Source: Burkholderia sp. WP9 | Lineage (GTDB): Bacteria > Pseudomonadota > Gammaproteobacteria > Burkholderiales > Burkholderiaceae | Direction: 5' to 3' | Assembly: GCF_900104795.1 (NCBI RefSeq) | Contig: NZ_FNTG01000001.1 | Span: 1-64,000 of the forward strand | DNA length: 64,000 nucleotides | Part shown: piece by piece, positions 1-64,000 of the stretch | How the letters are laid out: each line of letters starts with the position of its first letter | Numbering within the stretch: the stretch's first letter is position 1 | Position numbers and translations under genes: made by a program | The notes under the pieces: model-generated | Database searches by the model: none | What the model saw: only the letters and a program-made list of their open reading frames with translations | Told to the model about the DNA's origin: nothing

Positions 1-78
1 CTGCGCGACCGTTCGGGCAAGTCGGCCCGGATCAAGGAAAAGCTGGTCTCGAAAGACCGCGCTGCTTCCCAAGCGTAA
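1..78 (+). CDS. rplS: 50S ribosomal protein L19, C-terminal end (partial)
   Basis: The first 25 codons and a TAA stop read as a basic tail (LRDRSGKSARIKEKL) that matches the C-terminus of ribosomal protein L19 in Burkholderia-type genomes. L19 sits at the interface of the 30S and 50S subunits. The gene begins before the window. A strong hairpin terminator follows directly, as expected at the end of the rpsP-rimM-trmD-rplS operon. The identification rests on a short tail and the context. Confidence 0.8.
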   Translation: MRDRSGKSARIKEKLVSKDRAASQA

Positions 79-88
79 ATGCTGTAAG

Positions 89-116
89 AAAAAGCACCCC
101 TCGCGGGTGCTTTTTT
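89..116 (+). terminator. Rho-independent terminator after rplS
   Basis: An 11-bp perfect stem (AAAAAGCACCC with GGGTGCTTTTT, loop CTCGC) is followed by a T-run. It closes the ribosomal protein operon. Confidence 0.92.
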
Positions 117-171
117 GTTTGCCAGGTCAAAATAGCGGCATGTCCCCTATCCGCCTATTTCGAGAGACCCG

Positions 172-894
172 TTGATCCGCCCCGTCTTTGAGCCTGAAAC
201 TCTGCCTGTCGAAGCGACGGGCGCCGATCTGCCGCCGGTGGCCGGCGACCGTCTCACGCCTGACGGCCTGCGCGCACGCTTCGAGCAGCGCCTTGCCTGG
301 ACTCCCGAACCTATCGTCGAAGCGCCGTGGCGCGATACGCATGCCGATCCGCGAGTTGCCGCGGTGCTGGTGCCGCTGGTGGTGCGCGAGCGCGGCCTGA
401 CCGTGCTGCTGACCCAGCGCGCCGACCATCTGAACGATCATGCGGGGCAGGTGAGCTTTCCCGGTGGCCGTCACGAACCCTTCGATGCGGACGCCACCGC
501 CACCGCGCTGCGTGAAGCACAGGAAGAGGTGGGTCTTGCGCCCTCGCGTGTGGAGATTCTCGGCGCCTTGCCGGACTACCTGACGGGCACTGGTTTTCGC
601 GTGACGCCGGTAATCGGCCTCGTGCATCCGCCGTTCACAGTGAAAGCGGACGCGCTCGAAGTGGCCGAAGTCTTCGAAGTGCCACTCGCCTTTCTCATGA
701 ACCCCGCCCATCACGAAGAGCGCGTGTTTCGCTACGAGGGCGGTGAGCGGCGCTTCTTCGCCATGCCGTATCCGCGTGCCGCGTCGGCCGAAGCGCAGGC
801 TGCGGAGAGCGGAAGCGAGCTCGGTGGTCACTACTTCATCTGGGGCGCAACGGCGGCGATGCTGCGCAACTTCTATCGCTTCCTCGCGGCGTAA
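172..894 (+). CDS. CoA pyrophosphatase-type Nudix hydrolase
   Basis: 240-residue Nudix hydrolase that probably cleaves the pyrophosphate of CoA or its derivatives to phosphopantetheine and 3',5'-ADP. The Nudix box is visible at residues 97-122 (PGGR, then REAQEEVGL), with the spacing of the NudL/CoAse group. The family-typical N-terminal arm precedes it. The reading frame has no ATG before the conserved region, so TTG at 172 is used as the start; a weak GAGA lies upstream. The gene stands alone after the rplS terminator and before the CobD-like gene, in the same direction. The substrate is inferred from the family. Confidence 0.85.
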   Translation: MIRPVFEPETLPVEATGADLPPVAGDRLTPDGLRARFEQRLAWTPEPIVEAPWRDTHADPRVAAVLVPLVVRERGLTVLLTQRADHLNDHAGQVSFPGGRHEPFDADATATALREAQEEVGLAPSRVEILGALPDYLTGTGFRVTPVIGLVHPPFTVKADALEVAEVFEVPLAFLMNPAHHEERVFRYEGGERRFFAMPYPRAASAEAQAAESGSELGGHYFIWGATAAMLRNFYRFLAA

Positions 895-1008
895 ACCGCA
901 CGGGACTGTGCAGTTGTTGGGTGTTTGTCAACGACTGCGCTCAGTCGCATCCGACCCTGTGCTATCGTTATAAAACAATCGTAAAACTCGAAAAGCACGG
1001 CGCATCGC

Positions 1009-1947
1009 ATGACTTTTTTCTCTGTATTGCTGGCTCTGATCATTGAACAGGTGCGTGCGCTTTCACCGAGCAATCCGGTGTCCGCGTTGCTTCAATACCA
1101 TGCGGAATCGGCGGCGCACGGATTCGATGCCGGCAAGCCGAAGCATGGCTTGCTCGCCTGGCTCGTGGTGGTGGTGCCCTGGACGTTGGCCGTGGCGCTC
1201 GTCTACTACGTGCTGTATCACATCCATTTCGCACTGGCGTTCCTGTGGAACGTCGCGGTGCTGTACTTCACGCTCGGCTTTCGCCAGTTCAGCCATTACT
1301 TCACGGACATCCACCTCGCGTTGAATAACGACGACGTGCCGCACGCGCGTGAAATCCTGAACGAATGGACCGGGCTCGATACCGTCGATATGCCCGTCAG
1401 CGAAATCGTGCGTCATACGCTGATTCATGCGGTGGTCGCTTCGCATCGGCATGTGTTCGGCGTGTTCTTCTGGTTTCTGATTCCGGTCGGTCCGGCGGGC
1501 GCGGTGCTATATCGGATTGCCGAGTATCTGGCGCGCACGTGGGCACGTCCGGTCGACGATCGTACGGTTGCGTTTTCGAGCTTCGCACAGCGCGCCTTCT
1601 TCGTGATCGACTGGGTGCCGGCGCGGCTGACGTCGCTGGGCTTTGCGATTGTCGGCAATTTCGAAGACGCGATTTATGCATGGCGCAATCATGCGCGCCA
1701 GTGGCCGGATGCGAACGACGGCGTGTTGCTGGCCGCGGGCAGCGGTGCATTGGGCGCACGTTTGAGCGGGCCGCTTGCCGAGCCGTCGAGTCTCGACGCA
1801 TTAGCCACCGGCGACGGCGGCCCGATGCAGGTCGGCGACGACTGCACGCCGCGCACGCTGCAATCGGCTGTGGGGTTGGTGTGGCGCGCGGTGGTGCTGT
1901 GGATGATTCTGCTGTTGATGCTGACGATTGCAGTGTGGCTGGCTTAA
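1009..1947 (+). CDS. CobD/CbiB (AmpE-like) family membrane protein
   Basis: 312-residue integral membrane protein of the CobD/CbiB-related family. Hydrophobic segments are visible near residues 1-15, 46-90, 145-175 and at the extreme C-terminus (about 288-312). True CbiB makes adenosylcobinamide, but this family is widespread next to housekeeping genes in Burkholderia, with no cobalamin genes nearby, so a cobalamin role is not supported by the context. It is followed by a bidirectional terminator shared with the convergent DUF2007 gene. Confidence 0.75.
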   Translation: MTFFSVLLALIIEQVRALSPSNPVSALLQYHAESAAHGFDAGKPKHGLLAWLVVVVPWTLAVALVYYVLYHIHFALAFLWNVAVLYFTLGFRQFSHYFTDIHLALNNDDVPHAREILNEWTGLDTVDMPVSEIVRHTLIHAVVASHRHVFGVFFWFLIPVGPAGAVLYRIAEYLARTWARPVDDRTVAFSSFAQRAFFVIDWVPARLTSLGFAIVGNFEDAIYAWRNHARQWPDANDGVLLAAGSGALGARLSGPLAEPSSLDALATGDGGPMQVGDDCTPRTLQSAVGLVWRAVVLWMILLLMLTIAVWLA

Positions 1948-1970
1948 AGTCGCTTAGCTGATCTTGATTG

Positions 1971-2007
1971 GCATAAAAAAACCGGACAACGTCCGGTTTT
2001 TTTATGC
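1971..2007. terminator. Bidirectional Rho-independent terminator
   Basis: A perfect 17-bp stem (arms 1971-1987 and 1991-2007) with a 3-nt loop has a GC core flanked by an A-run on one side and a T-run on the other. It can terminate both the CobD-like gene and the convergent rsgA-DUF2007 operon. Confidence 0.95.
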
Positions 2008-2051
2008 CTGCAAATCATCCTGAAATAAGCTGACACCGATCTCGTGCGGAA

Positions 2052-2372
2052 TCACCCATCCCGCGGATCGCGCGCCGTCCCGCACTGCCAGCACACCGTA
2101 AACTGCGCCTCGAGCGTTTCACCACAGTGCCGACACCGCCAGCCGGGCGTTCCCGCCGCCGGCCCGTGCGACGCTGCATCGATCAACCTTCGCGCCATCG
2201 CCTCATCACGTTCATCGACGAGCCAAAGCTCCGGCGAGCACTGATCCGCCGGAATATCGCCGAGCGCGCCGTTCAGATAACGGTTGTGTAACTCGCAAGC
2301 AATGCCCGCGGTGGCCAGCACATTGACCCAGTGCTGCCCGATGATCAGATTCGGCGCGCGCATCAGTTTCAT
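2052..2372 (-). CDS. DUF2007 protein with C-terminal zinc ribbon
   Basis: 106-residue protein. The N-terminal two thirds match the DUF2007 (putative signal-transducing protein) fold. The C-terminus has two CxxC pairs (CRHCGETL and CWQCG), a probable zinc ribbon. The ATG at 2372 lies one base after the rsgA stop, so translation is coupled. A longer in-frame extension into rsgA is rejected because it is out of keeping with the family. Function is not known. Confidence 0.8.
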   Translation of the reverse strand: MKLMRAPNLIIGQHWVNVLATAGIACELHNRYLNGALGDIPADQCSPELWLVDERDEAMARRLIDAASHGPAAGTPGWRCRHCGETLEAQFTVCWQCGTARDPRDG

Positions 2373-2373
2373 G

Positions 2374-3324
2374 TCAGCGCACGATCTGGCTGGCTTCGTG
2401 CACGAGTTGCGCATACAGCGCATGCCGTTCGGGGCGGATGCGGCCGTCCGCGACCGCTTCGAGGATCGCGCAACCGGGCTCATGCAAGTGATGGCAGTTG
2501 TAGAAGCGGCAGTTCGGCAGTAACGGCCTGAACTCGGGAAACGCGCGCTCGAGCCGGCCCTCGGTCAGATGATGCAGGCCGAACTCCTGGAAGCCCGGTG
2601 AGTCGATCAACGAACCGCCTATGCCGTCCGCACTGTCCGGCAGCGGATAGAGACGCGTGAAAGTCGTCGTATGGCGCCCGCTATTGAGCGCCGTAGAAAT
2701 TTCGCGCGTGGCGACTTCGGCATCGGGAATCAGCAGATTGACGAGTGTGGATTTGCCCATGCCCGACTGGCCGAGCAGCAGCGTCGAATGACCATGCAGA
2801 TGTTCGATCAACGCGGCACGTGCGGCCTCGGGCTGAGTCTTGATCGACACCTCCACGACCGTATAACCCAACGCGCGATACGGCTCGAGCCGTTTGCGCG
2901 CGCCTTCGAGCGCACCGGTCACGTCGGTCTTGTTCAGTACGATCAACGGCTTCAGTTCGTTCGCCTCGGCCGCGACGAGCGCGCGCCCGAGCAGGTCTTC
3001 GCTGAAGTGCGGTTCAGTGGCGAGCACGATCAGCAACTGGTCGAGGTTGGCCGCGAACAGCTTCGATTTGTACTGATCCGAGCGATATAGCAGATTGCGC
3101 CGCTCGCCGATCTCGACGATCACGCCTTGATCCGCCGAAGCCAACTCGTAAATCACGTGATCGCCGACCGCCACCTCGCTGCGCTTGCCGCGCGGGAAGC
3201 ATTGAAGCATGGCGCCGCCGTCGTCCGGTGCGACGAGATAGTGGCGGCCATGCGCGGCCACCACGAGGCCGCCTACACGCGCGCTGGACGGCGCGCGCGA
3301 CGCTTTCGGGGAGCGGCCGCTCAT
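2374..3324 (-). CDS. rsgA: Small-subunit ribosome biogenesis GTPase RsgA
   Basis: 316-residue circularly permuted GTPase that acts in late maturation of the 30S subunit. An OB-fold lies in residues 18-95. G motifs come in permuted order: NKTD at 131-134, P-loop GQSGMGKST at 185-193, DSPG at 241-244. The C-terminal zinc site (C272, C277, H279, C285) is intact. The start overlaps the stop of the M48 protease by 4 nt, and the next gene (DUF2007) begins 1 nt after its stop, so the three form one operon. Confidence 0.96.
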
Positions 3325-4580
3325 GCGTGCCGCAGCAGGCGGTCGATCCGCTGCGACGCCGGCGGATGCGAGTAGTAGAACGCGGTGTAGAGCGGATCGG
3401 GCGTCAGGGTCGACGCATTGTCCTCGTACAGCTTGACGAGCGCATTGACGAGATCTTGCGCGTCGGTCTGCGTCGCGGCGAACGCGTCGGCTTCGAACTC
3501 ATGCTTGCGCGAACTGAGGCTGCCGAGCGGCGTGACGAAGAACAGGAACACCGGCAGCGCAAGGAAGAACAACACCAGCGCGAGGCCGCTATTGCCGCCG
3601 ACCAGCGACGGCCGCACGCCCAGCCCTTCATAGAACCAGACGCACTGCATGAGCCAGCCGAGCAGGGCGAGCATGACGAGACTGATCGCGAAGGTAACGA
3701 GCATGCGCTTGATCACATGACGGCGTTTGAAGTGGCCGAGTTCATGCGCGAGCACGGCTTCGATCTCGCTGCCCGACAGGCGCGCGAGCAACGTGTCGAA
3801 GAACACGATTCGCTTGGCGGCGCCGAAGCCGGTGAAATAGGCGTTGCCGTGCGCGGAACGGCGGCTGCCGTCCATCACGAAAAGACCCTTGGCGGCGAAG
3901 CCGCAGCGTTGCATCAGCGCTTCGATGCGGCTTTTCAGCGCTTCGTCCTTGAGCGGCTCGAACTTGTTGAAGAGCGGCGCAATAAACGACGGATACAGCA
4001 CCAATACGAGCATCTGGAAGGCGACCCACACGACCCATGTCCACAGCCACCAGAGGCTGCCGGCCTGGTTCATCAGCCACAGCACGACGAACAGTAGCGG
4101 CAGGCCGAACGCGGCGCCGAGCAACACGCCCTTCAGGCGGTCGACGAAGAAAATGCCGCGGCTCATGCGGTTGAAGCCGAAGCGCTGTTCCACCACGAAC
4201 TGCCGGTAGTAGTCGAACGGCAGGTCGACCACGCTGGTGATCGCGATCACCGCGGCGACCAGCGCGATCTGCCCGATGTATCCGCGGCCGAGCCAGTCGG
4301 AAATGCCCAGATCGAGCGCCTGCACGCCACCGAGCAGCGTAAGGCCGATCAGCACGGCCGCGCTGACGACGATCTCGATCAAGGTCAGACGCGTGCGCTC
4401 GACGGTGTAGTCGGCGGCGCGCTGGTGCGCGGTGAGCGCGATGGTGCCGGCGAACTGGCTCGGCACCTGCTCGCGATGTTGGGCCACGAAGCGGATCTGC
4501 CGCGACGCGAGCCACAGTTTGGTGCCGACCATCGCCACGACGGCGACGACGAACAGAACGGTGAAGTACAGGGTAGGCAT
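3321..4580 (-). CDS. M48 family metallopeptidase, Ste24/CAAX protease-like
   Basis: 419-residue membrane zinc protease. The active site HELGH is at residues 279-283 with the third ligand in EFEAD at about 361-365. Membrane segments are visible at residues 3-23, 65-85, 103-120, 150-195 and two after the active site, as in the Ste24 group. It is the first gene of the rsgA operon. Its bacterial substrate is unknown; turnover of membrane proteins is the usual guess. The gene is intact and divergent from orn. Confidence 0.92.
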
Positions 4581-4748
4581 CCGGGGATTCCGTGGTATCT
4601 ATGCGAGAATTATATGTTTCTTCCTGCCTCGCGGCGGGAAGGTGAGTCCAAACCGGCTCGCACCAGCTTAATCCAATCTCAAACGAACAATCGCCGCGGC
4701 AAGCGGGCTTGCTGACAAGCCGTTTGCCCGGCCATCAGGGTTGCCTTC

Positions 4749-5360
4749 ATGACTGACATCCTCGCATCCACCGAACAGCCGCCGCTCGTGCGCAGCGACA
4801 TGAATCTCGTCTGGCTGGACATGGAAATGACCGGGCTCGAGCCCGATTCCGACCGCATCATCGAAATCGCGGTGGTGGTGACGAATTCGACGCTCGACCG
4901 CCTCGTCGAAGGTCCGGTTCTGGCGATTCACCAGAGCGACGAGACGCTCGCCAAAATGGATCAGTGGAATCAGAACACCCATGGCCGTTCGGGGCTGATC
5001 GACCGGGTGAAGGCGTCCACGGTGAGCGAGGCCGACGCCACCGAGCAAATCCGCGATTTCCTGAGCGTCTTCGTGCCGCCCGGCAAATCGCCGATGTGCG
5101 GTAACTCGATCTGCCAGGACCGCCGCTTCATGGCGCGCTGGATGCCGGACCTGGAGCGCTTCTTCCATTACCGCAATCTCGACGTCAGCACGTTGAAGGA
5201 GCTGTGCCGCCGCTGGCAGCCGGCCATCTACAAGGGTTTCCAGAAGCGCGCGATGCACACGGCGCTGGCCGATATCCACGAGTCGATCGACGAACTGAAG
5301 TACTACCGCGAGCACTTCCTGATCCCGTCGGCGCCGGACGCCGCCGGCGGCGCGGAATAA
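4749..5360 (+). CDS. orn: Oligoribonuclease
   Basis: 203-residue DEDDh 3'-5' exonuclease that degrades di- and short oligoribonucleotides to mononucleotides at the end of RNA turnover, including pGpG from c-di-GMP breakdown. D24 and E26 in WLDMEMTGL form exonuclease motif I; the later acidic residues and the histidine in [11 protein letters not shown] are present. The ATG at 4749 gives a 17-residue N-terminal extension relative to the conserved MNLVWLDME; starting at 4800 would also be possible. It is divergent from the M48 protease gene. Confidence 0.95.
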
Positions 5361-5553
5361 CGGGGCTGATCTGCTTCGACGCGTAACGCGCCGGTGGCTG
5401 GCCGGAGCGGCGCCGCCTTCCGGCTGGGCGCACCTCGCTGGTCGCGGCTGACTGGCGCCTGCCAGTTCCCTGCGCCAGAGCGCGACCCAAAACCGAAGCC
5501 CCGGGAAGCCAGACGGCCAAATCACAGCGGCCAATCCGCGCCGTGATTCCAGC

Positions 5554-6216
5554 CTATGCAGACTTGGGCGCGCGCTGCGCGTTCTTCGGCCGGAACGCCT
5601 TCACCACGTCGGCGTTGGTTTCCACATAAGGCCCGCCGATCAGGTCGATACAGTACGGCACCGCGGCGAAAATGCCCGGCACCTTCACCGCGCCGCCCGC
5701 TTCGGCGTCGCGCAAACCTTCCAGCGTTTCCTTGATCGACTTCGGCTGCCCCGGCAGATTGATGATCAGCGCTGCGTGCTCCGCCGTTTCGCGGATCACG
5801 GCGACCTGGCGCGACAGAATCGCGGTCGGCACGAAATTCAGGCTGATCTGCCGCATCTGCTCGCCGAAACCCGGCATTTCCTTTGTTGCGACCGCAAGCG
5901 TCGCCTCGGGCGTCACGTCGCGGCGTGACGGGCCGGTGCCGCCGGTGGTCAGCACCAGATCGCAGCCGACCTCGTCGACCAGTTCGGTCAGCGTGGCCGA
6001 AATGGTCGGCGCATCGTCCTGAATCAGACGGGTGACCACTTGCCACGGTGAGGTGAGGGCCGCGCCGAGCCATTCCTGCAAGGCCGGAAGGCCCTTATCC
6101 TCGTACACGCCGGTGGAGGCGCGGTCGCTGATCGACACGAGGCCGATCAGGATTTCGTCGGGGTGATTGCGTGCCGGCTTGCCTGCGTGATCATGCGTCG
6201 CGGTCGTCATCGTCAT
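5554..6216 (-). CDS. mog: Molybdopterin adenylyltransferase
   Basis: 220-residue MogA-type protein that adenylylates molybdopterin ahead of molybdate insertion. The MPT-binding motif [16 protein letters not shown] begins at residue 90, and the SISDR start motif is at residues 28-32. Its start overlaps the 3' end of darP by 20-26 nt (two in-frame ATGs, at 6216 and 6210), so it is translated from the darP message. It faces orn; no clear terminator was seen in the 193 bp between them. Confidence 0.93.
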
Positions 6217-6805
6217 CGTCGTCCAGGGCGTCGTCGGCGTCGGAATCGGTCTGCGCGGACGGGCCGTCCGCGTTCTTGATCCACTGGAACAGTTCGCGGA
6301 AGTAGCGCGGCGGCTTGCTCTGCTGCGCTTCCTTGCGTGCGTTGCGGATCAGCGTGCGCCCCTGCTGCGGGTCGGCGTTCGGGTGCTGGCGGATGAAATC
6401 GGTCAGCGCGGCGTCGTCGGCGAGCAGTTTTTCGCGGGTGCGCTCGATCCAGTGGAGTTTGGCCGTTTCCGCTTTGTTGACGCCGTTATAGGTGTCGAGC
6501 GCGGTGCGCAGCGCGGCGGTTTCCTCGTCCAGCAGCGAGCGCATCACGCGGCCGACGTACTGCACCTGGCGGCGCTTGCCTTCGTGATCGGTGATGCGGC
6601 GCGCTTCGCGCACGGCGTCGTCGAGCTTTTCGGGCATCGGCATGCGCTTGAGCGCGTCTTTGGGCAGCGCGATCAGCGCCGCGCCCAGTTCCTGCAGCTC
6701 GTGCATTTCGCGCTTGAGCTGAGACTTGCTGGGACGGTCGTAGCCGTTTTCGTCGACTTCCGGCTCGGCGGATTCGATGGGTTGAATGCGGGTTTTGCGT
6801 GTCAT
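6191..6805 (-). CDS. darP: Ribosome-associated protein DarP (YjgA, DUF615)
   Basis: 204-residue protein of the DUF615 family, which acts late in 50S subunit assembly. The family core runs from [16 protein letters not shown] to [12 protein letters not shown]. The last residues form an Asp run (about 180-204), whose codons double as the ribosome-binding and start region of mog. The ATG at 6805 fits the family; a longer upstream reading is rejected. It is divergent from pmbA. Confidence 0.93.
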
Positions 6806-7059
6806 ACCGATATTGTAGCGTGCCGCGCCCGCTGAACCGCCGTGCTGCTGCGCACAAGGCCTCGCGCCCTGCGAAGCGATGGCGGCGCGGCGCATGCGCG
6901 AGGCGCTGCGAATGCCAGGTACGGCGTCGCGTACCTTGCTATGATCGCGGGATGCATAACCCGACACGGGCGCGCGCATGCGTGAGGCATGTGCGTAACC
7001 GGTGCGAACATAGCGAACACACCCAGGGCCGCTCGGCCCCGAACAGGACGGCAACGACA

Positions 7060-8430
7060 ATGGCAGCAGACATGGACGTCAAGCAGCGCTTTTTTCCGCA
7101 TACCCAGGATGAGCTGAAGGAAATCGCCTCGGACATCCTTCGTCACGCGAAGTCGCTCGGCGGTACCGACGCGGCGACCGAGATTTCCGAAGGCGACGGC
7201 CTGTCCGTCTCCGTGCGGCGCGGCGAAGTCGAGACGATCGAGCACAACCGCGACAAGATGGTCGGCGTGACGGTGTTCATCGGCAACAAGCGCGGCAACG
7301 CGAGCACTTCGGACTTTTCGTCGCAGGCTTTGAAGGACACGGTTGCGGCGGCCTACAACATCGCGCGCTTCACGGCCGAAGACGACTGCGCGGGTCTCGC
7401 CGAAGCCGAATTGCTGGAAACGGCGCCGCGCGATCTCGATCTCTATCACCCGTGGAATCTGTCCGCGGATGAAGCGGTGGAAATTGCCCGCCGCTCGGAA
7501 GACGCCGCGTTCGCCACCGATCCGCAGATCAAGAATTCGGAAGGCGCGAGTGTCTCGGCACAGCACTCGCAGTTCGTGCTGGCCACCTCGCGCGGCTTCC
7601 TGGCCGGTTATCCGTACTCGCGCCACTACATCGCGTGCGCGCCGATTGCAGGCAGCGGCCGCAACATGCAGCGCGACGACTGGTACACGTCGACCCGCAG
7701 CGCCGAAGAACTGGCCGATCCCGAAGCCGTGGGCCGTTACGCGGCGCAACGCGCGCTCGCGCGCATCGGCGCGCGCGGTCTGGATACGCGCAAGGTGCCG
7801 GTGCTGTTCGAAGCGCCGCTCGCCGCGGGCCTGCTCGGCGCGTTCGTGCAAGCCACGAGCGGCGGCGCGCTGTATCGCAAGACCTCGTTCCTCGTCGACA
7901 GCCTCGGCAAGCCGGTGTTCGCGCCGCACGTGCAGGTGCTCGAAGACCCGCATATCGCGCGTGCCATGGGCAGCGCGCCATTCGACGAAGAAGGCGTGCG
8001 CACCAAAAAGCGGTCGGTGGTGAAAGACGGCGTGGTGGAAGGTTATTTCCTGTCCACGTACTCGGCGCGCAAGCTCGGCATGCAGACCACCGGTAACGCC
8101 GGCGGCTCGCACAACCTGTCGCTGCTCAGCTCCAACACGCGCCCCGAGGACGACTTCGAAGAAATGTTACGCAAGCTCGGCACGGGCCTGCTGCTGACCG
8201 AACTGATGGGGCAGGGCGTGAACTACGTGACGGGTGACTACTCGCGCGGCGCGTCGGGCTTCTGGGTCGAGAACGGCAAGATCCAGTATCCGGTCGAGGA
8301 AATCACGGTGGCGAGCACGCTGCAGGAGATGTTCCACCACATCGTCGCGATCGGCGCGGATACGATCACGCGCGGCACCAAGAAAACCGGCTCGGTGCTG
8401 ATCGAGCGCATGACGATCGCGGGGCAGTGA
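7060..8430 (+). CDS. pmbA: Metalloprotease PmbA (TldE)
   Basis: 456-residue TldE/PmbA protein, the partner of TldD in a heteromeric metalloprotease that matures modified peptides and degrades the CcdA antitoxin in E. coli. The conserved N-terminal domain starts around residue 20, and the C-terminal motif [10 protein letters not shown] and the stretch after [14 protein letters not shown] are intact. The ATG at 7060 has AGGACGG upstream; the open frame extends about 260 nt further without coding character, so it is trimmed. Convergent with folA, sharing a terminator. Confidence 0.94.
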
Positions 8431-8478
8431 AGCGATTTTGCCGCGAGCCGGCGGGCCGCCGGTTCGTCGGTCGATGAG

Positions 8479-8514
8479 AAAACGCCACGCGAGGTCATTG
8501 CGTGGCGTTTTTTT
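8479..8514. terminator. Rho-independent terminator between pmbA and folA
   Basis: A 12-bp perfect stem (8479-8490 with 8500-8511), 9-nt loop, A-run on one side and T-run on the other. It can serve both convergent genes. Confidence 0.9.
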
Positions 8515-8577
8515 ATATCAGTTCGGCGGCCACTGTCTGCTTCGAGCGGGCACGATTACCGCTGAAGCGGTCCGGCC

Positions 8578-9078
8578 TCAGACGCCTTTGCGCCGGTACG
8601 TCACGAACGCGTAGTCGAAGTCGTTCGGCGCATGCGCGCGGTGTGTTTCGTGCGCGACTTCTTCCCACTCGGTTTCGTCGAGTTCGGGGAAGGTGGCGTC
8701 GCCTTCGAAGTCGGCGGAAATCTCGGTGACGATGAGCTTGTCCGCCTGCCGCAACCCTTCCTCATACAACTGCGCGCCGCCGATCAGAAACGCTTCGGGC
8801 GCCTGATCCTGAGCGGCGAGCTTGAGCGCCTCTTCGAGCGTCGTGGCCGCGTCGCATCCCTGGAAGCGCCGCGCGGCATCCCGCGTCACGACAATGTTGC
8901 GGCGTCCGGGCAAGGGCCGGCCAATCGACTCGTGCGTTTTGCGGCCCATGATGATGGGCGCGCCCATGGTGGTGCGCTTGAAGAACGCGAGGTCTTCGGG
9001 GAGTCGCCAGGGCAACTGGTTGTCGCGGCCGATCACGCCGTTATTGGCGCGAGCGACGATCAGGGTGAGCGTCGTCAT
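8578..9078 (-). CDS. folA: Dihydrofolate reductase
   Basis: 166-residue enzyme that reduces dihydrofolate to tetrahydrofolate with NADPH, the partner reaction to thymidylate synthase. Family motifs are visible: the N-terminal [35 protein letters not shown], and [11 protein letters not shown]. The length is normal. The ATG at 9078 fits the conserved start [11 protein letters not shown]. In Burkholderia relatives folA lies near thyA; here the amyloid-like locus lies between them. Confidence 0.95.
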
Positions 9079-9444
9079 CGAATGGAAAGGGGAACGTAAC
9101 CGGACCGATTCTACCTGACGCGCAAGGCCATGCCGCCGAGGCGGGTGGCGAGCCGGCGGCGAGGATTCGCGGCGGTATCGGAGCCGGCACGGACAAGGCG
9201 CGTGTCCCACGCGTTTCGCCGCAGCCGCGTGAGGTCGCCGAGTCGCGCGGCTGTGCGCGGCGCGCCACACATGTTCGACCGGCGTGCGCGATTGCCGTGT
9301 TCCCGGCGTTTGCGACTGTCAGGACCCACCGCCGTGTCCCACAGCCGTGTCCCCCCGGCGTGCGCGATCACCGTGTCCTGCCGCCGTTCGCGACCGCGGT
9401 GTCCCACCGCCATGCGCGGCCACCATGCCCCACCGCCGCGCGCG
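9079..9444. other. Non-coding, GC-rich stretch with degenerate short repeats
   Basis: No gene is supported here. From about 9290 to 9440 a degenerate unit recurs, of the type CCGTGTCCCACCGCC (for example at 9332, 9346, 9378, 9397 and 9422), spaced irregularly by 13-30 bases. Reading frames through it give only Pro/Arg/Ala-rich shadows. It is the leader of folA and the downstream region of the sigma-54 regulator. Confidence 0.5.
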
Positions 9445-10980
9445 TCATTCCTGCGCGCCTGCACCCACGGCGAATGCCGCCTTCTCGTCGGCGGCGCTCA
9501 TTTCGCGCAGCCCGTGCTGGCCCATCAGGCGATATAGCGTCACGCGCGAAATATTCAGATCCGCCGCCGCCTCGTTCAACCGGTGACGATGACGCAGCAG
9601 CGCCGCTTCGATCGCCCGCTTTTCGGCGGCTTCGCGCGCTTGCGTGAGCGTCATGGTCTGCTGCCCGGTGAAGTGCGCGAGATCGAGATCGTCGGCGGAA
9701 ATCAGCTTGTTCTCCGCCATCACGATCGCGCGGCGCACCCGGTTGATCAGCTCGCGGACATTGCCGGGCCAGTTGTAGTTATAGAGCGCCTCGATCGCCG
9801 ACGGCGTGAAGCCGCGGATCTTGCGCGCGCCGTCGGTCTTGAACTTGTGCAGGATGTGATGCGCGAGAATTTCGATGTCCTTGCCGCGCGCGCGCAGCGG
9901 CGGCTCGTCCACACGCAGCACGCAAAGCCGATGAAACAGGTCGGCGCGGAACTGGCCGTCGCGCATCGCGCTCTCCAGATCGACGTGCGTCGCGGAAATG
10001 ATCCGCACGTCGACAGGAATCGATTCGCGTCCGCCGAGCCGCTCGATCTTGCCTTCCTGCAGAAAGCGCAACAGGCTCGCCTGGCTCTCGAGCGGCAGGT
10101 CGCCGATTTCATCGAGCAGCAGTGTGCCTCCGTCCGCGGCTTCCACGCGGCCTATCTTGCGCTGATTCGCACCGGTAAACGCCCCGCGTTCGTAGCCGAA
10201 TAGTTCGGACTGCAACAGATGGTGCGGAATCGCACCGCAATTGATCGCGACGAACGGCGCTTTGCGGCGCGGCGAGCGCTCGTGAATCGCGAGCGCGGTG
10301 AGCTCCTTGCCGGTGCCCGATTCACCCGCGATGAACACGCTCGCGTCCGTGTTCGCCACTTTGCGGATGGTGCGAAAGAGCTGCTGCATGGCTTCGCAGG
10401 TGCCGACCATTTCCTCGTCGCCTGATTCGTTTACGGGCGGCGTGGCTTCGGGGTCGCATAGCGTCACCATGCCGAACGCGTGGCCGACGAGGTAGTCGAC
10501 CGTGGCGTTCGCCACCGGCATCTTCACGAAGTCGAAGCAGTAGTGACGTACGAGTCGCCGCACCACCGGATCGTTGAGCCGCTCGCTGGTGGCAAGCGCG
10601 ATCCAGCCGATCTGCTGCTGGCGCAGGCTTGTTTCGAGTCCGGCCAGGTCGCGCGGCGGAAAGCTCGCCAGATCGACGATGCCCGCGCAAGCCATGTCGG
10701 GTTTCAACAGCCGGCCGAGTTCGTGCGCCGAGCGCGCCGCCACGACGTGCCAGCCGCGGTTTTTCAGATGCGCGATCAGCGTGTCGTCCGGCGTGCGGGC
10801 CACATACAACAGCGGGCGCTCGACGCCGCAACCGGCGACCGCGGCCAGCGGCGGCGCGCCTGCGACCGCGGCTACCGCCGAAGTCCGTGCCGGCGCCATC
10901 TCGCTGGTTAGCGCGCGCGTCATATGCGCTCCCGCTCCGGCCGCCGGAGCAACACTGGACAGATGAGGTGATTCACGCAC
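9445..10980 (-). CDS. VpsR-type sigma-54-dependent activator (operon-distal copy)
   Basis: 511-residue sigma-54 activator. Residues about 55-175 form the atypical receiver-like VpsR N-terminal domain. The AAA+ domain has Walker A GESGTGKE at 219-226, the sigma-54 contact loop GAFTGA at 266-271 and Walker B LLLDEIGD at 287-294. A Fis-type HTH (about 465-490, ISRVTLYRLM) ends the protein. It starts 24 nt after the FapF-like gene, so it is the last gene of the amyloid-like operon. The start is uncertain: GTG 10980 (GAGG upstream) or ATG 10923 (GGGAG upstream), the latter nearer the length of its paralog at 17963, with which it shares most of its AAA+ domain. Likely autoregulates its own operon. 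Confidence 0.88.
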   Translation of the reverse strand: MRESPHLSSVAPAAGAGAHMTRALTSEMAPARTSAVAAVAGAPPLAAVAGCGVERPLLYVARTPDDTLIAHLKNRGWHVVAARSAHELGRLLKPDMACAGIVDLASFPPRDLAGLETSLRQQQIGWIALATSERLNDPVVRRLVRHYCFDFVKMPVANATVDYLVGHAFGMVTLCDPEATPPVNESGDEEMVGTCEAMQQLFRTIRKVANTDASVFIAGESGTGKELTALAIHERSPRRKAPFVAINCGAIPHHLLQSELFGYERGAFTGANQRKIGRVEAADGGTLLLDEIGDLPLESQASLLRFLQEGKIERLGGRESIPVDVRIISATHVDLESAMRDGQFRADLFHRLCVLRVDEPPLRARGKDIEILAHHILHKFKTDGARKIRGFTPSAIEALYNYNWPGNVRELINRVRRAIVMAENKLISADDLDLAHFTGQQTMTLTQAREAAEKRAIEAALLRHRHRLNEAAADLNISRVTLYRLMGQHGLREMSAADEKAAFAVGAGAQE

Positions 10981-11004
10981 GTTCGACCTCGTATCGTTGG
11001 CACG

Positions 11005-12441
11005 TCAGAATGTGTACGGAAACCGCACGCCGACCACGAAGTTCGGCGCGTCGGGCGTCAAGCCCACGGAGACCGAGCCGTTGATGGTCAGGTGCTTGTT
11101 CACGACGTGGTTCAGGCCAAAATTCAGCGCCGCGGCCGTGGTCTCGCTGCCCGGCACCTTTTCGTATGAGCCGCCCGGCTCGCGCGTTTTCGATTCGGGT
11201 TCGAGCGCCATCGTGTACGAGATGCTGGCCGAGTCCTTGTCGGAGAATGCGAGCGCCACGCCGCCGCCGAACTGCACGATGTCGCCGAGCTTGACCGTCG
11301 CCGGCTGGGTTTGTCCCTGCACCGACGAGATGTCCGCGAACGAGCGCGCGATGTTGTAGGTGTAGGAAAGACTGCCGAACAGCACCACCGGGTCGTAGGT
11401 CTTCAAAAGCGAGATGCCGGCCGTGATGTTCCAGAAGCCCGTGCCGGTAGGCAGCTTGCTCGGCGCCACCAGATTGGTGTTGTTGGCGTCCACCTGGACC
11501 AGTTTCTCGCCGAACGGCGAGGTGCCGGTCGGCGCCTTGATGCGCAGACTGCCGACCACGTCCGGCAGGCTGTTGGTCTCTTTCAGGAACTGGTAGTAGA
11601 TCCCGAAGTTGACGTCGCCGATATTGCTGCCGTTCACGGACGCGTCCGACATCGTGCTCGCCGCGCCGCCCGCGCCGCCGACAATGAAGTTGCTATGCCG
11701 GTAGATATACGGCACGTCGACGTCGATACTCATACGGTCGGTCAGGCCGTAGCGCGTATCGAGATCCGCCATCACCTGGTGCGACTTGGTCTGGCCCAGG
11801 TTGATGTTGCCGAGGAAAATCGCGTCGAGCGCGAGGAAGCCCGACAGCTGCAACTGGCGGCGATCGTAGTAGGTGTCGCTGATACCCCAGTCCATCGTCA
11901 GCTTGTGGTCGAAGAGCGGGGCGTGCTCGCGCTGCACCACGGCTTCTTCGGCTTGCGTGCGCACCGGTTCGGCCGCTTTCTGCGTCTGGCCGATCGCGCC
12001 GCTGCCGTCGGTCGCGGACGGCAGGCCACCCGCGCTGCCGCCATCGGGCGGCGGCGGATAGACCGGCACGCCGGTCGCCGTGCCGGTGTTGCCGCCGGGC
12101 GCGGGCGCGCCGGGACTGACCTGGGCGAGCGGCGGCAGCGGCACCGGCAGGCCGTCGGCGCCGGGCTGCTCGGCCACGGCGTCGCTGCCGGCCGGCGCGC
12201 CGGCGCCCGGTACGCCGCGGCCGCGTTGCGCCATCTCCAGATTGGTCACCTGGCGCTCGAGAGAATGAATTTGCCGCTGCTGCTCGTCGACGACCCGCAT
12301 CAACGTATTCAGACGTTCTTCGACCGATTGTCCAGCGAGCGCCTGCGCGCTCGCCCCTTGCGAAAGTGCGAATAGCATGACGGCGGCCGGAATGGCCGCG
12401 AGTGCCATGCGCGGCACTTTTTTCGATGAAAGATTATTCAT
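11005..12441 (-). CDS. FapF-like outer-membrane secretion pore
   Basis: 478-residue outer-membrane protein. It has a signal peptide (cleavage near ASA, residue 31), a short coiled coil at about 40-72 (heptads in LNTLMRVVDEQQRQIHSLE), a Pro/Gly-rich linker to about residue 165, and a beta-barrel to the end with the C-terminal Phe of barrel proteins. A coiled coil joined to a barrel is the architecture of FapF, the trimeric pore that exports Fap amyloid subunits. The gene position (after C39 peptidase and FapE-like genes) supports this. The name is by architecture and order, not by alignment. Confidence 0.7.
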   Translation of the reverse strand: MNNLSSKKVPRMALAAIPAAVMLFALSQGASAQALAGQSVEERLNTLMRVVDEQQRQIHSLERQVTNLEMAQRGRGVPGAGAPAGSDAVAEQPGADGLPVPLPPLAQVSPGAPAPGGNTGTATGVPVYPPPPDGGSAGGLPSATDGSGAIGQTQKAAEPVRTQAEEAVVQREHAPLFDHKLTMDWGISDTYYDRRQLQLSGFLALDAIFLGNINLGQTKSHQVMADLDTRYGLTDRMSIDVDVPYIYRHSNFIVGGAGGAASTMSDASVNGSNIGDVNFGIYYQFLKETNSLPDVVGSLRIKAPTGTSPFGEKLVQVDANNTNLVAPSKLPTGTGFWNITAGISLLKTYDPVVLFGSLSYTYNIARSFADISSVQGQTQPATVKLGDIVQFGGGVALAFSDKDSASISYTMALEPESKTREPGGSYEKVPGSETTAAALNFGLNHVVNKHLTINGSVSVGLTPDAPNFVVGVRFPYTF

Positions 12442-12599
12442 TTTGTGTTCCCCCGGTGTTCCGGCCGGGCGCCCTCCGTGTCCCGTCGATCAGAGCGGGT
12501 GCCAAGCACTTGCTCCGGTTCGATGCAACACGCTTGCTGACAGCGCGCGGCCTTATCTGTACTGCCTTTGCTGCGGTCGGCGGGTGGCGGCCCGCATGC

Positions 12600-13427
12600 T
12601 TATCTCCTGTTTTGCAGAGCTTGTAGAACGCCTAACTGACGGATCATGGCGGCCGACATTTGCTGCGTCTGCAAATGCAGCTGCAATGCGTTGGCGACTT
12701 GCTGGTTATTGCCTGCGATCTGCAGCAACTGGGCGATTTGCCCGTTGCCTGGTGCGATGGTCTGGGTGGCGAGTCCAGCCGGAGTCTGCAGCGAGACAAG
12801 GATGCCGTTGCTGCCGAACGAGATGCCGGCTTTGACGGAGCCGGTCGAATTGCTGGCCGCTGCTGTCGGGGCATTGGCGGTGCCCGCGAGGATCACGGCG
12901 TTGTTGTTGAAGTCGATGAGCGCGGAGTTGGCGCCGCTGTTACGGTCGCCGGCCACCTGGGTCACTTGCGACACGCCATTGACCGAAATGCTCTGGCCTC
13001 CGTTGACCTGGGCATTGGGATTGGCCCCGGAGTTGGCGCCATTGGCTTGGCTGCCGGGGCCGCCGCCGCTCACGCTCGCCAGCGTGTTGACGGCGCTGGT
13101 CGCCTGTCCGAGCGCGTTCTGTCCGGCGCTGAGGGTGCCCTGGGCAAGCGCGGTCACGCCGTTGGGCAATTGCCATTGCGAAATGACATTGAGAACGAAG
13201 CCGGAGATCATCGTGCCGCCGACATATTTGCCGGTCTGGCCGGCGAGGACGTCGTCGTCCACCAGCTGCACCTTGACCGCGCCAGCACCGACGTCATGAG
13301 CGGCGAGATAGTCAGGCACCGGCGCAGAGCCGGCGCCTGGTGCTGCGTGGGCGCTGCCGCTGATCGCGCTCAGGCCGCACATCATGGTGCAGATCGCGAG
13401 CCCGAGCGGGGTGAGGGGTTGCTTCAT
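12600..13427 (-). CDS. FapE-like secreted protein
   Basis: 275-residue exported protein with a signal peptide (cleavage after AHA, residue 28). Near residue 56 it has the motif VDDDVLAGQTGKYVGG, which aligns with LDDQMLSRQRGGAVGM in the first protein of the operon. A Gly/Asn/Ser-rich low-complexity middle (about 115-165) is followed by a Gln/Asn-rich C-terminus (LLQIAGNNQQVANALQL). Its place between the C39 peptidase and the barrel gene is that of fapE. It starts 7 nt after the stop of the peptidase gene. A minor fibre component or chaperone is inferred. A 158-bp gap separates it from the next gene. Confidence 0.55.
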   Translation of the reverse strand: MKQPLTPLGLAICTMMCGLSAISGSAHAAPGAGSAPVPDYLAAHDVGAGAVKVQLVDDDVLAGQTGKYVGGTMISGFVLNVISQWQLPNGVTALAQGTLSAGQNALGQATSAVNTLASVSGGGPGSQANGANSGANPNAQVNGGQSISVNGVSQVTQVAGDRNSGANSALIDFNNNAVILAGTANAPTAAASNSTGSVKAGISFGSNGILVSLQTPAGLATQTIAPGNGQIAQLLQIAGNNQQVANALQLHLQTQQMSAAMIRQLGVLQALQNRR

Positions 13428-13434
13428 GGTTGGT

Positions 13435-14148
13435 TCAGAACAGGTCTGCCTTGATCAAGCCGTACTCGACGAAGGGAGTCGCCGCGGTGCCGTTAGCCAG
13501 CGCGCTGGCGCGCAGCTTGAGCGCGAGCGACTCGTTGTCCTGCAAGAGCGGGGAATCCTCCCTGAAGGGTTTGCCGAGGACCGCGAATACCAGGCCGTTC
13601 CAGGTCCGCACGAAGTCCTCTTCGAGCACGATGCGGTTGCCGAGCGCCGGATCCGCAATGAACACGCGGCCATCCTGGGCATGCTTGACGATCACGAAAT
13701 GCTCGTACCCGTCGATGTTCATCAGAACCATCACGGGAATCTGCAAGTGTTGGAGCGCGCTGGCGTTGACCCGGAAGCCGCGGCCGCGCAAACCGATGGT
13801 CTCGACGAATTTCTTCATGTCGAGCATGGAGAAGCCATTTTTGACAACCACTTCCGGCGTGGAGAACACCATCATCCGGCGAATCAGTTCGGTCTCCGGA
13901 ATATCGATGCCATAGCCGTATTTGAGGAGCGTAGCCAGCGCCGCCGCACCGCAGCTGTAATCGAACTGCTGATTGACGATGTGGCTGTAGCGGATGTCCT
14001 TCATCGAACGCACCGTCTTTTTCAACGGAACGCCCGCCAGCGTGGACGTGTCGATGCTCGCCTGTGCGTAACTCGGGCCCGCGCACAGCGCGCAGCTTGC
14101 CAGCGCTACAGCGAACCGTAGCGCCGGGAACCCCTTGAACCCGGACAT
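13435..14148 (-). CDS. Periplasmic C39 family peptidase (FapD-like)
   Basis: 237-residue protein with a signal peptide (cleavage after SYAQA, about residue 30). Its papain-like C39 fold has Gln61, catalytic Cys66 in DYSCGAAA, His150 in GYEHFVIVKH and Asp166 in ADPALGN. C39 peptidases classically cut after double-Gly leader motifs. Here the domain is free-standing, with no ABC transporter. In Fap systems FapD is required for secretion of the fibre subunits. It is preceded by a strong hairpin that separates it from the amyloid-subunit gene. Confidence 0.8.
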   Translation of the reverse strand: MSGFKGFPALRFAVALASCALCAGPSYAQASIDTSTLAGVPLKKTVRSMKDIRYSHIVNQQFDYSCGAAALATLLKYGYGIDIPETELIRRMMVFSTPEVVVKNGFSMLDMKKFVETIGLRGRGFRVNASALQHLQIPVMVLMNIDGYEHFVIVKHAQDGRVFIADPALGNRIVLEEDFVRTWNGLVFAVLGKPFREDSPLLQDNESLALKLRASALANGTAATPFVEYGLIKADLF

Positions 14149-14166
14149 GCTGGTCTCCTGCTCTAT

Positions 14167-14200
14167 ACGCGCCGGCCGCTGCGAATGGCTGCCGGCGCGT
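14167..14200 (-). promoter_or_regulatory. Intra-operon hairpin after the FapC-like gene
   Basis: A perfect 10-bp GC-rich stem (ACGCGCCGGC at 14167-14176 with GCCGGCGCGT at 14191-14200, 14-nt loop) lies in the 94-nt gap between the FapC-like gene and the peptidase gene. There is no U-run, so it is better read as an RNA-stabilising or attenuating hairpin, giving more subunit than machinery, than as a terminator. Confidence 0.6.
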
Positions 14201-14242
14201 CCCCCCTCAACTGCCTGCTGGCTTCTGGTGCCTGCTGCCGGC

Positions 14243-15634
14243 TTAGTGGCCGCTGTTCAGCGCGGCGATTGCCAGGCCGTTGTGCTGCAGGTTGCCCGCG
14301 CCGCCGGCGATATTCACGCCGATGTTGCCCGACGCATTGGCCAACGAGTTGGCACCCAGCATCGCGGTGCCCTGGAATTGACCCGTGACCGTCATGCCGG
14401 CGGTTTGCGAGTTGTCATCCGTGGCGACCATCGCCGTGGTCAGCGCGTTGCCCGGCTTGGTCGTCGTCACGGCACCGGCGAGGCTGTTGTTCTGCACGTT
14501 GCCGATACCCGACGCGACGTTCACCCCGACATTGCCCGTCACACCCGACAGCGAGCCATCTCCGATCGACGCGTTCAGATTGAAGTTGTTGATCCTCGCG
14601 CTGCCGCCTGTCGATTGCGCGTTGAAGATCTGCGCATTGCCGAACACGTTGCCGATATCGACCGAGGCCAGCGACACGTCGTTGCTTTGCGCGTTGCTGA
14701 TGCCTTCCGCGATGTTGATGCCCAGGTTGCCCGAGACGCCGTTGGCCGCATTGGTGCCGGTCGTGGCGGTCAGCGTGCCTGCCGCTTGGGTGTCGATGTG
14801 CTGCGTCACGTAGCCCCGTGTGGTCACGTCGGTCGTGGCAAGGCTGGCGTTGACGCCGAAGGCCGCCGCATAAGAGTCGGTGGAGGAGGTCCGGCTGGTC
14901 TGGTAGCCGGACGAGTGTTCGCCGACCGCCGCGAAGCCCGATCCTTCGCTAGCCTTGTAGCCCCACACCTTGCCCTGTCCGGATGCCTGCGTTGCCTCGA
15001 AGCCGCCGGCCAGGCTCGACGTGTTGGCGTAGCTCGACTCGTTATAGCCGGCCTGCAAGCCGCCTGCCGCATGGAACGTCCCGGCGCCGAAGAACGGCGT
15101 ATTGAAGGCCGCATAGTTGTAACTGCCGCCGATCGAGCCGCCTGCCGCGATATGGCCACCGGAGTTCTGGCTGGTGTGCGTGAAGCCGCCAGCGATTCCC
15201 GATGCCTGCTGGCTGGTCTGATACCCGCCGCCGGCGACGGAGGAACTCTGGCTGCCGTACACGTAGCCGCCCGATGCCTGATAGCCCTGCGCGCCGACCG
15301 ACGACTGCGAGTGGCTTTGCGATGCCACCGCGAAGACCGAGCCGCCGCCCTTGATCGACGAAGAGCTGTTGTTATAGGTGGTCGTCACACGGCCCGTCGT
15401 ATAGCTCTGCGCTTGCGGGTTGAGCGTAGCGTTGACGTTGACCGTCTGACTGTTGTTGATCACCGCGCCCGCCGTGCTGGACACGTGTACGCAGCCGTAT
15501 AGACCGACCAGACCTTCGACGCCGACCGCTTCGCCGATCAGGGTGGCATTGAACAGGTAGGCCTTTTGCGGTGCGGCAAACGCGCTGCCGGATGCGGCAA
15601 CGAGAACGGCTGCGGCAATAAGAGTGCGCTTCAT
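14243..15634 (-). CDS. FapC-like amyloid subunit or adhesin
   Basis: 463-residue exported protein with a signal peptide (cleavage after AFA, residue 20). Residues 95-260 are rich in Gly, Ser, Ala and Tyr (runs such as SSSVAGGGYQTSQQASG). The C-terminal half has three copies of an amyloid-type repeat with consensus SGNxGxNIAxGxxNxQxN: about residues 300-320, 365-385 and 433-455. Such Asn/Gln/Gly repeats separated by variable linkers are the hallmark of FapB/FapC subunits. It is the largest repeat protein of the operon, so it is the best candidate for the major fibre subunit. Confidence 0.65.
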   Translation of the reverse strand: MKRTLIAAAVLVAASGSAFAAPQKAYLFNATLIGEAVGVEGLVGLYGCVHVSSTAGAVINNSQTVNVNATLNPQAQSYTTGRVTTTYNNSSSSIKGGGSVFAVASQSHSQSSVGAQGYQASGGYVYGSQSSSVAGGGYQTSQQASGIAGGFTHTSQNSGGHIAAGGSIGGSYNYAAFNTPFFGAGTFHAAGGLQAGYNESSYANTSSLAGGFEATQASGQGKVWGYKASEGSGFAAVGEHSSGYQTSRTSSTDSYAAAFGVNASLATTDVTTRGYVTQHIDTQAAGTLTATTGTNAANGVSGNLGINIAEGISNAQSNDVSLASVDIGNVFGNAQIFNAQSTGGSARINNFNLNASIGDGSLSGVTGNVGVNVASGIGNVQNNSLAGAVTTTKPGNALTTAMVATDDNSQTAGMTVTGQFQGTAMLGANSLANASGNIGVNIAGGAGNLQHNGLAIAALNSGH

Positions 15635-15660
15635 GATTCGCTCCGATACTTTAAGTGTGG

Positions 15661-16323
15661 TCAGTTAAAAAAAGTGCCCGCCGGGGGACGGAGCACAAAA
15701 CTGTTTGCCGTGGCGTTACCGGCGCCGGCTGTCTGGTTGATCTGCACGATCCCGTTGGCGTTCTTGAAGGCATCGCTGGAAATGTTTGCCTCGCGGACGC
15801 TATGAACCCCGATGGATTGACCCAGACCTCCGTTTTTCGGGGCCGTCGCGGATAGCTCCCCATCCGAGACGGTCTCGACTCCGAGCGCCGCAGTGCCCAA
15901 TTGGGTGCTGTTGCGCTGCAGATTCCCTGCTCCGGCGGACTGGTTCACCAGCACCGCACCGGATGAATTCGAAAATGCATTGGCTTCGATCGACGCACGC
16001 GCATTCGTCACCTTCGCGGCGACGGCGGCGCTTTGCATGCTTGCGTTGTCGTTGCCGGCGACGCCGCCGTTCGACACCGTGATCTGATTCGTTTGCGCGT
16101 TGTTCAGGCCGGCCGTTTCGTTGACCGCGAAAGCGCCCGTCACGCCGGCGGCCGCGCCGTTGGCGATGGTCGAGGTGGCGCCGATCGTCGGCACCGATTG
16201 AGCGTGGGCGTGACTCGCTACCAGTGCTGCGCCGCCGAGACAGACGCACAGTGCCGCGTGCAGCGCACGGAGCTTGAGCGGGCTCATGAGTGCGTGCGCG
16301 AGCGGGTTCGTAAGCGGGCTCAT
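15661..16323 (-). CDS. FapB-like amyloid repeat protein
   Basis: 220-residue exported protein. Three repeats are visible: GVTGAFAVNETAGLNNAQTN (about 61-80), SSGAVLVNQSAGAGNLQRN (about 124-142) and NANGIVQINQTAGAGNATAN (about 191-210). They share the pattern GxxxxNxxAGxxNxxxN with the larger protein downstream. The start overlaps the previous stop (ATGA). ATG at 16285 is an alternative start nearer the signal sequence. By size and order it corresponds to the nucleator FapB. Confidence 0.62.
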   Translation of the reverse strand: MSPLTNPLAHALMSPLKLRALHAALCVCLGGAALVASHAHAQSVPTIGATSTIANGAAAGVTGAFAVNETAGLNNAQTNQITVSNGGVAGNDNASMQSAAVAAKVTNARASIEANAFSNSSGAVLVNQSAGAGNLQRNSTQLGTAALGVETVSDGELSATAPKNGGLGQSIGVHSVREANISSDAFKNANGIVQINQTAGAGNATANSFVLRPPAGTFFN

Positions 16324-16844
16324 TTCAGACCGCCAAGCGCGCCGGTGAGCGCATTCGACAGCGGCGCGAGCGCGCCCGTCACCGACGAGGTGATGGTGCC
16401 GCCGATGCCCGGCGCGGGCAGGCCGATGCCGCCGGAGTTCAGCGCCACGTTGTTGCCGGTTGCTTTGCCACTGAGGATCTGGGTCACCGCCTGCATGCCT
16501 GTACCACCGAGCACACCGCCGTCCGCCACACCACTGGACCCGTGCGCGTTCGTCAGATCGGTGTCGGCCACGATCTGGGCGACCGCCGGATTGAACGAGT
16601 TGGCCGGGAAAGTGGTGGCGCGCACGGCGACCGGGTCCTGACTCTTCGGCACCGGTACGAAGGCGTCGCGCGGCGTGATCGTGCGCTCGACGATGATGTC
16701 GCCCGGATTGACGGCTTGCGCTATGGCGTCGACGGCAAAACAGACCGTGAACAGGACGACGACGCTGGCCAGCGCCGCCTGCAGGAGGGTGGGCGACGAC
16801 GCCCGCGACCTGAATGCGCGCGGCGTCCGGATAGAGGTGGTCAT
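16320..16844 (-). CDS. Secreted protein of the amyloid-like operon
   Basis: 174-residue protein with a basic N-terminus and a hydrophobic segment ending at AIAQA (about residue 44), a signal peptide or anchor. The mature part has GDIIVERTITPRDAFVPV and a Gly/Ala/Leu-rich tail. No amyloid repeat and no family I recognise. It overlaps the FapB-like gene by 4 nt, so it is translated with it. It has no counterpart in the six-gene Pseudomonas order. Confidence 0.6.
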   Translation of the reverse strand: MTTSIRTPRAFRSRASSPTLLQAALASVVVLFTVCFAVDAIAQAVNPGDIIVERTITPRDAFVPVPKSQDPVAVRATTFPANSFNPAVAQIVADTDLTNAHGSSGVADGGVLGGTGMQAVTQILSGKATGNNVALNSGGIGLPAPGIGGTITSSVTGALAPLSNALTGALGGLK

Positions 16845-16877
16845 GTCGGTCCTTGCTTGCGTCTTGTCTTATATGCG

Positions 16878-16900
16878 GGCGGTGTGTTCGCTACACCGCC
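16878..16900 (-). promoter_or_regulatory. Intra-operon hairpin after the first operon gene
   Basis: A perfect 8-bp stem (GGCGGTGT with ACACCGCC, 7-nt loop) in the 86-nt gap after the first gene. There is no U-run on the transcribed strand, so it is likely a message-stability or partial attenuation element. Confidence 0.5.
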
Positions 16901-16930
16901 ACCCCTGTCTGCATCGCTAATTCGTTCGGT

Positions 16931-17425
16931 CTACTTTCTTTGGTAACTGGCGACGTTGCCTTGGGCCGCGCGCGCCGCATCGATCGGGACGGGGAGCGGC
17001 GAGGGCGGGGCGATCTCGTCCCACAGCGTCACGCTGCTGCCGCCACTGTTGCCGCGCATGAGCTGCGGCGTGGCGGCGACCATCACCATGCCGACCGCGC
17101 CGCCGCGTTGCCGAGAGAGCATCTGGTCGTCGAGTGCAAAATCGTTCACGGATGCAGCATCAGCCGGAATGCTGAGCGAGTTCGCGGCGGCCTGGCGGAA
17201 GGCGTCGGCGGTGCGCGCCCTCGCATCGGAGGAGGCGGCTCGCGTGATCGTGGTTTCGGAGAAAGTGGCCGAACCGGCATCGGCGGATTCCGCCAGCGTG
17301 GCGGATTGGGCCGGTTCGGCGTTCTGCGCATTGGCGCCAATGGGCAGCATGGTCAGCGCGATTGCGGTGCAAAGGGCCGCCAATGGTGCAGTGCGGCTCA
17401 AATCGATGCGGAAAACAGGTCGCAT
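16931..17425 (-). CDS. First protein of the amyloid-like operon (FapA position)
   Basis: 164-residue exported protein with a signal peptide (cleavage after ANA, residue 27). In the mature part LDDQMLSRQRGGAVGM (about residues 104-119) resembles a double-glycine leader: Leu at -12 and -7 relative to GG. The operon encodes a C39 peptidase, the enzyme class that cuts after such leaders. The ATG at 17425 has a good AGGAG 8 nt upstream; an earlier in-frame start is rejected because it would overlap the sigma-54 promoter. Function is inferred from position only. Confidence 0.6.
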   Translation of the reverse strand: MRPVFRIDLSRTAPLAALCTAIALTMLPIGANAQNAEPAQSATLAESADAGSATFSETTITRAASSDARARTADAFRQAAANSLSIPADAASVNDFALDDQMLSRQRGGAVGMVMVAATPQLMRGNSGGSSVTLWDEIAPPSPLPVPIDAARAAQGNVASYQRK

Positions 17426-17452
17426 GATGTGTCTCCTTGGTGCACAGCATTT

Positions 17453-17468
17453 AGCGAAACGTGTGCCA
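17453..17468 (-). promoter_or_regulatory. Sigma-54 (-24/-12) promoter of the amyloid-like operon
   Basis: Read on the minus strand: TGGCACACGTTTCGCT. This matches the consensus TGGCACN5TTGCT at every defined position but one (T to C), with the invariant GG and GC correctly spaced. It lies 28 bp before the ATG at 17425, giving a leader of roughly 17 nt with AGGAG in it. Confidence 0.85.
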
Positions 17469-17541
17469 TCGCTCGCAATCCATTGGTGCATCAGGACAAG
17501 AAGCAAAACCTCGAAGCAATGATTGAGAATTTGGACAAAAA

Positions 17542-17559
17542 CGTTTCAGCGCTGAAACG
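17542..17559. promoter_or_regulatory. 18-bp perfect palindrome, likely activator binding site
   Basis: CGTTTCAGCGCTGAAACG is a perfect palindrome centred about 108 bp upstream of the predicted start of the sigma-54 promoter. This is the size and distance typical of upstream activator sites bound by Fis-type HTH dimers. The two VpsR-type regulators encoded at either end of the locus are the obvious candidates. It also lies upstream of the divergent regulator gene. Confidence 0.6.
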
Positions 17560-17962
17560 ATGAGGAGGAAATACCTGTAATTTGTTAATTGAGGCGGTAT
17601 GAAGTACCTTGGGGTCTACGCTAGGAAAAGCGCTTCCACTAATCTTTTATTCGTCGGCTGAATAACCGTTTATTGCCCGCAGAGCCTTGCTGGGTAAGGA
17701 GTGCACGATTAAATTCGCATAACTGTTTTCCAAGCGCCGCGCGTATAGTAAGCTCTCAGAAAAGAGCTTCAGTTTTAAAAAAGCCCACCAAAGGGCCGTC
17801 TCAATCACACACACGCCGCTTTCTTGGGGATCAGCTGTCCGCACGGAATGGAATGCCCGTTCGGTTTTTGCTATTTCGCGAATCCCGAATGAGTCAGCGT
17901 GTCTGAATTCGGTTCAGGTGCGTGCGTCATCCTTAACGTTCGTTGACGAGAGGATCTGAATA
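17560..17962. other. Intergenic region upstream of the divergent regulator
   Basis: About 400 bp, more AT-rich than its neighbours, with no supportable gene. It contains a second short palindrome, AAGCGCTT, at 17628-17635. The gene at 17963 has GAGAGGA 9 nt before its ATG. No clear second sigma-54 promoter was seen on the plus strand. Confidence 0.5.
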
Positions 17963-19357
17963 ATGGAACCCGCAACGCGACAACTGATTTACGTTTCGCG
18001 CGATCCGAGCGCGGAGCTGAATACTCGGTTTCATCAGCGCGGCTGGCACGTCGAAGTGGTGGGGTCGGCGCGCGACGTGCGCCGGGCGGTTCGCGCCGGA
18101 ATGGCGGCGGGCGGCCTGCTCGATCTGTCTAGCGATTTTCAGCCACACGAAATCGCTGCCTTCGAATCGTGCCTGACCATGCCGAACGTCGGCTGGGTCG
18201 CGGCCACCATGCCGGGTCAACTGCAGGACGCCGCGTTGCGCCGGCTCGTACGCGACTATTGTTTCGACTATGTGACCGTGCCGTATTCGGGCGACAGGAT
18301 CGTCGACTCGGTCGGTCATGCATACGGCATGATTTCCTTGGGCGAGCCGGCTTCCAACGACGCGTCGCAAGGCGCCGAAGGCGAAATGGTCGGCTCGTGC
18401 GACGCCATGCTCGCGCTGTTCCGCTCGATCCGCAAAGTGGCGATGACGGATGCGCCCGTGTTCATCTCGGGCGAATCGGGCACCGGCAAGGAACTGACCG
18501 CGGTCGCGATTCACGAGCGCTCGGCCCGGCGCAACGCGCCGTTCGTGCCGATTAACTGCGGCGCAATTCCGCCGCATCTGCTGCAATCCGAACTGTTCGG
18601 CTATGAGCGCGGCGCGTTCACCGGCGCCAATCAGCGCAAGATCGGCCGGGTGGAAGCGGCCAACGGCGGCACGCTCTTTCTCGACGAAATCGGCGATCTG
18701 CCGCTCGAAAGCCAGGCGAGCCTGCTGCGCTTTCTGCAGGAGCGCAAAGTGGAGCGGCTGGGCGGGCACGGCGCGGTGGACGTCGACGTGCGCATTATCT
18801 CGGCCACGCACGTGGATATGACGGCGGCGATGATCGAAGGCCGTTTCCGTTCCGACCTGTATCACCGCCTCTGCGTGCTGCAGATCGACGAACCTCCGCT
18901 TCGCGCGCGTGGTAAGGATATCGAACTGCTTGCCCGGCACATGCTGGAACGTTTCAAGAAAGATGCGAGCCGCCGCTTGCGCGGCTTCGCGCCGGACGCG
19001 ATCGCGGCACTGCATAACTACGGCTGGCCGGGCAACGTGCGCGAGCTGATCAACCGGGTGCGGCGCGCCATCGTGATGTCCGAAGGCCGCGCGATCACGG
19101 CGCGCGATCTGGAGCTCGCCGAATATGTGGAGATCGTGCCGGTCTCGCTCGCGCAGGCGCGCGAAGCGGCCGAACGTCAGGCGATCGAGCTGGCTTTGTT
19201 GCGTCACCGCGGGCGTTTGGGCGATGCGGCTCAAGAACTCGGCATCTCGCGCGTCACGTTGTACCGGCTCTTGTGCTCGCATGGCATGCGGCATATGGAG
19301 GGCGAGCCGCTGGCTTCGCCGCACGGCGATTTGCCGGCTTCGGTGCCGCATCTATAA
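17963..19357 (+). CDS. VpsR-type sigma-54-dependent activator (divergent copy)
   Basis: 464-residue activator with the same layout as the one at 9445-10980: VpsR N-terminal domain (residues 6-125), AAA+ domain with Walker A GESGTGKE at 170-177 and GAFTGA at 217-222, Walker B FLDEIGD, and a C-terminal Fis HTH (ISRVTLYRLL). The N-terminal domain lacks an obvious phosphoacceptor context, as in VpsR; such domains may sense c-di-GMP. Divergent from the sigma-54 operon it probably controls. The start is clear. Confidence 0.9.
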   Translation: MEPATRQLIYVSRDPSAELNTRFHQRGWHVEVVGSARDVRRAVRAGMAAGGLLDLSSDFQPHEIAAFESCLTMPNVGWVAATMPGQLQDAALRRLVRDYCFDYVTVPYSGDRIVDSVGHAYGMISLGEPASNDASQGAEGEMVGSCDAMLALFRSIRKVAMTDAPVFISGESGTGKELTAVAIHERSARRNAPFVPINCGAIPPHLLQSELFGYERGAFTGANQRKIGRVEAANGGTLFLDEIGDLPLESQASLLRFLQERKVERLGGHGAVDVDVRIISATHVDMTAAMIEGRFRSDLYHRLCVLQIDEPPLRARGKDIELLARHMLERFKKDASRRLRGFAPDAIAALHNYGWPGNVRELINRVRRAIVMSEGRAITARDLELAEYVEIVPVSLAQAREAAERQAIELALLRHRGRLGDAAQELGISRVTLYRLLCSHGMRHMEGEPLASPHGDLPASVPHL

Positions 19358-20374
19358 ATCGTTCGACGGGCCGCGTGGTTTGCGCCGGCCATTAGAGCGG
19401 ACTTCAGCGATTGATGCAGAGCGCATTAGCCGCGCTGTGCGTGGCGGCGCGCCGTCCGGCCGCGCCATCTCCGTTCATCTTTTCCCGAGATAATTTCGAT
19501 GCCGCGCGCCCCGACCGGGCGCCGTCTGGCTGCGCTTGTTAAAATCGGGTTTTCCGCTCAATCCCCGTGGCGCCCGGATTTACCCGGCAGGCGCCGCGTC
19601 GAAGGAACCCGAATGAAACAATACCTCGACCTCGTCCGCACGATTCTCGACACCGGCACGTGGCAGGAGAACCGCACTGGCATCCGCACGATCAGCATGC
19701 CGGGCGCCATGTTGCGCTTCGACCTTCAGCAAGGCTTCCCCGCGGTCACCACGAAAAAGCTGGCGTTCAAATCGGCGGTGGGTGAACTGGTCGGGTTTCT
19801 GCGCGCCTCGCGCAGCGCCGCGGATTTCCGCGACCTCGGCTGCAAGGTGTGGGACGCGAACGCCAACCAGAATCCGCAGTGGCTCGCCAATCCCTATCGC
19901 GAAGGCCCGGACGATCTCGGCGACGTGTACGGCGTGCAGTGGCGCCAGTGGCCGGCCTACAAGGTGTTGAACGCAGACGCGAGCGCGCAGCTTGCCGACG
20001 CGACCGCGCGCGGCTTCCAGGTGGTGACCGAGTTCGAAGAAGATGGCAGCCGCAAAGTGTTGCTGTACAAAGCGATCGACCAGTTGCGCCAATGCCTCGA
20101 CACGATCATGCAGAACCCGGCGGACCGGCGCATTCTGTTTCATGCGTGGAACCCCGCGGTGCTGGATCAGATCGCGCTGCCGGCTTGCCACCTGCTTTAC
20201 CAGTTCGTGCCGAACGTGGTGCGCAAGGAAATTTCGCTGTGCCTTTATATCCGCAGCAATGACGTGGGCTTGGGGACGCCGTTCAATCTGACCGAAGGCG
20301 CGGCGTTGCTGCACCTGGTCGGTCGTCTGACGGGTTATACGCCGCGGTGGTTCACCTATTTCATCGGTGACGTG

Positions 20375-20380
20375 CATATC
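20375..20380 (+). other. Left core site of the island (attL core)
   Basis: CATATC, the last host thyA bases before the island, coding His-Ile. The right junction has CACATT in the same frame, also coding His-Ile. This is the likely crossover segment. Confidence 0.75.
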
Positions 20381-20401
20381 TTTGTGGAACCTAAATTAGT
20401 A
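20381..20401 (+). repeat. Left terminal inverted repeat of the island
   Basis: The sequence inside the left end, TTTGTGGAACCTAA, matches the reverse complement of the right end (TTTTTGGAACCAAA) at 12 of 14 positions, and AGTA follows in both with a 2-base offset. These are probable recombinase arm sites. Confidence 0.75.
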
Positions 20402-20712
20402 CCAACATACCACTGACATTGGCTTTCAGCCGAATTTGGCATGGCACTTTTTTGGAAAGTACCATTTCGCCTTCAAGACACTGCGCCGGCTTTTTACTTA
20501 TCCACATTTAATCCACAGGCGCATGTACTCGGTCGCGGCTCCAAATGAACCCTCCTTTCTCTTCCACGTTGCACCCGGTCAAACGTGCGCTCCGTCTCGG
20601 TCGGCGTTCCAGCCCTAAATAAACAGTGGCGTAGCTGCGGGCTGGCGATTCGCTGTTCTTTCCCTTGTCGCCGGTTTTCGGAAAAAAGCGCTACATGAAT
20701 AGTCCTAACACT
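20402..20712. other. Left-end non-coding region with two DnaA-box-like sites
   Basis: No gene is supported in these 310 bp. TTATCCACA, a perfect DnaA box, is at 20498-20506, and TAATCCACA (one mismatch) at 20509-20517, in the same orientation and 11 bp apart. Their meaning is open. The region is downstream of the nuclease gene and contains no obvious strong terminator. Confidence 0.5.
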
Positions 20713-21435
20713 CTAACGGGTTAGCCGTGACCCGACGAGCGTCTGGAATACCTGGAGAATGTCAACTTTCGTTCTTCCGCTACTGATTGATGCCAGAAAG
20801 GGGTCGTAGCGCACCGATACTTCTTCGCCACTACGAGGATTGAGCAGAACAAAGTCCTGCCACTCTTCGCCTTTACCTTCGACAGCGGCCGCGAAACTCA
20901 AGAGCCAGTAGATGGCAATTTGACGGTAGTCGGACGCTGAAAAGCGTTTGGCCGAGCACTTGACTTCAATGAGGGAGGGGCCAATTGCAAAGTCGCCTTG
21001 CCCGCTTCCAATCCACTCCAATCCTGGGATGGCTGGACGCAAAACGACCGGCTGGTTCTGCTGGTGGCTCTTCGTCCTGAGCCTGGTCGAAAGATTCTGC
21101 GCGACGATTTCAGCGAGCGTTCGGTCAGCCGGTTCGATTTTGTCCGGAAGCACGGCGTCGAAGAATGCTCCCTGCCGCTGCAGTGTCGCCTCAATGCACT
21201 CGGCCCAGTCATATGCGGTACCTGTCATGATGCGTTCTGCAAGCGTATATCCAAGCTCGAACAGAATGGCGCGCTGTAGCCTGGACTGAGAAAGCAATGC
21301 TGGGGGCAGCTCTTGAACATTGAATTTGCTGGCTCGCGAATTGAAGTGCGCGACGATTCCCGGTGTCAACTGCGGAAATACCTCATCAAGGATGCCGGGG
21401 ATTTCGCGAGCGACGGAGCGCGGGTCAATCTGCAT
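20713..21435 (-). CDS. PD-(D/E)XK nuclease-like partner of the reverse transcriptase
   Basis: 240-residue protein. The C-terminal half has a recognisable PD-(D/E)XK core: Asp148 in GQGDFAIG, then Glu157-Val-Lys159 in LIEVKCSAKRF, then Gln172 in RQIAIYWLL, the motif IV-like helix. The N-terminal half is helical and unassigned. The ATG at 21435 has GAAGGAAG upstream and lies inside the 3' end of the reverse transcriptase gene (11-nt overlap), so the two are translated together. A start at 21462 is possible but less well placed. The pairing with a reverse transcriptase suggests a two-gene defence system; no name could be assigned. Confidence 0.75.
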   Translation of the reverse strand: MQIDPRSVAREIPGILDEVFPQLTPGIVAHFNSRASKFNVQELPPALLSQSRLQRAILFELGYTLAERIMTGTAYDWAECIEATLQRQGAFFDAVLPDKIEPADRTLAEIVAQNLSTRLRTKSHQQNQPVVLRPAIPGLEWIGSGQGDFAIGPSLIEVKCSAKRFSASDYRQIAIYWLLSFAAAVEGKGEEWQDFVLLNPRSGEEVSVRYDPFLASISSGRTKVDILQVFQTLVGSRLTR

Positions 21436-23209
21436 CTTTGACTTCCTTCGCCCATTTTTCATAGACGGTTGCGAACCGGGGTTCAGCGCCTCGCGGATGC
21501 TTTTTGAGCTTTTCCTTATCCTTCTCTTCGTCTAACGGTACTTCAACGCCCAGAGCCCACGCTTGAGTGATGGCGTGGCGAAACTGTCGCTGCGTGGCAT
21601 CGCCTTCGTCAGCAAACTTGAAGGCGGCGAGCCAGAAGAGACGTTGGCACTCGGGCGTCATCTGATGCCAGCGATTTCGGAGGTAGTTGAATCCGGTCCT
21701 GTCGCCCCAGTTACGCCAACAGTCTAGGCAAGCGCGTCGGACGGTATCCAGCTGAGTTGAGTCGTAGAGCCGGCGAACGTAGAGAGCGCGTTCCGTTGTG
21801 CTACGGAATCTCAGGCACCGCATGTAATGGAGAAGGCTCGTGTCAACTTCGAGAAGATGACTCGAGTGATTTGGCACCGCGTCGAGCAGCGAATCGATAC
21901 GCTCGTGGATGGACACGAAGCGTGGGTCAGCGTGTAGATGGGCGATGCCACGCATAATGGTCGAGAAGGATGCGCGAAAAGCATGCAGATTCTTGCTGGC
22001 CAGCAGCGTTGAAGCGATTTCCAGTGCGATGTCTGGGTCGTGCAGTCGCATCGTACGACCAATCTGGGCCACCAGGAAGGTGTCGGGCAACGCCTTTTCA
22101 AGTTCCCGGTTCAGCAGGCTCCGAATCGCAAGCGTCTCGACAGTCTCCTTCAGCGATTCATAGTCGTCGTCTGGCGTGTCAGAGTATGGGTCGAACTTGA
22201 GGTCGATGGTTCGGAGTTTGATTGCCTCGTCATCACCTGCGCCTAACTGGGAATTGACGTAGTCTCGATAGTGTTTTGAGGACAGAAACACGGACTTGGA
22301 TTTGTTCAGGCTGAGGCCATAATCCATCAAACTCTGTGCCAGCACGCCAAGGGCGCGGTAAGCCTCGGCTGTATTCGCAGCAATCAAGACGTAGTCGTCG
22401 ACGTAACGGTGCCAAGTGACGCCGGCAGCTGTGATAGCGTTGTCGACTTGGTTGAGGAAGAGTTCCGCAAGAATGCGCGCACCTTGGCCGCCCACAGGAA
22501 GTCCAAAGGACCTGCCGGCGAACAGCTTACCCAACAAGGCGTTGATTTGCTTCGAGACCTGCTTGCTATCTCCGCCAAGGTCGTTGATGAAATTCTCGAT
22601 GTAGTGGTGAGAGACGTGCTCGTAAAAGCTGGAGATATCAGTCTGAACGACGATGGCATCTGTGCCAGCGGCGTCAGCGCTACGGACAGTCTCCTCCTTG
22701 AATGCGCGCCACGACCGAGCCGGGTCAAACAACTGCACTCCGGCACCGGGAAGAAACCGGTAAGAGTGGACGGTGGCTTTCCGCTGTGGTTCTATCGCCT
22801 CGGCAATTGCGATGGCCAGACCGTTAAGGTAAACGTTCCAGAAATGATGAATCTTTGTGACCACGCGGAAGCCAGCAGGACCAGAGGGGGCGATAAGTCG
22901 CTCGCTGTAGATGCGCATGCAAGCGATGCGCTCATGGTTGTCCTTAGGCGGCCCATCGCGTAGTTCTCCGTAAAAGCCGAAGGCGATGGTAGCGAGGTCC
23001 TTCGCACGGTCGCCGCAAAATTTCACGTCCAAGTCAAACGGAAGCGTGTCGTTGTCACCGTGTGCAGCAACTTCGCGCGCGGCGCGCTCGAAATGGTCGA
23101 GTGCGGGCTTCAGCAAGCAAGTCTCCCGTTTTCGATATACATCGAAGTAAACATCTAGTGCGACTGCCACGTATCTCTGCTCTGCTCGAAGCCAGAGTAG
23201 CAGGACCAT
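21425..23209 (-). CDS. Reverse transcriptase of the defence-associated (DRT/UG-like) kind
   Basis: 594-residue RNA-directed DNA polymerase. RT motif A is at QTDISSFYEH (catalytic Asp191), motif B-like GLPVGGQG at 236-243, and the catalytic YVDD at 269-272, followed by the motif D region LSLNKSKSVFLS. After residue 330 the protein is a long helical domain without maturase (X/HNH) features, as in Abi/UG-group reverse transcriptases. There is no msr/msd-type or group II intron structure that I could recognise. It is followed by an overlapping nuclease gene and preceded by about 600 nt of non-coding DNA. Confidence 0.88.
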   Translation of the reverse strand: MVLLLWLRAEQRYVAVALDVYFDVYRKRETCLLKPALDHFERAAREVAAHGDNDTLPFDLDVKFCGDRAKDLATIAFGFYGELRDGPPKDNHERIACMRIYSERLIAPSGPAGFRVVTKIHHFWNVYLNGLAIAIAEAIEPQRKATVHSYRFLPGAGVQLFDPARSWRAFKEETVRSADAAGTDAIVVQTDISSFYEHVSHHYIENFINDLGGDSKQVSKQINALLGKLFAGRSFGLPVGGQGARILAELFLNQVDNAITAAGVTWHRYVDDYVLIAANTAEAYRALGVLAQSLMDYGLSLNKSKSVFLSSKHYRDYVNSQLGAGDDEAIKLRTIDLKFDPYSDTPDDDYESLKETVETLAIRSLLNRELEKALPDTFLVAQIGRTMRLHDPDIALEIASTLLASKNLHAFRASFSTIMRGIAHLHADPRFVSIHERIDSLLDAVPNHSSHLLEVDTSLLHYMRCLRFRSTTERALYVRRLYDSTQLDTVRRACLDCWRNWGDRTGFNYLRNRWHQMTPECQRLFWLAAFKFADEGDATQRQFRHAITQAWALGVEVPLDEEKDKEKLKKHPRGAEPRFATVYEKWAKEVKDAD

Positions 23210-23806
23210 CCGTGACCGGAAATGTCGAGATGCGCATGAGGCGGCACAATGAGTCTGTTACATGCTCGCCCGCGTTCCACGTACCCGGTATCGCACTGTC
23301 AGCCGTATCCGGTCGGTTCATAGTGTGCGTTGACTGGCACATTCGCCGTCGACGGAGAGGTGCCGTCGGTCGCGGAGACGGTACATCCGAGACGGCTAAC
23401 TCTGGGCGGACAGGCGCTACGACGCACGGGCGGAGGCTGCACTACCGAGAACATAGAAGCGGTTTCCGTTGAAGGACTGGCTGCAGTCGGTGATGGCCCG
23501 CTACGTAAAATATTCTCCCGCCTTCTTTGCACAGGCCAACTTCGCCACCTCACGCTCACGGTGGCGACCAAGTGAACGATGAGTCGAGCTAGACCACTGC
23601 TCCACCTTCGACATTGCGCTTTCGGAAGCTGCTATTTGTTGCTGCCTGCGCGTTGTCTCTTCCATATGCGCTCGGTCGCGATAGACGGCATATCGACCGA
23701 TGGACAAACCGATGAAGCATACGGGCAAGCCAATGAGCGCGGTGCTCTACACATTGAGAGAATACGCTCGGTTGAAAATGCACTTGCTTTCAGCTCGCCA
23801 TGGTTC
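23210..23806. other. Long non-coding gap upstream of the reverse transcriptase
   Basis: 597 bp with no convincing gene, although the genes on both sides run leftward. It contains inverted repeats, notably an 8-bp perfect stem at 23542-23567 and CGACGG/CCGTCG at 23351-23369. One frame on the minus strand (to 23501, from about 23728 or a little above) gives a 75-residue peptide with a hydrophobic N-terminus (PVCFIGLSIGRYAVY) then a charged stretch; its start would be TTG, and I do not call it a gene. The gap is a candidate for a structured RNA used by the reverse transcriptase. Confidence 0.5.
23542..23567 (-). other. Strong hairpin in the reverse transcriptase leader
   Basis: TCGCCACC pairs with GGTGGCGA across a 10-nt loop, 333 nt upstream of the reverse transcriptase start. 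There is no U-run, so it is not a simple terminator. Confidence 0.45.
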
Positions 23807-25231
23807 TCACGGCAGCTCGCCGGCCGTGGCAAATAGGTCCATTTGCCCCCGGGCCGCATCAAGCTGTCTTTGCAGTTTCTCCCATTGCTTCGCAATCAAG
23901 TCATCGGGGTCTTGCGGGTTGCGTGCAAGCTGCAGCCCGGCCTCGAGGTCCTCCCGTGTGAACACCACGACACCCATGGAATTTGCTGCTGTAATGTCTG
24001 CGATTGCTTCCAATGGCCTCGGCGATACGATGACTGGGAGTACGCGTGCCGGATTGTGGCCAGCGCCCTGCAGCGAACGGCGCACCGAAGCGGCGCGGTC
24101 GACCAATTTTCCAAGCTTCCCATCTTTGTTTATTTGCCCGATGGTGCACTCCACCAAGACGAGCTCGCCTTTGGGTGTCGTCGCCACGAGGTCGGGCCCG
24201 TTTTCGAGGGGCTTGCCGGCGAGAGCTTCGACTGAAAATCCAAGCATAAACAATAAGGCCGCGACGCCGGTCTCGAAATCCCTTGAATGTTTTTGGTGGT
24301 GGTCCTCATCTAAAAGATACCGCTGCAAAACCTGGAGCTCCGCGTCGAATGTCGCATGCAAAGCATAGCGAAGGTTCGGCATCTTCTCCGGGTCGCCTAT
24401 CCACCCAATGCATTGCGGTGCACCGTCATATGCAGCAAAGCATCGAATCGCGCTTCCTTCGGGAACGTCAATATATATGGTTCCGATGTTAAAACCACGC
24501 TCGTCGACCTGCCACTGAAGTTGGTCGCCACTGTATTGAACGCGCGTTGGCTCTGCGCCCCTGTTGAAGATAGCGAGACCAAGACTAGCTTTCGATTCAT
24601 CGAGATTTGGCGACAGAACCAGCGCCGGATTTGCAGCAGTGCCGGTGACCCGACGACCGAAATCAACCTGCACACAGTTTGCGGCGGTGATTTCCAGAAG
24701 GGAAATGTCTCGCCGTAAAGGGATGTCATTTACCGCGATGGCCATTTCGTCAAGTGAGGCAAAGGGCGTGGCGCACGAACGTACTTCGGTGAAATAGGGC
24801 AGCTCGTCTTGACCGAGAGGCCGTGCTGAGCCCGATAGCGCCAAAGCTATCGTTCGTGCTTCACCGTCACGAAGACCTGTCTTCCACAGTTGGAGGAAGG
24901 TCGCCAGAGTTCCGTCAGCATCGAGCAATAACCTCAGTCGGCCGAAAGGGGTCTCCAAGCCAGCGTCGGCAAAGTCGCGGACCGCCTGTTCGACCGTTAG
25001 ATTCGCCATGTCCAGTCTGAACCGGCCTGCGAGGAGAGAGGTCGTTTCGAAACGAAGGTCGCTCCGCGCAATGGGGCCGTTCGGGAGAACCAGATGGGCA
25101 TGTACGACTTCCAGACTATCCTCGCGTTTTACAGCAACGAACGATAAGGTCGCAGCACCGTAAGCGTCTCCCCACGGCGAAATTGTCCGCAAAAACGTGT
25201 CGACGTTTTCAGCATTGTGAGGGGCAGGCAT
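23807..25231 (-). CDS. Protein with C-terminal PD-(D/E)XK (Mrr-like) domain
   Basis: 474-residue protein. Residues 1 to about 315 have no recognised domain (beta-rich, unassigned). The C-terminal part has a nuclease-like core: FETGVAALLFMLGFSVEAL, then GPDLVATTPKGELVLVECT, with the Asp and Glu of the PD-(D/E)XK fold but Cys-Thr where ExK has Lys. The same E-C-T variant occurs in other Mrr-like proteins, but activity is uncertain. The ATG at 25231 matches the start of protein-like sequence (MPAPHNAENVDTFLRT); an upstream extension is Arg-rich and rejected. It lies between the XRE regulator and the reverse transcriptase genes, all leftward. Confidence 0.65.
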   Translation of the reverse strand: MPAPHNAENVDTFLRTISPWGDAYGAATLSFVAVKREDSLEVVHAHLVLPNGPIARSDLRFETTSLLAGRFRLDMANLTVEQAVRDFADAGLETPFGRLRLLLDADGTLATFLQLWKTGLRDGEARTIALALSGSARPLGQDELPYFTEVRSCATPFASLDEMAIAVNDIPLRRDISLLEITAANCVQVDFGRRVTGTAANPALVLSPNLDESKASLGLAIFNRGAEPTRVQYSGDQLQWQVDERGFNIGTIYIDVPEGSAIRCFAAYDGAPQCIGWIGDPEKMPNLRYALHATFDAELQVLQRYLLDEDHHQKHSRDFETGVAALLFMLGFSVEALAGKPLENGPDLVATTPKGELVLVECTIGQINKDGKLGKLVDRAASVRRSLQGAGHNPARVLPVIVSPRPLEAIADITAANSMGVVVFTREDLEAGLQLARNPQDPDDLIAKQWEKLQRQLDAARGQMDLFATAGELP

Positions 25232-25650
25232 CGTTGTTCTAGTGCAGAGGTGAATGTTGTGGCGATTTCTGTCGTTAAAACCGCATCTGCTGTCACGTGA
25301 CGGTGCTGGCGCGCGTGTTGGTCTCGGCCAATTACGCAAAAAATCAAAGCGGAAGTGGCTCCAGCTAATGATTACCTATTCAATAGCCGTGACAGGTCAA
25401 CCTGCAGTGTGCCAGAAAGAAAGTCTACGCGGACGATGACGCTATCTGCATCTATCGCCGCCTACGGGGACTGCAGCTGTCGACGTCCGGCCATTTTGAC
25501 ATAGGACATCCTCAAGGGCGCATCCTGAATTTACGGCCACTTTCATATCGCCGAACTTGCGTGGCTTGCGTTCGATTCTCCGCCAAAAACTTCCCAGACA
25601 CGGTTTTCTGGGAGACCGCCAGACTGGCCTTCCCGCTGCCAATCGCTAGG
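25232..25650. other. Non-coding region between nuclease and XRE genes
   Basis: About 420 bp with only short, overlapping spurious frames on both strands. A 12-bp inverted repeat, CAGGTCAACCTG, is at 25393-25404, roughly 165 bp upstream of the nuclease ATG, and could be an operator for the adjacent XRE protein. No gene is supported. Confidence 0.4.
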
Positions 25651-26130
25651 TCAACGCCGAGTTTGTTTCTCGGGGGGTTGAAGCAGTCGGGTAAGCGTGG
25701 CGTCGAGCGCGGCACCCAGGTCTTGCAAATCCACCAACAGTGGGTTCGCCACCCGATTCTCCAGCCTTCCGACATACGTTCGAAAGTGCCCCGCCGCCTC
25801 AGATAAGGCCTCTTGGCTGAGCTTCTTTTTTTTGCGAAGAGCCTTTACGTTGGCAATGACGCGTTCGAGAGGTTCCAGCTTCTCGGGCAGTTGCTTTTCT
25901 TCCTCCCGGTCAAGCAGGAAGTCAAGCACGTCGACCTCCAATACGTTTGCAAGCTGAACCAGTGTCGTCAGACGCACGTTGGCGTGGCGCTTCTGCTCGA
26001 GAGCGGTGACATTAGCTCTGGAGACGGACGCCTTCGCCGCGAGCCCGTCTTGCGAAATACCTACGCGTTTTCGTATCTTTTTAAGTCTCTCGGACAGACC
26101 GAGCGCGACCGCTTCGTCGAGTGTTGGCAT
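25651..26130 (-). CDS. XRE-family regulator with two HTH domains
   Basis: 159-residue protein with two helix-turn-helix units: residues 12-66 (LKKIRKRVGISQDGLAAKAS) and about 92-150 (VKALRKKKKLSQEALSEAAG). A double XRE head-to-tail layout is uncommon; one unit could bind each half of an operator. It stands first of the leftward set XRE, nuclease, reverse transcriptase, nuclease, so it is the likely regulator of that set. The upstream region is AT-rich, with TATAGT at 26165-26170 as a possible -10 element. Confidence 0.8.
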   Translation of the reverse strand: MPTLDEAVALGLSERLKKIRKRVGISQDGLAAKASVSRANVTALEQKRHANVRLTTLVQLANVLEVDVLDFLLDREEEKQLPEKLEPLERVIANVKALRKKKKLSQEALSEAAGHFRTYVGRLENRVANPLLVDLQDLGAALDATLTRLLQPPEKQTRR

Positions 26131-26472
26131 GCCCGAACTTTGGCGTGCATTGTCTTTGTTTTCTACTATATGAAAAAAGCACGCTTTAAAAAAATACGCT
26201 TGAAACTAGCACTCCGTAAACTATACAATAGCCACACACGGTCGCGTCTCTATCGGTGGGGCCAGCAATCGCATCCGAGCGGAAGTGAAATTGATTTCAC
26301 CTTGGGCGGCCCTTCGGGGCCGAATTGATAACTCGCGTCGGTCGCTGGGTGCGAGCTGAACCGGTATGCCTCGTCCCGGCTTGGGTCGCGCGGAATTGCC
26401 GTCCGTCGAATTGAAAAGCTTGCTGCTGTCGGACGTGCGCAGCGTGATAGGCAGGTACATGCTGGAGCGAAT
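26131..26472. other. AT-rich divergent promoter region
   Basis: Between the leftward XRE gene and the rightward small-gene run. 26150-26235 is markedly AT-rich, with A and T runs and the half-repeated AAAGCACGCTTTAAA / AAATACGCTTGAAA, consistent with promoters and an operator. No gene is seen in the rest. Confidence 0.45.
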
Positions 26473-27081
26473 ATGGTGTTCGTCTTTTTTTGCGTGAGCG
26501 GCGTCTTGGGTCCAATGCAAAAGCATCCGTCGCTGACAACACGTGAAGGCGAGCCCGAGGCCAGCCGCTCGCTCGGTGCGGATATGGCGCTGCTCGCAGG
26601 AGCGCTAGGCGCTCACCCGGGCGCTGTTGTGGTCATTGGTAACGACTGGCCGTTCTACTACGACGTTCCCACTTTGCGGGCGGCTTGTGGCGAGTCCGGG
26701 CGACACATTGTGAATGTGGTCCGGACACTTGGTGACACTAAGGAGTTGGCCTTACTTGATTTCATGTCCGGTCGCGCGGAGCCTTTCGTTGTTATTGCTT
26801 CACCGGATTTTGAATTTACAGAGCTGACTGCTTCGAGGCGCATCGATGTGAACCGGCAACACGGGTTCGATGACGAAGCACGCGCTCGTCTTATCGAACA
26901 TCTGCATACGCTCGGAGAGCATGCGTCGAACCCGCTTTCTGACGACGACATGCTGCGTGCCACTGTTGGTTCGCGAGACCTGCAACGCGCGCAGAAATAC
27001 ATTTCACCCATTCGTGCAGGCGAGGATGTGTCGTTTCAGCGCAAGCTGCGCTTTCTCCTCGGCTCGGGGGTAACGCGGTGA
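26473..27081 (+). CDS. Unknown protein, first of the small-gene run
   Basis: 202 residues, no recognised family. Composition and codon use look coding; predicted alpha/beta core around AVVVIGNDWPFYYDVPTLRAA and PFVVIASPDFEFTEL. ATG 26473 has GGAG upstream; ATG 26515 is an alternative that would remove a hydrophobic N-terminus (FVFFCVSGVLG). It overlaps the next frame by 4 nt (GTGA). Its role cannot be inferred. Confidence 0.5.
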   Translation: MVFVFFCVSGVLGPMQKHPSLTTREGEPEASRSLGADMALLAGALGAHPGAVVVIGNDWPFYYDVPTLRAACGESGRHIVNVVRTLGDTKELALLDFMSGRAEPFVVIASPDFEFTELTASRRIDVNRQHGFDDEARARLIEHLHTLGEHASNPLSDDDMLRATVGSRDLQRAQKYISPIRAGEDVSFQRKLRFLLGSGVTR

Positions 27082-27299
27082 GAATGCAGATAGCGACCGA
27101 TTTGCACCACGAACTCGCCGGCCCGGGTAGTCCGATATCGCAGCTGCTCGCGCATGCGGACAGTAGCGTGGACGTCCTGATAACTTTCGTGATGTATGGG
27201 TCTTTCACGAAGAGCTCGACCTGTAAGCCACCGAACTCAACTCCTCAGCCGGAGACGATTAATGTCACTTTACCTGCATCAGCCGCCGAACGAGGATGA
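27078..27299 (+). CDS. Possible small protein, coupled to the previous gene
   Basis: 73 residues from GTG at 27078, which overlaps the previous stop; ATG 27084 is an alternative. The first 45 residues look protein-like (QIATDLHHELAGPGSPISQLLAHA), the rest less so. It overlaps the start of the next gene by 38 nt. It may be a decayed gene end. Confidence 0.3.
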   Translation: MRMQIATDLHHELAGPGSPISQLLAHADSSVDVLITFVMYGSFTKSSTCKPPNSTPQPETINVTLPASAAERG

Positions 27300-27627
27300 C
27301 GATGTTGTTCGCCTAGAGTCTTGGTCAATCAGAGAGTTCGACGGTGGTGGAAGACATTTCGTTGGGTACTCACTCGAAACGCACGATGGGCGAGTGAGTA
27401 CCGCAATCACAGAGCTGGACGCCGAAGCCAGAACCGCACGGACTGCCAGCGGACGCAGGTATGAGTTAGTTGGTGGAAGTGGGTACAACAGCGACGCGGA
27501 GTATGTGTTTAACAGAGTTAAGGAAATCATCGGAAACGGCCAGCCCTGGAAAGACATAAGCGAACAACTCATCCCTGGTAGCCGTCGACCGAGACAGCGC
27601 ATAGTCTGGCCCGAAGATGAGCAGTAA
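27262..27627 (+). CDS. Unknown protein of about 121 residues
   Basis: Begins MSLYLHQPPNEDDDVVRLES with GGAGACG 7 nt before the ATG. It looks like a compact beta-rich domain (FDGGGRHFVGYSLETHDGRV, then TARTASGRRYELVGG) and a short helical tail. I recognise no named family. It belongs to a run of small cargo genes of the kind seen in Burkholderia accessory regions. Confidence 0.6.
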   Translation: MSLYLHQPPNEDDDVVRLESWSIREFDGGGRHFVGYSLETHDGRVSTAITELDAEARTARTASGRRYELVGGSGYNSDAEYVFNRVKEIIGNGQPWKDISEQLIPGSRRPRQRIVWPEDEQ

Positions 27628-27681
27628 GCTGGCTGCCCCTCAAATTTGTAAGCAGAGGGCCTGTCACACGAGGAGGCCGGA

Positions 27682-28149
27682 ATGGAGCGCGCCGACAGGG
27701 GGCGACAGATTTTATGGTCAGCCCGAGCTTATGCAGGGGAGTACTTAGGAGAGTGTGAGGCGCTTCCCTTGGTCAGCTCTACGAGCGGGGAAGCCGAGTT
27801 GCGAAACGTTCGACGATTGTTGTCTTCGCCGGCCGCTTGTCATTTTGCTGCGATGCTCATTAACCTCAGCGAAAGGGCGCGCTATAACTATCCGCTAGAG
27901 CCTAAGGCAATCCCTTGTCACCTGATGACCGTATTTGTTGAGCGCGTTGAGAACCGTTCTACGGACGTTAAAGTTCTGGTCGCGCGGCTCGATGTTGTGC
28001 TGGATGGATGTTGCGCCTTCGCGAGCATAACAGCGGAAAGAGAGCCTCGGATTGATGTCCCCGCCGTAGCATATGGTGATGAGGACGGTGTCTGGGACAT
28101 CGTTCTCAAAGTCCTTCGTGCGATTTTTTCGACGCACACAGGTCCTTGA
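27682..28149 (+). CDS. Unknown protein with a C-terminal domain shared with 28441-29250
   Basis: 155 residues; ATG preceded by GAGGAGGCC. The C-terminal 50 residues (RLDVVLDGCCAFASIT to DEDGVWDIVLKVLRAIF) resemble the end of the protein at 28441-29250 (RIDVSVVDNIASAVIV to DEDSIVDVVLRVVVTAR) in pattern and spacing. This suggests a related beta-strand/helix domain in both. Function unknown. Confidence 0.5.
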   Translation: MERADRGRQILWSARAYAGEYLGECEALPLVSSTSGEAELRNVRRLLSSPAACHFAAMLINLSERARYNYPLEPKAIPCHLMTVFVERVENRSTDVKVLVARLDVVLDGCCAFASITAEREPRIDVPAVAYGDEDGVWDIVLKVLRAIFSTHTGP

Positions 28150-28237
28150 TTGATAATTTCATACGCGCAATTCCGAAGCAAGATGCGAATCCTGTTCACG
28201 CATGGGCGAACGGAATGCGGCTAACAAGGGGAAGCGA

Positions 28238-28438
28238 ATGACGATGCCGGATGAGAGAGCTCGCGCATTAATCCGTGCGCGTGAGCTACTGACAGAGTTA
28301 GCTCAGTCGCGTGAACCTGTCGTCGGGCAGGCAGCGAGAGAAAGGGCCAATGACGTGCCGCGCCATTACCCGGACGATGGCATGCTGGCGGCCATCGCCA
28401 AGGACACGATTTGGCTCGACTGGCCCAGACGGATATAG
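28238..28438 (+). CDS. BPSL0761-type small protein
   Basis: 66 residues starting MTMPDERARALIRARELL, a start typical of the small Burkholderia family known as BPSL0761, whose function is unknown. AAGGGG lies 6 nt before the ATG. It ends 2 nt before the next gene, so the two are co-translated. It supports a Burkholderia-group source for the cargo. Confidence 0.65.
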   Translation: MTMPDERARALIRARELLTELAQSREPVVGQAARERANDVPRHYPDDGMLAAIAKDTIWLDWPRRI

Positions 28439-28440
28439 AA

Positions 28441-29250
28441 ATGCCCAAAATATCCTTCCGGGACAAAATTGAGCGACAAGCAATGGCTGCAAGGCGCGAG
28501 ATGCTGCGGACTGGGGAGTTGATATCTGACGGCGAATTCCGCGAGCGTTTGCATGTCGGCGACCGCCTGTTCGCTCGCATGACGTCAAAGGGAGACATAT
28601 TCTCTATCGAAGTCGATGGCGTGACGTGCTTTCCGGCATTTCTTGCGGCGCAAGAGCTTGACCTCAAGCGTCTGCATTCAATCTGCCGCTTGCTAGTGCC
28701 GGCGCCACCATCCTGCAGGCTCGGATATCTGTCGTCAAGGCACGCTAACATCGGAGGCATTTCGCCCATCGAAGCGCTTCGCGATGAGAGTCAATACCGG
28801 TTGCTACGCCGGATGGCGGCCGCGTACGCAGCTGAATGGTCGCGAACTGTTGTCACGATTTACGTGGGCCGTTACGAGGGGAAGCCGAGTGGTACGGAGC
28901 CCACATTGACGGCGGCGGATGAAGTAGACCCGAGAGTGAACCTCTGGACGCGGGCGGCGGGAGCCCTACGGTCGGGCGGATACATCCATCCGTGCGGGCC
29001 ATATCCGCGTGCACCTGTGGCTACTGTATTCATCGCCCGGCATCCCGCCGGGCAAGCACCGGCCACCTCTGAGGCCCGTATCGACGTGAGCGTTGTGGAT
29101 AATATCGCGAGTGCGGTCATCGTTAGCCACGAAACGCCGGCCTACGAGCTAGGCTCAATCCAAGTCGCGGATGAAGACAGCATCGTCGACGTCGTACTTC
29201 GCGTCGTCGTAACTGCCAGAGAGAGCGAGTCTAAAGGCGCGATAAAGTAG
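28441..29250 (+). CDS. Unknown protein with KorB/XRE-like N-terminal region
   Basis: 269 residues, starting 2 nt after the previous stop. The N-terminal half contains a region (GEFRERLHVGDRLFARMTSKGD, then VDGVTCFPAFL) resembling the part of antitoxin-like proteins that pair an HTH with a small wing; this is weak. The C-terminal domain resembles that of the 27682-28149 protein. It follows the small BPSL0761-type gene. No function is assigned. Confidence 0.5.
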   Translation: MPKISFRDKIERQAMAARREMLRTGELISDGEFRERLHVGDRLFARMTSKGDIFSIEVDGVTCFPAFLAAQELDLKRLHSICRLLVPAPPSCRLGYLSSRHANIGGISPIEALRDESQYRLLRRMAAAYAAEWSRTVVTIYVGRYEGKPSGTEPTLTAADEVDPRVNLWTRAAGALRSGGYIHPCGPYPRAPVATVFIARHPAGQAPATSEARIDVSVVDNIASAVIVSHETPAYELGSIQVADEDSIVDVVLRVVVTARESESKGAIK

Positions 29251-29346
29251 TTTCGGTGGGAAATAGATAAGCAAGTGAATACGGACACAGACCGGGCCAG
29301 CCGATGCAATCGCGAGAGACTCACCACTCGACCAAAGGGAAATCCA

Positions 29347-29655
29347 GTGAAGGTGCGGAAGCTGAAGCACATGCGGGCTGCCATCACCGCTGGCCCCGGG
29401 CGCTTGAATATCGACGAGGCCGCGCGCTTATTGCACGTGTCGCGGGAATGTTTCGACAGGCTGGTCCGGTCAGTCGAGCTGTCAGCAATTCGACATGCTC
29501 CAAGCGGCGGTCGTCGTTGGTTCTCAATGGCGCAACTGCTGGCCTACAAAAGGCGGTGCAAAATCCAGCAGAGGAGCGGATTAACCCGGATGATGAAGGC
29601 GACTGAGCGCCTGGGACTTTATGACGCGGAGCTCAAGGGGTTGCCGCGCCGCTGA
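29347..29655 (+). CDS. Excisionase-type helix-turn-helix protein
   Basis: 102 residues with a MerR/excisionase-like HTH: LNIDEAARLLHVSRECFDRL, then the wing RHAPSGGRRWFSMAQLLAYKRR. Such small proteins act as recombination directionality factors or regulators. GTG 29347 has AAAGGGAAA upstream and is preferred to GTG 29275. It is far from the recombinase operon, so a role in excision is only a possibility. Confidence 0.6.
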   Translation: MKVRKLKHMRAAITAGPGRLNIDEAARLLHVSRECFDRLVRSVELSAIRHAPSGGRRWFSMAQLLAYKRRCKIQQRSGLTRMMKATERLGLYDAELKGLPRR

Positions 29656-30336
29656 CGTGACGCGTGTTTGCCCCAATTGGCCGTGAAAAACTCGGTATAG
29701 AGGTTGATACGGCCAATTCCATGAAATCAATGAATTATGCGGCGTCTGCAGTAGTCATCGGGATGTGGTTCCTATCGTGCCTTCGCACATGGGCGTTGAC
29801 TTTTATTGGCGGAGTCACATCGTCAAATGATGGTGGTCGCAAAAAGTTATCCACCACGCTGGGCGGATATGTCTCCTTAAAGGAGGGCAATCCGAACACG
29901 GAACGAGGCGCCGGCGGGGTGCTATTGAGCTGCTGCTTGCAACGACGCTATGCGGCGCATATCCCGCACGCCGAATTCATTTACTTTGAGCCCTTTTTAA
30001 TCTTGGGCCATATTCTCACGAGCACAACAAGACATCCGCGAGGTCATCCAGCGACAATGACGTGGTGCTATGGTGTCCGCGAGGGCGTTGCCACTGACAT
30101 CTGAAGAACGCAGATAGCTCTCCACTAGCCGAGCGTATGTATCGGCAACTGTGGTCGATTGATTCCCCTCTTGCTGGTTGCATTATGAGCGGCGACCTTG
30201 CGTAGTCGCCAGCCTGTTCGATGGCTCCGTCGACGTCGGCGCGCTTCGCACAGAGCGGCGACAACGAGCTGTTAGTCCACGGTTGTACCGGGGCGGTACT
30301 ATCGAGAACAATTCGGCACAAGCCATCGCTATACGC
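29656..30336. other. Non-coding gap before the SIR2 gene end
   Basis: About 680 bp without a supportable gene. A 146-codon open frame (29664-30104, plus) lacks a ribosome-binding site and family features. An inverted repeat CTCCTTAAAGGAG lies at 29873-29885. The region separates the rightward small genes from the leftward SIR2 gene. Confidence 0.45.
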
Positions 30337-33300
30337 TCATCCCCCATGTGCGCCTCCGTTGTACTTGTTGTAGATGTCGCGGAGTAATCCGGGCACCTTG
30401 CGCTCATAGACTTCACATATAGAGTCGGCCTGCTCGTGAGCGCCCGCCAGATAAAGTTGCTCGACGCATTTCGTTATATCGACCGGGTCATATGTGGGTA
30501 CGAACGACTGGAGGGTGGCGTTGAAAATCTGCCCAATTCCTTCAGGGTGGGTCGTTACAAGTCGGGCGAAGTTTGACACTAGCACGGAACCATTGTGTGA
30601 AACATCCGCATACGGCGCGCACTGCATCCACAGCGTCGTTGTCGACGTGTTTAGCGCATCGATAAATGCCGAAAGAAAGTTGAGTTTGGAGAGGAGTTCT
30701 CTGTGTTGCTCCTCATGACCTGCAATTCTCTCTGAAAGATATGCCCAGAATGCAATGATTCTCGGCGTTTGCTCGCCAACAATGCTTCCGCGCAAAGTCC
30801 ATAGGAACCACACGATTTGGCCCACGTTGCTATCAGATAAGTCCGCGAGCACTTGACAAATCGAACTCCTCACATCGGCAAGCTCCTCGAGTCCAGAAAG
30901 ATAGGCGAAGGTGATGTATTGACTCGCTCTTTCGCGTGTTTGCCGATATGGCATGCTCTTGGCAGCCAATTGCGCGAGGACGCCAGAAGACCGAAGCGCT
31001 AAATAAAGGGGGGGTGAATAGAATGGCACGCCAGCGAACCCATGGGCTGCACTTTTCCAAAGCTCGTCATCATCAAGCAGGAATATGTTGAGTATGTTGG
31101 CGAGGGTCCATTCCTCGTTTAGGTACAAAAGCTGCAACAGATGTCTGGCCGCCAAAGCGTGGAACTCATGGTCCCGTCTTTCTCTGGAATTCTGGAGCAG
31201 TTGGTTCCATGGAACCTGTATGCACTGCCACGCGCGCTTCTTGTCACCGCCGGTTCGGTCCTCGTTGCGGTCAACGTGCAGTGCGTAAGCCAGCAATGTC
31301 CAAATGGCACGTCCGTGGACCGTGTTAAGCGCCGTATCCATCGGAGCATCGAGCGAAAACGTTTGTGACGGAGCCGAGCGTGTGGACAAGGTAGCGACGG
31401 CCAGTCCGATGTCCTCCAAGACGTCGCTCCGGAATTGATATTCGCGTCGTTCGAGAGCCACTCTTAACATGTCGAGCATTGAGTTGAGCAAGCGGTGCAC
31501 GTCGAAACTACCGTCTGATGCGGATTCGGCCGTGTACTTTACCCAGATTTGCTCGCACTCGGAAATGCTGACGCAGAACCTCGCTACTTGCTGCCATGAA
31601 AGGTCGAGGCCATCGATGACTCGTGCGAACATGCCTGCGAAGAGGGCCTCCTGATAAACCCAGCGGAGGTCGTTAAACCGGTGCAACTCGTCAATGAACT
31701 TTTCGGGGACGCGTTTGACTACCTCTTTCAAGACGCGCGCCAGACCCGCGTCGCTATCTTCGTCCCAGCGGCCCGAGGGAACGAAGTCCTTCAAATGCTG
31801 GTATATCTCCGCCGTCTCCATTGCAACCATCTCTTCGAACGATATCGGACTGGCTTCAGAGAAAACGCTGACGTCACGGGACGCATAGGGGAGCTCTGGA
31901 CGCCCTTCGACAGGTCCATACTGTTGCACAAGCGCGTCGAATGCTTTGTCTATATTCTCGAAGCCTTGATTCGCGAGGGAAGACAACCAGTCGCGCCGGA
32001 GATTTCCGTTGTAGTAGTCAGCTTTGCTCTGGTCGCTCCACTCACCGGACAAATTCATGATGAGATGGAAGACTCTTGTCTGCTCGGCCACGGAGAACTG
32101 AAGAAAGTTGTTTTTTAGAAGAAGGTAGAGTTCATGTTGGTGTTCAATGACAAACCAGGAAGAGTCGAGTGTTTCCCAGAACGCTTCCCTTACCGCCGGA
32201 TAGTGCGCGGAAGTTGCATTAAGTGCTACGCGCTTCAAAGTAGCAAATTCTGACGTTAGCAGCGAGCGGATGTAGGGGATAGCTTCGCCGGGAGCGGCTG
32301 AGCAGCAGACGTCAAGCACATCGCGTAATCCGTTTATCAAAGAATCCCTGGCGTTCGCGAGTTCGTATTGCGTTGCCCCAGTTTCTATCGTGTTTCGCCA
32401 GATATACCCATACCTGTCGTCCTCCGGGCTTTTAAGGGCATCAGTCAAGCGTTGGACCAAGTTTGGGATGCAAGCCGTACCGCATTTTTTTGCAACATCT
32501 CTGGCGCGTGCGGTCATCATCTCGGACAACCAGTGGTCAGTTATCACTGACGTTGCTTCGCCAAATCTATTACCGTCGGAATCTGCTTCGATACCCTTTA
32601 CCCGGCACAGGACATTGAATAACGCGTTGACTTTCTCGGGGGCATCAGCTGAATCATCCTCTAAAAGCCGGGGCAACAGATGGATAGCCAGTTCGTAGCC
32701 AAAGAGGGACGAGTCAAATCGGCTTTCGAACCATCGACTGGTTAGTTCCAGTAGCTGCGTAGGCACCAAAGTCGGTGGCAGCGCAGTCAGGCATTTTGCG
32801 AAGAACCACCACGTCCGGTCATTGTCTGGGGCATCGAGCTCGCTGACCTGTTTGATGATGTTGGTGATTTCAGTCGCTATGCGGTCGTCAGTACCGACTG
32901 AGCACTCTCCTGATACACGCTCAAGATATGGAAGGCAGGACCAAAGCGGTATCAAAACAAGATGCGCCTCTCGTTCGGAGGGTTTCGGTGCAGGATTCTG
33001 GTTTGCGGCGAAAAAGCCCGCAGCAAGAAAGGCGTCAAACCATTCCTTGCCTTTGACCCGAGCGAAAAAGTATCCGGCGAGGTCTTCGTCGTTCGCGATA
33101 AGCTCGAGGGCGGCCTTTCGCCAAGGTTCCGACGTTGATTTCGCGAGTGCCTGGTCTATCAGCTCCTGCTTCTGTACGAAGTGCGGAGGGCGAACATCCA
33201 CCTGTCCTGACCATGACTCGATGACGCTAACGAGCTCGCTATAGCCACTCTTGTCAATACAGAATGGAAGGAGATTTATCCCGCACTGGTTACGAAAATA

Positions 33301-34101
33301 GCGTTGCAGGTAAAAAATCTGGACTTTTTCAGAACTCAGGTACGGGAAAAGGAGATAGTGCCGTACATCACTGGGCGTCGGGTTCGCCCTAACTATGTAA
33401 TCCAATACCTCCATGTCGGACATGCTGTAGCCGAGGAACAGCACGGTCTTTCGGCTGAACAGTTCACGCAGGAAGGCATCAACGTACCCATCGGCGTAGT
33501 GCTGAATGTAATCACTCAGCGAGATGACCATTCCGTGTGGGTCGGCCCAGCTGCCGTGCAGATGCAACACGGTCCCTGGCTCATCTAGCCGCGCGATATT
33601 GAGGTCGTTACGATGATGAAATACCTTGCGTGCGCTTACTGCTGGGTCGTGGGCCGGTAAAGTGTTATCTTTGGGAGTCGCAGTGATTGGAGCGGCCGGC
33701 GTTTCATCGAGCCAACGGTCATAGTTCGTTGTGACAAAGACAGCACCGATGTTTGCCAGAAGCTGATATAGGCGTACACCCTCGTCACGTGGCGAACCCG
33801 GCGGATGGAGAATCCGGTCGAAGTCGATATCCGTCTCGGCACCAAGCCATATCTCCTTGGCGACCGACGCTTTGCGACGGGCATCAGATATGTTTTTCAA
33901 TTGCTGCGAGGCGGAGTAGTCCAGTCCCACCTGCTTGGCCAGCTGGTCAATCATTCCGTGAGCGAACTCTTGCCACGACGGACTGCCGCACAACATTGAC
34001 GCGCCTGCGCCCACAAATATTACCAACTCTCCCTTCCTCGCCGCTTCCTTTATCGACGTTGGTGCTTTATACGGGTCTTCAAAGGCAGTTATTTGGTCCA
34101 T
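30337..34101 (-). CDS. Large SIR2-domain protein (DSR1-like)
   Basis: 1254 residues. The N-terminal SIR2 NADase domain has GAGAS at 31-35, TTNYD at 124-128 and HLHGS at 180-184 (the His and Asn expected for NAD binding and cleavage). Residues after about 330 form a very long helical region without recognised motifs. A SIR2 head on a large helical sensor body is the layout of defence-associated sirtuins, which deplete NAD+ after phage infection; the length is nearest DSR1. The ATG at 34101 is preferred over a 22-codon extension. It follows the SEC-C gene by 87 nt and is likely co-transcribed with it. Confidence 0.8.
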   Translation of the reverse strand: MDQITAFEDPYKAPTSIKEAARKGELVIFVGAGASMLCGSPSWQEFAHGMIDQLAKQVGLDYSASQQLKNISDARRKASVAKEIWLGAETDIDFDRILHPPGSPRDEGVRLYQLLANIGAVFVTTNYDRWLDETPAAPITATPKDNTLPAHDPAVSARKVFHHRNDLNIARLDEPGTVLHLHGSWADPHGMVISLSDYIQHYADGYVDAFLRELFSRKTVLFLGYSMSDMEVLDYIVRANPTPSDVRHYLLFPYLSSEKVQIFYLQRYFRNQCGINLLPFCIDKSGYSELVSVIESWSGQVDVRPPHFVQKQELIDQALAKSTSEPWRKAALELIANDEDLAGYFFARVKGKEWFDAFLAAGFFAANQNPAPKPSEREAHLVLIPLWSCLPYLERVSGECSVGTDDRIATEITNIIKQVSELDAPDNDRTWWFFAKCLTALPPTLVPTQLLELTSRWFESRFDSSLFGYELAIHLLPRLLEDDSADAPEKVNALFNVLCRVKGIEADSDGNRFGEATSVITDHWLSEMMTARARDVAKKCGTACIPNLVQRLTDALKSPEDDRYGYIWRNTIETGATQYELANARDSLINGLRDVLDVCCSAAPGEAIPYIRSLLTSEFATLKRVALNATSAHYPAVREAFWETLDSSWFVIEHQHELYLLLKNNFLQFSVAEQTRVFHLIMNLSGEWSDQSKADYYNGNLRRDWLSSLANQGFENIDKAFDALVQQYGPVEGRPELPYASRDVSVFSEASPISFEEMVAMETAEIYQHLKDFVPSGRWDEDSDAGLARVLKEVVKRVPEKFIDELHRFNDLRWVYQEALFAGMFARVIDGLDLSWQQVARFCVSISECEQIWVKYTAESASDGSFDVHRLLNSMLDMLRVALERREYQFRSDVLEDIGLAVATLSTRSAPSQTFSLDAPMDTALNTVHGRAIWTLLAYALHVDRNEDRTGGDKKRAWQCIQVPWNQLLQNSRERRDHEFHALAARHLLQLLYLNEEWTLANILNIFLLDDDELWKSAAHGFAGVPFYSPPLYLALRSSGVLAQLAAKSMPYRQTRERASQYITFAYLSGLEELADVRSSICQVLADLSDSNVGQIVWFLWTLRGSIVGEQTPRIIAFWAYLSERIAGHEEQHRELLSKLNFLSAFIDALNTSTTTLWMQCAPYADVSHNGSVLVSNFARLVTTHPEGIGQIFNATLQSFVPTYDPVDITKCVEQLYLAGAHEQADSICEVYERKVPGLLRDIYNKYNGGAHGG

Positions 34102-34188
34102 ATTTACAGAATGCCTTCCGCAGTGTGATGCCACAGTATCCGATATTCTGCGCGCATGGCGCAGCACCGTCGCGAAACGCTCGACGAA

Positions 34189-36561
34189 CTACAACACCTG
34201 GTGGCGTTTATCCTCTTCGAGGTGGCACTTTTTATATTTGACGCCGCTTCCGCACCAACAATGGTCATTTCGTCCCGGCAACCTCGGGGGATGATTCGGG
34301 ACGGGTTTCAAGTTTTGGGCCCGTTGACGCAGCTCCGCCGCCCGGGCTTCGGCTGCAGCATATCGCTGCGACCCGACCTCCGGAAAATCAACGACCTGCA
34401 GATACGCATCAACCAGACTGAGCGCGACATCGTAGGTCAGCACAAAGGCTTTTACCGGCAAGCTTTGCATCAAGGCGAAAGCCTCAGCCTCGTGAGCAAG
34501 CTTCTCGAGATTCGCATCGGCGTCTTCGCGGCGCAACCACAGTACGACAGGTTCGCTATTAACATCGAACATAGTCCATCGCTCTGCGTTTCTCTGAAGC
34601 GACGCAGACAGCTCAGCGACTTTCGATGCGACCAATGTGCGCATATCCCCGTCGAAGTCGAGGAGACAGGCCTGCGCAGCGAGCCACCCAGGCTTTCGCG
34701 CCTCATCGAGGGCCTGGCACAGCGACCAAAACTCTTGAGGCCCGTCTTGTCGAGGACGCGGCCGGTCAGCCCACGAGTCGTCCACAAAGTAGCGGTCGAT
34801 AACGTCAGAGTAGCCGGTAGTTAACAGTTCGTCGCCGCCGCGCTTCAACTCAATGAGGTCCCAATCGAAGCGGTTCTTTTTGATGTAAAACCCCAGGTGG
34901 TCGAGTTCATCGAAGACCATAGCCCTGCGGATGCCGGCGGCCTGCTGACGCACGCTCAGGTAGTGAAAGAACTCGCCGGCGCCTGGCAGGACCTTAGTCA
35001 CAACGAAGAGGTCGTCAATCGACAGTGAAACGAAGGGGTGCTTGCCCAATATCGGGTCAATGCCGGGCAGCTCCTTGCACATCGTCGAAAACGGCGCGAA
35101 TGACTCTACGGTAAGCCCGACAGGAATACACACGCGGTAGTCAGCGAGGCGTAGGCGGAGAACTTCCTCATAGTTCCCCTCATTTAGACGGAAGAGCGGG
35201 ACCCTTTCGGCTGAGGCCGCATATTCGAAGAAGCGTTTCGATTGCTCGTACGCCGCAGTCACGAGCTGCTTGACGCCCCTGACGTGATTCGTAAAGTTCG
35301 TGGCCGGGTTATGCATCGGCATGGCGCCGGCCTTTGCCTCTAGCTGAATTAGCACGTCGTCAATCAACACGAGGACATCGTTCTCGACCCACCTGCCAGT
35401 TTCGGGATGTTGGTAGTACACCTCTTTGAATACCTGGGCACCACGCAATTGCGAGGAACAAATGAGTTCGAACGCGTCTTCCGACATCCGTTGCTGATTC
35501 GTGTTCCAAGCCTGACGGTAGTCAGGCAGCCGTTCCCGCAAGCCCCATTGAATGGCGCGGTAGGCGCTGTCGCGAATGAAGGCAACGTCGGTCGCGTAGT
35601 AGCCATCATCTAGCTTCACGGCTGGTCGCACGCGCGCCGGCAATGTTCGATAGGGAGTCCCGCAGAAATCACCCGGTGCAAAAAACTCCCCGTTGCCCCC
35701 TCTTTCGAAAGCAAGGTCCACGAGCAGCGCTTCAGGGAGACTCGTTTTACGCGAAAGGTTACAAATTCCGCCACGGAACATATCGACTATCGCCGCCTGG
35801 CCACGCTCAAATATGCCCGGGTCCTCAGCGCGCAAAATCCGGGCTGCCTGTTCTTCCTCGACGCCCTGTTCGACGAGTGCGGAAAGCCTGCTCTGGCCCT
35901 CCCGCAGCACAGCAAACGCTTCGTCGTGCCCTTGCATCATCGAATGCGCAATCTGCTGGATGCCGGCGGCGACCTCGTTCGCTCCTATCCCATATGCGCG
36001 ATGCAAAGCCTCCCCATGTGGTGCGAGCACGAAGCGAAAAAACTCCCCTTCGAGCACTTGATAACGGTGCCCGCGCAGCGTAACCCAGTTCGCTTTGGCG
36101 AATATCTCGACCCGCGACGTCTCGGGTCCGAATTCGCCATCGCCACGTTGCGGGGTGCTGACCAGCGCGTAGTACTTGGCGGCCTTGTGCATCTGCTCAC
36201 AAAGCGCGACGAGCTCAATGCCGCTTTTCTCACTGAACGTGGGCGCCTGTTCGTCTTCTGGAGTGAAGCACGACAGCACGGCGTGAAGGTACTCCAAGGC
36301 CATCTGGAGAATCTCTATCTGCGTTGTCCGGGTTGCATCATTTGCGTCACCTTTCACGGCCACAAGAAGGAGTCGCGACCACAGATAGCCAAGAAGCTGC
36401 TTCGGGTCATTTCGAAGCACGTTGCTCTTAATCTTCTCCGCAAGCTTTTCGAGCTTGAGGCGCGAGCGCTCGACGGCGGGCGCCAGGTCAATCCGAGGCC
36501 CCACACGAACGACATTATGTGCGCTCCCATTGCGCGGCTGCTTCCTGTTTCGTCTGGCCAT
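34189..36561 (-). CDS. Nuclease-like protein with C-terminal SEC-C zinc motif
   Basis: 790 residues. A PD-(D/E)XK/NERD-like core is visible in the middle (about 390-415): ENDVLVLIDDVLIQLEAKAG, with the Asp and the ExK of the active site. The C-terminus has a SEC-C zinc-binding motif (CWCGSGVKYKKCH) after GRNDH. The rest is unassigned alpha/beta sequence. It is the first gene of the leftward pair with the SIR2 protein and is divergent from the STAND gene. ATG 36561 is preferred over 36594 by its purine-rich leader. A defence role is inferred from neighbours. Confidence 0.7.
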   Translation of the reverse strand: MARRNRKQPRNGSAHNVVRVGPRIDLAPAVERSRLKLEKLAEKIKSNVLRNDPKQLLGYLWSRLLLVAVKGDANDATRTTQIEILQMALEYLHAVLSCFTPEDEQAPTFSEKSGIELVALCEQMHKAAKYYALVSTPQRGDGEFGPETSRVEIFAKANWVTLRGHRYQVLEGEFFRFVLAPHGEALHRAYGIGANEVAAGIQQIAHSMMQGHDEAFAVLREGQSRLSALVEQGVEEEQAARILRAEDPGIFERGQAAIVDMFRGGICNLSRKTSLPEALLVDLAFERGGNGEFFAPGDFCGTPYRTLPARVRPAVKLDDGYYATDVAFIRDSAYRAIQWGLRERLPDYRQAWNTNQQRMSEDAFELICSSQLRGAQVFKEVYYQHPETGRWVENDVLVLIDDVLIQLEAKAGAMPMHNPATNFTNHVRGVKQLVTAAYEQSKRFFEYAASAERVPLFRLNEGNYEEVLRLRLADYRVCIPVGLTVESFAPFSTMCKELPGIDPILGKHPFVSLSIDDLFVVTKVLPGAGEFFHYLSVRQQAAGIRRAMVFDELDHLGFYIKKNRFDWDLIELKRGGDELLTTGYSDVIDRYFVDDSWADRPRPRQDGPQEFWSLCQALDEARKPGWLAAQACLLDFDGDMRTLVASKVAELSASLQRNAERWTMFDVNSEPVVLWLRREDADANLEKLAHEAEAFALMQSLPVKAFVLTYDVALSLVDAYLQVVDFPEVGSQRYAAAEARAAELRQRAQNLKPVPNHPPRLPGRNDHCWCGSGVKYKKCHLEEDKRHQVL

Positions 36562-36721
36562 AAATTTTCTCTTTCTTTTGGGGCGTACAGCCATCTGCTG
36601 TCGTCAGTGGTGAGTATGCGGATTGCACTCGTGCCATTCAAGGCGGTCATACAGCTTGCGCCTATAATGAGCCTCGTCCGCCTTTGAGCCAAGGGAGATA
36701 ACGGCTGTCAGCACCTGTCGG

Positions 36722-39592
36722 TTGCGGACGTACTCATATAGCGAACGAACGAAATTGACGCCAGGTACCGAACTCATCTGGAACTGCCCTCCGGCCATCG
36801 CTGATGCGGCAAACGAAGCGACGGTCGAAGTCAAGCTCATCGCGCCCTTGCTCGATGCGTTGGGCTATGGCGGCGACGACATAGCAGCGAAGCACCCCAT
36901 CAGGTTTCAGGACGGCCGTGCCGTCACAATCAAATATGCGGACTTCGTTATATTCGATGGCCCGTCGCGGGATGAGGGTGACGCTCTCCTTGTGATAGAG
37001 GCCAAACGGCCTGGCGAACGGATGGAGCCGGCCCGACGCCAAGCGGAGTCATACGCGCTTAGACTGCACGCTCTCGTGCACGTTGTCACGGACGGTCGCA
37101 CGCTTGAGGTCTGGCAGTATCGTCGCACAGGTAAATCCGAGCTCGTTGTCAACTGTCGAGTCTGCGACCTACCCGCTCATCGAGCCGAAATCGAAGCGAG
37201 TCTCGGTCGGGAAAGCCTTAAGGCGTATCGCGCGCAGATTCGCGAGCCGAACCTGCGCGACGTCGCGTGGGACCTGTCAGCATATGAAAACGCCGAACTT
37301 TCGAGACTGGCGGCCGGCGAAGCGCTGGTAAATCGGACGCTTCTTCGCACAGAATTTCCCTCTGCTGACTCGAAACCGATTTCTGCCGACGAGTACGTGG
37401 CGCTTGAGCCGCTAACCGTGATTTACGCCCCGTCAGGCATGGGTAAATCGTTTTCTTTGTTGCGGATGTTTCAGCAGGCATTGGTGCGCCGACGCCTTCT
37501 GATGGAGCGCCCCATTCCCGTGGCAATTTCGCTTCCTGACGCTGCGGCGTCTCACGGCGACATCAGAAAGTTCGCGTACGACAGGATAGTTGCGCACTGT
37601 CCGCAATTCACGCCGTCCATGTTCGGCGAGATATTGCGCACAAATGGGTTGAACTTGCATTGTGATGCGTTCGACCGCGTTCCGGACTCCCGGCGGCCGC
37701 ATATAGAGACCGAACTGAGCCTCTTGCTCAGAGATTCACCCCGCACGAGATTGACCGTGTTTTCGCGTCGGGGCACAGCTCCCCAACTCAAAGCCGATAC
37801 ATACTATCTGCAACCACTAGACCTTGGGCAACAGAAGGAACTGGAAAGGGTCATCCGGTGCGCGAAATCGCCATTGGATGGCGACGGGCTCGCGGTTGTC
37901 CCATCGTTGTTGCCCGACTTTTTCAAGAGGATAGCGGGTAGCCCTCTCATCTTTGCTCGACTGGTTGAGTTTTATGCCGAGAATGGCAAGCTGCCGACCG
38001 ATTTGGCCGAGCTGTTTCGATTCTGGCTGGGAGAAGCACTTCGCCGCCGTGAGCACAAGCCCACGACATACGCCGCTCTCGAAAGCGCTTTGACAGCCAT
38101 CTCGCTTCGGACGTGGGACGGCGCGGCCACTGTATCGGAAATTTCCGAGGCCCTGAGCGAGAGGGGCCTCCCTCTTGAGTTTCTCGACAGGCTTGTTGAG
38201 CTAGGGGCAATCATTGAAAGCGACGGCCGTTTTGAAGTCGAGCACGAGGCACTGGCCGATTATCTGCGTGCGAAGGCGACCGTCGAAGCCGTCCACATAG
38301 ACCCGGACACAGTCATTCACGCGAGTCGACTTAACAGCGACGCCTTCTTCCCCGTTCTTCTTTCCGCACTGACGACAGATACTGATGCGCAGCGCAAGGT
38401 GCTCACTCAACTCACATCTCTCGGACTCGAAGGCTATCTCAACGCAGTCCGCTTCCGGGGGAAGGCGGCGAAAGGTCACAACTCCCTGTCGACAGCGGAT
38501 GTTGAAGCGAATATGGCTACGGAGGTCGTCGATGGCTTCATGGCGCCGGCGCGACGGTTTTTCCCCGGCTTACTTGCGGATTTGATAGCGACCGCCACAG
38601 GCGTCCGCGCGACAACCGTCCATGCGGCCGTGAAGCTCTCTGATAAAGGTACGGCTGTCCGATTTTCACTCTTCGGCGGGGACGCTGAAGAGACGGGCGA
38701 GGACCCGTACCGCGAATCCCGTCTCGGCAGGCAAGACTTCGCCCCAATGGGCCGTGAAATTGGACTGGAAGCGCTGCACGGCTCGCTGGACAAGCTCATA
38801 TCGGACTCCCACCTGCGCGGCGGTCCAGTTTGGCATGAAGAGCGGCTGTTGAGCCGCTTACGTCTCCTCCTCGTGGGACGGGCTGCCGTGGAGTCTTCCC
38901 TCCATATCAGCCAGCAACTGGCATTCTGGGAAAAATATCGAGGGGAAACCTATGTTTGCTCAATACGCGGCGTACTTTGTGAGGTCTCAGTTGACGAGAT
39001 TCTCGTCGACCTCGACGTATTGGCAACAGCAGGCGTTAGCGAGGCGACGGTCTGGTGGAACTCTGGCGGCGACGACCAATGGTGGACTCGGGACTGGGAC
39101 GAACGCGACGAGACGTTGCAGCAGTACTATACGCGGGCCGACGCGGCATACGCCGAGCTTATCGCTTTGAACTTCAGTGAAGTCGCGAACGACTTGGCCA
39201 CGTACACTCTGTTGCCCCGTTCGTGGGAGGTCTATTTCCAGCCGAAGAGCACCGGCCGCCGACCATGGATTACAGCGCTATGGCACCCGGTCGCCGACGA
39301 GGCCGATGTTGCCGTTCGTGTCGTCAGAGGCACGCCGGCCGAAGGACTAACCGACATCAAGGCAGGGTGGTTTGACGAGACCGCCGCCAAACTGAATTCG
39401 CTTGGGCGACGATTCCGAGACGTCGCATATGGCACGGGAATTCCACCGTCATTCTCGGGGCGCACGCTGACGGGAGGTTACGACGGCAAGACGGCCGCTC
39501 TCAGAACCGCTTGCCAGCGGTTGCGGCATGAATTCCAAAGTCACTTTTATCAGGTCACAGGCAGGTCGCTACCCATCGGGTCTGAAGAGTAA
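36722..39592 (+). CDS. Nuclease-STAND NTPase fusion protein
   Basis: 956 residues. The N-terminal domain resembles the HsdR N-terminal nuclease: HPIRFQDGRAVTIKYADFVIF, then LLVIEAKRPGE (Asp74, Glu93-Ala-Lys95). A STAND/NACHT-type P-loop APSGMGKS follows at 236-243, then an ATPase region and a helical C-terminal half (about 420-956) that may be the sensor. A nuclease effector on a STAND switch is the logic of Avs-type antiphage proteins. TTG 36722 is the only in-frame start before the conserved region. Divergent from the SEC-C gene, upstream of hsdM by 222 bp. Confidence 0.68.
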   Translation: MRTYSYSERTKLTPGTELIWNCPPAIADAANEATVEVKLIAPLLDALGYGGDDIAAKHPIRFQDGRAVTIKYADFVIFDGPSRDEGDALLVIEAKRPGERMEPARRQAESYALRLHALVHVVTDGRTLEVWQYRRTGKSELVVNCRVCDLPAHRAEIEASLGRESLKAYRAQIREPNLRDVAWDLSAYENAELSRLAAGEALVNRTLLRTEFPSADSKPISADEYVALEPLTVIYAPSGMGKSFSLLRMFQQALVRRRLLMERPIPVAISLPDAAASHGDIRKFAYDRIVAHCPQFTPSMFGEILRTNGLNLHCDAFDRVPDSRRPHIETELSLLLRDSPRTRLTVFSRRGTAPQLKADTYYLQPLDLGQQKELERVIRCAKSPLDGDGLAVVPSLLPDFFKRIAGSPLIFARLVEFYAENGKLPTDLAELFRFWLGEALRRREHKPTTYAALESALTAISLRTWDGAATVSEISEALSERGLPLEFLDRLVELGAIIESDGRFEVEHEALADYLRAKATVEAVHIDPDTVIHASRLNSDAFFPVLLSALTTDTDAQRKVLTQLTSLGLEGYLNAVRFRGKAAKGHNSLSTADVEANMATEVVDGFMAPARRFFPGLLADLIATATGVRATTVHAAVKLSDKGTAVRFSLFGGDAEETGEDPYRESRLGRQDFAPMGREIGLEALHGSLDKLISDSHLRGGPVWHEERLLSRLRLLLVGRAAVESSLHISQQLAFWEKYRGETYVCSIRGVLCEVSVDEILVDLDVLATAGVSEATVWWNSGGDDQWWTRDWDERDETLQQYYTRADAAYAELIALNFSEVANDLATYTLLPRSWEVYFQPKSTGRRPWITALWHPVADEADVAVRVVRGTPAEGLTDIKAGWFDETAAKLNSLGRRFRDVAYGTGIPPSFSGRTLTGGYDGKTAALRTACQRLRHEFQSHFYQVTGRSLPIGSEE

Positions 39593-39728
39593 CTGTCAGC
39601 CGTCCGGGAGGTGTGCGCTGACCACAAGTCGCCAGGAACCGCCGCCTTCGAAGCTACGGGTGAACAGGGTTTGACCGAGACACTCGCGTCGGCTTGCCCC
39701 GATGGGAGTTAAAATCACCGGCATTTCC

Positions 39729-39745
39729 TGCCGTTAATTACGGCA
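39729..39745. promoter_or_regulatory. Inverted repeat upstream of hsdM
   Basis: TGCCGTTAATTACGGCA, a 17-bp repeat with 6-bp arms, 70 bp before the hsdM start, in the only sizeable gap of the rightward block. A candidate operator controlling methylase before restriction. Confidence 0.4.
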
Positions 39746-39814
39746 ACGCCAAATCACCGTCCGACTGGGGCGGTCGACAAGCCAACAAGTAGTAGCGGGA
39801 TAGGTATCGAAAAA

Positions 39815-41653
39815 ATGAACCATCAGGCCTTGTCTTCTTTCATCTGGTCCGTAGCTGACTTGCTACGTGGCGATTACAAGCAATCGGAGTACGGACGCGT
39901 CATCCTGCCATTTACCGTACTGCGACGTCTCGATTGCGTGCTTGAGCCGACGAAGGCGGCAGTACTAGCTGAATTTGACGCAAAGACGAAGGCAGGGCTG
40001 AACCCGGACCCATTCCTCACGCGCAAAGCCGGACAGTCGTTCTACAATACCTCACCGCTCGACCTCGTGAAGCTGCTGGGTGACCAGGACCATATCCGGC
40101 AGAACCTGTATACATACATCCAAGCATTTTCGCCCGCCGCGCGAGACATCTTTGAACGTTTCGACTTTTACACCCAGGTGGAACGACTGGCAAAAGCCAA
40201 CCTGCTATACCTGGTCACGGAGAAGTTTGCAAACATCGACTTGCACCCTTCGGCCGTAGATAACACGCAGATGGGTTTAGTGTTCGAGGAACTCATCCGG
40301 AAGTTTGCGGAAATCTCGAACGAGACGGCCGGGGAGCATTTTACCCCGCGTGAGGTCATCCGTTTAATGGTGAACCTGCTGTTCATCGAGGACGACGATG
40401 TGCTTACGCCTGGTAACGCCGTCGTGCGCACAATCTACGACCCGACCGCAGGGACTGGCGGCATGCTGTCGGTAGCAGGCGAATTTCTGCTCGACCACAA
40501 TCCGGCAGCCCGTTTGACGATGTTTGGCCAAGAATTGAACGATGAGTCGTATGCCATCTGCAAGGCGGACATGCTCATCAAGGACCAGGACGTCACGAAC
40601 ATCGTTGCCGGCAATACTCTGTCGGACGACGGTCACAGCGGACGCAAGTTCGACTACATGCTCTCGAATCCGCCGTTCGGCGTGGAGTGGAAAAAGGTCG
40701 AAAAGGCGGTGCGCAAGGAGCATGAAGAGAAGGGCTTTGATGGCCGCTTCGGCCCTGGGTTGCCCCGTGTGTCTGACGGCTCGATGTTATTCCTGATGCA
40801 TCTGCTCTCGAAGATGCGCCCCGCGCAGGAAGGCGGCAGCCGCTTCGGCATCGTGCTGAACGGCTCGCCGCTCTTTACCGGTGGTGCTGGCTCTGGCGAG
40901 TCCGAAATCCGTCGCTACGTGCTGGAGAACGACCTGGTGGAGGCCATCATCGGCCTGCCGACCGACATGTTCTACAACACCGGCATCGCGACGTACGTGT
41001 GGATTCTGTCGAACAAAAAGCCGCAGAACCGCAAGGGTTACGTGCAGCTTATCGACGCGTCCAGCTTCTGGCAGAAGATGCGCAAAAGCTTGGGCAGCAA
41101 GCGCAAAGAGATGTCCGAAGAGCATATTGCGACTGTTACCCGGCTCTTCGGAGATTTCGTCGAGGCTGAACTGGCTACCGTCGTGGATGTCGAGGGCAAA
41201 GAGCTTTCCCGGTGGGTCATGCTTGGTGGCGGGCGGGCGCCGGAAGTGCCTGCTGGCGGCAAGTTGAAGTCGACACCAATTTCGCGAGTATTCAGGAACG
41301 AAGACTTTGGCTTCACGACGATTACTATTGAGCGGCCGCTACGGGACGGGAATGGTAAGGTCATGCTCGGCCTGAAGGGAAAACAGAAAGGCCAGCCACA
41401 ACCGGATAGTGCGTTGCGCGACGCCGAGAACGTACCGCTTTCCGAAGACATCGCCGCTTACTTCAAACGGGAAGTGCTGCCTCATGCGCCCGACGCGTGG
41501 ATTGATGACGAAAAGAGCAAGATAGGCTACGAGATTCCCTTCAACCGACATTTCTACGTGTTCGAGCCACCGCGCGACTTGCACACGATTGACGAAGAAT
41601 TGAAGGCGGTGTCGGCCAATATCATGAGGATGCTTGAGGAACTGGCGGAATGA
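39815..41653 (+). CDS. hsdM: Type I restriction-modification methylase subunit
   Basis: 612-residue N6-adenine methyltransferase subunit. HsdM N-terminal helical domain at residues 4-140, SAM-binding motif DPTAGTGGM at 209-217 and catalytic NPPF at 285-288. The length is on the long side for HsdM, with a C-terminal extension after about residue 480 found in some type I families. The stop overlaps the hsdS start (ATGA). With HsdS it methylates the host sites; with HsdR it forms the restriction complex. Confidence 0.94.
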
Positions 41654-43020
41654 GCTTGTCACGCTATCGAGAATACAAGGACAGCGGCCACGAGTGGCTC
41701 GCAGAGGTGCCGCAGCATTGGAATGTGAAGCGTGTTAAGAGGCTAGTTAGCTCAATCGAACAGGGCTGGAGCCCACAGTGCGAGAATTGGGCGGTTGATG
41801 GCGAAGATGAGTGGGGCGTTCTTAAAGTCGGCTGCGTGAACGGTGGAGTGTTCAACCCGCTCGAGAACAAGAAACTGCCTTCCGAGCTAACGGCAATCCC
41901 CGAACTCGGTATTGCGCAAGGGGATTTGCTAATTTCTCGCGCCAACACGCGGGAGCTGGTTGGTAGCGCGGCCGTGGCCACGAAGGACTATAGAAATCTT
42001 TTGCTATGTGACAAGCTGTATCGGCTTCGTTTGCAGAGCGAGCAATGCACGCCGCATTTCTTGTCCTGCTACCTCGGCATCGAAGAAGTCAGGGGGCAAA
42101 TCGAATTAGCGGCTACTGGCGCAAGCAGCTCGATGCTCAATATCGGACAATCCGTAATTCTCGAGCTACCCGTACCTCTGCCACCTTTCAAAGAGCAATT
42201 GGCCATCGCTGCTTTCCTCGACCGCGAAACCAGCATGATTGATACTCTGATTTCAGAGCAGGAAAAGCTCCTCACCCTGCTGGCAGAAAAGCGGCAAGCC
42301 GTCATCTCGCACGCGGTGGCCCGAGGCCTCAATCCGGACGCGCCAAAGAAGGATTCGGGTGTGGCATGGCTAGGCGACGTACCGGTGCATTGGGAGGTCG
42401 TCGGTCTCACGAAGTATCTTGAATCCGTTGTGGATTACCGGGGCCGCACTCCCACCAAGGTTGATGAGGGCGTTTTTTTGGTTACGGCCAAAAACATTCG
42501 AGACGGCGTCATTGATTACGAGTCGTCGAAAGAGTACATCGGGACTGCAGAATACGACGAAGTCATGAGACGAGGTCTCCCCAAAGTCGGGGACGTGCTA
42601 TTTACGACCGAGGCGCCCCTCGGACAAGTTGCGTTGGTGGACCGCGAAGATATCGCTTTGGCTCAGCGTGTCATAAAGTTCAGAGGAGAGAGCACTCATC
42701 TAGACAATCGTTTTCTCAAATTCTGGATTATGGGAGACGCTTGCCAGTTCAATCTAGCGCAGCTGGCGACAGGCTCTACCGCGTTAGGTATCAAAGGCAG
42801 CAAAATCGGGCAGGTTCGATTGTGCTTGCCGCCGCTTGATGAGCAAGCGGCAATTGTGGGCCATATCGAGCGGAATGTTGTTGAGCTTGATGCCCTGAAA
42901 ACCGAAGCGGAACGCGCTGTAGAACTGCTGAAGGAGCGGCGTAGCGCCCTTATTTCCGCTGCCGTCACTGGCAAAATCGACGTGCGCGGGCAGTCTCTTG
43001 CGCTGGAAGCCGCAGCATGA
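41650..43020 (+). CDS. hsdS: Type I restriction-modification specificity subunit
   Basis: 456-residue HsdS with two target-recognition domains (about 15-175 and 235-400), each followed by a conserved helix. The first helix reads around [19 protein letters not shown], the second around [20 protein letters not shown], which set the spacing between the two halves of the DNA site. Both halves look intact. It overlaps hsdM by 4 nt. The sequence recognised cannot be predicted here. Confidence 0.93.
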
Positions 43021-43121
43021 ACGTCGTCGGCTCGTTTCGCCTTTCCGCCCACGACGAGGTGACGACTCGTGAGACTTGCCAACGCGCCACACAACAAGAA
43101 CAGACCATTCCGGGGTAACGC

Positions 43122-46100
43122 ATGAGCAACCTGCACCAGGAGCACCACTTCGAGGCGGAAATCTGCCAGCACCTGGGTGCCAACGGCTGGCTCTACGCAG
43201 AGGGTGATGCGGCGCGGTACGACCGCCCGAACGCCGTCTATCTTCCCGACCTGCTGGCGTGGGTTGAAGAAACTCAGCCCGCCGCCTGGCAGCGCCTAAC
43301 CAAGACGCACGGTCCGGCCGTGAGTGACCGGCTTGCCGACCGGGTGCGCAAGAGTCTGAATGAGCGCGGCACTCTCGACGTCCTGCGGCGCGGCGTGGAG
43401 ATGCTGGGTCTGAAGGAGCCGCTGTCACTGGTGCAGTTCAAACCGTCGCTCGCCATCAACCCAGCCATTCTGCAGCGCTACGCAGCAAACCGCTTGCGCG
43501 TCGTGCGCCAAGTGCGGCATTCGCCGAACAACCCGCTAGAAGAACTGGACCTCGTGCTATTCGTCAACGGCATTCCGGTTGCCACGGTCGAACTGAAGTC
43601 CAACTTCACGCAGAGTGTGCAGGACGCAGTGGACCAGTATCGCTTCGACCGGCACCCGCATCCCAAAGCAGGCATAGTCGAGCCGCTGCTCAGCTTCCCC
43701 GGCGGTGCGCTGGTGCATTTTGCTGTCAGCCAGAGCGAAGTCATGATGTGCACTAGGTTGGCTGGCCCCTCGAGCGTTTTTCTACCCTTTAACCGGGGCA
43801 ACGAGGGCGCGGCCGGAAATGCACCGAATCCAGGTGGCTTTGCCACCGCCTACCTGTGGGAAGACATCTGGGCTCGCGAGAGCTGGCTCGAGATTCTAGG
43901 CCGCTATCTGATTGGCAAACGCGACGACAAGAAACAGCTCAAGAGCGTCATCTTCCCCCGATACCACCAGCTTGATGCGACCCGCAAATTGGTTGCCGAC
44001 GCGCTAGCTAGGGGCGCGGGCGAGCGCTACCTTATCCAGCATTCCGCAGGCTCCGGCAAGACCAACTCGATTGCATGGACGGCGCACTTCCTTGCTGACC
44101 TGCATGATGCTGAACACAATAAGATGTTCGACAGTGTGCTGGTCGTGTCGGACCGTACAGTTCTCGACGCGCAGCTGCAGGAAGCTATCTTCGACTTTGA
44201 GCGCACCACCGGCGTGGTTGCCACCATCACGAACGAGCACGGCAGCAAAAGCGCCCAACTCAGCCAGGCGCTGAAAGACGGCAAGAAGATTATTGTCTGT
44301 ACCATCCAGACCTTTCCGTTTGCGTTGCAGGCCGTGCAGGAGCTGGCCGCCACCGAGGGCAAGCGCTTTGCCGTCATCGCGGACGAGGCGCACAGTTCGC
44401 AGACGGGCGAAGCAGCCTCGAAACTGAAGCAACTGTTGTCAGTCGAGGAGTGGAATGCATTGCAGGACGGAGGCGAAATCGACACGGAAGCGCTGCTCGC
44501 CGCCCAAATGGAAGCGCGCACCGGCGCAAAGGGCTTGACGTACGTAGCTTTCACGGCGACGCCGAAACAGAAGACCCTTGAGCTCTTCGGTCGTCCCGCC
44601 CCGGACGGCCTACCGCAACCATTCCACGTGTATTCGATGCGCCAGGCAATCGAGGAAGGCTTCATCCTCGATGTCCTCAAGAACTACACGAGTTACAAGC
44701 TCGCCTTCAAACTCGCACACGACGGTCACGAGCTCGACGAGAAACAGGTCGAGCGTAGCACTGCGATGAAAGGCATCATGCAGTGGGTCCGGCTGCACCC
44801 GTACAACATATCGCAGAAGGTTCAGGTCGTTGTCGAGCACTATCGCGAGAATGTGCAGCCACTGCTCGACGGCCGCGCGAAGGCGATGGTAGTTGTGGCC
44901 AGCCGCAAGGAAGCGGTGCGCTGGCAGAAGGCGATTCGCGCCTATATCGAAAAACAGAATTATCCGCTTGGCGTGCTTGTTGCATTCTCCGGCGAAATCG
45001 ACGACCTCGAGACCTTTCCAATGCCGGTGTCCGAGACCAGCAAGGAACTGAATCCCGGGCTCAAGGGTCGCGACATCCGGGACGCGTTCAGCGAACCCAG
45101 CTACCACCTCCTGCTCGTGGCCAACAAGTTTCAGACCGGCTTCGACCAGCCGCTGCTGTGCGGCATGTACGTCGACAAGATGCTGGGCGGTATTCAGGCG
45201 GTACAAACGCTCTCGCGCCTGAACCGCGCGTATCTGGGCAAGGACACCACCTACATTCTCGACTTCGTCAATGACGCCGGCGAAATTCTGAAGGCGTTCA
45301 AGACCTATTACGAGACCGCAGAACTCGAAGCGACAACGGACCCGCACAAGGTCTACGACCTACGGGCCAAGCTCGACGCGAGCGGCAACTACGATGACTT
45401 TGAGGTCGAGCGGGTAGCAAAGGTTGACCTTGACCCGAAAGGAACTCAGGCGCAATTGGACGCGGCAATCGCTCCCGTCGCGAACCGCTTGCTTAAGCGC
45501 TACAAGTCCACGTGGCAGGAGCGAACTTATGCCGAGGAGCAACATGACGACAAGGCCGCTCAGGCTGCAAAAGATGCCCTCGACGCGCTCGTTCTCTTCA
45601 AAAATGATATGGGCGCATTCATCCGCCTGTACGCGTTTCTGTCCCAGATTTTCGATTACGGCAATACCGATATTGAAAAGCGCTTCCTGTTCTTCAAGCG
45701 GCTGGGACCGCTGCTGGAGTTCGGCCGTGAACGCGACGCGGTCGACCTTTCCAAAGTGGTGTTGACTCACCATAACTTGCGAAACACCGGCAGACAAACG
45801 CTGAATCTCGGGCATGGTGAATCGCCAAAGCTGCCGCCGATGGATGCTGTCGGAAGCGGTTCCGTTCAGGATAAACAGCAAGCGTTTCTCGACGAAATAA
45901 TCGAGAAGGTCAATGGCCTGTTCGAAGGCGAGCTCACGGACGATGACCAGCTCGTGTACGTCAACGGCGTCATCAAGGGCAAGTTGCTGGAAAACGCTAC
46001 CTTGGTGCAGCAGGCGATGAGCAACAGCAAGGAGCAGTTTGCAAGCTCACCGGACCTGAAAAATGCGTTGCTTCACGCCATCATGGATGCGTTCGAAGCG

Positions 46101-46235
46101 CACAGCGCCATGAGCACTCAGGCACTTGGTTCTGAGCGAGTGCGCGAAGGGCTCAAGGACATTTTGCTTGGGCCAGCGCAGTTGTACGAAGCGTTGCGCG
46201 CCAAGTCAAACAGCGCCGAAGGGACGGCTGCCTAA
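43122..46235 (+). CDS. hsdR: Type I restriction-modification endonuclease/translocase subunit
   Basis: 1037-residue HsdR. The N-terminal nuclease has Asp143 in ELDLVLFVNG and Glu157-Leu-Lys159 in TVELKSNF. The helicase motor has Walker A HSAGSGKT (308-314) and DEAH at 421-424, and a later motif ANKFQTGFDQPLL. The length is normal. 101 nt separate it from hsdS, with GGGG just before the ATG. Complete and probably active. Confidence 0.94.
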   Translation: MSNLHQEHHFEAEICQHLGANGWLYAEGDAARYDRPNAVYLPDLLAWVEETQPAAWQRLTKTHGPAVSDRLADRVRKSLNERGTLDVLRRGVEMLGLKEPLSLVQFKPSLAINPAILQRYAANRLRVVRQVRHSPNNPLEELDLVLFVNGIPVATVELKSNFTQSVQDAVDQYRFDRHPHPKAGIVEPLLSFPGGALVHFAVSQSEVMMCTRLAGPSSVFLPFNRGNEGAAGNAPNPGGFATAYLWEDIWARESWLEILGRYLIGKRDDKKQLKSVIFPRYHQLDATRKLVADALARGAGERYLIQHSAGSGKTNSIAWTAHFLADLHDAEHNKMFDSVLVVSDRTVLDAQLQEAIFDFERTTGVVATITNEHGSKSAQLSQALKDGKKIIVCTIQTFPFALQAVQELAATEGKRFAVIADEAHSSQTGEAASKLKQLLSVEEWNALQDGGEIDTEALLAAQMEARTGAKGLTYVAFTATPKQKTLELFGRPAPDGLPQPFHVYSMRQAIEEGFILDVLKNYTSYKLAFKLAHDGHELDEKQVERSTAMKGIMQWVRLHPYNISQKVQVVVEHYRENVQPLLDGRAKAMVVVASRKEAVRWQKAIRAYIEKQNYPLGVLVAFSGEIDDLETFPMPVSETSKELNPGLKGRDIRDAFSEPSYHLLLVANKFQTGFDQPLLCGMYVDKMLGGIQAVQTLSRLNRAYLGKDTTYILDFVNDAGEILKAFKTYYETAELEATTDPHKVYDLRAKLDASGNYDDFEVERVAKVDLDPKGTQAQLDAAIAPVANRLLKRYKSTWQERTYAEEQHDDKAAQAAKDALDALVLFKNDMGAFIRLYAFLSQIFDYGNTDIEKRFLFFKRLGPLLEFGRERDAVDLSKVVLTHHNLRNTGRQTLNLGHGESPKLPPMDAVGSGSVQDKQQAFLDEIIEKVNGLFEGELTDDDQLVYVNGVIKGKLLENATLVQQAMSNSKEQFASSPDLKNALLHAIMDAFEAHSAMSTQALGSERVREGLKDILLGPAQLYEALRAKSNSAEGTAA

Positions 46236-46309
46236 AGCTGAATAGAGCTCGCCCGCAAAGGTAAGCGACGGACGACGGTATAGGTTCGATAATCGACCAC
46301 GCGAAATTT

Positions 46310-48679
46310 ATGTCATACGACTTCACCACACTTAGTCCGGGAGATTTTGAAAGTCTTGTAGCCGACCTTCTGTCACGAAGCTGGGGCCGACGGTTGGAAT
46401 CATTCAAGGCTGGAAAGGACGGTGGCATCGACTTGCGCCTTAGTCGCGCTGCGGCCGATGAGGGAGATACCGTTGTCCAATGCAAACGCTATGCGCCTCA
46501 TAAGCTTCCTGAACTTTTGCGAAGCCTCAAACTAGAGCTTCCGAAGCTGGCGAAGTTGCGACCACATCGTTACGTATTGGCAACTTCGGTTGGATTGACA
46601 CCGCTGAACAAGGACGTCCTCATCGAACTGCTGCGGCCTTGGTGTCAGTCGCCCGGTGATATATTTGGACCAGACGAATTGAACGGTCTGCTCCGTGAAC
46701 ACCCCGAGGTCCTAAAGGCGCATTTCAAACTTTGGATTAGTAGTACGGAAGTTTTAGAAAGTGTATTGCATGCCAGAATTTTTGCGTTCACTGACGCCAC
46801 AGTTGATGCAACGCGAAGACAACTAAGCAAGCTTGTTGTCCACAATGGTTTGACTCGTGCGCTGGACTTGCTGCATCAGCATCACCACGCGGTGATAGCC
46901 GGAAATCCCGGCATCGGGAAAACGACCCTCGCGCGGATGCTTATGTGTCACTACATGGGCAACGGGTTCGAACCAGTGATGATATCCGGCAATATTGAAG
47001 ACGCATGGACGCTTGTTCATCAGGCACGTGATGAACGACGAAAGCTATTCATTGTTTACGACGACTTCTTGGGGCTGGACGCGTTCGATTCGAGACGCTT
47101 TGAAAAAAACGAAGATGCGTCGTTGATGACGTTGTTAGATAAAGTGAGGGCCTCGTCCAATCTACGTTTTGTCCTAACAACAAGAGAATACATTCTTGAA
47201 GACGCGAAGCGCGTGCACGGCGCGTTTGATATGCGAGCAAGCGAGCTGGTCAAATGCACCATTTCGCTTGCAGACTATACTGAGACGCACAGAGCAAGAA
47301 TGCTATTCAATCACTTATATTTTTCCGACTTGCCTGACGAACGACTTCAAAAGTTCGTCCAAACGGGTGTCTATCGGGACATAGTCAAGCATAAGCACTT
47401 CAACCCTCGGGTCGTCGAAGCAATCAGTAGTTACGCTAACAGTCGTTCGATGAATGACGACGAATACGTTACGTATGTCGCTGCGGAATTCAAAAATCCA
47501 GCGAAGTTGTGGTCGGTTCCGTTCCACCGACATATCAGCGGAATTGCTAAGCATCTTCTGGCCTGTCTTTGGAGCTTCGGAGGCCACACAGAAATTTCGT
47601 TTCTTCGCAAGTGCGTCTCCTTGCTGAATCCCGGCATATCGCCGGAAGCTCTTGCAGTGCAGTTCAACGACGCAATAAAGCAAGTTGATGGAAATTTTAT
47701 CCAAACCGGACGATTTGCGGGGGGGAACTGGAGTGCTCGCGATTTTCACATCGCTCAGTTTCAAAATCCTTCGGTCGCTGAGTTTGTGCGTCAGCTAGTA
47801 TCAGATGAGCCGACGTGGCTAAGCATCATCCTGCCCGCAGTTATCTGCATTGACCAAGTCAACACCTTGTTTGATGCCGGGAAATCACGGAACGACCTAG
47901 GCGCGACTTTTTGGTTAAAGCTACGACAGCAGCTGCGGCTAGTAGAAGACAAGGCGCACCGACGTTTCCTTAGCTACAGGTACTCGAGTCACAATATGCT
48001 ACGGACAGTATGGATGGTTGAGCCCACTAGGCTGTCGGCAATAACGCTGCGTCACCTACAGATTGACTCCAAGGCCAAATTGCCAGATGCGCATACGCAG
48101 GCCCTTGAAAAGCAACTCCTTACGGTCGAGGCATGGAAAGGAATCTTTCAAGACACTTTGCACGATGTGATTGGTGCTATGGACGCAGCCAGAATACAAC
48201 GATGGATTGAAAGCGAAAGCGGGTGGTCTTCCTGGCATGTGCGCGAGTCGAATCGTTGCTATCGACTGGCGCTCCTTGGTATCTTCGATGACCCTCAGCT
48301 CGGTACGCTTCAGATGTCTGTTCTCGAAAGCCTGACCAGAGGTTGCATATCAGATAATCTACCGTTTGGCGACGAAGAAAGGCATGCAGTAGCTGACGCC
48401 GCAAGAGCGTCGGTAGCAATGTCTCTTGGTGAAGAGGAAGACCCAGACGAACTTCGATATTGCGTGAAAGAACTCAAGAAGGTTGAGGCAGGTCTCGAAA
48501 TTGACATGAGCATGGAGATAGCGCAGCTTGAGCGGCGCGCAGACGACCTAGAGTCACAAGACGACGAAGAGGTGGAAGAAGACTCCGACGCGGAGCAATT
48601 GCGCTACGGGGCAAAAACCGACTACGACGAGGATGTTGAGGATTTCGATTTGCTTTTTAGCGAACTGCTGAACCGCTAG
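46310..48679 (+). CDS. Mrr-like nuclease fused to nSTAND3 NTPase
   Basis: 789 residues. N-terminal Mrr-type restriction domain: Glu14 in DFESLVADLL, Asp41 in GKDGGIDLRL and Gln57-Cys-Lys59 in VVQCKRY, a full catalytic set. The nSTAND3 NTPase follows, with Walker A AGNPGIGKTT at 197-206, Walker B-like FIVYDDFLG (about 245), and a sensor region LRFVLTTREYIL. The C-terminal half is helical with an acidic tail. It starts 74 nt after hsdR and is followed 69 nt later by the SIR2 gene, all rightward. Likely an abortive-infection type nuclease. Confidence 0.75.
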   Translation: MSYDFTTLSPGDFESLVADLLSRSWGRRLESFKAGKDGGIDLRLSRAAADEGDTVVQCKRYAPHKLPELLRSLKLELPKLAKLRPHRYVLATSVGLTPLNKDVLIELLRPWCQSPGDIFGPDELNGLLREHPEVLKAHFKLWISSTEVLESVLHARIFAFTDATVDATRRQLSKLVVHNGLTRALDLLHQHHHAVIAGNPGIGKTTLARMLMCHYMGNGFEPVMISGNIEDAWTLVHQARDERRKLFIVYDDFLGLDAFDSRRFEKNEDASLMTLLDKVRASSNLRFVLTTREYILEDAKRVHGAFDMRASELVKCTISLADYTETHRARMLFNHLYFSDLPDERLQKFVQTGVYRDIVKHKHFNPRVVEAISSYANSRSMNDDEYVTYVAAEFKNPAKLWSVPFHRHISGIAKHLLACLWSFGGHTEISFLRKCVSLLNPGISPEALAVQFNDAIKQVDGNFIQTGRFAGGNWSARDFHIAQFQNPSVAEFVRQLVSDEPTWLSIILPAVICIDQVNTLFDAGKSRNDLGATFWLKLRQQLRLVEDKAHRRFLSYRYSSHNMLRTVWMVEPTRLSAITLRHLQIDSKAKLPDAHTQALEKQLLTVEAWKGIFQDTLHDVIGAMDAARIQRWIESESGWSSWHVRESNRCYRLALLGIFDDPQLGTLQMSVLESLTRGCISDNLPFGDEERHAVADAARASVAMSLGEEEDPDELRYCVKELKKVEAGLEIDMSMEIAQLERRADDLESQDDEEVEEDSDAEQLRYGAKTDYDEDVEDFDLLFSELLNR

Positions 48680-48748
48680 TCTCCCCTAATCGGTTCGGGC
48701 GGAGTAAGAACAATTCCCCTACGCGCCTCCACACTCAAAAGGAAAATA

Positions 48749-50734
48749 GTGAAATCGTCTAGGAACGCCTTTGAATATCTGGTTGACCGGATATTGAGGA
48801 AGCGCTGCGTACCTCTTATCGGCGCTGGCATCTCAATGACCTCTACCAAAAACGGCAAAGAATGGAACGGGCACTCGGTGTGGGAAATGCTCGGGAAGGT
48901 TGTTAGCCCAACCGTCGACATGCGAATCGAACGCCTTTCGAAGTCTGCGAGAGCTGCCGGAGACGCCGTCGCACTGTGTCAATCGTGTTTTTTGGCATTT
49001 GCGGACAATATTCGGCAACGATTGGATTTGGCCAGCGGTACCTGTCCGATGTGCGAACTGCGAGAAGCAAAACAGAGTCGTGCGCTAACAAAAGCATGTG
49101 AAGCATTCCTTTGGGAGCGTGGTGGCCCAAACAGGAAGGAAACGTACACGGAACTCGTCAAAGCACTACACATTGACCAGTTCGCCGACCTAGACCCAAC
49201 ATCGGCGCATTTTCACCTCGCATTTCTCGCGCGTGAGGGACTTATAACCGAATTCGTCACTACAAATTATGATTGCAATCTCGAGACTGCGTATCGCGAG
49301 ACATGGTCAAACTCGCGTTCGCCTGAAATCGGACCAATCTGCGCTATTTACGACCTCAAGAGCTTCGCCGTTGGCGCCGCCGACAGCGCCAAATGGGTGG
49401 CGGGCGAAGACACGCGCCATCCATTGAAAGTATTCAAAATCAATGGCTGCGCCGCCCGACTACGGGAACGTCAAAGTCACGCAACGGACATTTTGCTTAC
49501 CGCGTCACAGCTTCAGGATTGGCGGGCTAGACGTTGGGCTGCCGATTTTTTTCGGACGAAGATACGCATGGCGTCCCTTGTCACAATCGGCTTCGGCAGC
49601 GACGAACCGCAAGTGGTTCACACGCTACAACAAGTGTTAGAGGAATTTGCGGGCTTCGACAGTGAACCGAAAGGCTGGGGGAGCGATGACTTGTTGGCGT
49701 CGGAAAACGCCCCAATCGTGACGATGTACGAGCCGTATCCGAGCTTTCCACAGATGCAGCTTGCCTACGGGTTCTCGAGTTGGTTGACTGGAAATTCGAC
49801 GGGCGGCGACGAACTCCTTATTGGACCGTTGCAGCGGCCTAGCAGAAGTCAAGCATTGGGCAGCGGTCAAGCGCGGGCGGCAAAAGGGCTGACGGCAGAT
49901 GAACTCTGGGCGGACGTCTTTCAGGCGGTCTTTGGCCAATTGCTCGTCCGGGAGTTGCGTAACGCGGCGGCGACAAACAGTGCGGCGTTTACGGCGACTA
50001 TCCCGTACGCCAATAGTTGGCTCAGCTCAATCGCTCAGGGGTTGGAGGGAAATGTCGCGTCACGGATGTTACCGGGGGCTAGCGAGGCACATTGGCTCAC
50101 GGAACTTACCCCGAAAGACGCTGCGCCTCACGCGCGACCGCCCCAACTGACTCGTTGCGTCACTCATCTCCTCGGTCAGCTCGACAGTTTGAATCGCTAT
50201 ACAGCGCTGTCAGACCATGGAAGTTTCTTCACGGAATTGGTGCTACTGTTCGCCTTGCTGCGAGAAGCTTCAAGTTTGGGAGCAATGCCCGACGATTGGC
50301 AGCAGGTCGTCCTTCGTGGCGGAAGCGTTCTAGAAGTGCCAATTTACGTACCCGGCGAAAGCGGCGTCCCGACACCGACCTCCATATTCGTTAGCCGCAC
50401 TCTTACGTCCACAAGTGGGCAATTGCCGCAAGTAGGCAATTCTAGCCGTGGGGCGAAGCGATTGGAGCTTGTGCTGGGGGCAGGGGCAAATCCCCTTGTT
50501 GACCTGGAGCGCCGGACGTTTGCTGTCAGCGCACAAGGACAAAGTCCGGTGACCTTGATACGCTTGGACTGGAAAGCGCTTTTCCCGCCGGACATGCCAC
50601 TCAAGAGCTACCGCGATTTAAGTCGAAGGGTCAAAGACGCAGCCCATTTTCCGACTAAATATCGGCGGAGACTGGACGCGAGCGTTCGGACAAATCCGTT
50701 CCTTGAGCTGAACGCAGTTACATCAGGACTATGA
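48749..50734 (+). CDS. SIR2-domain protein with a zinc-finger insert
   Basis: 661 residues. SIR2-like NADase domain: GAGIS at 25-29, TTNYD at 171-175 and a later INGC motif. A four-cysteine insert (C77, C80, C99, C102) lies inside the SIR2 domain. Residues after about 290 are unassigned. The GTG start has AAAAGGAAAA upstream. Its stop overlaps the next start (ATGATG), and that gene in turn overlaps an SMC-like ATPase gene, so the three are translated as a unit. NAD+ depletion as output is inferred from the domain. Confidence 0.7.
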   Translation: MKSSRNAFEYLVDRILRKRCVPLIGAGISMTSTKNGKEWNGHSVWEMLGKVVSPTVDMRIERLSKSARAAGDAVALCQSCFLAFADNIRQRLDLASGTCPMCELREAKQSRALTKACEAFLWERGGPNRKETYTELVKALHIDQFADLDPTSAHFHLAFLAREGLITEFVTTNYDCNLETAYRETWSNSRSPEIGPICAIYDLKSFAVGAADSAKWVAGEDTRHPLKVFKINGCAARLRERQSHATDILLTASQLQDWRARRWAADFFRTKIRMASLVTIGFGSDEPQVVHTLQQVLEEFAGFDSEPKGWGSDDLLASENAPIVTMYEPYPSFPQMQLAYGFSSWLTGNSTGGDELLIGPLQRPSRSQALGSGQARAAKGLTADELWADVFQAVFGQLLVRELRNAAATNSAAFTATIPYANSWLSSIAQGLEGNVASRMLPGASEAHWLTELTPKDAAPHARPPQLTRCVTHLLGQLDSLNRYTALSDHGSFFTELVLLFALLREASSLGAMPDDWQQVVLRGGSVLEVPIYVPGESGVPTPTSIFVSRTLTSTSGQLPQVGNSSRGAKRLELVLGAGANPLVDLERRTFAVSAQGQSPVTLIRLDWKALFPPDMPLKSYRDLSRRVKDAAHFPTKYRRRLDASVRTNPFLELNAVTSGL

Positions 50735-51453
50735 TGCTGGCAGAACATTCATTCCCTATAGCCCCCGGCGCTGCAGCTTGCGATGCAAATCAATTCAGCC
50801 TGCGCGCGTTCGAATGGCTCGCCTGGGACCGGCTAACGATATCCCCGATTGCAGCTGTGCTGCAGGCCGTTGGTACGGTCGCACCCGCAGAGGGCGAGAG
50901 CGGAATCCAGAAAAGAGACGCATTGCGAGACGAAATATGTGACCTTTTGGACGCGCTTTCGTCATTTGGAATGCAGGTTCCGCTAACTCTAATTGTTAGT
51001 TGTGACGAAGCGAACTACGACGCGTGGCACAAGCTGGCCGGAGACCAGGACTGGATTCGTGGCACGTTCTTCATCGAGCCATTTACACCAGCAGCCTTTC
51101 GAAGCGTCGGAATAGCAGATGCCGCGCAGTATGCCAGGATGCTGACAGATGTCGAGGCCGCTCACGTAAGCAATTACAAGCTTCGAACTTTGACCGACGC
51201 AGACTACCTCGATATCGTTAATAAACGTTTGCAGACGGAGAAGAGCAACTCCACGCGAGTGTTGGGTGGTTACATCGTCGAATCCCTCAGTGAAACGGGA
51301 CTATTGAGAGCGGGCGAACCAGTCGGGCAAGGTCGGGTGGAGCGCGCGGTCAATCGTTGGGTGGCGCATGAGGTCCTCCCTCGCGCCTTGAAAGCGTTAG
51401 CTGAATCACCGACAGCCCCGCAAACAAAGGCCGCAACAAAGGATGGACTATGA
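50731..51453 (+). CDS. Unknown middle protein of the SIR2-ATPase set
   Basis: 240 residues, no recognised family. It has an alpha/beta N-terminal half (LTLIVSCDEANYDAWHKLAG) and a helical C-terminal half. It overlaps both neighbours by 4 nt. The strict coupling suggests a stoichiometric complex. It could be an adaptor between the SIR2 effector and the ATPase. Confidence 0.65.
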   Translation: MMLAEHSFPIAPGAAACDANQFSLRAFEWLAWDRLTISPIAAVLQAVGTVAPAEGESGIQKRDALRDEICDLLDALSSFGMQVPLTLIVSCDEANYDAWHKLAGDQDWIRGTFFIEPFTPAAFRSVGIADAAQYARMLTDVEAAHVSNYKLRTLTDADYLDIVNKRLQTEKSNSTRVLGGYIVESLSETGLLRAGEPVGQGRVERAVNRWVAHEVLPRALKALAESPTAPQTKAATKDGL

Positions 51454-53615
51454 GACCTGTGCAAAAACTGAAGTTAGAGAATTTCAGGGGGTTTGTCGGT
51501 ACACACGAAATTGACCTTGACGCTGACTTGGTGCTTATTTCTGGAAAGAACGGTGTCGGAAAAACGAGCCTCTTGCTTGCACTCAATTTGTTGTTAAATG
51601 GTCAGACGTCCTCGCTTGAAAAACTTGGGGCGACTTTAACGAAGGGTGCCAGCTCCGGGACGCTGGAAACGACTGGAGCTTTTGCCAAGAAGATTGACCT
51701 GATGATGCCGCCGCCCCCTGTCTTGCATGCAGACCTGCTAGAGCGGGCTCATTTCTTTATCGCCGACTCAATCGATTCCCCTGAGTCGTCAAGTGATGTC
51801 TTGAGCATTCTCGAGCCACAGGCCGGTGCGTGGGTCGAGATTAAGCCCGCTTTGCAAAGCGCGGTAGACGAAATCGCGCGACACAGGAAGGAACTGGTAG
51901 CACGCGTTGCGGACACACAGAGTGCGCGACGGACAGCAGCTCGACGCTTTGAGAACGCGCGCGCCGCGCTAGATGTGGATGCGTTTGAGTGGACAGCGAA
52001 CATTCGTGATGTACAGAGCCTGTTGCTGACGCAAGATAATTTGGCTAATCATTGGGAGAGTCAGCTTCGCAATTTGGTCGCAACAATCGGTTCGATTGTT
52101 GGGAGTAGCTCCACGCCCTCCACTGATGTAGCGACAACTCTAACCGAGCTGGCTCAACTATTAAAAATTCTTAGGAACAACGTTGCACACTCGTCCGGGC
52201 GTCCAGAATCGAAGCATAATCTTATCGCTGCGCTCGAGAATCGTCTTGAATTCTCGGCCGACGCTCCGTTCTTTTGGGCTCGTGAGTTGCCCATTTATCC
52301 GAGAGCTAGCGATGCTCCAGTGAGCCTCCCGGTGGACGCCAAATCCGAGCAGATTTGGAGAGAGAAAATAGGCGAAACTCAAGATAAGTACAGGACTTTT
52401 GAGCGACGGCTACGTGAGCTGGATAGATTTTTAAGTGATTTCGATTCTCCGCTGGAGTCGCTCACTCGCATGCTCGAGCAAATTGGGGAGGTAGCCCCTC
52501 CATGGCTCGGACAAATGGACAGGCATCATCCTGATGACGAGAGAGTGCATGCACTACATACTTGGCTGCGCGACACGGTTGAAAAGACGCCGTTGTTGCG
52601 CGCGGGCGTCGCGAGGTACGCTTCCGCTTTAGAGGAAGAGCGCCTCCATCTAGCGGATATTGTCAGGGAATTAGGCGAAGTTGACACACAGCTTCAGCAT
52701 GAACTTTCGTGCGCAGCTGTCCTTCAAGGGTTGAAAGAAGAGCCTTGGGTGCAATCTGCGACAACCATCGGTGACTTGAAAGGGCAGGTCAAGGACATCT
52801 TGGACACCGAGCGGTATAAGGAGTCTCGGACCGACCGTGTTGCCGCTCAGCTGGCGACACTCGAAGAGGCGACTGTCGCTTGGGCCAATATCGAACGTGC
52901 AATCGAAGCCGAGACCCTCCGTGCTCGAGAAGCAACTTCCTTAAAAGAAGCCGAAAAGACATTTGTCGAAGCGGAGAGAACGCTCAAGCAAGCCCTATCT
53001 AATGACGGGATATTTAGTTTGGCATCCGCGATGAATGGTGGGCAGCTTGAACAACTTTTGTTGACTCTAAATAGATTATTGGCACGCTTCCACTTCCCGA
53101 AAGATTTTTTGCCCATACGCCTCGCACGAAATCCCGGACGAAGTAAGGCAACCGTGTATAGCTTTGTTTCACGGAATGGCGTCAACTTCCAAGGGCTTTC
53201 TACTGGGCAAAAAACGCAATTGGCAATCAGCTGGTCGGTATGCCTTAGTTATGCGTTGCGAGATAGACTGATGACACCACTCATCGCGTTTGACGACTTT
53301 ACGACAGCTCTCGATATGGGGCAGTTGATTCCAGCTGCAGGAATATTACGTCAGCTTGCGTACAGCACATCTCAGCAATATCACCGCCAGGTCATCCTGA
53401 CCAGTCATCATGAACAGATGACGAACTATCTCATCGATTATTTACTGCCCCCCCCTGGGAAATCGATGAAAGTCATTCATATCGAAGAGTGGACGCCGGC
53501 CAGAGGTCCCTCCATCGTTGAATACAATGCAAAGATGCCGAACGATTCCGAACCGCCCGACCCAGTGAGCATCTGTCGTTGGCTGCAAACCCAACTGCAC
53601 GGGCGTACGCACTAA
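51450..53615 (+). CDS. SMC/RecF-like AAA ATPase
   Basis: 721 residues of the ABC-ATPase/SMC class: Walker A GKNGVGKTS at 32-40, a long coiled-coil-prone middle (about 120-560), signature LSTGQKTQ near 585, Walker B LIAFDDF near 612 and a switch His in TSHHEQ. Such split-head ATPases sense DNA ends or structures (Rad50, RecF, RecN, and the ATPases of several defence systems). It is the largest and last main gene of the coupled SIR2 set. A 54-codon frame with a strong ribosome-binding site follows. Confidence 0.75.
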   Translation: MRPVQKLKLENFRGFVGTHEIDLDADLVLISGKNGVGKTSLLLALNLLLNGQTSSLEKLGATLTKGASSGTLETTGAFAKKIDLMMPPPPVLHADLLERAHFFIADSIDSPESSSDVLSILEPQAGAWVEIKPALQSAVDEIARHRKELVARVADTQSARRTAARRFENARAALDVDAFEWTANIRDVQSLLLTQDNLANHWESQLRNLVATIGSIVGSSSTPSTDVATTLTELAQLLKILRNNVAHSSGRPESKHNLIAALENRLEFSADAPFFWARELPIYPRASDAPVSLPVDAKSEQIWREKIGETQDKYRTFERRLRELDRFLSDFDSPLESLTRMLEQIGEVAPPWLGQMDRHHPDDERVHALHTWLRDTVEKTPLLRAGVARYASALEEERLHLADIVRELGEVDTQLQHELSCAAVLQGLKEEPWVQSATTIGDLKGQVKDILDTERYKESRTDRVAAQLATLEEATVAWANIERAIEAETLRAREATSLKEAEKTFVEAERTLKQALSNDGIFSLASAMNGGQLEQLLLTLNRLLARFHFPKDFLPIRLARNPGRSKATVYSFVSRNGVNFQGLSTGQKTQLAISWSVCLSYALRDRLMTPLIAFDDFTTALDMGQLIPAAGILRQLAYSTSQQYHRQVILTSHHEQMTNYLIDYLLPPPGKSMKVIHIEEWTPARGPSIVEYNAKMPNDSEPPDPVSICRWLQTQLHGRTH

Positions 53616-53652
53616 GGCGCACTCAGCTGGCCCGACCTAAGGAGCCACGAAA

Positions 53653-53817
53653 ATGAGCGGCCCAATAGTTGCCCAACCTTCTGACATTCGGTACTCAATC
53701 GCTTGCACGAAATCGTTGCTTGATGAAGCCAGAACCAGCGGCAGAATGCCGCATTGCTCTCAGCCTAAGGAGGCAGGTGAGCAGTTCAACGAGTACTCTG
53801 GAAAGAGGTTGACGTAG
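53653..53817 (+). CDS. Possible 54-residue protein at the end of the SIR2 set
   Basis: Open frame from ATG with a perfect AAGGAG 8 nt upstream, 37 nt after the ATPase stop. Begins MSGPIVAQPSDIRYSIACTK; no recognised family. The ribosome-binding site is better than those of many larger genes here. It could be a small regulator or antitoxin, or a chance frame. Confidence 0.35.
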   Translation: MSGPIVAQPSDIRYSIACTKSLLDEARTSGRMPHCSQPKEAGEQFNEYSGKRLT

Positions 53818-53895
53818 TTAGACCGAGTGCGAGGCCGTCACGGACGAGGCAGCGATTTCAGAGCGCTGTCTCGTCCATCACGCCATCCCGTCGTC

Positions 53896-54729
53896 TCAGA
53901 CTGCGATGGGAGCGGCAATTGACGGGTGAGGGTTGTAGCCGACCAATTCAAAATCCTCGAACCTGTACCCGTAAATCGATTCAGGCCTTCGCTTGATTTC
54001 AAGCTTCGGCAACTCCCGGACGTCGCGAGTCAACTGTGTGTGAATCTGCTGCATATGGTTGGAATAGGCATGCAGGTCGCCGATACTGACCACAATCTCG
54101 TGAGGCACTAGGTCGCATTGCTGGGCGAGCATGTGGGTGAGAAGGGCAAGTGAGGCGATGTTATAGGGCAGTCCAAGAAAGCTATCTGAGCTTCTGATGT
54201 ACAACATTGACGACAATTTGCCTTCTGCCACGTAAAACTGGTAGAGCAAGTGGCATGGTGGCAAAGCCATCCGACCTTGCTTGGCATTTTCCTGCGGGCT
54301 GATAGATTCATCCGGTAGAAACTCGGGATTCCAGCCGTGAAACAGAATTCGCCGACTATTGGGATTCTTCCGAAGCGTGTCGATTACGTAATCAATCTGG
54401 TTGATGGTGCCACCATCTTTCGTAGGCCAAGCCGTCCACTGCTTGCCATAAACCGGACCAAGCTCGTTGTCTTCGGTGGCCCATTCATTCCAGATGGTGA
54501 CGCCATTCTCGTTTAACCAGCTAACGTTCGTGTCGCCGCTGAGAAACCAAATGAGCTCGTTGGCGATGCTCTTGAAATGCAATTTCTTTGTCGTCAGCAG
54601 CGGAAAACCCTTCGAAAGGTCGTGCCTTATCTGCCGCCCAAAAACAGATGTTGTGCCGGTTCCCGTGCGGTCACCTTTGGCGGCTCCGTTTTCCAGCAGG
54701 TCTCGAAGAAGTTCGAGGTATTGCTTCAT
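53896..54729 (-). CDS. thyA: Element-encoded thymidylate synthase
   Basis: 277-residue complete ThyA that converts dUMP and methylene-THF to dTMP and DHF. It has DRTGTGT near the N-terminus, catalytic Cys in [10 protein letters not shown] (about 160), the [15 protein letters not shown] block and the motif GDLHAYSNH. It is a different, shorter subfamily from the host gene (277 against 323 residues), with much lower similarity than recent duplicates would show. It is 12 nt after the small coiled-coil gene, the last gene of the recombinase operon. At the place where the host gene was cut it reads CATGCC (minus strand, 54067-54072), not CATATC, so it is likely not a target for the element. It should restore thymidine prototrophy. 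Confidence 0.95.
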
Positions 54730-54741
54730 GTGTACGTCCAG

Positions 54742-55197
54742 TTATTCGTTTGTCCTACCGACAGGTGGGACGATTGACAGGTTCTTTCGAGCTTTGAGCC
54801 CAGCGATTTCCTTGTCCTTGCGGGCAATAGTCTCTTGCTGCTGAAGAACGTGTTCGTATAGCAACACGTTCTGCTGGAGAAGGCGGCCGATTCGTTCCCT
54901 GAGCTTGTCGGGTGTGTTTTCGGGCTGGTCGGGCGTGGGTTGGCTGTTCGCCTGAGGTTCCGCATCGGTTTTAAGCTTTTTCTTAATTTCTTTCAGTTTT
55001 GTGAGGGCCCAGGTCCTGTTGCGAATGGTGTTTCTCGACAACCCAGTCATCTTGCAAACCACTGCAACTATGGGTTTGCGCTTTCCGCGCTTCATCGGGT
55101 CGCCCAGGAGCGCCAGAGCATCCAGAATAAGCCTATCATTTTTCTCAGATTCAGCGGCGTTATGACTCGTCAGTTCGGGTGGGCGTTGGTCAGACAT
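54742..55197 (-). CDS. Small coiled-coil protein of the recombinase module (TnpC-like)
   Basis: 151 residues. Residues 15-75 form a helical, basic segment resembling an HTH (VVCKMTGLSRNTIRNRTW). Residues about 100-140 form a coiled coil (KLRERIGRLLQQNVLLYEHV). Size, position after two or three recombinases, and the helical character match TnpC-type accessory proteins of Tn554-like elements, which bias integration or excision. The start overlaps the preceding recombinase stop by 8 nt. Confidence 0.7.
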   Translation of the reverse strand: MSDQRPPELTSHNAAESEKNDRLILDALALLGDPMKRGKRKPIVAVVCKMTGLSRNTIRNRTWALTKLKEIKKKLKTDAEPQANSQPTPDQPENTPDKLRERIGRLLQQNVLLYEHVLQQQETIARKDKEIAGLKARKNLSIVPPVGRTNE

Positions 55198-57082
55198 TAG
55201 TAGTCTCCCGTTCTAGCTTGGCAACGTGCCTATCCAAGGTCTGAACCAAGCCCCACCAGACCTTCTTGTAGGCCGGATTGGTCTCGCGCTCTGCTTCACC
55301 CATCGCATGATTTTTTCGCGCGACGAGCGCTCTCGCTGCCCGGTCTGTAATCAAATGGCTCGGACAGTCCGGGTCACATTGGAAGTCGCCGTAGCAAGGC
55401 GGGATGCTATCTGTCGGGGCGGCAAGATTTTTTCCGCAGTTTCCAATACTTGTTGGCATCAGTTTCACGCCACGCCTCGCCATATCCTTGATGTACTTTT
55501 CGCGCCGTTCTCCGAAAAGTCCCATGCCGGAGAAAAAACCGTCAATTCGTGCCTTATGCTTCACAGCGCCACCACCAGCAAATCTGGCCTCTTCGCCGTA
55601 GACGTCCAACAGAGCTCTTTCCCGGGCGTCCGCCAGACGGTTTGAAATGCTCGTCATCAACTGCTTTCGGTATTGTCCATACCCGGCCGTCACAGAGTTG
55701 GGCAAAGCGCTGAACTGGCTCCTGAAATGCTTCAGTTGCATACTGATGAATGGTAGGCCGACTTCCTGTTGCGCCAGTTGCGAGACAAGTGTCTCGCGGC
55801 ATTGGTGGATAGAAAACGTCCAGTCAACGAAAAGGCCGTGGCTATCGATTGTTCGCAGCCATCTTGCGAACAAAGTGTTGAGTGTGCCGCCATGGGTGTA
55901 GCCCTTCTTGCCGTCACTCTGCCCTAGCCACGGCGACGAAAACAAGAATTCATTCCCCGTTTTCGCCGTGATAAACATTAGGATGTCGTACGCGTCCCGA
56001 ACGATGTCTATGGCTAACCACCCCTCGCTTATTGGCGTATCTTTCGAGCGCTGTTTCACTTCCTTAGAAACCAAGAACCAGTAACCATGCTCTAGTTTGA
56101 GACAGTTGCGCTTCAAGTAGGCGACTTCAGTCGCGCGCATCCCCGTAAAAAGGAGAACAAGGAGCATGGCCGAGGTATGGCCCTCTTTGATAACTTGGTG
56201 TAGCTCGGACGCTGCGAGGCCGTGCTTGTTGCGAAAGGCGTTGCCGCCCACCGCGTCGCGTCTACCTCCATAATAGCTGTCAAACGCACTCTTCCGCGAT
56301 TGACTCGAGTCCGACCCGAGAGAACGACCCAACGCTTGACAGTCGCTGTCATGCATTTCTAAGCCGGCTGCGGACTTGAACTCGACAATGGCCTTTTTGC
56401 AATAGTCAAGGAGATAGAGAAACTGCGCGTCAGACAGCGTGGGGATGCCGCCTTCGTCTTCCGAACTTCTCCAGGAAATCGAGCTTCCCGTAATATCGGA
56501 GAGCCCCCACTGCAAGGGCTCGCTAAGATTCTTCTGGACGCTTGGGTCCGAAATCAACTTGAGCGCCCGTTTTAGATGCTCCGGGCGACCCGCGAACGAC
56601 GCAACGGTTTCCTTCACCAACGAGAAAGGAATGTCGGCGAGACTCGCTACGGCTAGTTCGGGCTTCTCTTTCGCTTTCAGGATGACCGAGGAAAAAAATT
56701 TCGCAAGGTCGTCGATGCGTCCTTTCACCGTTTTGGGGTCGAGTTGCTCCTTGGCGGTCTTCGCATCTTTTATCAAATTGGGAAAATTCCCAAAAATGAC
56801 CGCTGCAATTTTGAGGTCGCGAACTATCTGCTTGGTCAGGCAATAAGTATATTTTGCCTTGTGAACAGAGTTCGGATGACTGAGAGTGGTGCCTCTGCCG
56901 TCAATGTAGTCTCGCCATACAAAGCTAGAGGTAGTCGGTCCTTTATATAGAGGGGAATCAGGGGCGACGAAGGGCCAGATGTCATCGCCAAACCGTCCGG
57001 ACCAGACGGGCATGTCATCTCTAAAAACCGCTCGTCCTTCGATGACGTCGGACACCGTGGGGACACGTGAGAACATGGGCAT
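55190..57082 (-). CDS. Tyrosine recombinase, third of the module
   Basis: 630 residues. The catalytic set is visible: Arg in LFTGMRATEVAYLK, HxxR in HQCRET, and a Tyr in AGYGQYRKQ. A Cys-rich tail (about 540-580, PPCYGDFQCDPDCPSH) may bind zinc. It starts 2 nt after the previous gene. Larger than a usual integrase, comparable to the large recombinase (TnpB class) of Tn554. Confidence 0.85.
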   Translation of the reverse strand: MPMFSRVPTVSDVIEGRAVFRDDMPVWSGRFGDDIWPFVAPDSPLYKGPTTSSFVWRDYIDGRGTTLSHPNSVHKAKYTYCLTKQIVRDLKIAAVIFGNFPNLIKDAKTAKEQLDPKTVKGRIDDLAKFFSSVILKAKEKPELAVASLADIPFSLVKETVASFAGRPEHLKRALKLISDPSVQKNLSEPLQWGLSDITGSSISWRSSEDEGGIPTLSDAQFLYLLDYCKKAIVEFKSAAGLEMHDSDCQALGRSLGSDSSQSRKSAFDSYYGGRRDAVGGNAFRNKHGLAASELHQVIKEGHTSAMLLVLLFTGMRATEVAYLKRNCLKLEHGYWFLVSKEVKQRSKDTPISEGWLAIDIVRDAYDILMFITAKTGNEFLFSSPWLGQSDGKKGYTHGGTLNTLFARWLRTIDSHGLFVDWTFSIHQCRETLVSQLAQQEVGLPFISMQLKHFRSQFSALPNSVTAGYGQYRKQLMTSISNRLADARERALLDVYGEEARFAGGGAVKHKARIDGFFSGMGLFGERREKYIKDMARRGVKLMPTSIGNCGKNLAAPTDSIPPCYGDFQCDPDCPSHLITDRAARALVARKNHAMGEAERETNPAYKKVWWGLVQTLDRHVAKLERETTNV

Positions 57083-57084
57083 GG

Positions 57085-59199
57085 CTAGATACCTTGGTAA
57101 ATCAAATGGTCCACAAGCAGGTCATCCATGGTCGCCGCCATATGCTCGGCGCTCCGCAATACCGATGCAGGAAACACCACGTCGGGCTCCAAGAGACCGT
57201 CAATGAGCTTGACTGTGTCCTTATATAGCTCTTTCCTGCCTTGGATTGCGGGAGAGTCTTCATGAAGTGCCGTATTGACCCGCCCCTGATAGACCATGAG
57301 CTTGGGGAGAGATTTTTCGGTGACGATTGAGCTGTCGCACCGTATGCACATGTTCCAGTGCGCACAGGGGGAGCCCTCAACATGCTTTGTGACAGCACGC
57401 ACGTTCGCGCTCGGATTGTAAGGGTCTCGGCAGCCGCAACCGGAAAGGGTTTCGAGGAAACCGTCCGAACTCGCGGTCATACGAGGCTTCGTAGCCTGTG
57501 CGACTGTCTGGTCGGTCTTCATATGTTCTTTGGAGCGTTGGGCTATGCGCTGAAGAGCTTCCGAGACGGTGCGGTTAAATACAGGTTGCAGTCCCTGGCT
57601 ATCCAGATAAGTTGCGGTAGTCGCGATGCCTTCATGTCCCAGCGCTACCTGCACCTCAAACATGCTGGCCCCCGCCAGAACCAGATTGGTCGCAAGGGTT
57701 GGGCGGCACCGTGCAAGATTGAAATTAAAGCCTCGGCCGTACAGGCGATATAGACCTTCGCCGGAGCAGAACCGCCCGTACCAAGTCCGCACCTTGCGTT
57801 TGGGCTCTATCGCCACGACCGCACGATTACCCTCTCTTCGGGAGCGTTCGACGTCCTCAAAAATGAAGAGTCGCCGGGCAATTTCTGGAGGGGCGTCATT
57901 TCTGATTTTCGATGTGAGAGCGAGAACAAGACCGACTACCTTCTCAACCCGCTCGACAACCGAATCAGCAAGATAGTGCTCTTCCATTTCCAGCACTTCC
58001 AAATGCAGCTCTCTATCCTCCGAGCGAGTCGAACTACCGGACCGCCGCTTGTGGTAGATAATGACTGGTTGTCTAGTGAGCGTGTGTTCCTTCTGGTAAG
58101 AATCGACCTGTAGTTCCTTTAGCGCCTCGACATTCAAGCCTGTCAACATACTAAGCTCTAAAGCGAGTGGCATGATTATCCGGTCATCTACATGAGGCCA
58201 GACGCCCCATCGGATGAAGAGGGTCGACAGGCGCTTCATCGTGCAGACAGCCGTCAGGCGATTCCGCACACGAGAAAAATCCTCATACATCGCAAGCGCG
58301 TCACAGCCGAACTCGTTTTCGAACATCCACAGGAGCGCTCGGTCATCGTTTTTTCGTACATAAAGGGGCTCAATTCCAACGCTCTGTTCCGGAGTGAAAC
58401 CAAGGCGCAATCGGACGGCGACGACTGAACTACTAATGCCATATGCATTACCCGCAGCGCTGATGCTGTTGTACGTAATATCTTCGACTGAAAGTGCAGT
58501 GGGCAAACCCTTTGATGAAGGGCGGGGTGACAATCCGATGGCCTGGCAAAAACTCCAGCCCTGACGAATTCGATGTGAAAGCGTTCCAGGTGCAATCCCG
58601 AACTGCTCGGCAGCTTCGGATATTCCGTAGTGTCTACCGTCTAGCTCAAGGGGCGGAAAGGCCATCTCGCGTTTGCGATACGGAATGCCTGCACCTGTAG
58701 GCGTATAACCATTGAGAGCGCTATTAGCCAAGCCAATCCACCGAGCGACCGCTGCGTTGATGACTTCCTGTTCGTCTTCGGCGTAGGCTGACCTCTGCTT
58801 CGTCTCTGACACACCTTTAAACATCGGTGCATGATAGACCACCGTGTCGATGACTCGAAGCGCATAGGCCATGTCCATAACTTGCCGGACTGACTTATAG
58901 ATGCTGTAACGCGTCTTGCTCGCTAGTGCCTGCGCGTTCAACCACTTGTTGAAACGGATTAAAGCATCGGCTTCCCAGTGAGCGGTGAGATAGAAGCGTT
59001 TGTCGGACTCCAGGTCGTCGTAATATGCGTTGGTTTCAGTTACGAACTTCAAGTACTTGTTCTTTGCGTAACGAATTCCGTTCGCGGTCACTGTCTCGTA
59101 TTCGGCTTCGAGTTGGAAGAACATCCACTTGACCTGTGCATATGGGTCCCGCATCGTCGGCTTGGGGGGCTGATGAAGACGCACAGGCTCGTCAAGCAC
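57085..59199 (-). CDS. Tyrosine recombinase-like protein, second of the module
   Basis: 704 residues. The C-terminal recombinase fold is recognisable by LGHEGIATTATYLDS, with the nucleophile Tyr, and by RCRPTLATNLV around the second Arg. The first catalytic Arg is replaced (LTGLNVEALKEL has Asn) and the His of HxxR reads Ala. A Cys-rich zinc-finger-like tail follows (CGCRDPYNPS and PCAHWNMCIRC). So it may be structural or need a partner for catalysis. GTG start at 59199 with GAGG upstream; overlaps the first recombinase by 8 nt. Confidence 0.8.
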   Translation of the reverse strand: MLDEPVRLHQPPKPTMRDPYAQVKWMFFQLEAEYETVTANGIRYAKNKYLKFVTETNAYYDDLESDKRFYLTAHWEADALIRFNKWLNAQALASKTRYSIYKSVRQVMDMAYALRVIDTVVYHAPMFKGVSETKQRSAYAEDEQEVINAAVARWIGLANSALNGYTPTGAGIPYRKREMAFPPLELDGRHYGISEAAEQFGIAPGTLSHRIRQGWSFCQAIGLSPRPSSKGLPTALSVEDITYNSISAAGNAYGISSSVVAVRLRLGFTPEQSVGIEPLYVRKNDDRALLWMFENEFGCDALAMYEDFSRVRNRLTAVCTMKRLSTLFIRWGVWPHVDDRIIMPLALELSMLTGLNVEALKELQVDSYQKEHTLTRQPVIIYHKRRSGSSTRSEDRELHLEVLEMEEHYLADSVVERVEKVVGLVLALTSKIRNDAPPEIARRLFIFEDVERSRREGNRAVVAIEPKRKVRTWYGRFCSGEGLYRLYGRGFNFNLARCRPTLATNLVLAGASMFEVQVALGHEGIATTATYLDSQGLQPVFNRTVSEALQRIAQRSKEHMKTDQTVAQATKPRMTASSDGFLETLSGCGCRDPYNPSANVRAVTKHVEGSPCAHWNMCIRCDSSIVTEKSLPKLMVYQGRVNTALHEDSPAIQGRKELYKDTVKLIDGLLEPDVVFPASVLRSAEHMAATMDDLLVDHLIYQGI

Positions 59200-60424
59200 G
59201 ATGGCCTCGTCTTTCGATATGCTGCAAATGACCCAAGAATGTCTTCTCTCGAATCGTCTCGGCCTCTCCCAGACGATTGATTGCGCTTCCGGCTTTGGTC
59301 AGTGCTTGCAACATTGAGGGCGGAATCTGCGTGTATATCTCGGTTGTGGTGAGCTGCGCATGACCAAGCATCTGCTGAACAATCAGCATCCTGTCTTGGT
59401 AATCTTTTCCCATATCGGAGCGCAGCACCGAATAGGCGGTACCGTGGCGCATCCAGTGTGTTGACATCTGGTCTGTCAGGCCAACTCTGCGAATGGCATT
59501 CTTGAATTGCTTGGAAGCATTTCTTGTGTCCCAAGGCAACTGATTGACGGTGAGGAATGCGGGCTTGCTAGGGTCGTGAATGTCCCAGTCGGGCGCGAGT
59601 TTGTACTCTGGAGTACTGTGGTATCGCTTGATTCGCTTGAGAACAGCGCGCGAAATTAAAGTAATTTTCTCCGGAGTTTGACCGCCGCGCCCCTTAACGC
59701 GCTTCGCGCAGACCGGGATGAACTCAAGAGACGGGTTGTACATTGTGTCGTCGGGGATGTCGCCTAAAGTCAGCCGAGTCACTTCGGTGATTCTGAATCC
59801 CATGTCGTACTGCGCATGAAACATGCACCTTTCGCATTCGTTGTGCATCCCGTTCAGAAGCTCAATAACGATTTCAGTAGAGACAAATTTGGGACTGCGC
59901 GCATTGGGGGTGGCGACGATGTACCGAAGGCTGTTGTTGCGACCGTAGGGCGAATCCGCCGGGTCTCTAAGACGTCCCGCCTCGATTGTTGTCAACCATT
60001 CGAGAAAATTCTTTACGCAAGCCTCTCGGGTGTGCAGCGTGAAGTGGCTTTCTGCTCCGAGCTCTTTCATGTCGTCGAGCCAGGCGGCGATGTCCTGACG
60101 ACTCAAGAGGGGCAGTTGTTCGTCGATAGTGAGGTTTGGATACAACTGGCGCCTTTCCATCCAGCGACAAAGATACGAAAGGATGCGGCCGTATAGCACG
60201 ACAGTGTCGTGCCCGACAGTCAGTCCAATTACAGCACTCAACGAACGCAACCACCCATGCATGGATTTCACCACAGCCCCGCTTGAGTCCACGACGCTGA
60301 ATATGGGGTAGCTGCTTTTGGGAATCGACGCATCAAAAGTGTCGCCACTGGAAAGCACAGTCATGGGCGAGTCGCTGTATCGCACCACTACAAACTGCGC
60401 CTCGAGGGCACCTGTACGTGTCAT
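59192..60424 (-). CDS. Tyrosine recombinase, first of the module
   Basis: 410 residues with a complete catalytic set: Arg in GFRITEVTRL, HWMRHG (HxxRH), GHA, and Tyr in TTTEIYTQI. An N-terminal SAM-like core-binding domain (about 80-170) precedes. ATG 60424 has GGAA upstream; TTG 60436 would add 4 residues. It is the first gene of the operon recombinase 1, 2, 3, small protein, thyA, and is nearest the right end of the island. Most likely the main integrase. Confidence 0.92.
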   Translation of the reverse strand: MTRTGALEAQFVVVRYSDSPMTVLSSGDTFDASIPKSSYPIFSVVDSSGAVVKSMHGWLRSLSAVIGLTVGHDTVVLYGRILSYLCRWMERRQLYPNLTIDEQLPLLSRQDIAAWLDDMKELGAESHFTLHTREACVKNFLEWLTTIEAGRLRDPADSPYGRNNSLRYIVATPNARSPKFVSTEIVIELLNGMHNECERCMFHAQYDMGFRITEVTRLTLGDIPDDTMYNPSLEFIPVCAKRVKGRGGQTPEKITLISRAVLKRIKRYHSTPEYKLAPDWDIHDPSKPAFLTVNQLPWDTRNASKQFKNAIRRVGLTDQMSTHWMRHGTAYSVLRSDMGKDYQDRMLIVQQMLGHAQLTTTEIYTQIPPSMLQALTKAGSAINRLGEAETIREKTFLGHLQHIERRGHRA

Positions 60425-60497
60425 AGGTATTTCCAAACATCTGTGGGTACAGGCAAAAGCGGTCGCACGTCGTCTATCCAGAAAGTGTCCTCGGCCG

Positions 60498-60516
60498 ATT
60501 GTACATCAGACTGATG
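60498..60516 (-). promoter_or_regulatory. Putative promoter and operator of the recombinase-thyA operon
   Basis: On the minus strand a -10-like TACAAT (60498-60503) is abutted upstream by the perfect inverted repeat CATCAG-A-CTGATG (60504-60516). No good -35 was found. The repeat in the spacer is placed to let a repressor block the promoter. The site is 74 bp before the ATG at 60424 and about 110 bp inside the right end. Confidence 0.4.
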
Positions 60517-60606
60517 AAATGGCTAAAAAATATGGTTGTGAGAAACAAAACAGGTTTACCGGTCGTTTTGCACGCTCAGCCGTGTAACAACCCACGAGAT
60601 GGCCTT

Positions 60607-60625
60607 TACTGTTTGGTTCCAAAAA
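60607..60625 (-). repeat. Right terminal inverted repeat of the island
   Basis: Reads TTTTTGGAACCAAACAGTA on the minus strand from the junction inwards, matching the left end at 12 of the first 14 positions. Confidence 0.75.
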
Positions 60626-60631
60626 CACATT
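60626..60631 (+). other. Right core site of the island (attR core)
   Basis: CACATT, in frame with the following thyA codons (Tyr-Glu-Asn-Gln). It is a synonymous variant of the left core CATATC. Confidence 0.75.
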
Positions 60632-60861
60632 TACGAGAATCAGCTCGACATGTTGCAGCAGCAACTCACGCGCGAGCCGTACGAAAGCCCGGCTTTCGCG
60701 ATTTCGGATCGCGTGCCGGAGTACGCAAAAACCGGCGTGTACGAGCCGGAATGGCTCGAAAAGATCGAGCCGTCGGATTTCTCGCTGGTTGGCTACCGGC
60801 ATCACGAGCCGCTCACTGCGCCAATGGCCGTTTGAGCGTCGGCGGGCAAGCTGCCCGGTCC

Positions 60862-60910
60862 GCATGAAGAAAAAACCCCCGCGATGCGAATCGCGGGGGT
60901 TTTTTCATGC
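60862..60910. terminator. Bidirectional terminator after thyA and the FecR-like gene
   Basis: A long GC-rich stem (ACCCCCGCGAT with ATCGCGGGGGT) is flanked by A and T runs and by outer GCATGA/TCATGC arms. It serves the thyA end and the convergent gene. Confidence 0.93.
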
Positions 60911-60936
60911 TGGCTGCAAACGCAAGCGGGAGGCGC

Positions 60937-63576
60937 TCAGCCTTTGTGATGCTCGTCGCGGTTTCCGCCACCCGAATGCTGTTCGGCGTGCTGCGGCTGT
61001 GCCTGAGGATGCGGCTGCTGGGCCTGCTGCGGGCGTGATTCCTGGCGCGGCTGCTGCGGCTGCGGATGAAACTCCGGCCGAGGTTGTTGCTGCGCCTGTT
61101 GCTGACGGGGCTGCTGCTGTGGCTGGGGATGAAACTCCGGCCGCGGCTGTTGCTGCACCTGTTGCTGGCGCGGCTCAGGACGTGGCTCTTGGCGCGGAGC
61201 CTGCTGCATGGGCTGCGGATGATATTCCTGACGCGGTTGTTGCGCCTCAACTTGCGCTGGACGCCGCATCTGCTGCTCAGGCTGACGTTGCATCTGCGCC
61301 TGCGGCTGTGGCTGCGCATGAAGCCCCTGCTGCTGCTGTTGCTGCTGCACGGCCGGGTTTTCCGCGGGGTGCGGCGCGCCGTGCTGTTGTTGCGCCATCT
61401 CCGGCAGTCTTCCCTGTGGCTGAGCGCCGGGCTGTGGAGCGGCATCCGGCCGCCCAGCCTGTTGTTGCGCACCGCCGTGCTGCTGGGCCATCGGCGTGTG
61501 CGGCTGTGTCCAGGCCGGCTCGTGGCGTTCGTTGATGGCCGGCTGCTGACCTGCCTGTTGCGGCATGCCGCGCTGCTGTTGCTGCGCCCACGCCGCTGGG
61601 TTGCCGCCCGGGTTGCCGCCGTTCGCTTGCGGCGGACGCGGCACACCGTTCGACGGACGTTGCGACTCTTGAGGCTCCGGGCGCTGGTTTGCCATTTGCG
61701 GCGGCATGCCTGGCCGCTGTCCAGCTTGCTGCGTGCCGCCACGCGGCGCCTCACCCGGCCGCTGCCCAGCCTGCTGCATGCCGCCATGCGGCGCCTCACC
61801 CGGTTGCTGCCCGGCCTGCTGCATGCCGCCACGCGGCCCTTCACCCGGCCGCTGTCCCACCTGCTGCCCGCCGCCAGGCCCACCCGGCGCGCCCGCCGCC
61901 ATCCCCGGCGCACGTCCCGCGATATGCGACTGCACGACCCGCACGTTCTGCACCGGCAGCGCGCCCGGACCGCCCGCCATATGCGCCGGCACCGAAGTCC
62001 GCACGATAGGCTGGCCGGCGCCCGACACCCGTCCGCCGCTTTGTGCGAACCGCTGAGCGAGGCTGTCGTGGTAAGCCGCCGGCATCGCGGGACTACGTGT
62101 CGCTACCACCGGGCGCGCCATCACCGCCGCAGGCGGCCGGTAGTTCGCATTGCGCAAACCCGGGCCGAAACTCTCCCGCACCGGCGCGATTCCCGGGCCG
62201 CCCGGGTTGATCTGCGCGTTGCGCCATTGCCGCGGATCGACCTTCTGGGCGAAGCGTCCGACCGGCTGACCATGTACGAAGGCTGTCGCCGGCATCGCGG
62301 TCACGCCGCCCGGCGCGCGGTAGTTGATATACGTGTTGTGAATGTTGGTCACATTCACGTTGCGGTTGTAGTTGTTGACGATCGTCGTCTGGTTGACGCG
62401 GTTGTAGTAACCGGGGCTCCAGTGATCGTGATCGCCCCAATGCGGGTGCCACGGCTCGCCCGGGCCGAGTGGGAACCATGCGACGCCCGCCGCTACCGCT
62501 CCGCCGATCGCCAGATCGACACCCCAGTTCACGCCGCCGCCTCCGCCGCCCACGAAGGCGACGAGAGCGGGTGCGTAAACGGGCGGCTCGCTGACCGCGA
62601 CCGGTCCCGGCACCCACGCCCACGTGTCGTCGACCTGAGCCCAGCGGCCGTAGTGGTAGGGCGCGAAGCCCCACGGCGCGTCGTCGACCCAGGTCCAGCC
62701 CCACGGCGCCTGCCATACCCAATGGCCGTCGTGATACGGCGCCCAGCCGGCGGGCGTACCGCGCGGCACCCACACTTCACCGTATTGCGGCGAGCTCTGC
62801 CACGTGCCGTTGGCGTCGAGATCCTGATAGCCGGGAATGTCGCGCGACACGTAGCGCGCCGAGACCGAGCGATCTTCGGCGGCGTCGCGGCTTGCGGCCC
62901 ATTGATCGAAGCCGTCGAGGCCGGGCGCGCCGTTGTCGGCGACCTGCTGGAGGTTGGTGCCGCCAAAGCGGATCTGCTGGCCGGCCGCAACCGGCACCTG
63001 GCCGTTGTCGCCGTACACCGTCGCGCTGCCGCTGCGCACGGTGACGGTGGTGCTGCTGCCGTCCGGCGCGACGTCGACGCGATAGTCGCCAGGTCCGTTC
63101 AGGCCGAGCGCGAGATTCGGCGTGTCGATTTCATAGGACGAGCCCGGCGCGAGTTCCCGCACGCGGGCCGACAGCGTGCCCTGAGCGACTTTGAGCTGAG
63201 CACTGTTGTCGTCGAGATTCAGCAGGTCGAGGCTGGTGGACTGGCCGAGGCGCACCGCGGTCGAGCCGATGTGCAGCTCCGAGCGGGCGTTCTGATCGTT
63301 CCACAGCTGGTCGCCGGTGGTGAGCGGGCGGTTGATTTGCGCGTAGGACCAGTCGGTGGCGCCGGCCGGTTCCGTGGTCACGGTGCCTGCCGTGTAGTTC
63401 AGGCGCGCGACGCGGCCGGGCGGATCGGTGTTTTGCGATGCGGCGGCGGCCTGCGGCGCTTGCTGGACTTCCTGCGCCAAGGTGGCTTGAGCCGCAAACA
63501 GGAACGTGGCGGCTGCGATCAACGTATAGCCGATGACCCGGCGGTTCGAATGGTGGTCTGGGGTGACTGTTCTCAT
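60937..63576 (-). CDS. FecR-domain/DUF6600 secreted protein with Gln-rich tail
   Basis: 879 residues with a signal peptide (cleavage after LAQ, about residue 35). A FecR-like beta domain (about 55-205) is followed by a Trp/Tyr/Pro-rich DUF6600 region with repeats such as GHWVWQAPWGWTWVDD (about 285-345). Then comes a Gly-rich segment and a low-complexity tail from about 570. The tail has tandem units GEAPRGGMQQAGQRP and QQQPRPEFHPQPQ. Probably periplasmic or surface exposed; the function is unknown. Antisense frames through it are artefacts. Confidence 0.85.
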   Translation of the reverse strand: MRTVTPDHHSNRRVIGYTLIAAATFLFAAQATLAQEVQQAPQAAAASQNTDPPGRVARLNYTAGTVTTEPAGATDWSYAQINRPLTTGDQLWNDQNARSELHIGSTAVRLGQSTSLDLLNLDDNSAQLKVAQGTLSARVRELAPGSSYEIDTPNLALGLNGPGDYRVDVAPDGSSTTVTVRSGSATVYGDNGQVPVAAGQQIRFGGTNLQQVADNGAPGLDGFDQWAASRDAAEDRSVSARYVSRDIPGYQDLDANGTWQSSPQYGEVWVPRGTPAGWAPYHDGHWVWQAPWGWTWVDDAPWGFAPYHYGRWAQVDDTWAWVPGPVAVSEPPVYAPALVAFVGGGGGGVNWGVDLAIGGAVAAGVAWFPLGPGEPWHPHWGDHDHWSPGYYNRVNQTTIVNNYNRNVNVTNIHNTYINYRAPGGVTAMPATAFVHGQPVGRFAQKVDPRQWRNAQINPGGPGIAPVRESFGPGLRNANYRPPAAVMARPVVATRSPAMPAAYHDSLAQRFAQSGGRVSGAGQPIVRTSVPAHMAGGPGALPVQNVRVVQSHIAGRAPGMAAGAPGGPGGGQQVGQRPGEGPRGGMQQAGQQPGEAPHGGMQQAGQRPGEAPRGGTQQAGQRPGMPPQMANQRPEPQESQRPSNGVPRPPQANGGNPGGNPAAWAQQQQRGMPQQAGQQPAINERHEPAWTQPHTPMAQQHGGAQQQAGRPDAAPQPGAQPQGRLPEMAQQQHGAPHPAENPAVQQQQQQQGLHAQPQPQAQMQRQPEQQMRRPAQVEAQQPRQEYHPQPMQQAPRQEPRPEPRQQQVQQQPRPEFHPQPQQQPRQQQAQQQPRPEFHPQPQQPRQESRPQQAQQPHPQAQPQHAEQHSGGGNRDEHHKG

Positions 63577-63769
63577 GATTTATCTCCGACGAACGCGGCA
63601 TCTTGCGGCATCCGTGCAGTCACTCTACCCGTGGCGATTGTTTCAAGGCCCCCACTTTTGTAAGGCCGCCTTGCCACCGTGTAACAAAAGATCTCGAAAA
63701 AGGTCCCGATAGGTTATTCGTAAGCGGATTGCCGATGTCCTGTAAGCGCGACGGACCTTCAGGCGCGCA

Positions 63770-64000
63770 TCAGGCGGCGAGGAACGCATCGAAATGCCGA
63801 TGCCCGGCCGGCGTGATGCGCAGGATTCGCGGCCGCTCCGTGCGTTCGACCCACCCATGCGACGACCACGAGTCGAGCAGTGCCGCGCCGAGTGCGCCGC
63901 CCAGATGCGGACGCCGTTCGCTCCAGTCGGGACAAGTGCAGGCGAAGCGGCGGCGCCGGCTTTTCTGCGCCGACATGTCGATGCCCCAGTCGGCGAAGCG
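63770..64000 (-). CDS. Winged-helix (ArsR-like) regulator, C-terminal part (partial)
   Basis: The last 76 codons of a gene that starts beyond the window. The end (LGAALLDSWSSHGWVERTER, then RILRITPAGHRHFDAFL) is the typical recognition-wing end of a winged-helix regulator of the ArsR/MarR kind. CTCPDWSERRPHL before it has two Cys that could be a metal site. The 193 bp to the FecR gene hold no other gene. Confidence 0.7.
   Translation of the reverse strand, partial: RFADWGIDMSAQKSRRRRFACTCPDWSERRPHLGGALGAALLDSWSSHGWVERTERPRILRITPAGHRHFDAFLAA

Follow-up and report, generated by a model that had tools for sequence, protein, structure and literature searches.

The stretch of DNA analysed here, called the window, comprises 64,000 nucleotides of Burkholderia sp. 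WP9 (contig NZ_FNTG01000001.1, positions 1 to 64,000). Within it, the host thymidylate synthase gene (thyA) is divided by an insert of 40,251 bp. The coordinates and the in-frame join of the halves, which yields a 323-residue ThyA, confirm the original prediction of a 40.2-kb island splitting this gene. The island has a GC content of 0.55, compared with 0.64 and 0.69 in its flanks. Its right end, read leftward, holds ginA, ginB, ginC, ginD and a complete thyA, and anti-phage defence makes up much of the island outside this gin-thyA block. The features are as follows (G and L numbers denote genomes and loci, respectively).

19613..20380, + strand: host thyA 5' half, codons 1-256; the frame enters the island and stops at 20416
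20375..20384, + strand: left imperfect direct repeat CATATCTTTG (attL; core CATATC); same place in G314, G541, G543 and G542
20381..20391, + strand: left element end TTTGTGGAACC, an inverted repeat of the right end
20713..23209, - strand: DRT8 reverse transcriptase and PDDEXK partner (defence); PADLOC Drt8 499.5 bits, RTasPDDEXK 237.6 bits
30337..34167, - strand: Dsr1 (SIR2) (defence); PADLOC Dsr1 540.2 bits
39815..46235, + strand: type I restriction-modification genes M, S and R (defence); Pfam
46310..48679, + strand: PDC-S73-like nSTAND3 protein (defence); PADLOC PDC-S73 429.6 bits, Pfam nSTAND3
48749..53615, + strand: SIR2-domain protein, 240-aa protein without a match, and LmuB-like ATPase (defence); LmuB 71.3 bits
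53896..54729, - strand: replacement thyA, 277 aa, 12 bp behind ginD; PF00303 362.8 bits over the full profile, NCBIfam NF002497 403.6 bits
54742..55197, - strand: ginD, small fourth protein, 151 aa; 34% identical to L022 GinD
55190..57082, - strand: ginC, tyrosine recombinase, 630 aa; PF00589 37.3 bits, 51% identical to L022 GinC
57085..59199, - strand: ginB, large tyrosine-recombinase-like protein, 704 aa; PF00589 21.7 bits, below the cut-off of 27.1, 53% identical to L022 GinB
59192..60436, - strand: ginA, tyrosine recombinase, 414 aa; PF00589 54.9 bits, 53% identical to L022 GinA
60615..60625, + strand: right element end GGTTCCAAAAA
60626..60635, + strand: right imperfect direct repeat CACATTTACG (attR; core CACATT); same place in G314/L034, L030, L033 and L031
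60632..60835, + strand: host thyA 3' half, last 67 codons and stop

The cut lies past codon 256 (GDVHI) and ahead of the Tyr of the GDxHxY motif, inside the motif in which it had been placed from the sequence at first. In its present position, the 5' half reads 11 extra codons from the island before the stop at 20416. The 3' half is without an obvious start in our own reading of the sequence. Across the organism's own genome (9.02 Mb, 7 contigs), PF00303 detected three pieces only, namely the two halves and the cargo copy, and ThyX (PF02511) gave no match. The cargo ThyA is 34.7% identical to the host 5' half, which bears out the claim that the island contains a complete thyA of a different subfamily. 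Its alignment to solved ThyA chains spans the whole length, and it keeps the PCH, YxRSxD, PxN and GDxHxY motifs, which we take to be the catalytic motifs of ThyA.

Relatives of the host show the site in its unoccupied form. A search for an uninterrupted thyA at this place, proposed along with the original prediction, found it in two same-genus loci, L005 (95% DNA identity) and L007 (93%). In L006, another same-genus relative, the motif pattern gave no match. The DNA of the host 5' half matched 143 of 144 same-genus genomes, a search that is blind to interruption at the junction because the query ends there; it also revealed G033, a genome considered below. For GinA, the same 144 genomes gave a strong match, besides the window, only in G073 and G060, at 34% identity.

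The arrangement at the right end is that of the GInts, also named Tn6571-family elements (PMC10121019). According to the available text of Bardaji et al. 2017 (PMC5385486), GInts have at one end a set of four genes, three of integrase type and a small fourth, and their cargo follows ginD. They are described there as 2.5-76 kb in size and bounded by imperfect direct repeats of 10-17 nt, and they excise as circles, for which all four genes are needed. In the window, the operon of three integrase-type genes and a small fourth occupies 60436-54742 at the island end, the cargo starts with thyA 12 bp behind ginD, and the size of 40.2 kb falls within the GInt range. The putative repeats CATATCTTTG and CACATTTACG are identical at 6/10 bases, and relatives support their position. 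From this layout and these domains, the island is classed as GInt-type. Relaxase and conjugation families, which an ICE or IME would be expected to have, were absent from the 20 island ORFs scanned with Pfam.

Further searches were made with the Gin proteins. The ginD product had no Pfam or NCBIfam match; GinC was likewise without an NCBIfam match, and NCBIfam held no model specific to the recombinase trio. For an I-TevI-type DNA-binding repeat in GinB, scores of 21.9 bits (L022) and 14.7 bits (window) did not reach the cut-off of 27, and no tie to thyA is claimed from it. Among viral contigs searched with the window GinC, 15 stretches fitted a pattern and none encoded a relative. A tblastn search of plasmids with GinC returned two records, both from Pseudomonas.

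To place the locus among its relatives, a profile was built from four GinC proteins, and one scan of an 84,980-species collection gave 58 loci. The ThyA search covered 56 of these (L031 and L083 were left out), which correspond to 55 genomes (28 + 27), L041 and L056 sharing one. The recombinase set recurs beside thyA, as the proposed check had asked. A split thyA was found in 44/55 genomes, each of which has exactly one full-length ThyA. Both the 5' and the 3' piece were present in 43 of these 44, and G542 showed the 5' piece only. Extra thyA pieces occur in G547, G549, G550 and G561, and the 5' piece is broken by a stop, gap or break in G561, G563, G569 and G578. Wherever all pieces lie on one contig (26 genomes), coordinates place the full ThyA copy between them (26/26). 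In the other 11/55 genomes, thyA is single and uninterrupted, without pieces. The claim that the island targets a conserved motif of a near-universal gene while carrying a full copy is therefore upheld in 44/44 split-thyA genomes among the 55 searched. ThyX was found in 0/37 genomes tested, using a model that matched 6/14 control genomes. A ThyX back-up was rejected as an explanation on the basis of these 37 genomes.

Two lineages of thyA-splitting elements differ in where and how they sit in the gene. The codons cut in the window are also those cut in G314/L034 (Xylophilus), in L030 and L033, where both junctions were observed (the left ones in genomes G541 and G543), in L031, observed at the right junction, and in the genome of L032, observed at the left junction. 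G314 is apparently the same genome as G544 (L034, Xylophilus sp. Leaf220). Throughout this Burkholderiales lineage, the cut is at GDxH(x)|Y, and the element ends read TTTnTGGAACCTAAA on the left and TTTGGTTCCnnAAACACAT on the right, with 1-2 bases varying in single elements. These ends are inverted repeats flanking the core, which is CAYATY in the window. The gammaproteobacterial lineage is cut at the (F/G)L-G codons of RSxDx(F/G)LG in 21/21 junction pairs extracted; its element ends are also inverted repeats, clearest in L047 and L079. Insertion is thus site-specific in both lineages, as in GInts. The gene order is also oriented differently: ginA adjoins the 3' half of host thyA in the Burkholderiales lineage and lies at the 5'-half side, in the same direction as host thyA, in the gammaproteobacterial one. 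The whole element of Shewanella decolorationis (L079) is about 8.9 kb and holds, between the thyA 5' and 3' halves, ginABCD, thyA and one further gene. The expectation that host thyA is always split at the His-Ile codons did not hold, given the (F/G)L-G codons of the gammaproteobacterial lineage and the Cys-His codons of G033.

At least two ThyA subfamilies act as replacements. One, of 277 residues, occurs in Burkholderiales, Pseudomonas, Idiomarina and Aeromonas; the other, of 283 residues, occurs in Acinetobacter, Psychrobacter, Marinobacter and Shewanella. In the window and the Pseudomonas elements, the gap between ginD and thyA is no more than about 20 bp, or the two genes overlap.

Other targets have been identified within the same recombinase family. 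Twelve loci outside thyA have a truncated nadE (5) or bcp (7) ahead of ginA. In all five nadE genomes, a 5' and a 3' piece are accompanied by one full NadE; its open frame is larger (549-581 residues) and lies about 1.2 kb away from the 3' piece. As controls, G545 has one full NadE and G555 two, with pieces in neither. Each of the seven bcp genomes has the two pieces as well as a single full Bcp, whose identity to the L070 copy is 82-100% (the value of 100% belongs to the query). In L058, L070 and L075, ginD is followed immediately by this copy; in L081 it comes a few kb later, and the genomes of L080, L084 and L087 have it next to the far junction. The replacement is therefore found by the far junction, not behind ginD, in 5/5 nadE and 3/7 bcp genomes. 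Housekeeping genes split by these islands comprise thyA, nadE and bcp; for ThyA, the island holds a full-length distant homologue and there is no other full copy. The bcp gene is not known to be essential.

Relatives with the same recombinases that insert elsewhere and lack a cargo thyA had been named as evidence that would count against the original prediction. Other targets (nadE and bcp) are indeed used, and one plasmid copy outside thyA keeps its thyA. That copy is a ginABCD-thyA set on a Pseudomonas (P. putida) plasmid, with gin proteins identical to those of the thyA-splitting L041. Because of this plasmid, thyA is a preferred and not an obligatory site.

In a second sample, a broader GinC profile (A2) matched 27 of 398 Pseudomonas genomes. 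Since thyA, nadE and bcp elements had gone into this profile, the following target proportions are biased: in our own reading, 19/27 matches were in thyA and 4/27 in nadE (G573 from the survey, and L132-L134 by reading frames), while the remaining matches were two in a DUF808 gene, where the contigs end, one plasmid-type remnant and one other. Among the 19 in thyA, 16 were already in the survey, and the new ones (L135-L137) each carry a full cargo ThyA. At 19/398, thyA is a landing site in about 5% of the Pseudomonas genomes sampled.

Phylogenetic trees provide a view of how target and replacement are associated. The GinC tree has 57 rows, a midpoint root and several long branches; L022 (the same locus as L034), the short L053, L083 and L086 were left out, and L027 and L039 are included without a target label. 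The window and five other Burkholderiales elements group together (100/100), and the nadE rows and the bcp rows each form one group (each 100/100). Two target changes explain all labels, which implies that the replacement changed wherever the recombinases changed target. In a quick tree of ThyA N-terminal parts (86 rows), the window cargo copy groups with other Burkholderiales cargo copies, apart from host genes, and the cargo/host label needs 5 changes, where shuffled labels need 27 on average. Seven Pseudomonas loci have a split gene that lies inside the cargo-type part of this tree; it looks as if a newer element had inserted into an older replacement.

A similar arrangement occurs with a different set of recombinases. 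In G033, from the window's genus, thyA is cut at Cys-His codons (PA|CHLLYQF). The 50-kb insert begins with its own thyA, after which come genes for two proteins of 692 and 686 residues, a smaller protein and an integrase of 410 residues. Comparison of the G033 recombinases with Gin profiles by hhalign gave best E values of 0.0021 and 0.011; by this comparison they are not detectably Gin, and any kinship to Gin is at most weak. The same order, with the replacement followed by B-, C-, D- and A-like genes, is found in Pseudomonas tmk islands with the kinase dNMPK (L163 and L164). Between proteins of G033 and those of the tmk islands, similarity is only weak (blastp E 4e-6 and 3e-5). In L163, a Pfam-confirmed tmk fragment adjoins dNMPK. 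Such islands are known from Wirth et al. 2023 (PMC10653934), where, in the available text, the replacement dNMPK PP_1964 of the P. putida KT2440 tmk island is shown to be essential.

The dNMPK family (PF21448) matched 36/398 Pseudomonas genomes. No gin-like match was found in 20 short-frame dNMPK loci (0/20), a search for which the GinC model, matching 61 frames in thyA loci, served as positive control. The other 16 dNMPK loci gave gin-like matches in 8 (E 5e-9 to 0.009), several of them weak. Six of the short-frame loci, those with genes examined, resemble prophage regions in our own reading.

We consider it probable that a GInt-family island cuts thyA at a conserved motif and supplies its own distant thyA in one event. 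The sequences document the split, the shared junction codons, the replacement and its status as sole full-length ThyA, and also that target and replacement changed jointly. The island's own recombinases would integrate at a short core inside a strongly conserved thyA coding motif and so cut the host gene. The host enzyme would be destroyed, yet a distant homologue would be supplied in the same event, because the island carries its own thyA directly behind the recombinase genes. Exact excision would restore host thyA, and partial island loss would leave a cell without thymidylate synthase. From GInt work by others, we adopt by analogy that GinABCD integrate a circle, exchanging 6 nt, and that the element excises. 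The replacement is presumably active and transcribed with gin, integration would be one step from the circle, and divergence may protect the copy from becoming a target itself or recombining with the halves.

Several other explanations deserve to be weighed. The thyA gene may have come first as ordinary cargo, for instance from a megaplasmid, with the second ThyA making insertion into host thyA harmless and no coupled strategy involved. The same ThyA type without gin on plasmid pMPPla107, as well as the plasmid ginABCD-thyA outside thyA, would fit such a history. It is nevertheless quite unlikely, given that target and replacement agree in 55/55 genomes for three different genes, that thyA lies so close to ginD in the window and the Pseudomonas elements, and that target and replacement switch jointly on the GinC tree. 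It is also unlikely, if a little less so, that the replacement mainly holds the island in place as a metabolic addiction system, with host-gene killing as the selected function. Partial loss should indeed give a thymidine requirement, as the genomes tested contain neither a further full-length ThyA nor a ThyX, but exact excision would restore the gene, and the bcp targets, not known to be essential, show the same arrangement. A stabilising ('addiction') effect, which the original prediction had drawn from the loss of the element's thyA, is thus a possible consequence worth testing and not a finding, and for bcp it probably does not apply.

That the two halves assemble into a working enzyme, leaving the cargo thyA incidental, is very improbable. 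Both frames are open in the window, but several 5' halves have a stop, gap or break (the four genomes listed above), the 3' half has no obvious start, and the split tmk halves were shown to be dispensable in the available text of PMC10653934. An assembly error joining unrelated contigs is hardly credible: it is a general risk with nothing beyond that to favour it, and the window contig is one of only 7 in a 9.02-Mb genome. The arrangement recurs in many independent genomes, including the complete-genome records L048 and L072, and on this recurrence an assembly artefact was rejected.

The coupling of target cutting and replacement in one event has implications beyond thyA. 'Split target, carry substitute' held in every genome tested of the recombinase family (thyA, nadE, bcp). 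It is somewhat likely that multi-recombinase islands in general, including GInts and those with the tmk and G033 trios, follow a 'split and substitute' strategy in which recombinase specificity and substitute form one linked module. Such a module would allow the best-conserved housekeeping motifs to serve as landing sites across hosts and would prevent piecemeal loss. As the substitutes of older elements became overwritten by newer ones, core genes (ThyA subfamilies, NadE types, Tmk by dNMPK) would be exchanged across species. Integration sites are usually thought to be chosen for little harm; here, essential or core genes are destroyed at their best-conserved codons, with a substitute in the same event. 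This would tie GInts and the tmk island into one testable rule, by which cargo is predicted from target and target from cargo, and it points to a possible route for replacing core-metabolism genes by distant homologues.

Some phages and islands restore the 3' end of their target gene, and they resemble the thyA islands in that the target gene stays functional after integration. They differ in rebuilding the same gene at the junction, whereas the thyA islands bring a separate, distant, full-length copy.

The GInts (PMC5385486) share with the window the gin layout, site-specific insertion, probably between imperfect repeats, and defence cargo, and they are reported to carry defence genes in E. 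coli (PMC10121019). As far as described in the available text, however, GInt targets are probably not fully inactivated, whereas the window target is cut mid-gene with a replacement aboard. For GInts located at the ssb end or inside an ABC-transporter gene, the description includes no replacement (PMC5385486), and therefore the split-and-replace rule is not universal among GInts. Neither thyA nor thymidylate occurs in the main text of that paper. Strand-biased circularizing elements (SEs, PMC10214605) are likewise multi-recombinase elements, with one bcp insertion mentioned, but they are separable from GInts by sequence, and the available text mentions no target-gene replacement.

The closest parallel is provided by the tmk islands (PMC10653934), where an essential thymidine-nucleotide gene is split and a distant functional replacement is carried aboard, as seen in the available text. 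Its authors present the island as a 'first-case example' and report tmk islands in several genera. The two systems differ in that the target there is tmk, the replacement is a T4-type kinase and the recombinases are at best weakly Gin-like (8/16 Pseudomonas loci). Essentiality of the replacement was tested there, and for the thyA islands it is a prediction from sequence. The available text of PMC10653934 does not link tmk islands to GInts, and among the matches listed in the open-licence literature, none describes a GInt that splits thyA, nadE or bcp and brings a replacement. The principle is already proven for tmk, as described in the available text of PMC10653934, and the general rule is new as far as the literature was searched.

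At thyA in Pseudomonas, the gene that gin elements split is in seven loci itself of the cargo type:

about 3950-5320 in each of L035, L037, L045, L067, L068, L073 and L076: split thyA encoding a cargo-type ThyA

In one of these loci, L037, ginA is preceded by two successive truncated thyA genes. The cargo-type split genes and the tandem truncations look as if thyA had been replaced successively by newer elements. Within the window, the element end adds an 11-residue tail to the truncated host ThyA (20381-20416), and similar tails are found in genomes G541, G543, G542 and G314. Residues about 185-265 of GinB (window 57085-59199) contain possible helix-turn-helix or homing-endonuclease-type repeats, all below Pfam cut-offs.

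Other sites are also occupied by gin elements. The left end of the Pseudomonas plasmid copy, L027, is the same as that of the thyA-splitting element L041, and the plasmid insertion is an off-target site. It adjoins a gene annotated as hypothetical, which appears GNAT-like by eye. A DUF808 gene is a fourth target of these elements. The plasmid locus and the two DUF808 loci are:

L027, 5116-12834: ginABCD-thyA on plasmid NZ_CP061724.1
L139, 5489-5998: gin operon adjoining a truncated DUF808 gene
L140, 5525-5992: gin operon adjoining a truncated DUF808 gene

In the genomes of the nadE loci L056, L059, L064, L065 and L074, the replacement frame encodes 549-581 residues, much longer than the split nadE. 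This size difference suggests the swap of a presumably ammonia-type NadE for a presumably glutamine-using one.

Three large island proteins have no family match or a weak one:

window 23807-25339: 510 aa, without family match
window 34189-36594: 801 aa, SEC-C motif
window 36722-39592: 956 aa, weak HSDR_N match

These are possible candidates for undescribed defence genes. Known defence genes adjoin them.

Gin-like recombinase genes also lie next to dNMPK genes in Pseudomonas (L163-L166, L168, L173, L174 and L177), and in L163 the presence of a tmk fragment was confirmed. The tmk islands described in the literature, in which dNMPK serves as the replacement, may be distantly related to GInts.
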